From contig JACIYW010000007.1 in the NCBI GenBank assembly GCA_014359745.1, forward strand, positions 1 through 41,360: a DNA stretch of 41,360 nucleotides, read 5' to 3'. The notes under the pieces are model-generated. The model was given only the letters and a program-made list of their open reading frames with translations, was not told the origin of the DNA and searched no databases. The stretch is from Paracoccaceae bacterium. Its GTDB lineage: Bacteria; Pseudomonadota; Alphaproteobacteria; Rhodobacterales; Rhodobacteraceae. Positions 1 through 41,360 of this stretch are shown here, piece by piece. Position numbers and translations under genes: made by a program. How positions within the stretch are numbered: position 1 is the first letter of the stretch; the number at the start of each line of letters is the position of its first letter.

Positions 1-792
1 ATCCGCGCCGTCCTTGTGACCCATACCGATACCGCATCAACGGTGCGTAATGACATCCCGGCCCTGCGTGCGGCGATCGATGCGGCAGGGCATCCCGCGC
101 TTTTGATGGTGGATTGCATCGCGTCACTGGGCTGCGACCGGTTCGAGATGGACGCCTGGGGCGTCGATGTGATGATCGCGGCCAGCCAGAAGGGGCTGAT
201 GGTTCCACCCGGTCTGGCCTTCGTGTGGTTTTCCGACAAGGCGCTGGAATGCGGCAAGGCCGCCGATCTGCGCAGCCCCTATTGGGATTGGACGCCGCGC
301 GCCTTTCCGCAGGAATTCTATCAACATTTTTGTGGCACCGCCCCCACCCACCACCTGTTCGGCCTGCGCGAGGCGCTGACAATGCTGGTGCATGAGGAAG
401 GGTTGGAGGCCGCCTGGGATCGCCACGCGCGGCTTGCCCGCGCTGTCTGGGCGGCTGTCGAGACCTGGGGGCAGGGCGGTCCTATGCGGCTCAATGTGGC
501 CGATCCGGCATTTCGCAGCCATTCGGTGACATCGGTCAGGATCGGGGCGCCCGATGGCACCCGCCTGCGCGACTGGACGGAGAACGAGGCAGGCGTGACC
601 CTGGGTATCGGGCTGGGCATGGCCGATGCGAATGATCCCGCCTGGCACGGGTTTTTCCGGATTGCCCATATGGGCCATGTGAATGCCCATATGACGCTGG
701 GCGCACTGGCGGTGATTGGCGCGGGGATGGATGCGCTTGATATCCCGCACGGGCCGGGAGCGATGGACATGGCCGCAGCAGCGTTGCGCTGA
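1..792 (+). CDS. Class V aminotransferase, alanine/serine-glyoxylate aminotransferase-like (5' end missing)
   Basis: The reading frame is open from base 1, so the gene starts outside the window; about 263 C-terminal residues are present of a family usually near 390-400. The aminotransferase class V pattern is clear: a VDCIASLG segment containing the aspartate that contacts the PLP ring nitrogen, then ASQKGLMVPPG, whose lysine is the expected PLP Schiff-base residue. Family members transfer an amino group from alanine or serine to glyoxylate, giving glycine. That fits the glycolate oxidase operon about 8 kb away, which makes glyoxylate, although the two are not one operon. The gene converges on the minus-strand aminotransferase that follows. 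The family call is firm; the exact amino donor is not readable. A GTG at 16 would start a shorter protein, but the residues upstream of it (IRAVL) continue the fold, so it is not a real start. Confidence 0.85.
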   Translation: MRAVLVTHTDTASTVRNDIPALRAAIDAAGHPALLMVDCIASLGCDRFEMDAWGVDVMIAASQKGLMVPPGLAFVWFSDKALECGKAADLRSPYWDWTPRAFPQEFYQHFCGTAPTHHLFGLREALTMLVHEEGLEAAWDRHARLARAVWAAVETWGQGGPMRLNVADPAFRSHSVTSVRIGAPDGTRLRDWTENEAGVTLGIGLGMADANDPAWHGFFRIAHMGHVNAHMTLGALAVIGAGMDALDIPHGPGAMDMAAAALR

Positions 793-821
793 GAGGTTTC
801 GGGCAGCGTGAGTTGGGCACC

Positions 822-850
822 GGGGAGTTGAGTATTTTTGCCAAGATGAA
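822..850 (+). repeat. Intergenic GAGTATTT-type repeat, copy 1
   Basis: The stretch between two convergent genes contains GAGTATTT at 830-837, followed by TTGCCAAGATGAAG. The same GAGTATTT core occurs, on the minus strand, at 5228-5250 and 10965-10987. From memory, similar short motifs are common between genes in Rhodobacteraceae; this was not checked by search. No gene fits in this 72-base gap. Confidence 0.45.
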
Positions 851-864
851 GCGTCAAGCCGGGT

Positions 865-1977
865 TTATGCGAGGGACCGCGCCGCTGCCAAAGCCTGCGG
901 CAGGACGCGCGCGAATTCCGACAGGTCATGCGCGCGGCCCACGCTGACGCGGATGCAGCGGTCTTGCGGCGCCACAAAGGGCATGCGCACGAAGATGCCG
1001 CGTGTCACCAGTTCATTCAGTACCTTACGGGCGAAATCGCCGGTCTGCCCGCAATCGATGGTGACGAAATTGGTGGCCGAGGGCAGCGGGTGCAGCCCGT
1101 TGTCGCGCGCGACAGCCGCCAGTTCATCGCGGGCGCGGGCGACGCGGATGCGCACCTCGGTCAGCCAGTGCTGATCGTGCAGCGCGGCCAGCGCCCCCGC
1201 CTGGCTGATCCGGCACATGCCAAAGTGATTGCGCACCTTGTCGAAGGCCGCGACAAGGCCCGGCGCGGCGATGGCATAGCCCACCCGTGCACCCGCCATC
1301 CCATACCCCTTGGAAAAGGTGCGCATGCGGATCACGCGCGGATCGTCCGACGCGATCACGGCTGCCGTGCCTTCGGGGGCAAGATCGATATAGGCCTCAT
1401 CGAGGATCAGCAGGCTGCCTTCGGGAACCCGGTCGATCATGCGGGTGATGGTTTCCGCGCTGTGCCAACTGCCCATCGGGTTGTCGGGATTGGCGATATA
1501 GATCAGCTTCGCGCCAACCTCTGCCGCCTTTTCCAGCAGCGCCTCGGGGTCTTCGTGGTCGTTGCGGTAGGGCACCTTGTGCAACAGCCCGCCATAACCG
1601 GTGACATGGTAATTGAAGGTGGGATAGGCGCCATCCGACGTCACCACCGCATCCCCCGGCGCCACCACCAGCCGCACGAGATAGCCAAGAAGCCCGTCGA
1701 TCCCTTCGCCCACGATGATGTTTTCCATCGCCACGCCATGATAGGTCGCCAGCGCCTGACGCAAATCGTAGCTTTGCGCATCGCCGTATTTCCAGACCTC
1801 GCGCGCAGCCTCTCCCATCGCCTCGATGGCCTTGGGCGAGGGGCCGAACACGCTTTCATTGGCACCCAGCCGGGCGATAAAGGGTTTGCCGCGTTCTCGT
1901 TCCTGCGTTTCGGGCCCGACAAAGGGCACCGTGGCGGGCAGGCCCGCGACAAGATCGGTATAGCGTGGTCCGGTCAT
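865..1977 (-). CDS. HisC-like PLP-dependent aminotransferase (class I/II)
   Basis: This 370-residue fold-type I aminotransferase resembles histidinol-phosphate and aromatic aminotransferases. Visible motifs in order are LGANES near the N-terminus (substrate binding), GEGIDGL (phosphate-binding turn), ANPDNPMGSW (the Asn that contacts PLP), LDEAYIDL (Asp/Tyr pair) and RTFSKGYGMAGARVGY, whose lysine forms the PLP aldimine. The chosen ATG at 1977 has a good ribosome binding site (GGAGAG) eight bases upstream; an ATG 20 codons earlier lies inside the end of valS and has no such site. It starts only 34 bases after the valS stop on the same strand, so it may be cotranscribed. It could serve histidine or aromatic amino-acid synthesis. 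No other his gene is in view, so no symbol is given. Confidence 0.85.
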   Translation of the reverse strand: MTGPRYTDLVAGLPATVPFVGPETQERERGKPFIARLGANESVFGPSPKAIEAMGEAAREVWKYGDAQSYDLRQALATYHGVAMENIIVGEGIDGLLGYLVRLVVAPGDAVVTSDGAYPTFNYHVTGYGGLLHKVPYRNDHEDPEALLEKAAEVGAKLIYIANPDNPMGSWHSAETITRMIDRVPEGSLLILDEAYIDLAPEGTAAVIASDDPRVIRMRTFSKGYGMAGARVGYAIAAPGLVAAFDKVRNHFGMCRISQAGALAALHDQHWLTEVRIRVARARDELAAVARDNGLHPLPSATNFVTIDCGQTGDFARKVLNELVTRGIFVRMPFVAPQDRCIRVSVGRAHDLSEFARVLPQALAAARSLA

Positions 1978-2011
1978 CGCATCCCTCTCCGTGAGCCGTT
2001 CCCGGGCAGTA

Positions 2012-5000
2012 TCAGCCCAGTTCGGCCAGCCGCGCAAGGGCCGCGCGCAGCTTGGCCTCTTCGTCTTCGCGCAGGCGCAGGTTTTCGCGCGCCTCTTCCA
2101 CCACCTCTTCGGGGGCCGAGGCCACGAATTTCGGGTTGTTCATCCGCCCACGCAGACCCGCCAGTTCCTTTTCCAGCTTGACGAGCGTCTTGCCAAGCCT
2201 GTCCTGTTCGGCGGCCACGTCGATCACGCCCGCCAGCGGCAGGGCAAACAGCCCCCCTTCGACCGGGATCGCGACCGATCCCTTGGGCGGCTCTTTCGCC
2301 TCGCTCAGCGCCTTGATCCGGGCAAGGCGTTTGATCAGCACCTCGTTGCGCACCCAGGCCGCGCGCCCGGCATCGTCAAGCGCAACCTGCACCAGATCCA
2401 GATAGGCCCCGGCAGGCACATGCATCTGCGCGCGGGCTGACCGGATTTCCTCGATCAACCCAATCACCCAGGTCATTTCACGGCTGGCATCGGTATCGAA
2501 CCTGTCGGCCCCGATCACCGGCCAGTCACCATGCACCAGCGGCTTGGCGCGCTGGCCGGTCTGGCCCCAGAGTTCTTCGGTGATGAAGGGCATGAACGGA
2601 TGCAGCAGGATCATGCATTGATCCAGCGCCCAGGCCATGGTCGCGCGCGTCTCGGCCGCCTCCGCCGCGTCCGATTGCAACAGCGGCTTGGAAAATTCCA
2701 CATACCAGTCGCAGACCCGGCCCCAGACATGGGCGTAAAGCGCGTTCGCCGCATCGTTGAAGCGATAGGCGGTCAGCGCCGCGTCTACCTCGGCCCGCAC
2801 CCGCGCGGTTTCGCCGATGATCCAGCGGTTCAGCGTGGCCTTGGCCGCGGGCGGGGCGGCCTGCGTTGCATGGCCTTCCCAGACGCCGTTCATCTCGGCA
2901 AAACGCGCCGCGTTCCACAGCTTGGTGCCGAAATTGCGATACCCCGCGATGCGGTCGCGCGACAGTTTCAGATCGCGCCCCATCGCGGCCATGGCGGTCA
3001 GGGTGAAACGCACCGCATCCGCGCCGTATTCATCGATGAGATCCAGCGGATCAAGCACGTTGCCCAATGATTTCGACATCTTCTTGCCCTTCTCGTCACG
3101 GACAAGGGCATGGACATAAACCGTGTGAAACGGCACCTGATCCACCACGGCAAGCTGCATCATCATCATCCGGGCAACCCAGAAAAAGATGATATCAAAC
3201 CCGGTGATCAGCACATCGGTGGGGAAATACTTGCGCAACTCCGGCGTATCTTCGGGCCAGCCCAGCGTGCCGATGGGCCAGAGACCGGAGGAAAACCAGG
3301 TGTCAAGAACGTCGGGGTCGCGCCAGACCGGATAGATCAGATGCGTCGGGTCTTGCGTCGTCTCGTAACCGGCAAGGCCGGCAACAAAGGCACTGATCGC
3401 CGCGTCGCGCCCTTCCACCTCGACCACACGGGCATGGTTGATCGGCACCGGCAACCCGGCCAGATCATCACGGAACCGTTCTGTTACCTCGTCCAGGCCA
3501 GACCCGGCGTGATGGCATTCACCCGCATGCACCAACCGCCCGTCCAGAAGCAGGCGAAACATCTCCACCTCATCAAGCGCGCCGTCGCCCTCATCGTCGA
3601 CAAATCCTTCGGCCCGCAGATCAAGCCCATACCAAACCGGTATCTGATGCCCCCACCACAACTGGCGGCTGATGCACCATGGCTCGATATTCTCCAGCCA
3701 GTGGAAATAGACCTTTTCATGCTGTTCGGGCAGGATTTTCGTTCGCCCGTCCTTCACCGCGTCAATCGCGGGCTGCACGATCTTCGCGGTATCCACGAAC
3801 CACTGATCGGTCAGCATCGGCTCTATCACCACCTTGGACCGGTCGCCAAAGGGCTGCATGATCGGCTTTGCCTCGACATAGGGGCGGTATTCCAGATGCT
3901 CCGCCCCGGTCGCCTCGTCGATCGACCGGTGCAGACAGGTAACCGCCAGCCCCTCGGCATTGATCTGCTCGATCACGCGCTTGCGGGCCTCGTACCGGTC
4001 AAGCCCGCGCAAATCGTCGGGTACCAGGTTGATCCCGTCCACCTCTGCCTCGGACAGGGCGCGTTCGCCGCGCGCAACCGCCATGGCAATCGCGGCGGCC
4101 TCGGCATAGGGGGGGCCATCGGCGCGCAGATGCGCCTTGGTATCCATCAGCCGGTAACAGGGGATATCGTTGCGCTTGGCCACGCCGTAATCATTGGCAT
4201 CATGCGCGCCGGTGATCTTGACCGCGCCAGACCCGAAATCGGGATCGGGATAGTCATCGGTGATGATCGGGATCAGGCGGCGGTGTTCCTTTGGCCCCAC
4301 CGGGATTTCACAGAACTTGCCCACGATCGGCGCATAGCGCGCGTCACCCGGATGCACCGCGACCGCGCCATCACCCAGCATGGTTTCGGGGCGCGTGGTG
4401 GCGATGGAGATATAATCGCGCGTCTCGCGCAGGGTGACTTTGCCATCCGCGTCACGCTCGACATATTCATAGGTCTCGCCCCCGGCCAGCGGGTATTTGA
4501 AATGCCACATATGGCCGTCAACTTCGATCTGCTCGACCTCCAGATCGGAAATTGCCGTCTCGAAATGCGGATCCCAGTTCACCAGCCGCTTGCCGCGATA
4601 GATGAAACCCTTGTTGTAAAGATCGACAAAGACCTTGATCACCGCATCGTGGAAATTGCCCTCTTCGCCCGGCGGACAGTTCGGTGCGCCCGACATGGTA
4701 AAAGCGTTGCGCGACCAGTCGCAGGACGCGCCCAGCCGTTTGAGCTGATTGATGATGGTGCCGCCCGATTGCGCCTTCCATTCCCAGACTTTCGCCAGAA
4801 ACGCCTCGCGCCCCATCTCGCGCCGCGTCAGGCCTTCTTTCGCCAATTCGCGTTCCACCACCATCTGCGTGGCGATGCCGGCATGGTCCTGCCCCGGCTG
4901 CCAGAGCACGTCAAAGCCGCGCATCCGGTGCCAGCGGGTCAGGATATCCTGCAAGGTGTTGTTGAACGCATGACCCATGTGCAGCGAACCCGTCACATTG

Positions 5001-5134
5001 GGCGGCGGGATCATGATGCAGAACGTGTCTTCGCGCGATGCGTTCGCCCCGGCGGCAAAGGCCCCGGCCTCTTCCCAGGCTTTCGCGATCCGCGGCTCCG
5101 CCGTGGCGGCATCAAAGGTCTTTTCCATTGGCAT
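2012..5134 (-). CDS. valS: Valyl-tRNA synthetase
   Basis: Valyl-tRNA synthetase attaches valine to tRNA-Val in the cytoplasm. The protein has about 1040 residues, at the long end for the family. The class I signature HMGH is at residues 52-55, after PPPNVTGS, and KMSKS is near residue 685 in [11 protein letters not shown]. The editing (CP1) domain between them contains [10 protein letters not shown], and the C-terminus ([28 protein letters not shown]) is the typical valS tRNA-binding coiled-coil arm. A stretch of about 80 residues before the [17 protein letters not shown] block is longer than in E. coli ValS and may be lineage-specific. ATG codons at 5134 and 5128 are both plausible, giving MPMEKTF or MEKTF. 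An in-frame ATG at 5230 belongs to an intergenic repeat and would add an unlikely basic extension. The HisC-like gene follows 34 bases downstream. Confidence 0.97.
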
Positions 5135-5227
5135 GTGTTCTTGTCCCGGCTTGGCTGCGCCCCGTTTAACCCGCCCCGCACCAAAGGAAAAGGCCGCACC
5201 GTGCCCCGCCCCCCTGCGCGCCCGCCG

Positions 5228-5250
5228 CATCCTCTCGACACAAATACTCC
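5228..5250 (-). repeat. Intergenic GAGTATTT-type repeat, copy 2 (valS-parE gap)
   Basis: On the plus strand this reads CATCCTCTCGA, two variable bases, then CAAATACTCC. It matches the copy at 10965-10987 at 21 of 23 positions. Read on the minus strand it ends in GAGAGGATG, and that ATG is in frame with valS 32 codons downstream. It lies in the 206-base gap between the divergent genes valS and parE, which should hold both promoters. The sequence between the repeat and parE is GC-rich, and I found no clear -10/-35 pair. Confidence 0.6.
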
Positions 5251-5340
5251 CGCCGGAGGCGTTCCAACCCCTCCCCCGGCGCTTGCATGCCGATCATCGC
5301 GGTGGTCTAATCCACCCCGAGCAGCAAACATGAGAGCCCC

Positions 5341-7299
5341 ATGGCCCCGCAGGATCTTCTTTCCGGTGACCCGTCCACCTATGACGCCAATTCCATCGAG
5401 GTGCTGGAAGGGCTGGAACCGGTGCGCAAACGCCCCGGCATGTATATCGGCGGTACCGATGAACGCGCGCTGCATCATCTGGTGGCCGAAGTGCTCGACA
5501 ATTCGATGGATGAGGCGGTGGCGGGCCACGCCACCCGGATCGAGGTTGAACTGCACGCCGATCATTCCGTTACCATCCGCGACAACGGTCGCGGCATCCC
5601 GGTTGACCCGCATCCCAAATTCCCCGGCAAATCGGCGCTGGAGGTGATCTTGTGCACCCTGCACGCGGGCGGCAAATTCTCGGGCAAGGCCTATGCCACC
5701 TCTGGCGGGCTGCACGGGGTGGGGGCGTCGGTCGTCAACGCGCTTTCCGATCATCTGCGGGTCGAGGTGGCGCGGGGCCGCGAGCTTTACGTCCAGGAAT
5801 TTTCGCGCGGCATCCCGCAAGGCCCGATCGAGATGGTCGGCCCCGCCCCCAACCGGCGCGGCACCACCTTTACCTTCCACCCCGACCCCGAGATTTTCGG
5901 CGCCTTGAAACTGCGCCCCGCGCGGATGCTGAAAATGGCGCGGTCCAAGGCCTATCTGTTTTCTGGCGTTGAAATCCGCTGGAAATCCGCCGTGCCCGAC
6001 GGCGACACCCCGATGGAGGCCTCTTTTCATTTTCCCGGCGGGCTGGCCGATTACCTGGGCGAACAGTTGAACGGGTCCGCCACCTATGCCGACCGGCCCT
6101 TTGCCGGCAAGGTCCAGTTTCAGGAAAAATTCGGCGAGGCGGGATCGGTCGAATGGGCGATCAACTGGACGCCGGCCAAGGATGGTTTCATCCAGTCCTA
6201 TTGCAACACGGTGCCGACCCCGGAGGGCGGCACGCATGAAGCCGGGTTCTGGGCCGCGATCCTGAAAGGCATCCGCGCCTATGGCGAGTTGGCCAATAAC
6301 CGCAAGGCCGCGCAGATCACCCGTGACGATATCGTCACCGGCGGTTGCGCGCTTGTGTCGTGCTTCATCCGCGAACCCGAATTCGTTGGCCAGACCAAGG
6401 ATCGTCTGGCCACCGCCGCCGCCGCCCGCATGGTCGAAGGCGCGGTGCGCGACCATTTCGACAACTGGCTGGCCGCGGACACCAAATCGGCGGGCGCGAT
6501 CCTTGATTACCTTGTGCTCAAGGCCGATGAACGCCTGCGCCGCCGCGCCGAAAAGGAAACCGCCCGCAAATCCGCCACCAAGAAGCTGCGCCTGCCCGGC
6601 AAGCTGGTGGATTGTTCGGCAACCGGGCGCGAGGGCACGGAGTTGTTCATCGTCGAAGGCGATTCGGCCGGCGGTTCCGCCAAGATGGGGCGCGAACGCA
6701 AGACGCAGGCGCTGTTGCCGCTGCGCGGCAAGATCCTTAACGTGCTGGGGGCCGCCAGCGCCAAGATGGGCCAGAACGCCGAGATCAACGATCTGTGCCA
6801 GGCGCTGGGCACCGGCATGGGCACGAAATTCAACATTGACGATCTGCGCTATGAAAAGGTCATCATTATGACCGACGCTGACGTGGACGGCGCCCATATC
6901 GCGGCGCTTCTGATGACGTTCTTTTTCACCCAGATGCGCCCGTTGATTGATCGCGGGCACCTGTACCTTGCCTGCCCGCCGCTTTTCCGTCTGACCCAGG
7001 GCGCGCGCCGGGTCTATGCGTTGGACGAGGCCGAAAAAGACCGCCTGATGGCGGCGGGCCTTGGTGGCAAGGGCAAGATCGACGTCAGCCGCTTCAAGGG
7101 GCTGGGTGAAATGGACGCCAAGGATCTGAAGGACACCACGATGAACCCGGCCAGCCGCCGCCTGATCAAGGTGGCGATCGATGATGAGATTCCCAATGAA
7201 ACCGGTGATCTGGTCGAACGGCTTATGGGCAAGAAGCCGGAACTGCGGTTTGAATACATCCAGCAGAACGCGCGTTTTGTCGAAGAGCTTGACGTCTGA
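5341..7299 (+). CDS. parE: DNA topoisomerase IV subunit B
   Basis: This is the ATPase subunit of topoisomerase IV, which decatenates daughter chromosomes together with ParC. The protein has 652 residues, the normal ParE length and shorter than most GyrB. The N-terminal GHKL ATPase domain shows EVLDNSMDEA (the Mg-binding Asn and catalytic Glu), DNGRGIPV and GLHGVGASVVNALS. The TOPRIM domain shows ELFIVEGDSAGGSA and MTDADVDGAHI. The C-terminus has RFKGLGEMDAKDLKDTTMNP. The large GyrB-specific insert seen in many Proteobacteria is absent, which supports ParE over GyrB. It is transcribed divergently from valS, and the ribosome binding site before the ATG at 5341 is weak. A long antisense open frame over this gene is a high-GC shadow. 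Confidence 0.95.
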   Translation: MAPQDLLSGDPSTYDANSIEVLEGLEPVRKRPGMYIGGTDERALHHLVAEVLDNSMDEAVAGHATRIEVELHADHSVTIRDNGRGIPVDPHPKFPGKSALEVILCTLHAGGKFSGKAYATSGGLHGVGASVVNALSDHLRVEVARGRELYVQEFSRGIPQGPIEMVGPAPNRRGTTFTFHPDPEIFGALKLRPARMLKMARSKAYLFSGVEIRWKSAVPDGDTPMEASFHFPGGLADYLGEQLNGSATYADRPFAGKVQFQEKFGEAGSVEWAINWTPAKDGFIQSYCNTVPTPEGGTHEAGFWAAILKGIRAYGELANNRKAAQITRDDIVTGGCALVSCFIREPEFVGQTKDRLATAAAARMVEGAVRDHFDNWLAADTKSAGAILDYLVLKADERLRRRAEKETARKSATKKLRLPGKLVDCSATGREGTELFIVEGDSAGGSAKMGRERKTQALLPLRGKILNVLGAASAKMGQNAEINDLCQALGTGMGTKFNIDDLRYEKVIIMTDADVDGAHIAALLMTFFFTQMRPLIDRGHLYLACPPLFRLTQGARRVYALDEAEKDRLMAAGLGGKGKIDVSRFKGLGEMDAKDLKDTTMNPASRRLIKVAIDDEIPNETGDLVERLMGKKPELRFEYIQQNARFVEELDV

Positions 7300-7596
7300 C
7301 CGGCGGGCACCCTTTCGTGTCGGCGCGCGACAACACGCTTCGCGGCAACGGACAGGACCGTTGGCTGTTCAGTCCCGATATGCGTGCCGATACCCACACG
7401 TCGCGGGTGGGCGCGCTGTCAAGTGTGGCAAGCCCCAGCCCCCCGGTCGGGACGATCCAGTGCCAGCGGTGGCCGACCCGCGCGCCCGGCTCTGCATCTG
7501 GTGCCGCATGTGAACGCGGCCTTGGCCGATCTGGCGTAAATGTTCATGCCGTGCGGGCCGCACGCACCCGCACAGCCCCTTGCGGGGGTGCGCCGG
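7300..7596. other. Gene-free gap between convergent parE and protease genes
   Basis: About 300 bases lie between the stop codons of parE (plus) and the trypsin-like protease (minus). Apart from the GC-rich hairpin at 7564-7591, I see no start with a ribosome binding site and no protein-like frame. It probably holds termination signals for both genes. Confidence 0.5.
7564..7591 (-). terminator. Possible terminator hairpin after the protease gene
   Basis: An imperfect inverted repeat pairs GCACCCGCA (7564-7572) with TGCGGGGGTGC (7581-7591), starting a few bases past the protease stop codon. There is no U-run on either strand, so intrinsic termination is only a possibility. Confidence 0.35.
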
Positions 7597-8436
7597 TCAG
7601 GGGCGCACGAATTTGGCACCGATGTTCTTGCGCGCCTCGCTGTTCGACAGCAGCTTGACCTTGGCGGCGGGGCGAAAGAAGACGCCGTCACCTTGGCGCA
7701 GTGCGCTGCGCAACACCGACAGGCGATGTTGCAATCCCACGCCCAGCGCCACATTGCGGCCCTGCATTTCGGCCTTGGCGGACACCACCGAAACGATGCG
7801 CGGCGCCCCGCCTTCCATCGTAAACACCGGGGCGCCGGACGATCCGAAGTCAACCGAACAGCCCATCACCAGGATGCCGTTCTGTTGGCCCAGGACCGGG
7901 CAAACCTCTTGCAGCGACGGTACATCCGCGCGATCCCGCGCATAGGACACGACGCCGACCTCATGGCCGACCGATGGCCCCTCAAGGGTGGCGAAAGGCG
8001 TGATAGAGGGCAGGCGGATCGGCTGATCCAGTTGCAGCAGCGCCAGATCGTATTCAACACGATCGACCTGCCCCGAATCGGAAAACACATAATCGGGGTG
8101 CACGACATCACGGCGCACCCCGCGATAGGCCGCCGCCCGCCCGTTCCGCCACCCGGCCAGAAAATGTATCTCTGCCGGGTTGATCCGCTTGCCTGTGGCC
8201 TTGTCAAAAAGGCAATGCGCAGCGGTCAGAACAAGGTCGTTCTCGATCAGCGTGGCGGTACAGAAACCACGGTTGCCGATGTTCAGGCGGCCCACCGCTT
8301 CCCACCCGCGGCTGTCGTCGCCGCTGGTCAGGGCGTGCAGCGATGTGGGATCGGGATCGGCCGCGCGGGCGCCGTGACCAAGGCCCAGCGCCATCATCGC
8401 CGCCACCAATCCAATCGCCCATTTTGCCATAGCCAT
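7597..8436 (-). CDS. Secreted trypsin-like serine protease
   Basis: This 279-residue protein has an S1 chymotrypsin fold. Residues 1-25 form a signal peptide with a hydrophobic core (AIGLVAAMMALGLG) and an ARA cleavage site, so it should act in the periplasm or outside the cell. The catalytic triad is readable: His74 in LTAAHC, Asp130 in EYDLALLQL and Ser200 in FGSSGAPVF. The serine box is GSSGAP rather than the classical GDSGGP, as in many bacterial V8- or trypsin-like proteases, so the triad looks intact but specificity cannot be predicted. The ATG at 8436 has a GGAAGG site upstream; a second ATG two codons later is also possible. It lies 60 bases downstream of glcF on the same strand and might receive read-through from the glc operon, although the functions are unrelated. 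Confidence 0.87.
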   Translation of the reverse strand: MAMAKWAIGLVAAMMALGLGHGARAADPDPTSLHALTSGDDSRGWEAVGRLNIGNRGFCTATLIENDLVLTAAHCLFDKATGKRINPAEIHFLAGWRNGRAAAYRGVRRDVVHPDYVFSDSGQVDRVEYDLALLQLDQPIRLPSITPFATLEGPSVGHEVGVVSYARDRADVPSLQEVCPVLGQQNGILVMGCSVDFGSSGAPVFTMEGGAPRIVSVVSAKAEMQGRNVALGVGLQHRLSVLRSALRQGDGVFFRPAAKVKLLSNSEARKNIGAKFVRP

Positions 8437-8496
8437 TTTGCGCCTTCCCTGTTTATCGGAAACCTAGGGGGCGGATAGGGCAGATTTATGGCGCCA

Positions 8497-9792
8497 TCAG
8501 GCCCTTGTTGGCGCCAACGCGGGCGGTCGCGGGCCACCCGTCGCCCAATCGATCAATTCGACCGTATGCACCACCGGTATCCCGGTGCCAGACCCGATCT
8601 GCATCATGCAGCCGATATTGCCCGCCGCGATGATATCGGGCTGCCGTGCTTCCAGCGTCTTGACCTTGCGCGCCTTCAATTGCCCGGAAATCTCTGGCTG
8701 CATCAGGTTATAGGTGCCTGCCGACCCGCAGCACAGATGGCTGTCGGCGGGTTCGACCACCTCGAACCCCACCCGTTTCAGCAAGGCCTTCGGGGCGTCC
8801 TTGATCTTTTGGCCATGTTGAAGCGAACAGGCGGCGTGATAGGCCACGCGCAGGCCCTGCGCCTTGCCTTCGGGCACGGAGAGTTTCATCAGCACCTCGC
8901 TGATATCCATGGCCTTTTCGGCCACCGCGCGCGCCGCATCCGCCAGCGGATCGTTGCGAAACATATGCCCGTAATCCTTGACGGTGGTGCCGCAGCCAGA
9001 GGTGTTGATGACGATCGCATCCACTCCGCCGCCCGCCATTTCCGCCGTCCAGGCGCGGATGTTGAGCGCGGCGGAGGCATGGCTTTCAGCCGTCTTGCCC
9101 ATGTGATGGGTGAGCGCCCCGCAACAGCCCGCGCCCTTGGCCACCACCACCTCGGCCCCCAACCGCCGCAGCAGGCGGATCGTGGCATCGTTGATATCGG
9201 TGTTGAGCGCGCGCTGCGCACAGCCCGTCATCAGGATAACCCGCATCCGCCGCGCACCCTGCGCGGCAAACACCTGCGGATCATCGTTGCGGCTGACCGG
9301 CGGAATGCGTTTCGGCGCCATTTCCAGCATCGCGCGCAGGCGCGGATCGGGCAGGAACCGCGCGAAAGGCCGCCCCAGTTTCGCGCCGATCAGCGCCAGG
9401 CGAAATCGCCCCGGATAGGGCAGGATGCGCGCCAGCAACCAGCGCAGGGCGCGCTCGCCCAGGGGCCTGCGATAGGTCTGTTCGATGTATTCGCGCGCGT
9501 GATCGACCAGATGCATGTAATGCACGCCCGAGGGGCAGGTGGTCATGCAGGCCAGGCACGACAGGCAGCGGTCAATGTGGCGCACGGTCTTTTCATCCGC
9601 CGGGCGACCCTGTTCCAGCATGTCCTTGATCAGATAGATCCGCCCGCGAGGGCTGTCCAACTCATCCCCCAGAACCTGATAGGTGGGGCAGGTGGCGGTG
9701 CAGAACCCGCAATGCACGCAGGACCGCAGGATCTCGTTCGATCGGGCAATCGCCGGATCCTGCAACTGATCAGGGGTGAATGTTGTCTGCAT
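8497..9792 (-). CDS. glcF: Glycolate oxidase iron-sulfur subunit
   Basis: GlcF is the electron-transfer subunit of the membrane-associated glycolate oxidase GlcDEF, which converts glycolate to glyoxylate. The 431-residue protein has two 4Fe-4S ferredoxin motifs, CVHCGFCTATCP (Cys25, 28, 31, 35) and CLSCLACMTTCP (Cys76, 79, 82, 86). Two CCG-type cysteine-rich modules follow (AGCCGALTHH and LCCGSAGTYNL), giving the normal GlcF architecture. Start ATG 9792 has a GAGG site seven bases upstream. It is the last gene of a D-E-F operon, 35 bases after glcE. Confidence 0.94.
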   Translation of the reverse strand: MQTTFTPDQLQDPAIARSNEILRSCVHCGFCTATCPTYQVLGDELDSPRGRIYLIKDMLEQGRPADEKTVRHIDRCLSCLACMTTCPSGVHYMHLVDHAREYIEQTYRRPLGERALRWLLARILPYPGRFRLALIGAKLGRPFARFLPDPRLRAMLEMAPKRIPPVSRNDDPQVFAAQGARRMRVILMTGCAQRALNTDINDATIRLLRRLGAEVVVAKGAGCCGALTHHMGKTAESHASAALNIRAWTAEMAGGGVDAIVINTSGCGTTVKDYGHMFRNDPLADAARAVAEKAMDISEVLMKLSVPEGKAQGLRVAYHAACSLQHGQKIKDAPKALLKRVGFEVVEPADSHLCCGSAGTYNLMQPEISGQLKARKVKTLEARQPDIIAAGNIGCMMQIGSGTGIPVVHTVELIDWATGGPRPPALAPTRA

Positions 9793-9827
9793 CTTTGCCT
9801 CTCGTGGCCGGGATCTTGTCGGTTGGG

Positions 9828-10940
9828 TCAGCCCATCAAACCGGGGTTCAGAATGCCGCGCGGATCGAACCTTGCCCGCAACCCCGCCGTCAGCGCCGCC
9901 ACAGGGGCCGGTTCGGGGTGAAACACGGCGATGCGCGCGCGGGTCTCTTCACTGGCGCGGATCAGGGTGGCATGCCCGGCAAAATCGCCCAACCGCGCGC
10001 GCAGATCATCCCCCTCGGGCATCAGCGCCCATATCAGCCCGCCGCCCCAGTCATAGACAACCGCGCGCGCACCCATCCGCGCCACCAGCCCCGGCGCATC
10101 CGATGGCTTGACCGACAGCCGCCACACATCCCCCGGCCGCCCGGAAAACACCGCGACATCGCGCAGGTTGGCCCAGATGGCGCGCGCAGCGTCCTCTTCA
10201 ACCCCGATTGCGCCGAAATCCGCCAAAAGCGCCCGCAGCCGCCCCACCCGGTAGGCAACCGAATCCGCCAGCCCCTCAAGCCGGATCAGGGTCAGCCGTT
10301 CCTCGCGCAGATGCGCGGCGCCCGATACCTCGAACGGTGACCGCAGGGCCGCCGTCAGTGCCGCAATCGCGCGCGCGTCATCCAACCCCCCGATTGACAG
10401 GGACACAACAGCCTCATGCGCCGGAAGCACCTTGAACGATACCTCGCTCAGAACCCCCAGGGTGCCGAAACTGCCCGCCATCAACTTGGCCAGATCGTAC
10501 CCGGTGACATTCTTCATCACCCGGCCACCGTTCTTGATCGCCGTGCCGATCCCATCGACAAACCGCACCCCGATCAGACTGTCGCGGCAGGCCCCCGCCT
10601 GAACCCGGCGCGGGCCGGAAACATTGGCTGCCACCACCCCGCCGATGGTCGGCGTGCCGTCGGTTCCCAGCAACCGGCGGTGATCCATCGGCTCGAAAGC
10701 CAGGCGCTGCCCCTCGGCGGCCAGCGCCGCCTCGATCTTTGCCAGCGGCGTTCCCGCCCGCGCCACCAGCGTCAGCGCCCCCGGTTCATAAAGCGTGATG
10801 CCGGTCAGCGCCGACGTCGACAGAACCGCGCCCGCCACCGGTCGCCCGACAGGCCGCGTGCCGCCACCGCGAATGCGCAGCGGCCCGGTCGCCCCGCGTA
10901 TCGATTCGGCCAGTTCCGCTTCATCCCGAGGCTCGATCAT
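9828..10940 (-). CDS. glcE: Glycolate oxidase FAD-binding subunit
   Basis: GlcE is the second FAD-binding subunit of glycolate oxidase. The roughly 370-residue protein has the FAD-binding type 4 (PCMH) pattern, with LRIRGGGTRPVG near the N-terminus and TIGGVVAANVSGPRR plus NVTGYDLAKLMAGSFGTLG in the middle. It lacks the long C-terminal part present in GlcD, as expected. I chose the ATG at 10940 (MIEPRDEAELAE), which matches the usual short GlcE N-terminus. An in-frame ATG at 10967 would add nine residues but lies at the edge of an intergenic repeat. It sits between glcD and glcF in the same orientation. Confidence 0.92.
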   Translation of the reverse strand: MIEPRDEAELAESIRGATGPLRIRGGGTRPVGRPVAGAVLSTSALTGITLYEPGALTLVARAGTPLAKIEAALAAEGQRLAFEPMDHRRLLGTDGTPTIGGVVAANVSGPRRVQAGACRDSLIGVRFVDGIGTAIKNGGRVMKNVTGYDLAKLMAGSFGTLGVLSEVSFKVLPAHEAVVSLSIGGLDDARAIAALTAALRSPFEVSGAAHLREERLTLIRLEGLADSVAYRVGRLRALLADFGAIGVEEDAARAIWANLRDVAVFSGRPGDVWRLSVKPSDAPGLVARMGARAVVYDWGGGLIWALMPEGDDLRARLGDFAGHATLIRASEETRARIAVFHPEPAPVAALTAGLRARFDPRGILNPGLMG

Positions 10941-10964
10941 GCCCGCAGTGTCCCGCCCATTGTC

Positions 10965-10987
10965 CATCCTCTCGATTCAAATACTCC
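10965..10987 (-). repeat. Intergenic GAGTATTT-type repeat, copy 3 (glcD-glcE gap)
   Basis: This matches the copy at 5228-5250 at 21 of 23 positions. On the minus strand it reads GGAGTATTTG, variable bases, then TCGAGAGGATG, and its terminal ATG is in frame with glcE nine codons upstream of the preferred start. It lies inside an operon, in the 96-base gap between glcD and glcE. A GC-rich inverted repeat (GGCGCGTTCC-like, around 10990-11030) adjoins it. Confidence 0.6.
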
Positions 10988-11036
10988 GGGGGGAACGCGC
11001 CAAAGGCGCGTCGAGGGGCAGCGCCCCCCGCCCTGT

Positions 11037-12470
11037 TCAAGCCGCGCGCCGCGCTGCCGTCACCGCCAGCGGAAACACCTTTGCCGGGTTCAGCAGCCAT
11101 TTCGGATCGAACACATCCTTGACGCGCAGCTGCGCCTCCAGATCCTCGGGTGAAAACTGCGTGACCATCAGATCGCGCTTTTCGATCCCCACACCGTGTT
11201 CCCCGGTCAGACAGCCGCCCACCTCGACACAAAGCTTCAGCACCTCGGCCCCGAACTCTTCGCAAAGCTCCAGATCGCCGGGCTTGTTGGCATCGAACAG
11301 GATCAGCGGGTGCATGTTGCCGTCGCCCGCGTGAAACACATTGGCCACGTCCAGCCCGTAATGCGCGCTCATCTCGCCGATGCGGCGCAGCACATGCGGC
11401 AGGGATGATACCGGGATGGTGCCGTCAAGGCACATGTAATCGTTTATCTGCCCCATCGCGCCAAAGGCCGATTTGCGCCCCAGCCAGATCGCCGCCGATT
11501 CTTCGGCCGACTGGCTTTCGCGCAGTTCCACCGGATTGTGCCCGCGCGCGATCTGCTTGATCAGGCCAAGCTGTTCGTCGATCTCGGCCGCTGATCCCTC
11601 GACCTCGACGATCAGCAGCGCCTCGCAATCGGGATATCCGGGATGGGCGAAAGCCTCGCAGGCGCGGATGCAGGGGCGGTCCATGAATTCGATGGCGACC
11701 GGCAGCACGCCCGCCTTGATGATATCCGACACGCATTCCCCCGCCACTTCGGAGGAATCAAACCCGATCAGGACGGGCCGCGCGCCTTCGGGTTTGGGCA
11801 GGATGCGCAGCGTCGCCTCTGTCACCACGCCCAATTGCCCTTCAGATCCGCAGATCACCCCCAGCAGATCAAGCCCCGGCGCATCCAGATGCGCGCCGCC
11901 GATCTCGATCACCGTGCCATCCATCTGCACCAGCGTGACGCCCAGCAGGTTGTTGGTCGTCACCCCGTATTTCAGGCAATGCGCGCCGCCGGAATTCATC
12001 GCGATATTGCCCGCGATGGCGCAGGCAAGCTGCGATGACGGGTCGGGGGCATAGAAAAAACCGTCTGCCTCGACCGCACCTGTCACCGAAAGGTTGGTGC
12101 GCCCGGTTTCGACCCGGATAAAGCGGTTGTCGTAATCGGTTTCCAGCACCGCGTTCATCCGCGCCACGCCCAGCACCACACAATCGGCAGTAGGCAGCGC
12201 GCCCCCCGCCAGCGACGTGCCCGATCCGCGCGGCACCACCGGCACGCCCGCCTCGTGACAGATGCGCAGCACCGCCGACACCTCGGCGGTGGACGCGGGC
12301 AGCACCACCGCCAGCGGCGCGCAGCGATAGGCGGTCAGCGCATCGCATTCATAGGCGCGGGTTTCCATCGGATCATCGATCACCGCATCCTGGCCCAGCA
12401 CCGCGCGCAGGCGCGCAACGATTTCGGGTTTGCGCGACAGGACCGCAGCATCGGGAACCGGCATTTCCAT
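11037..12470 (-). CDS. glcD: Glycolate oxidase subunit GlcD (FAD-linked oxidase)
   Basis: GlcD is the catalytic flavoprotein of glycolate oxidase. The 477-residue protein has the FAD-binding type 4 fold: VVPRGSGTSLAGGALP for the diphosphate loop, AIAGNIAMNSGGAHCLKYGVT, then an FAD-oxidase C-terminal domain with NVFHAGDGNMHPLILFD and the hallmark LTGEHGVGIEKRDLM near the end. The length is close to that of E. coli GlcD. The ATG at 12470 is preceded by GAGG at good spacing; an upstream in-frame ATG at 12533 would run through the candidate operator and is rejected. It is the first gene of the glcDEF operon, and a palindrome 26 bases upstream (12496-12518) suggests control by a GntR/FadR-type regulator. 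No regulator gene adjoins it. Confidence 0.95.
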   Translation of the reverse strand: MEMPVPDAAVLSRKPEIVARLRAVLGQDAVIDDPMETRAYECDALTAYRCAPLAVVLPASTAEVSAVLRICHEAGVPVVPRGSGTSLAGGALPTADCVVLGVARMNAVLETDYDNRFIRVETGRTNLSVTGAVEADGFFYAPDPSSQLACAIAGNIAMNSGGAHCLKYGVTTNNLLGVTLVQMDGTVIEIGGAHLDAPGLDLLGVICGSEGQLGVVTEATLRILPKPEGARPVLIGFDSSEVAGECVSDIIKAGVLPVAIEFMDRPCIRACEAFAHPGYPDCEALLIVEVEGSAAEIDEQLGLIKQIARGHNPVELRESQSAEESAAIWLGRKSAFGAMGQINDYMCLDGTIPVSSLPHVLRRIGEMSAHYGLDVANVFHAGDGNMHPLILFDANKPGDLELCEEFGAEVLKLCVEVGGCLTGEHGVGIEKRDLMVTQFSPEDLEAQLRVKDVFDPKWLLNPAKVFPLAVTAARRAA

Positions 12471-12495
12471 CGGGAACCTCCCACAGGATCGCATT

Positions 12496-12518
12496 ATTGG
12501 TAAAATATTATAACCAAT
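12496..12518. promoter_or_regulatory. Candidate operator upstream of glcD: ATTGGT-N11-ACCAAT
   Basis: Perfect 6-base arms (ATTGGT and ACCAAT) flank an 11-base AT-only spacer, in sharp contrast to the GC-rich surroundings. It lies 26-48 bases before the glcD ATG, where a repressor site would overlap the promoter. TTGGT/ACCAA half-sites are typical of FadR-subfamily GntR regulators (PdhR, LldR, GlcC), but the known PdhR site has a 3-base spacer. The identity of the regulator is inferred. Confidence 0.5.
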
Positions 12519-12560
12519 TGCCACATCCAGCAAGCCATAATCGCGCCCTTGGCCCAGATA

Positions 12561-12596
12561 CGCAAACGCCCCCGTCCCGATGCCGGGGCGGGGGCG
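12561..12596 (-). terminator. Rho-independent-like terminator after pnp
   Basis: Read on the minus strand just after the pnp stop, CGCCCCCG and CGGGGGCG form a strong stem extended by CCCCG/CGGGA pairing around a short loop. It is followed by TTTGCG. The U-tract is short, but the position and stability fit a terminator separating pnp from glcD. Confidence 0.6.
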
Positions 12597-12617
12597 CCAT
12601 TGTGGTTTGCTGGGTAA

Positions 12618-14750
12618 TCAGGCTTCTTCGCGGGCGGGGTCGATTTCCTCGCCGGTTTCCTGATCGACCATCTTCATGCCAAGGCGCACCTTGCCGCGAT
12701 CATCAAATCCCAAGAGCTTGACCTTCACCTCCTGCCCTTCCTTGAGCAGGTCGGACGGGTGGTTCAGACGCTTGGATGCGATCTGGCTGACATGCACCAG
12801 CCCGTCGCGTTTGCCGAAGAAGTTTACGAAAGCGCCGAAATCGACCAGTTTCACCACCTTGCCGGTATAGATCTTGCCTTCTTCGGGTTCGGCCACGATC
12901 GACCAGATCATGTCATGGGCTTTCTTGATGTTGTCGGCATTGTTCGACGCGATCTTGATCACCCCGTCATCGTTGATATCGACCTTGGCACCCGACACTT
13001 CGACGATCTCGCGGATCACCTTGCCGCCCGATCCGATCACTTCGCGGATCTTGTCGGTGGGCACCTGCATCGTTTCGATCTTGGGCGCGTATTCGCTGAA
13101 GGCCTGCGCCTGGGTCAGCGCCTTGGCCATCTCGCCCAGGATGTGCATCCGGCCCTCTTTGGCCTGTGCCAGCGCGGTTTCCATGATTTCGGGCGTGATG
13201 CCCGCAACCTTGATGTCCATTTGCAGGCTGGTGATGCCGTTCTCGGTGCCGGCCACCTTGAAATCCATGTCGCCAAGGTGATCCTCGTCGCCGAGGATAT
13301 CGGACAGGATCGCGAATTTGCCATCCTCTTCCAGGATCAGGCCCATGGCCACACCGGCCACCGGCGCCTTCAGCGGCACGCCCGCATCCATCATCGACAG
13401 CGACGATCCGCAGACCGTGGCCATGGAACTGGAGCCGTTCGATTCCGTGATCTCCGACACCAGGCGGATGGTATAGGGGAAATCGGTGCCCGCAGGCAGA
13501 ACCGCCTGCAACGCGCGCCATGCCAGTTTGCCGTGCCCGATCTCGCGCCGCCCCGGAGGGCCGAAACGCCCCACTTCACCGACCGAATAGGGCGGGAAGT
13601 TATAGTGCAGCAGGAAGTTCATCTTGGATGTTCCGGTCAGCGCATCGACGAACTGTTCGTCATCGCCGGTGCCCAGCGTGGTGATGCACAAAGCCTGCGT
13701 TTCGCCGCGCGTGAACAGCGCCGAGCCGTGGGTGCGCGGCAGGATGCCGGTTTCCGCCACGATCGGGCGGATGGTTTTCGTATCCCGCCCGTCGATGCGT
13801 GGCGCGCCGTTGATGATGTCACCGCGCAGGATCGAGGCTTCGAGCTTCTTCAGCGCCGAACCAAGGTTCTCATCGGCCAGTTGCTCTTCGGTCAGCGCGG
13901 CCTTGATGGTATCGCGCGCCGCAGATATCGCGGTGGTGCGTTCCTGCTTGTCCTGGATGGCGAATGCCGCGCGCATTTGCGTCTCGCCCGCTGCCTTCAC
14001 GGCGGCATAAAGCGCGCTGTAATCGGGTGCCTGGAAATCGAACGGCGCTTTTGCGGCATCTTCGGCCAGTTCGATGATCAGATCGATCACCGGCTGAATC
14101 GAGTCATGCGCGAATTTCACCGCGCCCAGCATCTCGGCCTCTGACAGCTCATAGGCTTCGGATTCGACCATCATCACCGCGTCGCGCGTGCCCGCAACCA
14201 CCAGATCAAGGCGCTGTTCGGGGTTTTCACGCAGCTTGTGCATGTCGTCGCATTCGGGGTTGAGGATGTATTCGCCATCGACGAACCCGACGCGGCACGC
14301 CGCGATCGGCCCCATGAACGGCGCGCCCGAAATGGTCAGCGCGGCAGAGGCGGCGATCATCGCCACCATGTCGGGTTCATTGACCAGATCGTGCGACAGC
14401 ACGGTGCAGATGATCAGCACCTCGTTCTTGAACCCGTCGACGAACAGCGGCCGGATCGGCCGGTCAATCAGCCGCGAGGTCAGCGTTTCCTTTTCGGACG
14501 GCCGCGCTTCGCGTTTGAAAAAGCCGCCGGGCACCTTGCCCGCGGCATAGTAACGTTCCTGATAATGAACGGTGAGCGGGAAGAAATCCTGCCCCGGCTT
14601 GGGCGCCTTGGCGAAGGTCACATTGGCCATGACCGAGGTTTCGCCCAATGTGGCGATGACCGATCCGTCGGCCTGCCGGGCCACTTTCCCGGTTTCGAGG
14701 GTGAGCGTTTCCTCGCCCCACTGGATGGATTTTCTCGTAACGTTGAACAT
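12618..14750 (-). CDS. pnp: Polyribonucleotide nucleotidyltransferase (PNPase)
   Basis: PNPase degrades RNA 3'-5' by phosphorolysis and is part of the degradosome. The 710-residue protein shows the full family order: the first RNase PH domain starting [11 protein letters not shown], the all-alpha linker, and the second RNase PH domain with [37 protein letters not shown] and [32 protein letters not shown] domain follows ([15 protein letters not shown]), then an S1 domain ([27 protein letters not shown]). The ATG at 14750 gives the canonical MFNVTRKSI start and has AGGA upstream; the longer open frame before it runs through the leader hairpins. It lies downstream of rpsO, the conserved rpsO-pnp order. 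In enterobacteria pnp is autoregulated through a leader stem cut by RNase III. Confidence 0.97.
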
Positions 14751-14767
14751 CTCGTTTCCTAACTGGA

Positions 14768-14786
14768 CCGAAGGACCCTCCTTCGG
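14768..14786 (-). promoter_or_regulatory. pnp leader hairpin, proximal
   Basis: A perfect 8-base stem, CCGAAGGA pairing with TCCTTCGG around a 3-base loop, ends 18 bases upstream of the pnp ATG. On the mRNA the stem contains an AGGAGG-like run. It could affect translation or be a processing site, by analogy with known PNPase autocontrol; the role is inferred. Confidence 0.5.
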
Positions 14787-14797
14787 CCGATTGACAG

Positions 14798-14814
14798 ACG
14801 GGCCGTATGCCCGT
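14798..14814 (-). promoter_or_regulatory. pnp leader hairpin, distal
   Basis: ACGGGC (14798-14803) and GCCCGT (14809-14814) form a perfect 6-base stem with a 5-base loop. Together with the hairpin at 14768-14786 it makes a two-stem leader in the rpsO-pnp gap. Confidence 0.4.
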
Positions 14815-14899
14815 GGCCTCATGCGGTTTGATAGTGCCGCCTCGCAAGGCCCGGCGAAGCAACCATCGGATAGACCGGAACCGGGGCCCCGGAAAGGCA

Positions 14900-14921
14900 T
14901 CGCGCCCCGGAAGGGGCGCGA
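14900..14921 (-). terminator. rpsO 3' hairpin (terminator or processing site)
   Basis: A perfect 9-base stem, TCGCGCCCC against GGGGCGCGA with a four-base TTCC loop, starts eight bases after the rpsO stop on the minus strand. There is no U-run after it, so it may be a partial terminator or an RNA-stabilising stem between rpsO and pnp. Confidence 0.55.
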
Positions 14922-14928
14922 CATAGGG

Positions 14929-15198
14929 TCAGCGGCGGATGCCGAGGCGGGCGATCAGCGCCTGATAGCGCGGCTCGTCCTTGCGCTTGACGTAATCAAG
15001 CAGCTTGCGGCGCTGCGCCACCATCATCAAAAGCCCACGGCGGGAATGGTTATCCTTCTTGTGGGTCTTGAAGTGTTCTGTCAGCGTGGTGATCCGCGAG
15101 GTCAGAACCGCAACCTGCACTTCGGGCGACCCGGTGTCGCCTTCCTTGGTTGCGAATTCCTTGATCAGGCGGGCTTTTTCTTCGACAGTGATCGACAT
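14929..15198 (-). CDS. rpsO: 30S ribosomal protein S15
   Basis: S15 binds 16S rRNA early in assembly of the small-subunit platform. The protein has 89 residues, the exact family length, starting [16 protein letters not shown] and carrying the conserved segments [36 protein letters not shown] and [12 protein letters not shown]. The ATG at 15198 follows AAGGAG at ideal spacing. It is transcribed toward pnp, the usual rpsO-pnp arrangement. The truB gene that often precedes rpsO is not present here; an oxidoreductase fragment lies upstream instead. Confidence 0.97.
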
Positions 15199-15741
15199 CG
15201 GGATCTCCTTTCGGAACAGGGTTATGGCGCAGGCCGGGATGTCGTCCAGCAAGGCCCATGGAGGGATCGGCCGCTTGGCAACCGATGCGCGCGTATAGGG
15301 GAAAGTGCGGCAAAAGAAAAGCGTCTATCGTGCTTGTGCCGGATCAGGCGGGCATGGTCACGCCGGGGCCCGTGCGCAATCATCCGTATGTGCGGGATCA
15401 GGCCGTCGGCCTGCCCGCTCTGCGGATGGCGCGGCGCGAATTAATGCGCGATGCGGCCGCCACAACCCGTAATGCCGCGCCCTTGCCCTTTCCGGCGCCG
15501 AAAAGAACCTGCCCCACCTGCCAAGGCCAACGATGCCCGCGTTCATCATTCGTCTGTTCCGTGGTCTGGGGGCCGTTGGAAGGATGTCCAAATCGCCCCG
15601 ATGGCGGTTTTTCGCCGCTTTTGTCCAGGGGCGGAAAACGTGATGCGCGCCTGCATTGCCTGTTAACCGTTCTACGCCTAGCGTCAGGCTATCACACGAG
15701 ATCAAACATCGGTGATCAACGGAATCGGGGGCGTTCATATC
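15199..15741. other. Intergenic region between rpsO and the secreted hypothetical protein
   Basis: This 540-base stretch between divergent genes contains the oxidoreductase fragment at 15398-15549 and presumably the promoters for rpsO and the plus-strand gene. Other open frames across it have no ribosome binding site or recognisable motif. I see no RNA gene. Confidence 0.4.
15398..15549 (-). pseudogene. Fragment of a Gfo/Idh/MocA-family oxidoreductase (N-terminal Rossmann segment, frameshifted)
   Basis: Read from the ATG at 15549, the frame gives MMNAGIVGLGRWG, a textbook start of this NAD(P)-dependent family with its GxGxxG nucleotide-binding loop. After base 15509 the family-like sequence continues only in another frame (VLFGAGKGKGAALRVVAAASR), as if one base had been lost. 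A stop follows at 15398. The remaining roughly 300 residues of a normal member are not visible toward rpsO. A GGAAC lies upstream of the ATG. This is most simply a decayed remnant; a sequencing error alone would not restore a full gene. Confidence 0.6.
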
Positions 15742-16728
15742 ATGTTTCTGGCGAATTGCTTCGTCCGGGTCGGCTGCATTGCAGGCCTGATAGGCTTATT
15801 GGCGCTTGCAGGCATGGCCCAGGCCGAAAGCGCGGGAAAGCGGGGCGCGGCGGTTGGCGTTGCCCTGAACGCGCCCGCACAGGCCCGGCCCATGATGCGC
15901 CCCGGCCGCAACGCGCCGCGAACCACTGAAATATGCCCCACCACGCTGACCCGCGCGATCCCCGATCGCGGCCGCACCGCCATGCCGGGCAGCGCAGTCG
16001 TGGCCAGCGCCGCCACCCTTGCCGGCGCCGAGCGTGACCGGTTTCTGGCCGGAACTATCCTGAAGGGCAATCTGCCCGATTTTCTGCGCCACCTGATGCC
16101 GGTGATCTTTCTGGGCAATGATGCCGCCGGGCAGAAGATGCTGATCACCCTTTGCGTGACGCCCGATTATCTGGCCGTGGGCGATGACCGGGATTACGTG
16201 CGCGTGCCGATGGGCCTGCCCGCAGCGGCACAAGTGGCCGAACGGTTCGGGTTCATGTTGCCGACCACAAGGATTGTCGATGCAATTTATGCCCAGGCCG
16301 ATCTGAAACTTGCCCCGCAGCCGATGCCCGCGGGGCCGCAGATGCGGTCAACCGGCTATTTCAGCCGCCACAACGCCTCGGTCGAAGGGCAAAGCCGCAC
16401 CGCTGGTCGGCGGGTGGCAGGGCTGATCGCGGGGCAGAAGAAAGATCTGGTGCTGTCAAACGTGCTGCGGTCGCATCCGGGGCGGGTGGCGATTTACGGC
16501 TGGCACCGCATCAATGGCCTGCCGATCCAGCCGCTGAGCACCGTGCATGGCGCGCTTTACGCCGATTACAGCCACGGTGTTCGGCTGGTAAGCCAGACTG
16601 CCTTTGTCGATGGGCGCCCGGTTGCGCTGGCCGATGTCCTTGCCGATCCGGTCACAGCCGCGATCCTGAGCAAGGAAGGGCCAATCCGCAACGCGGACCT
16701 GTTGATGGCATCGCTTCACCAGCGCTAG
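15742..16728 (+). CDS. Secreted protein of unknown function
   Basis: I do not recognise a named function. From the ATG at 15742 the protein has 328 residues and starts with a signal peptide (hydrophobic IAGLIGLLALAGM, cleavage after AQA near residue 28). A Pro/Arg/Ala-rich linker of about 45 residues follows, then a compact domain with two notable blocks: a middle part (LKGNLPDFLRHLMPV, TLCVTPDYLAVGDDRDYVRVPMGLPAA) and a C-terminal part (KKDLVLSNVLRSHPGRVAIYGWHRINGLPIQPLSTVHGALYADYSHGVRLV). The His/Tyr/Asp-rich second block looks like an enzyme or ligand site and is, from memory, conserved in uncharacterised secreted proteins of several phyla. An alternative GTG start at 15712 has no better ribosome binding site. 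It stands alone. Confidence 0.7.
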   Translation: MFLANCFVRVGCIAGLIGLLALAGMAQAESAGKRGAAVGVALNAPAQARPMMRPGRNAPRTTEICPTTLTRAIPDRGRTAMPGSAVVASAATLAGAERDRFLAGTILKGNLPDFLRHLMPVIFLGNDAAGQKMLITLCVTPDYLAVGDDRDYVRVPMGLPAAAQVAERFGFMLPTTRIVDAIYAQADLKLAPQPMPAGPQMRSTGYFSRHNASVEGQSRTAGRRVAGLIAGQKKDLVLSNVLRSHPGRVAIYGWHRINGLPIQPLSTVHGALYADYSHGVRLVSQTAFVDGRPVALADVLADPVTAAILSKEGPIRNADLLMASLHQR

Positions 16729-17253
16729 CGTCGCCACCTGACAGAAAAGTCGCAGCCTGCCACCTCTCGTCCCTGCCAGGACGTGGGCCTATCCATTCCG
16801 ATTGATGGGCGGCACCAGTTGGACCAGCAGAGTGCGTCTCCACATTGGAAGGTTGCTCCCGCGAAGACCCATGATGCGGCGACCATAGTATCGACCGCGA
16901 AGACGACCCTGCACCCGGCAAACGTTCAGATGGTATGCGCAAAGTTCTCCGAGCCGATATCTCAAGCATCCTCGCCCCGGATCTCCGGTCAAGGCGCGAA
17001 ACCTATGAATAAAAGGCTTGCAAGACTGGCTGCGATTAGACGACCATCATAAATGGCGTTCCAATGGCTCATTCTCGGCAGAGCATTGACGGCGACTCGA
17101 CATCGCTATGATACGCCCCTCAGCGCATCACAAACTTTCGCGCGTTTCTCGGCCGGGGCCCCGGCAAGCCTGTATCAGGCGGCCCCCGGGCCAAAACCCA
17201 AGCATAGCTGGAAACTGCGTCGGACAGAACCGTCGGCCCTTGTCGTCCTTTTC
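16729..17253. other. Gene-free boundary region before the catabolic locus
   Basis: In these 525 bases I found no frame with a convincing start, motif or codon pattern on either strand, although short open frames exist. Base use looks less GC-biased than the flanks up to about 17100. The region separates the housekeeping-type genes from the catabolic locus and may be remnant DNA from an old insertion. Near its right end is a cluster of GC-rich palindromes (17152-17192). Confidence 0.45.
17152..17192 (-). terminator. Palindrome cluster downstream of the FadH-like gene
   Basis: Three inverted repeats lie in a row: GCCGGGGCCCCGGC (17152-17165), GCCTG-TAT-CAGGC (17168-17180) and GGCCC-CC-GGGCC (17181-17192). 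They start about 60 bases after the stop of the last gene in the minus-strand operon, so they could terminate it, though no U-run follows. Confidence 0.4.
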
Positions 17254-19275
17254 CTAAAGAGCCAGACCCAAACGCCAGCCTTCTTCGATGGCGCGCGCGG
17301 CGTCCAGTTCCGTGGCGCGATGGGCGCCGCCGATCAGATGAACCGGCAGGTCGTCGGGGGTGTGGACCGGGTTGGGGTTTTGTCCGGCGCATATCACCAG
17401 CGTATCCAGGGCAATGACCTCCGGTTTCCCGTCCTGTTCGATATGCAGGCCATCGCTGTCCAGTCGCCTGTATGTGACCCCGGTTCGCATCTCGACCCCC
17501 TGGCGTTGCAGAAACCCGCGTCCGATCCAGCCGGTCGATACACCCAGAGTGGCACCTGGTCGGCCCACCTTGCGTTGCAACATGGTGATCTGGTGACGCG
17601 CAGGAGGGAATGACAGAGCTGCGCCCAGCAATCCGCCAGCTTCATGAAGCGTAGGATCCAGACCGTAATAGGCCTGAAAAACAGCCGGTACGGTGGTCAC
17701 CTCCTGCGGTATCGACAGGAACTTTGCCACGTCAAATCCGATCCCCCCCATGCCTATGATCGCAACGCGGTGCCCGGCCTTGGCGCGTCCTGTCAGAAGT
17801 TCGTCATATGTCACGACGCGCGGATCCCCGGCGATTCCGGGCAGGTCAGGCAGCCGGGGCGTTACGCCACTGGCCACGACAATGGCGTCAAACCCCTGTT
17901 CGCCCAAGATGGTTGCGTCGAAGATGGTACCGGTTCGCACGGTCACCCCGGTCGTTTCCAGCCGGTTCTGGTAATAGCGCAGCAGTTCCTTGTATTCGGT
18001 TTTTCCAGGCACGGCGCAAGCCAGATTGATCTGGCCGCCGATCGTGTCCGCTGCTTCGAACAGGGTCACGTCATGGCCGCGTGCGGCGGCGGTTATGGCG
18101 CAGCTCAGCCCCGCAGGGCCACCGCCGACGACAGCGATCTTGCGCGGTCGGGTTGCAGGGGTCACATCAAACAGGGTTTCGCGCGCAGCGGCGGGGTTGA
18201 CCAGACAGCCTGCCTCGCGGTCGGTCATGATGTGGTCAAGGCACAATTGGTTGCAGGCGATGCAGGTGTTGATCGCATCCGTCCGGCCATCCCGCGCCTT
18301 GGCGACGAAATCCGGGTCGGCCAGAAACGGGCGCGAGATGTAAACCATGTCGGCCGCGCCGCGGCTCAGGATGTCCTCGGCGACCTGCGGCATGTTGATC
18401 CGGTTGCAGGCCGCGACGGGCACCTTCAACCCGCGCTTGAGCCGCTCGATCGCGTAGGTAAAGGCCGCGCGCGGCACCGGATAGGCCACGGTCGGTATGC
18501 GCGATTCATGCCAGCCGACATAGCCGGTGAACAGATCGACCCCGGCATCGGTCAGTGCGGCGGCCAGTTGGTCGATCTCGTCCCCGGTCTGGCCATCCTC
18601 GACCAGATCGGCGGCACCGATCCGGTAGGTGATCAGGAACTCTGGCCCTTGTTCGGAACGGATGCGCCGGACGATCTCGACCGGTAGCCGGTGGCGGTTT
18701 TCCACAGAGCCGCCCCAGTCGTCGTCGCGCATGTTGGCCCGCCGGGTGGTGAATTCGCTAAGCAGATAACCGCCCGAACCGATGATCTCGACCCCGTCAA
18801 ACCCGGCGCCGCGCGCGAGCCGGGCGCAATTGGCAAAATCGTCGATGGTTTCGAGGATATCTGCGTGACTGAGGGCGCGCGGTGTAAACCGGTTTATGGG
18901 CGAGCGGATTTCGGATGGCGCGACAAGGCCGTCATGGCGGGCAGACCGCCCGGTGTGGGAGATCTGAAGGCAGATTTTCGCGCCTTCCGCGTGAACGACC
19001 TCTGTCACCTGCTCCAGTTCGGCGGCCTGCTGACGGGTCATCAGGAACGGGCCATCGGCGTCATAGCCGCCCGCCGCGTTCGGCGAATAGCCGCCGGTGA
19101 TGATCAGCCCGACGCCGCCACGCGCCCGCGCGCCATAAAACGCCGCCAGCCGTTCACCCGCGTTTTCGGACATTTCGATCCGCGTGTGCATGCCGCCCAT
19201 GATCACACGGTTTTTTAGAACCGTGTGACCGACTTTCACGGGGCTCATGAGCGTGGGGTAGGGGCCTGTGCTCAT
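17254..19275 (-). CDS. FadH-like NADH:flavin oxidoreductase / 2,4-dienoyl-CoA reductase
   Basis: This 673-residue protein has the three-part build of 2,4-dienoyl-CoA reductase. An N-terminal FMN-binding TIM barrel of the Old Yellow Enzyme family (RVIMGGMHTRI, ISHTGRS, GFDGVEIIGSGGYLLSEF) is followed by a 4Fe-4S segment with CIACNQLCLD and a further Cys before LVNPAA (around residues 335-355). Then come FAD and NAD(P) Rossmann modules (KIAVVGGGPAGLSCA; HRVAIIGMGGIGFDVAKF). Such enzymes reduce conjugated dienoyl-CoAs or other enone thioesters. The start at 19275 has GGAGGA upstream. It is the last gene of the minus-strand catabolic arm, 17 bases after the CoA-transferase beta gene, so its substrate is probably a CoA intermediate of that pathway. 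The family is firm; the reaction is inferred. Confidence 0.85.
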   Translation of the reverse strand: MSTGPYPTLMSPVKVGHTVLKNRVIMGGMHTRIEMSENAGERLAAFYGARARGGVGLIITGGYSPNAAGGYDADGPFLMTRQQAAELEQVTEVVHAEGAKICLQISHTGRSARHDGLVAPSEIRSPINRFTPRALSHADILETIDDFANCARLARGAGFDGVEIIGSGGYLLSEFTTRRANMRDDDWGGSVENRHRLPVEIVRRIRSEQGPEFLITYRIGAADLVEDGQTGDEIDQLAAALTDAGVDLFTGYVGWHESRIPTVAYPVPRAAFTYAIERLKRGLKVPVAACNRINMPQVAEDILSRGAADMVYISRPFLADPDFVAKARDGRTDAINTCIACNQLCLDHIMTDREAGCLVNPAAARETLFDVTPATRPRKIAVVGGGPAGLSCAITAAARGHDVTLFEAADTIGGQINLACAVPGKTEYKELLRYYQNRLETTGVTVRTGTIFDATILGEQGFDAIVVASGVTPRLPDLPGIAGDPRVVTYDELLTGRAKAGHRVAIIGMGGIGFDVAKFLSIPQEVTTVPAVFQAYYGLDPTLHEAGGLLGAALSFPPARHQITMLQRKVGRPGATLGVSTGWIGRGFLQRQGVEMRTGVTYRRLDSDGLHIEQDGKPEVIALDTLVICAGQNPNPVHTPDDLPVHLIGGAHRATELDAARAIEEGWRLGLAL

Positions 19276-19292
19276 CCTGTCCTCCTGCGGGC

Positions 19293-20117
19293 TCAGCGCG
19301 AAATCCGCAGGGTTTTCAGGATGCCGTCCGGGTCGATCACATCGCGGATCAGGGTCAGCTCCTGTTCGGACGGTTCGTCGGTTTGGCCGATATGATCGGG
19401 GATGATCAGATCAAAACCGGTCTTGTCCCGCACCTCTTCCAGGGTCACGCCGGGATGCAGCGACACCACCCGCATGGTTTTGGTCTTGTCGCTGTCGGGC
19501 GCGAAATCGAACACGCCCAGCGGGGTGAACACCTTTTGCGCACCGATACAGGCGGGCGGCACATGCTCGGCCCTCCGTTCGGTGTGACCAGCGGCAGAAA
19601 CGAAATCGACCTCCTCCACGAACACCTGTTTGTTGTGATGCATGGTAAAGAAGTAGACCAGCGTGAACGACACGCCAAAGGCCAGCCCCACGGTGCCGAC
19701 CCCGCGCACGGTCGGGTTTTCGTAATCGCCCACCGCGACCATGTTGCAACTGCCGCGCCGGTCGATCTGGATGCCGCCGACCACGCCGACCACGTTTTCA
19801 CGGCCCCGGTTGAACCGCCACATTTCGATATCGACGATATCTTCCATGTTCATCATGTATTCGGCACCGCGCATCACCCGGTGATCGGATGTGGACTGCA
19901 CCAGTTTCGAGGTCGAATTGATCGCCCCGCCGCCGCCAGCAAGCCACCACAGGTTGGGCGCATAGAGCATCCGCGCAAGTTTCATCGACGCCATCGGCAG
20001 CTGCGAATAGGCGCCAACGGCGGCCCAGTCGTGGTCATGGGTGCCCATCTGCCGGGCGATGGCCGAAACCATCAGTTCGCCGATCGCATAGTTGGGGTTG
20101 TTATGTGCGTCTGTCAT
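19293..20117 (-). CDS. CoA-transferase-family subunit beta (IpdB-like)
   Basis: This 274-residue protein belongs to the class I CoA-transferase beta family that includes glutaconate CoA-transferase B and the steroid ring-opening hydrolase subunit IpdB. Family features include the N-terminal helix IGELMVSAIARQM, GAYSQLPMASMKLARMLYAPN, and later segments DRRGSCNMVAVGDYENPTVRG and HPGVTLEEVRDKTGFDL. At the place where true transferases carry the glutamate of an ExG motif, this protein reads WLAGGGGAINS, so the covalent glutamyl-CoA mechanism may not apply. The ATG at 20117 has GGGAG upstream. It starts 15 bases after the alpha subunit gene, and the two surely form one enzyme. Function as a hydrolase rather than a transferase is inferred. 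Confidence 0.8.
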   Translation of the reverse strand: MTDAHNNPNYAIGELMVSAIARQMGTHDHDWAAVGAYSQLPMASMKLARMLYAPNLWWLAGGGGAINSTSKLVQSTSDHRVMRGAEYMMNMEDIVDIEMWRFNRGRENVVGVVGGIQIDRRGSCNMVAVGDYENPTVRGVGTVGLAFGVSFTLVYFFTMHHNKQVFVEEVDFVSAAGHTERRAEHVPPACIGAQKVFTPLGVFDFAPDSDKTKTMRVVSLHPGVTLEEVRDKTGFDLIIPDHIGQTDEPSEQELTLIRDVIDPDGILKTLRISR

Positions 20118-20131
20118 GTCTGTTCTCCCGC

Positions 20132-21025
20132 CTATACCTGTTCACGCAAGCCCATAAGATGTTCGATGCCGAACTTCTCAAGGTATTCGAAATGGCCCTT
20201 CACGCCGTAGACATATTCGTCGAGATAGGTGGTGATGTCGGCCTTGACGTAGGACTTGATGTGATCTTCGTCGTGGTTGTAGATGCCGTGGCACGACAGG
20301 GGGTGGGCACCGTAGGGCACATGAACTACCATGTCTATGTAATGGCCCGGTATTGTCGTGCGATGCGGATCGGCGCGGATGGAGTCATTGGTCACGATTT
20401 CGTCACAGGTGACAATCGTATGGGTCGATGCCTTGGCCAGCAGGTCATCGGCCACGACCGAGCCCAGATGCACCACGTTGCCATAGATGTCGGCGCGCGG
20501 CACATGGAGGATCGCCACATCCGGCCGGATGGCGGGCGAGACGATGATTTCCTTGCCGGTATAGGGATCGATGGTGCGTTTGTAGGTCTTTTCATAGATC
20601 GGATTGTCCCGCGCCTCGTGACCGGGCGGATAAGGGACGAACGGCATGCCCACGGCCCCGGCCTTGAGGCCCAGAACATAATAAATCTCATCGCCGTCGA
20701 TGATCCTGATCTTCTTTTCCTCGGCCGCCTTGCGGAACCGCGGGGCAAAGCCCAGATGCTCCATGCCGATATAGCAGACCGTGACCGTATCGACGCATTC
20801 CGCGCCAATCAGGATATCGGCTGGCATCCCGGCCGAGACATTGGCGATGAGGTGCAGGTCTTTGGTCCCTTGCCGGATGATTTGGCGGATCAGCGCCATC
20901 GGCCCGTTATGTGAATGCAGTCCGCCAAAGGCCAGTTGCGTGCCGTCCTTGATCATCGCGGCGGCGTCTTCCAGTGTTCCCAGCTTTGATTGTCGTTTCT
21001 TGCCGTTCAGAAAGATGGGGTCCAT
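20132..21025 (-). CDS. CoA-transferase-family subunit alpha (IpdA-like)
   Basis: This is the partner of the beta subunit that follows it. The protein has 297 residues with the class I CoA-transferase alpha fold: an N-terminal LEDAAAMIKDGTQLAFGGLHSHNGPMALIRQII segment matching the family's glycine-rich CoA-binding region, a DLHLIANVSAGMPADILIG strand-loop, and a later PDVAILHVPRADIYGNVVHLGSV block. Relatives include glutaconate CoA-transferase A and IpdA, which opens the last steroid ring in mycobacteria. The ATG at 21025 has AGAGGA upstream; the longer open frame before it has no site. It lies 43 bases downstream of the nitronate-monooxygenase-like gene. The family is clear; the substrate is unknown. 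Confidence 0.82.
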   Translation of the reverse strand: MDPIFLNGKKRQSKLGTLEDAAAMIKDGTQLAFGGLHSHNGPMALIRQIIRQGTKDLHLIANVSAGMPADILIGAECVDTVTVCYIGMEHLGFAPRFRKAAEEKKIRIIDGDEIYYVLGLKAGAVGMPFVPYPPGHEARDNPIYEKTYKRTIDPYTGKEIIVSPAIRPDVAILHVPRADIYGNVVHLGSVVADDLLAKASTHTIVTCDEIVTNDSIRADPHRTTIPGHYIDMVVHVPYGAHPLSCHGIYNHDEDHIKSYVKADITTYLDEYVYGVKGHFEYLEKFGIEHLMGLREQV

Positions 21026-21068
21026 TTTCGTTCCTCTTTGTTCGTATGCTATCGGGGCTGGGCCGGTT

Positions 21069-22214
21069 TCAGCCGAAACTGACCCGCGTCGGCAATTCAC
21101 GCGACAGGATCTCTGTCGCGCTTTCAATCATTTCCTTGATGATGGTGGCGGCAGGCAGCACTTCGGTGATGCGCGCGGCGCCCTGACCGCAATAGATGCC
21201 GCTGTCTTCGTACCGCCCGGCCTGAGCCGCACCAATGGTCATCGGTGTCACCAGAATACCCTGTTCGGGCATTGGCAGGGCCTCCAGCCCCGAGGCGTCG
21301 CATTGACGGTCCCACTCGCTGCCGATATGGCGGGTGGTCTTGCCGGTGAACCAGCGGTTGCGCACGGTTGAGGTGTCGGTGGCGCCGACCAGCTTGTCCT
21401 TGTACCAGTCCGGCACCGAACATTCCTCGGATGCGATGAACCGGCTGCCGACCCATGCGCCGATTGCCCCCAGTGCCAGCATTCCCGCAAGGCTGCGTCC
21501 GTTGGTGACGCCACCACCGGCGACGACCGGGGTCGGTGCCACGGCCTCAGACACGGCGGGCACCAGAACTGTGCCGTCAACCGCGCCGGAGTGCCCGCCG
21601 GCGGCGGTGCCGGTGGCGATTACCGCGTCAACCCCGCCATTGCCGACGCGTATGGCATCCTTGGTCTTGCCGATCACCGACATTACCCTGATCCCGGCTG
21701 CATGGGCATCTTTGACCATGAAGGACGGATCGCCCAGTGCGGACACGAACACCGTCGGCTTCAGATCGAGAACGGCGCGCACCTGCTGCTGGCCGAGCTC
21801 ATAGCTGAGCTTGTAGGCCGCGATCGAACTCATTCCCGGTGTGGCGTGGCTGGTGTCGTCGTCGTAAGGTATGTTGTTGTCTGCCATGAACCCATCGCGG
21901 AAAGCGACGTGATCGGCGGGCAGGTTGGCCAGTTCCAGCGCGCGGCGGTAATCGGTGGTGAAATTCTTGGCCTTGATTGGCAGGCCAACGTCGATGCCAA
22001 ATGGCTTGCCGGTCAGCTTTTTGACCTCTTTGACCAAATCACGCATTTCATCGGGGGATTTGTCGGCGCAGGCCAGAACGCCGATGCCGCCGGCCTCGGA
22101 CACCGCCGCCACCAGGCGCGGGTCGGACACATCCGGCGCCATCGCCGCCAGCATGATCGGATAATCAATGCCCAGCATGTCGCACAGTTTCGTTCTGAAT
22201 ACGGGCTTGCTCAT
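21069..22214 (-). CDS. Nitronate monooxygenase-family FMN protein (IpdC-like context)
   Basis: This 381-residue flavoprotein belongs to the 2-nitropropane dioxygenase / nitronate monooxygenase family. It shows the TIM-barrel FMN pattern: YPIMLAAMAPDVSDPRLVAAVSEAGGIGVL at the N-terminus, GTAAGGHSG for flavin and phosphate contact, VVAGGGVTNGRSLAGMLALGAIGAWVGSRF for the phosphate-binding turn, and CGQGAARITEVLPAATII at the end. Family members in catabolic clusters act on CoA thioesters; mycobacterial IpdC is one, encoded with IpdAB. Here too the gene precedes IpdA/IpdB-like genes. The start has AAGGAGG upstream, and the ATG overlaps the stop of the carboxylase alpha gene by four bases (ATGA). 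A role in nitronate detoxification is less likely given the neighbours. Confidence 0.8.
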   Translation of the reverse strand: MSKPVFRTKLCDMLGIDYPIMLAAMAPDVSDPRLVAAVSEAGGIGVLACADKSPDEMRDLVKEVKKLTGKPFGIDVGLPIKAKNFTTDYRRALELANLPADHVAFRDGFMADNNIPYDDDTSHATPGMSSIAAYKLSYELGQQQVRAVLDLKPTVFVSALGDPSFMVKDAHAAGIRVMSVIGKTKDAIRVGNGGVDAVIATGTAAGGHSGAVDGTVLVPAVSEAVAPTPVVAGGGVTNGRSLAGMLALGAIGAWVGSRFIASEECSVPDWYKDKLVGATDTSTVRNRWFTGKTTRHIGSEWDRQCDASGLEALPMPEQGILVTPMTIGAAQAGRYEDSGIYCGQGAARITEVLPAATIIKEMIESATEILSRELPTRVSFG

Positions 22215-24202
22215 TGGTCGGCCTCCTTGCCAGGTTCGAATCGGATGAGTTGCGCATTTATGATGACTTGCTGGCCCTCGGCAGTGCTGATCTCTGCGAT
22301 GCGACCGGCAAGAGGGGCGACGATGGTGTGTTCCATCTTCATCGCCTCGATGATCAGCAGGGGTGTGCCTTCGGTCACGTCCTGCCCTTCGCTCACCATC
22401 AGTTTCAGCACCTTGCCATGCAATGGCGCCGTGACCAGATCCTGCACGCCGGAGGCGGTGGTGTCGAAGGGATCGCCCTGTTCGTCACGCAGGCGCAGGG
22501 CGGGACCGCCAAATTGCAGCAATACAGCCTGATCGGCGTCGAACGCAAAGGCCCCGCTGCGGATCAAACCGTCGATTGACGCGGTGATTTCGGGGGCCTT
22601 GTCGTGAACAACTTCGAGGCTGATAATCTGGTCGCCCAGCGTCACCGAATAGGCGTCGTGCCCATGGGCGGTGACACAAAGATCAAAACGGTCCTCACCG
22701 TTGCCCAGCCGGAAATAGGACAGGGCCTGCCCGTCGCTGTGCCAGTCGCGCAATTCAGGCGCGATGCCGGTCAGCCGGTCGGCATCGCGCCGCAGCATCA
22801 GAACCGCCGCCGGCGCGGCCTGTTCAGGGTTGGCGGTCGGGCGGCTCAGGCCCAGCACGTCCATCTCTGCGTCAAGAAACCCGGTGTCGGCGGCGCTGTT
22901 CACAATCGCCGGATGATCCAGAAGACCAGCGAGAAACCCGGCGTTGGTTTCCACCCCAAGCAACACGGTTTTTTTCAGCGCGGTCTTCAGCCTGCGCCGC
23001 GCTTCTTCGCGGTCAGAACCATAGGCGATGATCTTGGCCACCATCGGGTCATAGAAAGAGGTGATCTCTTGCCCTGCCGCCAGCCCGTGATCGACCCGGA
23101 TGCCGTCGCCCTGCGGCGCCTGCCAGACCAGCACCTCCCCGGTTGAGGGCATGAACCCCTTGTGCGGCATCTCTGTATAAAGCCGGGCCTCGATGGCGTG
23201 ACCGTCAAAGGTGATCTGATCCTGCGTCAGTGGCAGTGGATTGCCCTGCGCGACCTGAAATTGCCAGTTCACAAGGTCTTGAGAGGTGATCATTTCGGTT
23301 ACGGGATGTTCCACCTGAAGCCGTGTGTTCATCTCGAGGAAATAGAAACTTCCGTCACTGCTCAGCAGGAATTCGACTGTGCCGGCGCCGCAATAATTGA
23401 TCGTGCGGGCGGCCTGAACGGCGGCTCGGCCCATGGTTTCGCGCAGTTCGGACGACACACCGGGCGCGGGGGCCTCTTCGATCACTTTCTGGTGTCGGCG
23501 CTGGATGGAACAGTCACGCTCTCCCAGGTGCACCACGTTGCCGTGGCTGTCGGCAAACACCTGAATTTCGATGTGACGGGCATTTCGGATGGCGCGCTCA
23601 AGGATAAGTGTGTCGTTGCTAAACGCCGCCAGAGCCTCTCGCCGTGCCGCCTCTATGGCACCGGGTATGTCGGCGGGATCGGTAACAAATCGCATCCCCT
23701 TGCCCCCGCCCCCGGCAGCGGCCTTCACCAACAGCGGCACGCCTATGTCCTGCGCCGCCGCCAGAAGCACCTCGTCCGACTGATCCGCATCGTTATAACC
23801 GGGTACGCAGGGAACGCCTGCCGCGATCATCCGGCGTTTGGATTCGGCCTTGTCGCCCATGACCCGGATTGCCTCGGGCGAGGGGCCGATGAATGCCAGA
23901 CCGGCATCGGCGCAGGCCTGGGCGAATTCGGCATTCTCGGCCAGAAATCCATAGCCGGGGTGGATGGCCTGGGCGCCAGACCGGCGCGCGGCGTCGATGA
24001 TCGCCTCTATGTTCAGATAGGATTGTGTCGCCGGGGCCGGGCCGATGGCCACGGCGACATCGGCGGCGCGCACATGGGCGCTGCCCTTGTCGGCCTCGGA
24101 ATAGACCGCCACAGAAGCATAGCCCAGTGATTTGGCGCTGCGGGCGATCCGGCAGGCGATTTCGCCGCGATTGGCGATCAGAACTGTGTCAAACTGTGCC
24201 AT
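22211..24202 (-). CDS. Biotin-dependent acyl-CoA carboxylase alpha subunit (biotin carboxylase + BCCP)
   Basis: This 663-residue protein carboxylates its own biotin using ATP and bicarbonate, for transfer to an acyl-CoA by the beta subunit. The biotin carboxylase domain starts FDTVLIANRGEIACRI and shows HPGYGFLAENAEFA, the ATP-grasp loop AAAGGGGKGMRF, RDCSIQRRHQKVIEEAPAP and FLEMNTRLQVEHPVTE. A BT-like linker follows, then a C-terminal biotinyl domain with EAMKMEH, whose lysine carries biotin. This layout matches methylcrotonyl-, geranyl- and propionyl-CoA carboxylase alpha chains. Its ATG shares bases with the stop of the truncated hydratase (TAATG). The matching beta subunit is encoded at 25839-27449, three genes upstream. 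Substrate specificity cannot be read from this subunit. Confidence 0.92.
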   Translation of the reverse strand: MAQFDTVLIANRGEIACRIARSAKSLGYASVAVYSEADKGSAHVRAADVAVAIGPAPATQSYLNIEAIIDAARRSGAQAIHPGYGFLAENAEFAQACADAGLAFIGPSPEAIRVMGDKAESKRRMIAAGVPCVPGYNDADQSDEVLLAAAQDIGVPLLVKAAAGGGGKGMRFVTDPADIPGAIEAARREALAAFSNDTLILERAIRNARHIEIQVFADSHGNVVHLGERDCSIQRRHQKVIEEAPAPGVSSELRETMGRAAVQAARTINYCGAGTVEFLLSSDGSFYFLEMNTRLQVEHPVTEMITSQDLVNWQFQVAQGNPLPLTQDQITFDGHAIEARLYTEMPHKGFMPSTGEVLVWQAPQGDGIRVDHGLAAGQEITSFYDPMVAKIIAYGSDREEARRRLKTALKKTVLLGVETNAGFLAGLLDHPAIVNSAADTGFLDAEMDVLGLSRPTANPEQAAPAAVLMLRRDADRLTGIAPELRDWHSDGQALSYFRLGNGEDRFDLCVTAHGHDAYSVTLGDQIISLEVVHDKAPEITASIDGLIRSGAFAFDADQAVLLQFGGPALRLRDEQGDPFDTTASGVQDLVTAPLHGKVLKLMVSEGQDVTEGTPLLIIEAMKMEHTIVAPLAGRIAEISTAEGQQVIINAQLIRFEPGKEADQ

Positions 24203-24639
24203 TACGGTGCTTTTCCGGCGGATGCCCAGCTGGGTGCGCGCTTTTCGTGGAACGCGCTCACACCTTCGCGACCTTCGTCGCCCTTCAGCGCGTTGGCAAA
24301 ACGGTGTGCTGCCATATCAAACGTGTCCGCAAGCGGAGCTGCGCCGACAACTGCCTGACGCACAAGCCCAAGCCGCAGCGCCTCGGCTCCGTCAAAGCGC
24401 GCGGCGCTCGGCAGACGGCCAAGGCGCCGGTTTTCCACGGCCACCTGTTCAGGATTGTCCGCGCCCTGATAGTTGCGCTGAAAATCGTTCAGATTACCCC
24501 CTGCGCAGAAACTTCCACCCGCGCCACGGACCACAACAATTCGGATCACCGGATCGTTTGCCCGCGCCGCCGCCACCTGTTCCGGTTCGCTGGATAACTC
24601 CGGTCTTTCACATGGACTCTGCGCGGTATTCTGAACCAT
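24202..24639 (-). pseudogene. Enoyl-CoA hydratase-family gene with internal in-frame deletions
   Basis: The frame is open (145 residues), but a normal crotonase has about 260. The recognisable pieces are IRIVVVRGAGGSFCAGGNLNDF, which contains the first oxyanion-hole region, then NRRLGRL joined directly to PSAARFDGAEALRLGLV, and the usual C-terminal ANALKGDEGREGVSAFHEKRAPSW. The central 90 or so residues, with the GGG oxyanion turn and both catalytic glutamates, are missing, and the N-terminal strands also appear shortened (CER runs straight into PELSSEP). The product should be inactive. Start and stop overlap both neighbours (TGATG with the dehydrogenase, TAATG with the carboxylase), so translational coupling survives. 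A complete hydratase at 32631 may cover the step. A misassembly is the alternative. Confidence 0.75.
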
Positions 24640-25799
24640 CAGCCGCGCCCCATTGGCGGGGTCATGCCAAGGTTCTTGGTCAGGATCTTCAGCATTATTT
24701 CATCCGCGCCGCCACCAATCGATGCCAGCCGCCCATCGCGGTAGAACCGCGAAATCGGGGTTTCATTGAGGAACCCCATGCCGCCATAGAATTGCAGACA
24801 GGAATCCGCCACTTCGCGCTGCAACCGCCCGACCTTGAGCTTGGCCATCGAGGCCAGCGTTGTCACGTCCTTGCCGGTGATATAAAGTTCGCAGGCCCGG
24901 TAGACGATCGAGCGCAGCAATTCGACCTCGGTCTGCAATTCGGCCAGCCGGAACTGCACATACTGGTTGTCCAGAATCGTGGCGCCAAAGGCCGGGCGCT
25001 GGCCAGTATATTCCACCACGTCCGAAATCGAACGCTCCATCAGCTTCAGCGTCGCGGCGCCGGCCCACATGCGCTCCTCCTGGAACTGCTGCATCTGATA
25101 GATGAAACCCATGTTTTCTTCGCCGATCCGGTTGCGTTTGGGCACCCGCACATCGTCGAAATACAAGGGCGCGGTGTCCGAGGCGCGCATACCCAGCTTG
25201 TCCAGCCTTTCACCCCGGGTCACGCCGGGGCTGTCCAACGGCACCACAATCAGCGACTTGTCGCGATAGGACGGGCCATCGGCGGTGTTGCACAACAGGC
25301 AGACCCAGTCGGCCTGGGTGGCGTTTGTGATCCACATTTTCTGGCCGTTGATGATGTAATCATCGCCGTCCGAGCGCGCCGAAGTCGTGATCGCGGCCAC
25401 ATCCGACCCGGCACCGGGTTCGGACACGCCGATAGCGCCCACAAGATCGCCGGCAATCGAGGGCGCCAGCCATTCGCGCCGCAGCGCGTCCGACCCATAA
25501 CGCGCCAGCGCTGGGGTCGCCATGTCGGTCTGACAGCCGATGGACAGGGGCACCCCCATGCAATCGGCGGTTCCCAGCGCCTCGGCCATGACGATGGCAT
25601 AGGAATAATCCAGACCCATGCCGCCATATTCCACCGGCTTGTGAATGCCCAGAAACCCCAGATTGCCCATCTTCTTGTAAAGTTCGTGGGCCGGAAAGAT
25701 CCCGGCCTTTTCCCATTCGTCGACATGTGGATTGATCTCATCGGCGATGAACCTCTCGATCGAGCGGCCAAGTTCGATATGTTCGGTGGTGAATTCCAT
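24639..25799 (-). CDS. Acyl-CoA dehydrogenase
   Basis: This 386-residue FAD enzyme of the acyl-CoA dehydrogenase family introduces an alpha-beta double bond and passes electrons to ETF. Its order is normal: helical N-terminus with FLGIHKPVEYGGMGLDYSYA, GAIGVSEPGAGSDVAAITTSA at the FAD/substrate site, NGQKMWITNATQADW, KLGMRASDTAPLYFDDVRVP, and the C-terminal domain ending QFYGGMGFLNETPISRFYRDGRLASIGGGADEIML. The IGGGADEIM end places it with dehydrogenases whose base is not the usual YEGT glutamate, as in isovaleryl- and citronellyl-CoA dehydrogenases. The ATG at 25799 (MEFTTEHIEL) has GGGAG upstream and is preferred over one 11 codons earlier. It lies between the carboxylase beta gene and the truncated hydratase. 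Confidence 0.88.
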   Translation of the reverse strand: MEFTTEHIELGRSIERFIADEINPHVDEWEKAGIFPAHELYKKMGNLGFLGIHKPVEYGGMGLDYSYAIVMAEALGTADCMGVPLSIGCQTDMATPALARYGSDALRREWLAPSIAGDLVGAIGVSEPGAGSDVAAITTSARSDGDDYIINGQKMWITNATQADWVCLLCNTADGPSYRDKSLIVVPLDSPGVTRGERLDKLGMRASDTAPLYFDDVRVPKRNRIGEENMGFIYQMQQFQEERMWAGAATLKLMERSISDVVEYTGQRPAFGATILDNQYVQFRLAELQTEVELLRSIVYRACELYITGKDVTTLASMAKLKVGRLQREVADSCLQFYGGMGFLNETPISRFYRDGRLASIGGGADEIMLKILTKNLGMTPPMGRG

Positions 25800-25838
25800 G
25801 GGTTGATCTCCCTGATCTGGCAGATATTGCAACGCCGC

Positions 25839-27449
25839 CTAAAAGCGGGCGGTTCCGAATGTTACGGGATGCAGTTTGCGTTTGGCGGCCTCGGCGATGG
25901 TGGCCAGACAAAAGCCCAGCACCTTGCGGCTGTCGCACGGGTCGATCATCCCGTCGTCAAGTTGCAGTCCCGATGTGGTGAAGGCATCGGCCTGATCGCC
26001 GAACAGCTTGATGATCCGGTCCTCCTGCGCCCTGAGGGCGTCCATATCCGGTTCCTGCCCGCGCAGCGCGGCCCCCTCGGTGGCGACAATGGTCATGGTC
26101 TTGGCGGCCTGTTCACCGCCCATCACACCAGTCGAGGCATTGGGCCAGGAAAACAGGAACCGAGGTTCGAACGCACGCCCGCACATGCCGTAATTCCCGG
26201 CCCCAAAGCTGGCACCGATCATCAGTGTGATCTGCGGCACGGTGGCGTTGGCAACGGCCTGAATCATCGCGGCACCGTTCTTGATCATGCCCGCCTGTTC
26301 ATAGGTGACACCAACCATGTATCCCGTGGTGTTCTGCAAATAGATGATCGGGCGATCCAGCTGACAGCATAGCTGAATGAACTGCGCCGCCTTCATCGCG
26401 CCGGCATTGTCAATGGGGCCGTTATTGCCGATGATGGCGCAGTTGTGGCCGTGGATCGTGCCTTGCAGACAGACCGTCTGCGGCCCGAACAGCGGCTTGA
26501 ACTCGGTGAAATCCGACCCATCCGTCAACCGCGCCGCAATCTCGCGCATGTCATAGGGCTTGCGAGAATCGGCGGGGACGATGGCGGCCAGATCGCCGCT
26601 GGAATAGCGTGGCGGATCGAACGCGGCGGCAGTGTGACAGGCCCGGTCCCATTTCAGCCCGCCGATCACCTTGCGCGCCATGCCAAGCGCGGCCACGTCA
26701 TCCTCGGCCAGGTACTCGACCAACCCGGTCTTGATGGAGTGCATCTCGGCCCCGCCCAGTTCTTCGGCATCCGCCGTCTCTCCGGTGGCGGCCTTGACCA
26801 GCGGGGGACCGCCCAGAAAGGCGCGCCCGCGCCCGCGTACGGAAATCACATAATCGCTCAGCCCCGGCATATAGGCCCCCCCCGCAGTGGAGGAGCCGTG
26901 CAGCACGGTGATCACCGGGCATCCGGCGGCAGACAGGCGCGACAGGTTGCGGAAAATCGCGCCGCCATGGATGAAACGTTCAACCCGATAGCGCATCAGG
27001 TTGGCCCCGGCGCTTTCAACCAGAAATATGAATGGGAGGCGGTTTTCCAGGGCGATTTCTTGCGCCCGGATGATCTTTTCGCCGCCGGGATCGGTGATCG
27101 CGCCCGCGTCAATGCCGCTGTCATTGGCGACGATCATGCATCTGATACCACTGACATAGCCGATCCCGGCGATCTGGCTGGCGCCTGGTACCGAGGCATC
27201 CGGTTCTGCCCCGTCGCGCAGGTATCCGGCCATGTTGCCGATCGTGAGAAATGGCGCGCCAGGGTCAAGCAGGCGGGCCAGCCGTTCGCGCGGGAGGCAC
27301 TGGCCGCGCTTGGCGAACCTCGCGGCCGAGCGTCCAGACTTGTCGGCCGCACGCGCCTCGAGTTCGCGCATCCGGTCAACCAGCACCATCATTGCTGCGC
27401 GGTTCCGGGTCGCCTCGGGGCTATCTGGCTGAAGGTCGGATTGAAACAT
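25839..27449 (-). CDS. Acyl-CoA carboxylase carboxyltransferase (beta) subunit
   Basis: This 536-residue protein of the carboxyl transferase family moves CO2 from biotin to an acyl-CoA. The two crotonase-like halves are clear. The N-half has RFAKRGQCLPRERLARLLDPGAPF, ALENRLPFIFLVESAGANL, TVLHGSSTAGGAYMPGLSDYVI and KAATGETADAEELGGAEMHS. The C-half has AIIGNNGPIDNAGAMKAAQFIQLCCQLDRPIIYLQNTTGYMVG, SFGAGNYGMCGRAFEPRFLFSWPNA and GVMGGEQAA. The pattern is that of methylcrotonyl/geranyl-CoA carboxylase beta chains rather than PccB. Two starts are possible, 27488 and 27449, neither with a good ribosome binding site; the shorter matches the usual N-terminus (MFQSDLQPDSPEA). The alpha subunit is encoded downstream. 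The substrate is probably an alpha-beta-unsaturated branched acyl-CoA; this is inferred. Confidence 0.9.
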   Translation of the reverse strand: MFQSDLQPDSPEATRNRAAMMVLVDRMRELEARAADKSGRSAARFAKRGQCLPRERLARLLDPGAPFLTIGNMAGYLRDGAEPDASVPGASQIAGIGYVSGIRCMIVANDSGIDAGAITDPGGEKIIRAQEIALENRLPFIFLVESAGANLMRYRVERFIHGGAIFRNLSRLSAAGCPVITVLHGSSTAGGAYMPGLSDYVISVRGRGRAFLGGPPLVKAATGETADAEELGGAEMHSIKTGLVEYLAEDDVAALGMARKVIGGLKWDRACHTAAAFDPPRYSSGDLAAIVPADSRKPYDMREIAARLTDGSDFTEFKPLFGPQTVCLQGTIHGHNCAIIGNNGPIDNAGAMKAAQFIQLCCQLDRPIIYLQNTTGYMVGVTYEQAGMIKNGAAMIQAVANATVPQITLMIGASFGAGNYGMCGRAFEPRFLFSWPNASTGVMGGEQAAKTMTIVATEGAALRGQEPDMDALRAQEDRIIKLFGDQADAFTTSGLQLDDGMIDPCDSRKVLGFCLATIAEAAKRKLHPVTFGTARF

Positions 27450-27679
27450 GGTTCGGGCCAGTTCTGGTAAGGCTGGAATCGGGATCATGGTAATTTGAGC
27501 ACCACTCAGCTTTTTTGTTTTTCAACCCAGTGAGTAACCGTTAAGTGAGGTAGTGCCTTGTTTATGCGCGCAAAACGGAACCGCGCCCGCCGCCAATCCA
27601 GTAACGATGAAAGGAATGCCAGCAGGTGCCGTCATTGCACGTTGCGCCCGGCAAGCCGGGGCCTTCAAAAGAAATCCGG
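27450..27679. other. Intercistronic gap with direct and inverted repeats
   Basis: This is the only sizeable gap (230 bases) inside the minus-strand catabolic arm. It contains AGTGAGT and AGTGAGG flanking AACCGTT (around 27528-27551) and an A-rich run on the minus strand. It could hold a promoter or operator for the carboxylase-to-FadH segment; I see no convincing -10/-35 pair and no gene. Confidence 0.3.
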
Positions 27680-28144
27680 CTACAGGACATAGTGAAAATC
27701 GGTCACTTTCCCCTCAGGTTTATCGACAAACTCGACCTTGACACGGGTGCCCGGCTTCAGCTTGCCCATGGCCGCGCCCACATCCGACATATCCAGCCCC
27801 CGCACGAAATTGATCATTGCGGTATCAATCCCGTCCAGGCGGACATAAGCGATGGCATAGGGCGGGGGCGGCAGATGTTCGAACGCCGCCGAGACAATTG
27901 TCGCGGCTTCGATCACGCCCTCGTGGCCGGCCTCGACCCATTCATCGCACGCCTCGAACGAGCGTTCGCAATAGGCGCGCGGCGGCAGGTAGGATATGCC
28001 GCTCTTGCTGCTTTTGGTGGCCAGGATCTTGCGTTCTTTGAGGGCATCAAAGAATTTGCCGGCGACCTTGCCGACCGAGTAATTGTACCGGACATTCCAT
28101 TCGCCGGAAATCACGTCGCTGGCTTTGGTTTCGTCATTTGCCAT
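27680..28144 (-). CDS. DUF35 OB-fold protein (thiolase partner)
   Basis: This 154-residue protein fits the family of zinc-ribbon plus OB-fold (DUF35) proteins that form complexes with thiolase-superfamily enzymes and help position CoA. The OB-fold half is recognisable from AHEGVIEAATIVSAAFEHLPPPPYAIAYVRLDG to LKPGTRVKVEF. The usual zinc ribbon has a CxxCG pair and a second Cys pair; here the first pair is absent (KSGISYLPPRAYC) and the other cysteines are spaced unusually (C-ERSFEA-C), so zinc may not be bound. The ATG at 28144 has AAAGGAG upstream, and the longer frame before it overlaps the thiolase gene. It starts 20 bases after the thiolase-fold genes, which it almost surely partners. Confidence 0.8.
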   Translation of the reverse strand: MANDETKASDVISGEWNVRYNYSVGKVAGKFFDALKERKILATKSSKSGISYLPPRAYCERSFEACDEWVEAGHEGVIEAATIVSAAFEHLPPPPYAIAYVRLDGIDTAMINFVRGLDMSDVGAAMGKLKPGTRVKVEFVDKPEGKVTDFHYVL

Positions 28145-28164
28145 TGTTCTGGCTCCTTTGTCTG

Positions 28165-29352
28165 TCAGAGATGATCGGCCCCGAAAACCGAACAAGTGTA
28201 AAATTGCGCAGATCCGCCGATGGCTGTCGCCACCGCGTTGCGAACACCGGATACCTGCATATCGCCAGCCTTCTGCATCACCTGGTTGGCGGCCTCGATT
28301 GCGCGTACCAGACCGGTCACGCCGATCGGGTTGGTGCACAGCGTACCGCCCGACGGTGAAACCGTCAGTTCGGATCCAAGGTCAAAAGCCCCCGCGTCGC
28401 TTAGCGCCGCAGCTTCGCCGCGCCCACAGAACCCAAGCGATTCAATCTGCGGAAATTGCATCGAGCTGAACGGGTCATACAGTTCAGCCACCTGAATTTC
28501 CCGCATCGGATCGGTGATGCCTGCCTGGCCGTAGGCTTCTTTGCCGGCGATCTCCAACTCGGCCAGGTCGGCGTATTCAACATCAGCCTTGGGGCCGGTC
28601 TTGTCCCCCTGAAACACCGTGCTGGCGGTCGCGCCGATGCCGTTGATAAAGGCCGGTTTTGTGCATTTTTTACGCGCACCTTCTAGATTTGTCAGCACCA
28701 TCGCCGCCGCGCCGGATGAACGTGGGCAGCAATCAAACAGCTTGTAAGGCCATGAAATCGGGGCGGAATTCATCACGTCATCAATGGTGATTTTCCCCTT
28801 CAGATGCGCATGGGGATTTCTCAGCGCATTGGCACGCGCCCGCACGACCACCTGGGCAAATTGTTCCTCGGTGGTGCCGTAGAGCGACATCTGGCGCTGG
28901 GAGGAAAGCGCCGTCATGGTAACCGTATTCAGGGCGAAATCGAACTCGTAGAACCGGTCCCAGATCAGGTTCAGAACGTGCTGGGAGTCGGGGGTTTCGG
29001 CCACCCGGTCGGCTCCGACAACCAGCACGTTATTGTACAGTCCGGATGCCACATGGGTATAGCCCGCATGCAGGGCCGACCCACCCGTCGCCCCGCCGGT
29101 GTGGATCCGCATCAGCGGCTTTCCGGCACCGAAAATCGAATCGACCGACCATTTTTCGATGTCGTGGATGCCGACGAATTCTGTTGGTGCCATGGAAAAT
29201 ACCACCGCATCAATATCATCCGGTGTCATCTTGGCATCGGCCAAGGCGGCCAGCGTCGCGTCCTGCACCAGTTCGGCGTAGACCTTGTCGTCGTGGTGCT
29301 TTTTGAAAACGGTTTGACCCGTGCCGATCACGGCTACCTGCTGCGGACTCAT
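28165..29352 (-). CDS. Thiolase-superfamily protein 1 (Ltp2-like, non-canonical active site)
   Basis: This 395-residue protein has the SCP2-thiolase layout. At the nucleophile position, where thiolases carry Cys, it reads RIHTGGATGGSALHAG with no cysteine. The mid-protein His motif (HDAF-like) reads ELYDPFSS, and the C-terminal GHPxGATG motif reads TNPIGVTG. These replacements argue against classic thiolysis. The pairing with a DUF35 protein is that of the aldolase Ltp2-ChsH2(DUF35) of steroid side-chain degradation, where the thiolase fold is repurposed for C-C cleavage, and of other thiolase/DUF35 complexes. AGGAGG precedes the ATG at 29352, which overlaps the stop of the second thiolase gene (ATGA). 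The family is clear; retro-aldol chemistry is inferred. Confidence 0.82.
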   Translation of the reverse strand: MSPQQVAVIGTGQTVFKKHHDDKVYAELVQDATLAALADAKMTPDDIDAVVFSMAPTEFVGIHDIEKWSVDSIFGAGKPLMRIHTGGATGGSALHAGYTHVASGLYNNVLVVGADRVAETPDSQHVLNLIWDRFYEFDFALNTVTMTALSSQRQMSLYGTTEEQFAQVVVRARANALRNPHAHLKGKITIDDVMNSAPISWPYKLFDCCPRSSGAAAMVLTNLEGARKKCTKPAFINGIGATASTVFQGDKTGPKADVEYADLAELEIAGKEAYGQAGITDPMREIQVAELYDPFSSMQFPQIESLGFCGRGEAAALSDAGAFDLGSELTVSPSGGTLCTNPIGVTGLVRAIEAANQVMQKAGDMQVSGVRNAVATAIGGSAQFYTCSVFGADHL

Positions 29353-30458
29353 GCTGGGACCTCCTGAAAAATGGCGGCGACGGTGCCCTGATGGGCGAAC
29401 CCGTGAAAGCCGATGGCAGCCGCCGTTTTCACCTGGCCCGCCTGTACCGGCCCGGCCTTTCCGGCAACCTGCAACACCGCTTCGGCGGCGCTGACCAGCC
29501 CGGCGCAGAAATAGGGGTTCTGGGCAAACGGTCCGCCGGACGGCGATACGATCTGATCTGCCGGTATGGCCAGCGCCTCACGGGTGGCGATGTCGTGATA
29601 GGCGGTTTGCGCCTCGATTTCGATAACGTCCAGATCGGCGGCACCGGACAGGCCCGCATCGGCCATGGCATTGGAATAGGCGGTTTTCAACCCGCTCATC
29701 GATGACAGCCGCTCGGCCCCCAACTGATAGCTTTCAAGGCTCCAGCCGATGCCAGACAGGCGCGCCATCGGGGTCTTGCCAGGATTGTCGTTCAGCCATT
29801 TGCCCGAGACGACCACCATCGCAATCGCGCCATCCGTGACCGGCGGGCGGTGCCCTTCGCGCAGCGGCGTCGAAACATAGGGCGAGGCAGCTATGGCGTC
29901 CGCCCCTGCCGGTGTACGCGCAACACCACGCGGGTTCCTGGCCGCAGCCTGACCATAGCTGGCCGCAACTTGGCTGGCTTTCGCCTCGTCGGCACCCCGC
30001 ATGGCCCCGGCGAACAACCCGTCAGTGATGGACATGTTCAGCCCGATGGGACGGGTATAGAATGGCTCGCAGCGCATCCGCATTACGTCTTCGAACGGCG
30101 CGATCGAACTTTTGTTCCAGCTGACCAGCAGGCCAAGGTGGAACCGGCCCGACCGGATGCGCGTCGCTTCCAGGCAAAGACCGGTCAGACCCGAATCGGT
30201 CGCCTTGATCTCATCCTTCAGATAGGCCCCCGATGGCGCAGCCAGCAACATGCTGGAAATACTGCGCCCGTCCAGTTCGTCGCAAGCGGCGATGGTCACA
30301 TGGTCCAGATCCCTGCGGTTCAATCCCACTGCATCCAACGCCTTTTTCGCGGTGTCGTATACCATCTCCTCAAGCCGCTTGTCAGTCACGCGATCGCGTG
30401 CCTCGTGCAGGGTGACACCCAGTATATAGGCGTCATTCTCCTTAAAGACTGGGACCAT
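29349..30458 (-). CDS. Thiolase-superfamily protein 2 (non-canonical active site)
   Basis: This 369-residue thiolase-fold protein is encoded directly before thiolase-fold protein 1 and overlaps it by four bases, so the pair may form a heteromer. The N-terminal half has LEEMVYDTAKKALDAVGLNRRDLDHVTIAACDELDGRS, and the end has SPSGGPFAQNPYFCAGLVSAAEAVLQV. The nucleophile region reads KATDSGLTGLCLEATRI, without the normal CASG-type Cys, and the C-terminal GHP motif is QNP, so the classic residues are absent here too. It is the first gene of the minus-strand arm. The ATG at 30458 is preceded by GGAGGAG; an ATG eight codons earlier has no good site. Transcription probably starts in the 200-base gap shared with the TetR gene. 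Confidence 0.78.
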   Translation of the reverse strand: MVPVFKENDAYILGVTLHEARDRVTDKRLEEMVYDTAKKALDAVGLNRRDLDHVTIAACDELDGRSISSMLLAAPSGAYLKDEIKATDSGLTGLCLEATRIRSGRFHLGLLVSWNKSSIAPFEDVMRMRCEPFYTRPIGLNMSITDGLFAGAMRGADEAKASQVAASYGQAAARNPRGVARTPAGADAIAASPYVSTPLREGHRPPVTDGAIAMVVVSGKWLNDNPGKTPMARLSGIGWSLESYQLGAERLSSMSGLKTAYSNAMADAGLSGAADLDVIEIEAQTAYHDIATREALAIPADQIVSPSGGPFAQNPYFCAGLVSAAEAVLQVAGKAGPVQAGQVKTAAAIGFHGFAHQGTVAAIFQEVPA

Positions 30459-30662
30459 TGAATTCTCCTCCGGCAAGGCCAACGCGCCGCCGGTTGGCGA
30501 CAGCGATTCTGAGTTCCCGACAAACGCTAGCGCAGGAATTTTGAATTGTCATTCATTTAATTTATTTGCAGTTCATCTGATAATCCACTAGGTACTACAA
30601 GTGACCAGTCGTTCAATTCGACATCACCGATCCGTTGATTCCAAAGTTAAAAAGGGTATTTT
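30459..30662. promoter_or_regulatory. Divergent promoter region with candidate TetR operator
   Basis: This 204-base gap separates the minus-strand thiolase gene from the plus-strand TetR gene and includes an AT-rich stretch (about 30535-30600), unusual in this GC-rich window. At 30602-30615 lies TGACCAGTCGTTCA, with TGA/TCA ends, overlapping GTCG-N7-CGAC (30608-30622). TetR-family repressors often bind such sites in their own divergent promoter. The palindromes are imperfect, so the operator call is tentative. Confidence 0.45.
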
Positions 30663-31352
30663 GTGGCGAAAACTTCGAGGACTTCGAGCAAGCAGGCTTG
30701 GGGCGATGCGTTCCCAGATGCCGAGCAGGTGAGGGAGCTCAAGCGGGTGGCCGTTCTGCGTGGCGCGGCGCAGGCATTCAACAAATATGGATTTCACGGC
30801 ACCTCACTGGACGATATTGCCGAAAGCCTAGGCGTGACCAAGCCTGCGCTTTACCACTATGTGAAGAGCAAGCAGGAAATGCTGTTCCTGGTGCGCGAGG
30901 CGACGCTGGCCGCTGCGTTTGCCAGCCTTGAGTTGGCCGAGGCGCGGGGCGGCAGCGGTCGGGAGCGCCTGATCTCCACCCTGCGCGACTATATCCAGAG
31001 CATTAACAGCGAAGATTCGATCTGTGTCATCAGCATGGAGGAACGGGTTCTGCGGGAACCCTTTGAGTCCAGAATCATCGGCATCCGCGATGATTTCGAG
31101 GCGCGACTGCGTGATCTTGTCGAGCAGGGCATCGAGGATGGCAGTATCGTGCCCTGCTGCCCCAAGCTGGTGGTGTTCAGCCTGCTGGGGTCGGTGAACT
31201 GGACGCAACGTTGGTTTCGGCACGGCGGCGCGTGGTCCAACGAGCAGGTTTCGGTGGCGGTTGGAGAGGTTTTGGAGAGATCCCTGTCGCCCGACCCGTC
31301 GCCCAGACTTTTGGCCGATCCGGCAAAGATAGAGATCGAAGTCGCGAACTAA
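30663..31352 (+). CDS. TetR-family transcriptional regulator
   Basis: This 229-residue TetR-type regulator has an N-terminal helix-turn-helix: RVAVLRGAAQAFNKYGFHGTSLDDIAESLGVTKPALYHYVKSKQEML at roughly residues 28-74, with ALYHYVKSK as the recognition-helix end. The C-terminal ligand-binding part (TLRDYIQSINSEDSICVISMEERVL, LLGSVNWTQRWFRHGGAWS) resembles regulators of fatty-acid and steroid-type CoA pathways such as KstR2, but this is not specific. The start is a GTG at 30663 with AAGGG upstream. It lies between the two arms of the catabolic locus and is probably their repressor, with an acyl-CoA intermediate as inducer; that role is inferred from position. Confidence 0.85.
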   Translation: MAKTSRTSSKQAWGDAFPDAEQVRELKRVAVLRGAAQAFNKYGFHGTSLDDIAESLGVTKPALYHYVKSKQEMLFLVREATLAAAFASLELAEARGGSGRERLISTLRDYIQSINSEDSICVISMEERVLREPFESRIIGIRDDFEARLRDLVEQGIEDGSIVPCCPKLVVFSLLGSVNWTQRWFRHGGAWSNEQVSVAVGEVLERSLSPDPSPRLLADPAKIEIEVAN

Positions 31353-31395
31353 CGCAATCCGGCGCAGGAGACGCCATGCCAAAAGGAGAAGGGAA

Positions 31396-32553
31396 TTGGA
31401 TTTCAATCTGACTGAAGATCAAAAGCGGTTGCAGGAATTGATCTGGAGCTTTGCCGAAAAGGAAGTCGCTCCGATTGCCGAGCGTCTGGACGCCGAAGCG
31501 GTGTTTCCCACGGAGCTGTTCCAAAAGGTCGCCGAGATGGGCATCACCTCGATACCGTTCCCGAAAGAATTCGGCGGCATGGGGTTCGATACGCTGGAAA
31601 TGGTCATCGCGCTGGAGCAGCTGGCCCGCGCCGATCAGTCGTTGGCGGCGACCACCATGGTCAGCGTGGCCTGCGGGCTGGTGATGGCGCGCTATGGCAG
31701 CAAGGAACAGATCGCCAAATACGTGCCAGATATCGTATCGGGCAAGGCAATTGGCGCGATTGCCGGAACCGAGCCTCAGGCCGGTTCCTGGACCGCAGGT
31801 ATCACCACGCGCGCCAAGAAAGTCGATGGCGGCTGGCTGCTGAATGGTGAAAAGGCTTATATCACCAACGCCGGCACGCCTCTGACATCTTATGTTCTGG
31901 TCATGGCCGTGTCCAGCGAGCCGGGGGCTGAGCGTAAGCAGTACACCCTTTTCATCGTGCCTGCGGGCACCAAGGGATTCACCCCGGGCGAGCCGTATAA
32001 GAAAATGGGCTGGCGGTCTTCGGATACGCGGCCCTTGTATTTTGACGATTGCTTTATCCCTGATGATTCCATTCTCGGCGACGTGCATGGCGGCCGTATC
32101 CTGCTGCATCGCGGCTATCAGCAGGCGCGGGTTTTCCTGTCGGCCTGTTCGGTTGGTCTGGCCCAGGCCAGCATCGATCATTCGATTGAATTCGCCAACA
32201 ACCGCAAGGCGTTCAAGGGCACAATCGGGTCGTTGCAGATGGTGCAGGACATGATCGCCGATATGGCGGTCGGCACCGAGGCTGCCCGTCTGTTGACCTA
32301 TCGCGCCGCCCAACTGGCGGACCAAGGCACCGCGACGCTGAGGGATCTGGCCTATGCCAAGTATTTTGCCACCGAGAACGGTTCGAAATGTGCCGATCTG
32401 GCGATCCAGGTGCACGGTGGCTGGGGCTTCATGGATGACTGCGCGGTATCGCGATTCTACCGCGACAACCGGGTCTGCACGATTGGCGACGGGGCTAGCC
32501 AGATTCAAAAACTGATCATGGCAAGGGATCTGGGGTTGGACGTTCAGTTCTGA
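31396..32553 (+). CDS. Acyl-CoA dehydrogenase (TTG start)
   Basis: This 385-residue acyl-CoA dehydrogenase starts at TTG (31396), supported by a strong AAAGGAG upstream and the canonical N-terminus MDFNLTEDQKRLQELIWSFAEKEVAP. Family blocks include FPKEFGGMGFDTLEMVIALEQLARAD, NGEKAYITNAG, KKMGWRSSDTRPLYFDDCFIP and VHGGWGFMDDCAVSRFYRDNRV. Two sites differ from the norm. The FAD/substrate loop reads TEPQAGSWT where most have EPxAGSD, and the position of the catalytic glutamate in YEGTSxIQ reads GDGASQIQ, placing Asp where Glu normally acts. It may be active with an unusual substrate or altered rate. It follows the TetR gene by 43 bases and leads the plus-strand arm. Confidence 0.87.
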   Translation: MDFNLTEDQKRLQELIWSFAEKEVAPIAERLDAEAVFPTELFQKVAEMGITSIPFPKEFGGMGFDTLEMVIALEQLARADQSLAATTMVSVACGLVMARYGSKEQIAKYVPDIVSGKAIGAIAGTEPQAGSWTAGITTRAKKVDGGWLLNGEKAYITNAGTPLTSYVLVMAVSSEPGAERKQYTLFIVPAGTKGFTPGEPYKKMGWRSSDTRPLYFDDCFIPDDSILGDVHGGRILLHRGYQQARVFLSACSVGLAQASIDHSIEFANNRKAFKGTIGSLQMVQDMIADMAVGTEAARLLTYRAAQLADQGTATLRDLAYAKYFATENGSKCADLAIQVHGGWGFMDDCAVSRFYRDNRVCTIGDGASQIQKLIMARDLGLDVQF

Positions 32554-32566
32554 ATCAAAATAACAT

Positions 32567-32596
32567 GTTGCGGGCGGATTCCGCTCCGCCCGCAAC
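32567..32596. other. Strong intercistronic hairpin between dehydrogenase and hydratase genes
   Basis: A perfect 12-base stem (GTTGCGGGCGGA pairing with TCCGCCCGCAAC around a 6-base loop) starts 13 bases after the dehydrogenase stop and ends 34 bases before the hydratase ATG. No U-run follows, so it may be a partial terminator or a 3'-end stabiliser that sets different expression levels for the two genes. Confidence 0.55.
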
Positions 32597-32630
32597 GCTG
32601 AACCGACTAGGCTTTGGGAGGAGCTGAAGT

Positions 32631-33419
32631 ATGGGTTTCGAGGGGAATGCCGTCAGTCTGTGCTGGCCATCGCCCGGTGTGGCTATGGCAACCATGACCC
32701 GTGCGGGAGAAATGAACACCCTGCATCTAGACCTGATAGACGAAATGGGCCGCGCCATTGACGAGGCGCAGGAAAACAAGGCCCGCGCTCTGATCCTGAC
32801 CGGCAACGGGCGCGCCTTCTGCTGCGGTGCCCACTTGAAGTACTTCGATAAGGGCACCCTAGACCGCTTTGACATCAGGGATAATTATCTGAATCGGATT
32901 GCCCTACTGTTCGATCGGATCGAGGCCATTTCCATCCCGGTCATAGCGGCTGTCAACGGCTATGCCATGGGCGGCGGATGTGAAATGGCGCTGGCCTGTG
33001 ATTTCCGCATCATGGCGCAGGGCGCAATCATGGCGCTGCCCGAGGTTAAGCTGGGCGCGACGCCCGGTGCCGGGGGCGTGCAGAAGCTGGCGAAATACTG
33101 CGGGCGCGGCAAGGCGACCGAGGTGATCCTGCTGGCGCAGGACATCGACTGTGATTACGCTCGAGAATTGGGGCTTTTATATACCTCTGTGCCGCCCGAA
33201 GGGCTGCTAGAGGCCGCCCTTGATCTGGCCGCGCAGCTGATGAAATTTAGCCCGATGGCCATTGGTCAGTGCAAGGCATCCATCCACATCGCCGAAGATT
33301 GCGACCTGCGCACCGCCCGCCGCTATGGGCTTGAGGCGCTGAGCAATCTGATCGGGTCTTCTGACTGGGAGGAAGGCATGACCGCCTTTCACGAAAAACG
33401 CGAACCGGAGTTTGGTTGA
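32631..33419 (+). CDS. Enoyl-CoA hydratase/isomerase
   Basis: This 262-residue crotonase-family protein has normal length. The first oxyanion site is in ALILTGNGRAFCCGAHLKYF, and the second in VNGYAMGGGCEMALACDFRIM, where the Glu matches one catalytic glutamate; ALPEVKLGATPGAGG supplies the second. The C-terminus ends EEGMTAFHEKREPEFG. It should hydrate an enoyl-CoA, or isomerise or hydrolyse a ring substrate, as the superfamily allows. GGGAGGAG stands upstream of the ATG. It abuts livG (stop TGA directly followed by ATG). It may replace the deleted hydratase at 24202, though the two sequences are clearly different family members. Confidence 0.9.
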   Translation: MGFEGNAVSLCWPSPGVAMATMTRAGEMNTLHLDLIDEMGRAIDEAQENKARALILTGNGRAFCCGAHLKYFDKGTLDRFDIRDNYLNRIALLFDRIEAISIPVIAAVNGYAMGGGCEMALACDFRIMAQGAIMALPEVKLGATPGAGGVQKLAKYCGRGKATEVILLAQDIDCDYARELGLLYTSVPPEGLLEAALDLAAQLMKFSPMAIGQCKASIHIAEDCDLRTARRYGLEALSNLIGSSDWEEGMTAFHEKREPEFG

Positions 33420-34193
33420 ATGAGAAACACGGTCCTTTCTGCCAAGAGCCTGCGTCTGACATTTGGCGCAATCACAGCTGTTGAGGATATTTCGCTGCAG
33501 GTAAAAACCGGTCAGATCTGTGCTCTCATCGGTCCCAACGGTGCTGGCAAAAGTAGCTTTCTCAACTGTCTTTCGGGGTTTTACAGCCCCTCGTCCGGCA
33601 CGGTCGAATTCGAGGGCGAGGACATTACCGGCCTCACACCTTTCCGACGCGCTGAAATGGGCATGGCGCGAACGTTTCAGGGCAATCAGACCTATCAGTC
33701 GATGACGGTGCGCGAAAACATCCTGTCGGGCTTTCACAGCCAGATGCGCAGCGGATTGCTGGGTGGGCTGCTATATTGGGGCGGGGTTCAGCAGGAAAAC
33801 GCGCATTTCATTAATCTGGCCGAGGAAATCATCGAGTTTCTTGAGCTTGAGCCATTGCGCAACACCCTGGTGGGCGAACTGGGTTACGGATTGCGCAAGC
33901 GCATCGACCTTGGTCGCGCCCTAGGGTTGAATCCGAAGATCCTGATCATGGATGAGCCGATGGCGGGCATGAACACCGAGGAAAAGGGCGATCTGGCGCG
34001 CTTTATTCTGGATATCCGCGATGCGCGTAATATCCCGATCATTCTGGTTGAACACGACATGGAAGTCGTGATGGACATTTCCGACGAGGTCACGGTGATC
34101 GACTGGGGCAAGGTCATTTCCTCTGGGCCGCCGGACAAGGTGCGCAGCGATCCCAAGGTGATATCGGCCTATTTGGGTGGGGGCGTGGTATGA
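33420..34193 (+). CDS. livG: Branched-chain-type ABC transporter ATP-binding protein LivG
   Basis: This 257-residue ATPase is one of two for a Liv/HAAT-type importer. Walker A is GPNGAGKSS, the signature region is LVGELGYGLRKRIDLGRAL (a relaxed LSYG motif as usual for LivG), Walker B is KILIMDEPMAGM and the switch His lies in ILVEHDMEVV. The C-terminal YLGG end is also typical of LivG. It starts immediately after the hydratase stop and overlaps the ligase start (ATGA). Liv-type systems in catabolic clusters often import aromatic or other organic acids rather than amino acids, so the symbol refers to the family and not the substrate. Confidence 0.93.
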   Translation: MRNTVLSAKSLRLTFGAITAVEDISLQVKTGQICALIGPNGAGKSSFLNCLSGFYSPSSGTVEFEGEDITGLTPFRRAEMGMARTFQGNQTYQSMTVRENILSGFHSQMRSGLLGGLLYWGGVQQENAHFINLAEEIIEFLELEPLRNTLVGELGYGLRKRIDLGRALGLNPKILIMDEPMAGMNTEEKGDLARFILDIRDARNIPIILVEHDMEVVMDISDEVTVIDWGKVISSGPPDKVRSDPKVISAYLGGGVV

Positions 34194-36142
34194 CACAGAT
34201 AACAGGCGTTCTTGGCACCGATCCCCGTACCATCGCCGGGCGTTCGATCCCGCAACTGCTGCTGGAAAGGGCCAGTTCTTTTCCGGACGACACGTTCCTG
34301 CAGAAGAAGCATTTCGGACTCTGGAAACCGTTCACCTGGTCCCAGACCCTGAACATGATCAGCCGCTATACCTATGGGTTGACCGCGCTGGGGGTCGAGC
34401 CGGGCGATTGCGTGGCGCTGATCAGCGAGAACATCGTCGAGGGGTTCGTTGCCGAATATGCGATCCTGTGCCGGGGCGCGCTGTGCGCGGCGATGTATCC
34501 CGACATGAGCGTCAGCGAGATGGAGCATATCCTGCGCGACAGCGCTGCCCGCGTCGTGTTTGCAGAAGACCAGGAGCAGGTGGACAAGGCGCTGACCCTG
34601 ATCGACAAGGTGGAAACGCTGGAATGGATCGTATATTTCGACGATCGCGGCATGTGGGGTTACGACCACCCGCAAGTTCTGAGCGTCGAGGAAATGGAAA
34701 GACGGGGCGAGGGGTTTCATACAAAATTCCCCGAGCAGTTTGAACAGGTTGTCGGCAGTGTCGGCCTGCGGGATGTGGCGATCATCAGCTATACATCGGG
34801 CACCACCGGGCTGCCCAAGGGCGCGCGTCTCAGTCATGAATTCTTGCTGGACAGCGGCTATCGGCTGATGGACGCGTTCAACGTCAAACACGGCCATGAA
34901 TATCTGTCCTATATCTCGCAGGCATGGGCGGCCGAACAGATCTGCGGCATCGCCTTGGGTGTTCTGGCGCCGATGGTGGTCAGTTTCGCGGAAAAGCCCG
35001 AAACCGTACCCAATGATCTGCGCGAACTTGCACCCGAATTTTTGTTGTTCACCCCGCGTCAGTGGGAAATGATGGCGTCCGGATTGCAGGCCAACATGTT
35101 TGATGCGCACCCGCTGGTGCGCCGCCTTTACGAGTGGGCGTTGGCCACCGGCAAGAAACACCGCGATGCGCGGGGACTGAGCAGCAAGTTGAGGATGGCG
35201 ATGGCCGACCTGCTGGTGCTTGCCGGTGTGCGCGACAATCTGGGGCTGAAGCGGGCCAATGCGCCGCTGAGCGCCGGGTCGGGGCTGTCCGAAGAGATTT
35301 TCACCTATTTTCATGCCATCGGAATCCCGCTGAGAAACCTTTATGGCGCTACCGAATCCGGCCTTGTCGCTGCACATTGGAAAGGTACATTCAACGCCCG
35401 CACCATGGGGCAATTGTTGCCGGTCGATCCGACTATCGGTACCCTCCTGGTTGCCGATGTCAGCGACACGGGCGAGTTGCTGCTAAGCGGGGGGGCGAGG
35501 TTCTCGGGCTATCACAACAATCCCGATGCCAGCGCCGAGAGTTTCAACGAGGCCGGTCAATTCCGAACCGGCGATGCGATCCGCATTACGGAAGACGGGG
35601 ACATGATTTTTCTTGACCGGGTCAAGGATTTGCGTACGCTTGCCAACGGCCATGTCTATCCGCCGCAGTTTCTGGAAAACAACCTGCGCTCGTCACCTTT
35701 CATCAAGGATGCGGTGATTATCGGTGACGAAAACTATGACCGGGTAAGCGTACTAATCAACATTGATGCGGAAATCTGCGGTCGCTTCGCCGAACGCAAC
35801 GGCTTGGGGTTTGGCACCTTCGCCGAACTGAGTCAGTTGCCGGAGGTGATCGAACAGATTGCCAAGACGATTGCGGAGGTGAACCAGATGCTTGATGCAC
35901 CGTCGCGGGTGGCCAGTTTTTGCTGCCTGCCCAAGGAACTGGACCCGGACGATGCCGAACTTACCCGGTCGCGCAAGCTGCGGCGCAACGTGATCTTCGA
36001 CCGCTATGCCACGGCAATCGAGGCGCTTTATGGCGACGACGACGAATGTGATCTTGAGGTTGTGATAAAATACCAAGATGGGCGGGAGTCTGTTGTGCGA
36101 TCGGTGGTGACGATAAAACGGATGGAGAACGCGGATGATTGA
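34190..36142 (+). CDS. AMP-dependent acyl-CoA ligase (long-chain ACS-like)
   Basis: This 650-residue adenylate-forming enzyme activates a carboxylic acid to its CoA thioester with ATP. The motifs are AIISYTSGTTGLPKGAR (P-loop), NLYGATESG, and the hinge region FRTGDAIRITEDGDMIFLDRVKDLRTLANGHVYPP; the C-terminal TRSRKLRRN contains the likely catalytic lysine. The length and the LSAGSGLSEEIFTYFHAIGIPLRNLYG segment match the long-chain (FadD15/bubblegum-like) group. It is encoded inside the transporter operon, overlapping livG by four bases and livH by eight, which suggests that uptake and activation are coupled. The true substrate is probably the imported acid of this pathway. Confidence 0.9.
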   Translation: MTQITGVLGTDPRTIAGRSIPQLLLERASSFPDDTFLQKKHFGLWKPFTWSQTLNMISRYTYGLTALGVEPGDCVALISENIVEGFVAEYAILCRGALCAAMYPDMSVSEMEHILRDSAARVVFAEDQEQVDKALTLIDKVETLEWIVYFDDRGMWGYDHPQVLSVEEMERRGEGFHTKFPEQFEQVVGSVGLRDVAIISYTSGTTGLPKGARLSHEFLLDSGYRLMDAFNVKHGHEYLSYISQAWAAEQICGIALGVLAPMVVSFAEKPETVPNDLRELAPEFLLFTPRQWEMMASGLQANMFDAHPLVRRLYEWALATGKKHRDARGLSSKLRMAMADLLVLAGVRDNLGLKRANAPLSAGSGLSEEIFTYFHAIGIPLRNLYGATESGLVAAHWKGTFNARTMGQLLPVDPTIGTLLVADVSDTGELLLSGGARFSGYHNNPDASAESFNEAGQFRTGDAIRITEDGDMIFLDRVKDLRTLANGHVYPPQFLENNLRSSPFIKDAVIIGDENYDRVSVLINIDAEICGRFAERNGLGFGTFAELSQLPEVIEQIAKTIAEVNQMLDAPSRVASFCCLPKELDPDDAELTRSRKLRRNVIFDRYATAIEALYGDDDECDLEVVIKYQDGRESVVRSVVTIKRMENADD

Positions 36143-37019
36143 ACTTGTTCAGAGCCTGTCTTCGGGGGTTTTGTTAGGCCTTCTCTACGGCATCGTGGCG
36201 CTGTCTTTCGTGGTGATCTACCGCGCCTCAAGGGTGGTCAATCTGGCCCAGGGTGAAGTGGTGATGGTCGGTGCGTTCCTGGCCTGGATGGCGGCGTCTT
36301 CGTTTGGATTACCTTTGTATCTGGCGATACCGGCGGCCCTGGCGATGTCGGCGTGTTTCGGGGTGATAATCGAAAGGTTTGTCTTCCGCCCGCTGACCGG
36401 CCAGCCGATCTTTGCCGTTGTCATGGCTAGCATCGGCCTGATCATCCTGCTGCGCGGCGCGACCATGGTGATCTGGGGGCCGGCCACGCGGCCGTTCCCG
36501 CAGGTGTTCCCGCTGGGAGCCATTGAGATCGGGCCGATCCTGCTGAATACGGCGCTGTTGATTGGCGGGGTGATTACCATCATCTGCGCTGCGGGGCTGA
36601 ACTGGTTCTTCATGCGCACCGATGCCGGGCTGCGGCTGGCGGCGGTGGCCGAGGATCACACCACCGCGCTGTCGATGGGGATTTCGGTCAAGAAGTCGGC
36701 AATCATCGCTTGGGTGCTGGGAACCACGCTGGCCACGGTATCGGCGATTATCATGCTGTCGGGCAGCGTTCTGGGTGTCACGGCGGCCGAGATCGGGTTC
36801 CGCGCCTTGCCGGTGGCTTTGCTGGGCGGGATGGAATCGGTGCGCGGGGCGGTTATCGCGGGGGTTCTGGTGGGCATGGCCGAGGCGCTGGCCTCGACCT
36901 ATCTGGATCCGTTGACTAACGGAGCACTGTCGCAGATTTTCCCGTTCATTCTGATAATCTTGGTTCTTCTGATCCGTCCGCAGGGGTTGTTCGGATGGAA
37001 GATCATCGAAAGGATCTGA
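36135..37019 (+). CDS. livH: Branched-chain-type ABC transporter permease LivH
   Basis: This 294-residue inner-membrane permease has about eight hydrophobic segments. Family marks are LLYGIVALSFVVIYRASRVVNLAQGEVVMVGAF near the N-terminus, GATMVIWGPATRPFP, and the EAA-like loop RTDAGLRLAAVAEDHTTALSMGI. It ends ILIILVLLIRPQGLFGWK, typical of LivH. The ATG lies within the last codons of the ligase gene, indicating tight coupling. The partner permease is encoded one base after its stop. Confidence 0.93.
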   Translation: MIELVQSLSSGVLLGLLYGIVALSFVVIYRASRVVNLAQGEVVMVGAFLAWMAASSFGLPLYLAIPAALAMSACFGVIIERFVFRPLTGQPIFAVVMASIGLIILLRGATMVIWGPATRPFPQVFPLGAIEIGPILLNTALLIGGVITIICAAGLNWFFMRTDAGLRLAAVAEDHTTALSMGISVKKSAIIAWVLGTTLATVSAIIMLSGSVLGVTAAEIGFRALPVALLGGMESVRGAVIAGVLVGMAEALASTYLDPLTNGALSQIFPFILIILVLLIRPQGLFGWKIIERI

Positions 37020-37020
37020 A

Positions 37021-38076
37021 ATGCTGCCCTCTGGTATAATATTCAAGTCCTACGCAGCCGAAGAGGCTTTTCTTGTAACCCGTCCGCAGAAGCTGGTTTT
37101 CGCGCTGTTTATTGTTGCACTGTTCCTGTTCCCCATGGTCGGCTCGACCTATCTGGTGGGCACGGTTTCTGTCATGATGATCACCATGATCGCGGTTCTG
37201 GGCTTGCAGATCACGGTGGGCATGGCCGGCCAGATCAACCTCGGCCAGTCGGCGTTTGTTGGGGTCGGGGCCTATGTCACGGCGGCGATGGCGGTGAATT
37301 ACGAGTTGCCGTTCTGGCTGGCGATCCCGATTGGCGGTCTGACGGCGGGTCTGACCAGCATCTTGTTCGGCCTGCCGGCAGCGCGGATCAAGGGGTTCTA
37401 TCTGGCCCTGACCACCGTGGCCGCGCAGGTGATGTTCCCGCTTGCCATCTCGCGCCTGCCGCAGTCGTGGTTTGGCGGCTCCAACGGCATGTCGATGCCG
37501 TCAATGGAACTGTTCGGCTACGAAATCTGGGGGCAGACGGGGCTTTATCTGGTCAACCTGTGCTTTCTGATCGTGTTCACCACGCTGGCCTTCAACCTGC
37601 AGCGCAGCCGCGTCGGACGCGCCTTTATCGCCATTCGCGAGAACGACGTGGTGGCGCCCGTGATGGGCATCAACCTGGTAAAGTACAAGATTCTGGCGTT
37701 CTTCATCGGTGCGGTGTTCGCTGGCATTTCGGGCGGGCTTTACGCTTATTACGTCACCTACGTCACCGCCGAGCAATTCACCCTTTGGCTGTCGGTGATC
37801 TATCTCGGCATGTTGCTGATCGGCGGCATGACCAGCCCGCTGGGGGCGATATTCGGGGTGATTATCATCACGTTCTTGCAGGAAACCACGCACGAGATCG
37901 GCGGCTATCTGTCCGGCAGGATCAGCTTTGTCGATGAAAGCGTGCTATTCCCGGCCACCAACATTCTGCTGGGCGCCGTCATCATCGCTGTGCTGATCTT
38001 TGAACCGCATGGCATGGTACGGCGCTGGCGGATCGCTAAAGCGGCCTATCGGATATGGCCCAACCCGCATGGATAA
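37021..38076 (+). CDS. livM: Branched-chain-type ABC transporter permease LivM
   Basis: This 351-residue permease has an extended N-terminus before the first membrane segment (KLVFALFIVALFLFPMV) and the LivM blocks LGLQITVGMAGQINLGQSAFVGVGAYVTA, GFYLALTTVAAQVMF and SRVGRAFIAIRENDVVAPVMGINLVKYKILAFFIGAVFAGISGGLYAYY. AAGGATCTGAA precedes the ATG. It should form the membrane channel with LivH. The 148 bases after its stop hold a small hairpin and the livK ribosome binding site. Confidence 0.93.
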   Translation: MLPSGIIFKSYAAEEAFLVTRPQKLVFALFIVALFLFPMVGSTYLVGTVSVMMITMIAVLGLQITVGMAGQINLGQSAFVGVGAYVTAAMAVNYELPFWLAIPIGGLTAGLTSILFGLPAARIKGFYLALTTVAAQVMFPLAISRLPQSWFGGSNGMSMPSMELFGYEIWGQTGLYLVNLCFLIVFTTLAFNLQRSRVGRAFIAIRENDVVAPVMGINLVKYKILAFFIGAVFAGISGGLYAYYVTYVTAEQFTLWLSVIYLGMLLIGGMTSPLGAIFGVIIITFLQETTHEIGGYLSGRISFVDESVLFPATNILLGAVIIAVLIFEPHGMVRRWRIAKAAYRIWPNPHG

Positions 38077-38170
38077 AAAGACGAATACAACAGAACTTGG
38101 TGCGCATCGCGGAACGCGCCGAATGGACGGCTGGCAACGCCGGAACTCCGCCCAGGAACAATCTCCGCGA

Positions 38171-38187
38171 CACCGGTTCTTCCGGTG
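38171..38187 (+). other. Small hairpin in the livM-livK gap
   Basis: CACCGG (38171-38176) pairs with CCGGTG (38182-38187) around a 5-base loop. It lies 37 bases before the livK ATG and may help set the higher expression normal for a binding protein. The rest of the 148-base gap shows nothing else. Confidence 0.35.
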
Positions 38188-38224
38188 CTCAAAAAGGTGA
38201 AGTCCAACAAAGGAAGGACAAAAT

Positions 38225-39463
38225 ATGTCGATCGTTAGAAGTATTCAAACGCTTGGGCGAGGTGCTGCTGCGGCTGCCGTGTTAGGGCTGTCGCTTGTGA
38301 GTGCTCCAATGGCACAGGCCGAAACCGACTATACGTTCAGTGTGTCGGTCGATTTCACCGGTCCATTTGCCGACATCATGCCGAACTGGCATGCGGCGCA
38401 CCGGGCCATGGTGGACTACTGGAACGATACCACCGGCAAGGATCTGGGCGTCAAGGTCAACATGGCTGTCAACGATATGCGCTATGACGCATCCGTCGTG
38501 GCCAAGACCTGGCCCGGCATCCTGGCCAGCGCAAAGCCGATCATGCATATCGGCATGGGCTCGCCCGACCTGATGAGCCTGATGAAACGCCTGCCGCGCG
38601 ATCAGGTGCCGATGATCATGGGCACCGCCATGGTCGGTACGGTCTGGGCGCCCGATGGCTGGCATTTCTCGTTCCGCCCGACCTATAGCCATGAATTCGC
38701 GGCCATGCTGGATCATCTGCAAAAGGGACTGGGCGAGGACCGCCCGCTGCGCATCGGCACCGTTTCTACACAGGGGCGCGCCGGCTACGAAGATCAGGTC
38801 AAGGGCGTCGTGCAACTGACCAAGATGTATCCCGACCGGTTCGAGATCGCCGGCCACGAATGGGTTGCCGACCATCCGGTGACCGTCACCAACGAAATCC
38901 GCCGGATGCTGGAAAGCAAACCGGACGCGATCATCATCGGTGCCACCACAACTCAGGTGATTGCCACCGTGCGCGCGCTTGAGGAGCTGAAAGCCTCTGA
39001 CGTCGCCGTTGTCACCGCCTCGCAGAATGGCCTGGACATAGTTTCCGAATCGTTGGGTCTGGACGCGCTCGAGGGTGACTATTCGGTTTTCTCCTTCGCC
39101 CCATCGATGGAGCCGGGTCTGAAGGCGCGCGATGTCTATAACAAGTACCACACTGGGGCGGGGAAATGGGATCTGGGCGCGGCGCAATCAGCGGCACAGA
39201 TGCTGGTAGCCTTGCGCACGCTGGAAGGCGCAGTCGCAGCGGTTGGCGCCGACAAGGTAACCGGGAAGGCGATGTATGAAAGCCTGTTGGCGACCAATTT
39301 CACGTCCGAGATGATGCTTGGCCTGACGCCAGACTTGGATTTCGACACCACCGCGCCGTTCCCGGTGGGCGAAATCAGGGCAAAGGCGATCACCGTCAAG
39401 GACGGGGTGATCGTGCCTGCGTCCGACGGCTGGATGACGGCGCCGTTGCTTGAAAAATGGTGA
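38225..39463 (+). CDS. livK: Periplasmic substrate-binding protein of the Liv-type importer
   Basis: This 412-residue protein of the Leu/Ile/Val-binding family (periplasmic binding fold type I) starts with a signal peptide, with hydrophobic AAAAAVLGLSLVSAPM and cleavage after AQA near residue 32. The mature part opens DYTFSVSVDFTGPFADIMP and has a two-lobe layout (PMIMGTAMVG in lobe 1, RIGTVSTQGRAGYEDQVKGVV and AIIIGATTTQVIATVRALEEL in lobe 2). It differs much from amino-acid LivK, so the ligand is likely the pathway's organic acid. AAGGAAGG precedes the ATG. It lies between livM and livF, a common order. Confidence 0.9.
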   Translation: MSIVRSIQTLGRGAAAAAVLGLSLVSAPMAQAETDYTFSVSVDFTGPFADIMPNWHAAHRAMVDYWNDTTGKDLGVKVNMAVNDMRYDASVVAKTWPGILASAKPIMHIGMGSPDLMSLMKRLPRDQVPMIMGTAMVGTVWAPDGWHFSFRPTYSHEFAAMLDHLQKGLGEDRPLRIGTVSTQGRAGYEDQVKGVVQLTKMYPDRFEIAGHEWVADHPVTVTNEIRRMLESKPDAIIIGATTTQVIATVRALEELKASDVAVVTASQNGLDIVSESLGLDALEGDYSVFSFAPSMEPGLKARDVYNKYHTGAGKWDLGAAQSAAQMLVALRTLEGAVAAVGADKVTGKAMYESLLATNFTSEMMLGLTPDLDFDTTAPFPVGEIRAKAITVKDGVIVPASDGWMTAPLLEKW

Positions 39464-39507
39464 TCACACCAGTCTGAACACCTGATGACAAGGGAAGGAT
39501 CCTGACA

Positions 39508-40305
39508 GTGTTGCTTGAACTCAAGAATGTCGAAGTCGTCTATAGCGGCGTTGTTCAGGTTCTCAGAAGCGTCAATATCGACGTTCCCAAGGGAAGTGTC
39601 GTGGCGATTCTGGGTGCAAACGGCGCCGGCAAGTCAACCACGCTCAAGGCGATCTCCAGCTTGCTGGAGATCGAACACGGCGAGGTTTCGGACGGTGAAA
39701 TTCTGTATCAGGGAAAAGACATCGCCAATACGGACCCTGCCGACATCGTGCGTCAGGGGATTGTTCAGGTGCTTGAGGGCCGCAAGGTTCTTGAGCATTT
39801 GACAGTCGAACAGAACCTGCGCCTCGGAGCGCATTTTCGCAAAGACCGCGACGTGGTCGCCGAGGATGTGGAGCGCGTTTTCAACTATTTCCCGGCCCTG
39901 CGCGCTCTGCTGAAACGCACCGCCGGCTATCTGTCGGGCGGCGAAATGCAGATGTTGCTGGTCGGGCGCGCACTGCTGGCCAAGCCCAAAATCCTACTTC
40001 TGGATGAGCCGACGATGGGGTTGGCGCCGTTGATCGTAGAGGAAATCGTATCCTGTCTGAAACAGATTCATGCACAGGAAGACATGAGCATGATTATCGT
40101 TGAACAGAACGCCAACGCGGCCCTGTCGGTGGCCGACTATGCCTATGTTCTGGAAAACGGGCGCATCGTCATGCATGGGCCCAAAGAGGAATTGCAGAAG
40201 AACCAGGATATCCAGGAATTCTATCTGGGCCTCTCCATAGGCCAAGACCGCAAAAGTTTTCGTGAGATCAAACACTATAAGCGCCGCAAACGATGGCTTG
40301 GCTAG
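39508..40305 (+). CDS. livF: Branched-chain-type ABC transporter ATP-binding protein LivF (GTG start)
   Basis: This second importer ATPase has 265 residues. Walker A is GANGAGKST, the signature is YLSGGEMQMLLVGRAL, Walker B is KILLLDEPTMGLAP and the switch His position reads IIVEQNANAAL, the usual LivF variant. The GTG at 39508 (LLELKNVEVVYSGVVQVLR) has GGAAGGA upstream. The C-terminus carries an extra basic tail (REIKHYKRRKRWLG) compared with short LivF proteins. It is the last intact gene of the plus-strand arm; the next gene is cut off by insertion sequences. Confidence 0.93.
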   Translation: MLLELKNVEVVYSGVVQVLRSVNIDVPKGSVVAILGANGAGKSTTLKAISSLLEIEHGEVSDGEILYQGKDIANTDPADIVRQGIVQVLEGRKVLEHLTVEQNLRLGAHFRKDRDVVAEDVERVFNYFPALRALLKRTAGYLSGGEMQMLLVGRALLAKPKILLLDEPTMGLAPLIVEEIVSCLKQIHAQEDMSMIIVEQNANAALSVADYAYVLENGRIVMHGPKEELQKNQDIQEFYLGLSIGQDRKSFREIKHYKRRKRWLG

Positions 40306-40330
40306 GCAGGAATTTTCATTGTGACACCCT

Positions 40331-40345
40331 GGCTCTGCTTGAGCC
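40331..40345 (+). terminator. Weak hairpin after livF
   Basis: GGCTC and GAGCC form a 5-base stem with a TGCTT loop, 25 bases past the livF stop, with possible extension by flanking ACCC and GGGGT. No U-run follows, so termination is doubtful. The rest of the 160-base gap up to 40465 shows only the ribosome binding site of the next start. Confidence 0.3.
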
Positions 40346-40465
40346 GCCGGGGTCAGTACGGAAAAAGGGAGAAAACGCTGCCTCCGGCAATTTGAAAATG
40401 GCCTAACAAGAACAAACCCTGATTGTTCGCACCGGTGGTTCGGGGGGGTATTCAGGAGGAGCAAA

Positions 40466-40537
40466 ATGACGGCAATCAACGATATTTACCCGAGTCTTCA
40501 AACCGTTCATTCTCATACCAACGGCCCCGGTCCGTGA
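40466..40537 (+). pseudogene. Truncated 5' end of the gene after livF (interrupted by insertion sequence)
   Basis: A very strong ribosome binding site (AGGAGGAG, six bases before the ATG) leads a 23-codon frame reading MTAINDIYPSLQTVHSHTN before it ends. The signal is as good as those of the functional genes upstream, but the coding sequence stops where IS630-like sequence begins. It is most simply the remaining start of another operon gene cut off by the insertion. I do not recognise the protein from so few residues; a genuine short peptide is the alternative. Confidence 0.5.
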
Positions 40538-40603
40538 CTCTCGCTGATGGCTTCCCTTCGGTTCGCCGCTGTGATTCCCTTCCATCGGAGCATGGACGTT
40601 TCG

Positions 40604-41199
40604 ATGGCGGTTGCGATCACAAGAACGGATTTGTCGGCGCGTGAGCTTCGGGTTGCGGCGGCGAAGGCGAAGGATGGCAAGGCGGCGCGGCGCATGCTGG
40701 CGATCGCGCTGGTGCTGGAGGGGGTGGATCGCAAGACCGCCGCCGAGAGCTGCGGGATGGACCGGCAGACGCTACGGGGTGAGGAGGATCGGAAAACCGT
40801 CCAGTGGACGGTTTTCCCGACGAACGGGCACCGCTACAACGCCGAAGGGCTGGCGGGGCTGTCCGACCGGGCCCGCGCCGCGGCTGAGCCCTGATCAGAA
40901 GGCCGAGCTGGCGCAGATGGTGCGCGAAGGTCCCGACCCTGCCGTGGACGGGGTGGTGCGCTGGCGGCGCATCGACCTTGAGCGCAAGATCGCGGCGCGC
41001 CTCTCGCGTCACCATGCACGAGCGCACGGTGGGCAAGCAGTTGGCCGCGCTCGGATTTCGTCGGTTGTCGGTGCGTCCGCAGCACCCGAAATCCGATCCC
41101 CAGGCCCAGGAGGCGTTCAAAAAAACTTCGCCGCGACCGTAACCGACGCCCTGCCGGATCACGCCCGGGGAAACCCCTGGAGGTGTGGTTCCAGGAGTT
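40604..41199 (+). pseudogene. IS630-family transposase remnant (multiple frameshifts, palindrome insertion)
   Basis: From the ATG at 40604 the frame gives TRTDLSARELRVAAAKAKDGKAARRML and CGMDRQTLR, typical of the helix-turn-helix start of IS630-type transposases. A foreign 17-codon stretch then precedes HRYNAEGLAGLSDR. The family sequence continues in other frames: LSPDQKAELAQMVREGPDPAVDGVVRWRRIDLE, then MHERTVGKQLAALGFRRLSVRPQHP (ATG at 41014), then KNFAATVTDALPDHARG and GKPLEVWFQ. That makes at least four frame changes. The DDE catalytic part after VWFQ is missing, replaced by the upstream end of an IS110 element. The gene is certainly dead. Confidence 0.8.
40791..40817. repeat. Perfect palindrome inserted in the transposase gene
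   Basis: GGAAAACCGTCC, a 3-base AGT spacer, and GGACGGTTTTCC form a perfect 12-base-arm inverted repeat, which extends imperfectly as TCGG/CCGA outside. It sits in the 51 bases that separate TLR from HRYNAEG, where relatives have only three residues (DWV by memory). It looks like a small palindromic element that entered the coding region without breaking the local frame. Confidence 0.6.
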
Positions 41200-41221
41200 C
41201 GCCATTGATGCGCCATTGATG
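41200..41221 (+). repeat. 11-base tandem repeat at the IS630/IS110 junction
   Basis: CGCCATTGATG occurs twice in direct succession (41200-41210 and 41211-41221), exactly where IS630-like sequence stops and the IS110 leader begins. It may be an insertion scar or part of the IS110 end. Confidence 0.5.
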
Positions 41222-41299
41222 AAGTGGATGGCTCGCGCTTCCGGCATCGCAATGTGCCATGTTGGGTGCTGTGAACATCACCAACAAAGGGAGCCATCC

Positions 41300-41360
41300 A
41301 TGGACGATGTTACCACAATCGGGATCGATCTTGCGAAGTCTGTTTTCCATCTGCACGGCG
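41300..41360 (+). CDS. IS110-family transposase, N-terminus (runs off the window)
   Basis: Twenty codons are visible, starting MDDVTTIGIDLAKSVFHLHG. The IGIDLAKSVF block is the start of the DEDD (RuvC-like) transposase domain of IS110/IS1111 elements, with the first catalytic Asp in GIDLAK. GGGAGC lies upstream of the ATG. The untranslated bases before it (about 41222-41299) should be the left end of this element, inserted into the IS630 remnant. Confidence 0.8.
   Translation, partial: MDDVTTIGIDLAKSVFHLHG

Follow-up and report, generated by a model that had tools for sequence, protein, structure and literature searches.

A gene set of a Roseovarius-like marine bacterium that probably combines parts of terpene and steroid degradation pathways for a branched, isoprenoid-derived acid

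Isoprenoid and alicyclic acids are widespread, and the bacterial opening of β-methyl-branched skeletons is known for few compounds. The closest described systems include acyclic terpene utilisation (Atu) in Pseudomonas, with the gene order atuCDEF. The β subunits of geranyl-CoA carboxylase (GCC) and MCC are told apart by the residue at the MCC Phe191 site and by a three-residue insertion (PMC4673880). The AtuA-type lyases ThnQS cleave a tertiary β-hydroxyacyl-CoA (PMC12016498, citing unpublished results), and the removal of C24-branched side chains from sterols proceeds through carboxylation, hydration and a heteromeric aldol lyase, Ltp3-Ltp4 (PMC6678751). In the retro-aldolases Ltp2 and Sal the Tyr of a YDxF/Y motif is catalytic and replaces the His of the thiolase HDCF motif (PMC12329534). 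For steroid rings C/D, the IpdB-type β subunit of IpdAB has a Gly (Gly57) in place of the CoA-transferase Glu (PMC5380842).

We analysed a window of 41,360 nucleotides, one whole contig from a Roseovarius-like marine bacterium that ends in insertion-sequence remnants. All gene families named in an earlier note on this DNA were found at positions 17254-40305, where they form two divergent transcription units. The minus-strand unit encodes an aldolase trio, a carboxylase, an NMO-family protein, a CoA-transferase-fold pair and FadH; the plus-strand unit encodes TetR, an acyl-CoA dehydrogenase, a hydratase and a Liv importer with an acyl-CoA ligase embedded among its genes. Neighbouring genes overlap or are mostly less than 80 bp apart; wider gaps precede GccB (191 bp) and LivK (148 bp). 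The features are as follows:

17254..19275, minus: FadH/OYE-family reductase, closing the minus-strand unit
19293..20117, minus: CtB, CoA-transferase-fold β subunit, Gly at the transferase Glu
20132..21025, minus: CtA, CoA-transferase-fold α subunit, E112 aligned with IpdA E105
21069..22214, minus: NMO/FabK-like flavoprotein, a core gene
22211..24202, minus: GccA, biotin carboxylase/BCCP subunit, AtuF-like, biotin motif EAMKM
24202..24639, minus: enoyl-CoA hydratase (ech) remnant in the AtuE position, 145 aa against 275 aa for the intact protein of Roseovarius amoyensis
24639..25799, minus: ACD1, acyl-CoA dehydrogenase in the atuD position
25839..27488, minus: GccB, GCC-type carboxyltransferase β subunit, AtuC-like by match to 5ikl, residue test and tree
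27680..28144, minus: DUF35/OB-fold partner of the ChsH2 C-terminal type (PF01796, 1.7e-10)
28165..29352, minus: Thl1, thiolase-fold protein with a YDPF motif, predicted retro-aldolase subunit
29349..30482, minus: Thl2, divergent thiolase-fold subunit, best NCBIfam match PRK07937 (lipid-transfer protein)
30663..31352, plus: TetR regulator (TetR_C_24), start possibly at 30747
31396..32553, plus: ACD2, acyl-CoA dehydrogenase
32631..33419, plus: ECH, intact enoyl-CoA hydratase
33420..34193, plus: LivG ATPase
34190..36142, plus: ACS, long-form FadD11-like acyl-CoA ligase inside the Liv genes
36135..37019, plus: LivH permease
37021..38076, plus: LivM permease
38225..39463, plus: LivK-type solute-binding protein
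39508..40305, plus: LivF ATPase
40547..41360, plus: insertion-sequence remnants; an MBL hydrolase and AtuA occupy this place in R. amoyensis

The names IS630-like and IS110-like for the remnants at 40547..41360 come from reading the translated sequence. A viral_contigs scan gave no match. All intact genes are under purifying selection, with dN/dS of 0.05-0.17 (NG86, window against R. amoyensis). The locus had been described as complete, which it is not: one hydratase is dead, AtuA is absent, and neither a 3-hydroxyacyl-CoA dehydrogenase nor a genuine thiolase is encoded within it, both thiolase-fold proteins being devoid of thiolase catalytic residues.

The carboxylase is of the GCC type. GccB matched the GCC β subunit 5ikl at 5e-172 and MCC at 2e-139, carries Gly rather than Phe at the MCC Phe191 site, is missing the three-residue insertion, and was placed in the GCC clade with support of 100/100. 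On the pocket residue and the tree, an annotation as MCC was rejected. The order carboxylase β, acyl-CoA dehydrogenase, hydratase, carboxylase α is that of atuCDEF and is intact in R. amoyensis; together with the neighbouring AtuA, it places the locus closer to Atu than the earlier note stated, both features having been overlooked there. In other genomes, more distant relatives of ACD1 (~60% identity) also lie between or adjoining gccB and gccA. GccA gave a dN/dS of 0.17 against R. amoyensis. Deletions have removed 216 and 102 nt from within the hydratase remnant, and its N-terminal part is shorter, in each case by a multiple of three; it still overlaps both neighbouring genes. No functional AtuE-type hydratase of the carboxylase arm was found in the window, whereas R. 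amoyensis has one. The window strain has its carboxylation arm broken at AtuE and no AtuA in its assembly: the genome gave no PF07287 match, and no close MBL was found in it.

The gene set recurs elsewhere, which the reading in the earlier note required. An ACD1-NMO-CtA-CtB core is present at about 64-77% identity in six beta- and alphaproteobacterial MAGs, with ACD1 orthologues at 75-78% and NMO orthologues at 63-71% (adjoining CtA in five MAGs), and the whole set is intact in R. amoyensis strain GCL-8, where AtuA and an intact AtuE are located in the locus. All seven other core-bearing genomes have a GCC-type carboxylase and an AtuA lyase, the latter against base rates of 13% and 8%. LivG-ACS-LivH-LivM is conserved in order in three core-bearing genomes (G581, G583 and G586), beside the core or on its contig. 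G583 also has a TetR orthologue (45%) in the same divergent position, a FadH relative (52-55%) near the core and a Thl2 orthologue (63%) adjoining it (L029). The modules are separable, which weighs against the reading preferred below, since four of the seven genomes gave no Thl2 homologue at E 1e-20 and the Gcc genes lie on a contig other than the core's in G583 and G584. Open reading frames in the high-GC MAG loci were called with a codon-usage caller. Loci L103-L107, with CtA relatives from the family to which G583 belongs (~41-44% to the window CtA), were left out of the cluster members on account of their other ligases and transporters and missing GCC. Plasmid neighbourhoods of close GccB or AtuA relatives (L021-L024, L112) were rejected as well, as their atu-like sets form a different combination. 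For LivK, no PDB relative was found by sequence, and a fold search with a structure model returned a generic Liv-type match with no ligand hint. Literature searches found no paper that assigns this gene combination a substrate, in agreement with the earlier note.

We next consider the CtA-CtB pair. Gly replaces the transferase Glu (Glu54 of the type I CoA transferase GCT) in CtB of all eight loci, and E112 of CtA, equivalent to the IpdA Glu105 position mutated in 6coj, is invariant in the same eight. The missing Glu led us to reject CoA-transferase function, and with the Glu105 equivalent in CtA it makes the active site resemble that of the C-C hydrolase IpdAB. By sequence and by fold, CtA is closest to glutaconate CoA-transferase (GctA) and AibA, neither of which has E112. 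Both have acyclic substrates, an observation that speaks against a ring. A steroid pathway, either for rings C/D (ipdABC) or for removal of C24-branched sterol side chains (carboxylase plus Ltp3-Ltp4), would account for the adjacency of NMO, CtA and CtB, which recalls ipdC with ipdAB, and the breakdown of phytosterol side chains likewise combines carboxylation, hydration and aldol cleavage (PMC6678751). The statement that steroid pathways have no carboxylase, which the earlier note made for rings C/D, holds there and fails for these side chains. We nevertheless regard a steroid substrate as very improbable. Identity to IpdA, IpdB and IpdC is 31% for CtA, 29-34% for CtB and 30% for NMO, which forms a separate branch, whereas true IpdA proteins share 48-85% across phyla; neither ipdF nor echA20 nor a heterodimeric fadE partner is present in the locus; and outside it the genome's PF01144 matches comprise only an adjacent pair on contig C191 and one at the end of contig C12. 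Identity and missing partner genes led us to reject the ring C/D assignment. Judged by sequence, the pair is outside the steroid IpdAB family and NMO is not IpdC; identity and residue tests place the pair, NMO and the thiolase-fold proteins outside IpdAB, IpdC and Ltp2, respectively.

Neither of the thiolase-fold proteins Thl1 and Thl2 has the catalytic Cys and GH His of SCP2-type thiolases, and Thl2 gave no Pfam thiolase match; thiolase function was rejected for both on these residues. In Thl1 the thiolase Cys is replaced by Gly, the HDCF His by Tyr and the GH His by Asn, and the YDPF Tyr aligns with Tyr294 of TcLtp2 (PMC12329534). The second acid of Ltp2 (Tyr344) or of Sal (Cys304, YDCY) is missing, with NP in the Tyr344 region and Pro in YDPF, which speaks against a retro-aldolase step. 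The Thl2-Thl1-DUF35 trio is kept in G583, R. amoyensis and the Simplicispira suum plasmid locus L111, where it stands on its own.

From the gene families, diagnostic residues, conservation and co-occurrence, we infer a substrate class, an order of steps and each catalytic assignment. In our judgement the chances are about even that the locus forms a modular island for the catabolism of a β-methyl-branched, isoprenoid-type carboxylic acid, probably containing or yielding an alicyclic β-keto acyl-CoA. LivKHMGF would take up the acid and the embedded ligase would form its CoA ester, which ACD2 and ECH would subject to β-oxidation. Thl1-Thl2-DUF35 may act as a retro-aldolase, not a thiolase, splitting tertiary β-hydroxyacyl-CoA where it is formed. 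ACD1 would desaturate the β-methylacyl-CoA and GccAB would carboxylate its γ carbon to a 3-substituted glutaconyl-CoA, from which, in intact loci, an AtuE-type hydratase and then AtuA would yield acetate and a β-ketoacyl-CoA. NMO and CtAB are predicted to work on another blocked intermediate; here CtAB would not transfer CoA but cleave a C-C bond as a retro-aldol hydrolase of the IpdAB-like kind. FadH may clear dienoyl intermediates. Of the cyclic or branched, possibly isoprenoid acid that had been proposed, the branched isoprenoid part agrees with the linkage to AtuA and with the pocket residue of the carboxylase; the cyclic part fits only the IpdAB-like active-site residues of CtAB. A more tentative proposal, possible rather than probable, is that CtA-CtB and NMO represent a family of C-C hydrolases with the CoA-transferase fold that is new, is not steroidal and works in the GCC/AtuA branch of isoprenoid-acid breakdown; a single pathway would then have two or three ways (retro-aldolase trio, carboxylation with AtuA, CtAB) to break β-blocked acyl-CoAs.

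Two other readings concern the carboxylation arm. The locus could encode a variant, purely acyclic Atu route for geranate, citronellate or farnesoid-type acids, in which the 3-alkylglutaconyl-CoA from GccAB would be the substrate of CtAB, which could take the place of AtuE and AtuA; this would explain why GccAB is retained without them in the window strain, its reading frames constrained despite the dead ech and lost AtuA. The ACD1-GCC-AtuA linkage is consistent with such a route, and so are the nearest relatives of CtA, since glutaconyl- and 3-methylglutaconyl-CoA are the substrates of glutaconate CoA-transferase and AibAB. However, all other core-bearing genomes keep AtuA together with CtAB, so CtAB is no replacement for AtuA there, E112 is a departure from GctA and AibA, and no AtuB/G/H-type genes were identified at the locus; we consider this variant rather unlikely. 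A decaying relic in the window strain, with a functionless carboxylation arm and with importer, aldolase and CtAB serving another, simpler substrate, would fit the several ech deletions, the absence of AtuA and of a close MBL, the insertion-sequence remnants at the edge, and the relative UBA6167, in which a deletion takes out ech-GccA-NMO while ACD1, CtA, CtB and FadH remain open. UBA6167 is a fragmentary MAG, however, and both carboxylase genes, GccA and GccB, remain intact and under constraint, although this constraint also spans the time before a recent loss. Such decay is, in our view, unlikely.

The reading that we prefer is that the gene set probably combines parts of terpene and steroid degradation pathways for a branched, isoprenoid-derived acid. 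It predicts, at residue level, three steps in which C-C bonds are cleaved, with R. amoyensis GCL-8 as an intact carrier. If CtAB is a hydrolase, "glutaconate CoA-transferase" annotations in many genomes would have to be divided according to whether this residue is Glu or Gly.

Each known system shares a part of this locus. AibAB (3-methylglutaconyl-CoA decarboxylase) and glutaconate CoA-transferase are the closest solved structures to CtA, but CtB lacks the catalytic Glu that GCT keeps and CtA has a Glu that AibA and GctA do not. IpdAB and IpdC resemble the locus in the adjacency of NMO-family and CoA-transferase-fold genes, the CtB Gly and the CtA Glu at IpdA E105, and differ in identity (~30%) and in their partners: EchA20, IpdF and other ring C/D genes are absent here, and the genes stand with GCC and AtuA. 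Thl1 shares with Ltp2 and Sal the Tyr and an accompanying DUF35 gene, but not the second catalytic acid. The removal of C24-branched side chains follows the same chemical logic, and Thl2, with its lipid-transfer-protein profile, pairs with Thl1 (Ltp3/Ltp4 being compared by description only); no steroid nucleus genes were found near the locus, and its carboxylase arm is of the GCC/AtuA type. The thn operon for anaerobic naphthalene degradation, in which acyl-CoA dehydrogenases, a CoA-transferase and AtuA-like lyases open alicyclic acyl-CoAs, is alike in logic; it comes from sulfate reducers and lists no GCC carboxylase. With Atu the locus shares the atuCDEF order, the GCC pocket residue and, in R. 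amoyensis, an adjoining AtuA; the window strain departs from it in its dead AtuE and absent AtuA, and the locus has NMO, CtAB, FadH and the aldolase trio in addition, as well as a Liv importer whose genes enclose the long-form ligase.

The window is one entire contig (C230) of a 2.93-Mb assembly in 262 contigs whose completeness is rated 100%. No other genome of its genus was among those compared, and its closest named relatives belong to Roseovarius; CtA, the alpha subunit of the CoA-transferase-fold pair, is 98% identical in UBA6167 and 93% identical in R. amoyensis GCL-8. By names read from translations, rpsO-pnp and glcDEF adjoin the locus and insertion-sequence remnants terminate it, occupying the position where R. 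amoyensis has AtuA and a metallo-beta-lactamase-fold (MBL) hydrolase:

window 40547-41360: frameshifted IS630-like transposase remnant, then the start of an IS110-like open reading frame at the contig end

All gene families named in the earlier note were found, in two divergent units with close gene spacing. For the 19 intact genes, dN/dS between the window and R. amoyensis is 0.05-0.17 (NG86), so the locus has been maintained in this lineage and is no chance assembly. The carboxylase alpha subunit GccA (window 22211-24202) diverges faster than its partner GccB (78% versus 88% identity to R. amoyensis).

Searching 84,980 named genomes with CtA yielded eight loci. Four betaproteobacterial MAGs keep the core, consisting of the acyl-CoA dehydrogenase ACD1, the FabK-like flavoprotein NMO, CtA and the beta subunit CtB, at about 63-78%; one alphaproteobacterial MAG has NMO-CtA-CtB and another CtA-CtB-ACD1. 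A single contig of the MAG G583 carries LivF-K-M-H-ligase-LivG, the separate hydratase ECH, the second dehydrogenase ACD2 and TetR divergent from Thl2-Thl1-DUF35-ACD1-NMO-CtA-CtB, followed by FadH, which is the window order minus the carboxylase, located on a different contig. In G586, one contig encodes NMO, CtA, CtB, ACD1, ECH, GccA, GccB, LivK-G-ligase-H-M-F and an MBL orthologue (54%), with a thiolase-fold/DUF35-like pair and AtuA farther along. The region on this contig (C141; L032, L077, L108) is related to the window locus but larger: its roughly 50 kb include three NMO paralogues, two AraC regulators, a CaiB-type transferase, Liv/ligase genes, a geranyl-CoA carboxylase (GCC) and AtuA. 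Near the core, two betaproteobacterial MAGs share an SDR with 80% conservation (L029:12450-13247, L076:5669-6457), which is possibly the missing hydroxyacyl-CoA dehydrogenase. Of 289 genomes from the class, 296 from the family and 369 others, only the window genome and G583 had CtA at comparable identity, and among 98 family members of G583 it occurred only in G583 and G584; the system is thus rare.

The locus was previously described as complete. This description fails because the locus has no genuine thiolase or hydroxyacyl-CoA dehydrogenase, its AtuE-position hydratase (ech) is dead and AtuA is absent. The ech gene between ACD1 and GccA is intact in R. amoyensis (275 aa) and encodes 145 aa in the window, having suffered deletions of 216 and 102 nt plus a shortened N-terminal part. 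The lengths of all these changes are divisible by three, ech still overlaps briefly with both ACD1 and GccA, the central part of the crotonase fold is among what was lost, and the window contains zero ambiguous bases. In UBA6167 (L026:1-2400), a single deletion fuses the ech start to the NMO end, so that ech, GccA and NMO are gone; ACD1, CtA, CtB and FadH are intact. GccB is reduced there to its last 59 residues, and because the contig opens with an apparent 16S rRNA fragment before this stub, an assembly effect is possible at the GccB end.

R. amoyensis encodes AtuA (PF07287, 1.4e-135) and the MBL-fold hydrolase directly past LivF. The window genome has no AtuA, and its best MBL relative is only 41% identical. 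Setting apart UBA6167, which has only a fragment, full-length AtuA is present in 7/7 other core-bearing genomes, compared with 20/149 genomes of the window's family and 11/143 of G583's class (probability under these base rates < 1e-6, in a calculation that ignores shared ancestry and genome size). AtuA proteins sharing about 59% identity with the R. amoyensis protein also occur on many marine roseobacter plasmids (L112, H105-H129) in Sulfitobacter, Pseudosulfitobacter, Sagittula, Roseibium and Roseovarius indicus; on the L112 plasmid two carboxylase sets adjoin AtuA.

GccB matched the Pseudomonas GCC beta subunit (5ikl, 5e-172) better than the methylcrotonyl-CoA carboxylase (MCC) beta subunit (3u9r, 2e-139). 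MCC enzymes have Phe191 after a three-residue insertion and GCC enzymes have Gly162 with the insertion absent (Jurado et al., PMC4673880); GccB has the Gly and lacks the insertion. The same holds throughout its clade except for one paralogue with Ala, the 3u9r group has Phe, and the split is supported 100/100. Every core-bearing genome encodes a GCC-type beta subunit; that of G583 is partial and was left out of the tree.

The thiolase-fold protein Thl1 retains neither the thiolase Cys nor the His residues of HDCF and GH. It carries YDPF where TcLtp2 has YDHF and Sal has YDCY, motifs whose Tyr is the catalytic base (PMC12329534). The second catalytic acid of either enzyme is missing from Thl1, and Thl2 has none of the thiolase or retro-aldolase residues (Cys, HDCF His, GH His, motif Tyr). 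From these motifs, Thl1-Thl2 with the adjacent DUF35 protein looks like a heteromeric retro-aldolase. A Simplicispira plasmid also encodes the trio, accompanied by genes for a Liv importer, a ligase and TetR but by neither carboxylase nor CtAB in the vicinity, so the trio is a portable module. On this Simplicispira suum plasmid (L111:26-15775) the importer, acyl-CoA ligase and TetR are divergent from Thl2-Thl1-DUF35; an MBL gene, SDRs and a second thiolase-fold/OB pair follow, making a related portable catabolic module.

The CoA-transferase-fold pair is not a member of the IpdAB family: CtA is 31% and CtB 29-34% identical to the steroid proteins, outside a family whose IpdA members share 48-85% across Actinomycetota and Pseudomonadota. 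NMO likewise falls on another branch from IpdC (30% identity, compared with 46% between the Novosphingobium and Nocardia IpdC proteins). By sequence CtA is closest to glutaconate CoA-transferase (1.5e-41), then AibA (5.6e-34) and IpdA (7.8e-21), fold comparison gave the identical ranking, and IpdB and GctB are about equally close to CtB. IpdAB has Gly57beta in place of the transferase Glu54beta, lacks transferase activity and performs retro-aldol hydrolysis (Crowe et al., PMC5380842). CtB has Gly at this position in 8/8 loci, and CtA has Glu at the position of IpdA E105 (mutated to Ala in PDB 6coj) in 8/8 loci, a residue absent from GctA and AibA. Judged by these active-site residues, CtAB is IpdAB-like, and if it acts as IpdAB does, the substrate would have a ring; we consider a ring plausible, if not quite probable. 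In the alternative reading the substrate of CtAB is the glutaconyl-CoA product, which would account for the relatedness of the pair to GctA and AibA.

The GCC/AtuE/AtuA arm would form and then cleave a 3-substituted 3-hydroxyglutaryl-CoA. In naphthalene degradation, the AtuA-like ThnQS are reported to cleave a comparable tertiary alcohol (PMC12016498, citing unpublished work); since a review ascribes the equivalent cleavage in Pseudomonas to LiuE (PMC4097962), we only infer the role of AtuA. Together with the aldolase trio and an IpdAB-like hydrolase, this arm would suit a compound blocked at more than one position, for example an isoprenoid acid. The general outline of the earlier interpretation stands, without its family assignments and its completeness. 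We found no substrate assigned to this gene combination in the literature searched. The earlier pathway comparison missed that removal of C24-branched sterol side chains has been published as proceeding by carboxylation, hydration and Ltp3-Ltp4 aldol cleavage (PMC6678751). The order GccB-ACD1-ech-GccA is that of atuCDEF in the Atu pathway, and the locus is a novel combination of already known modules.
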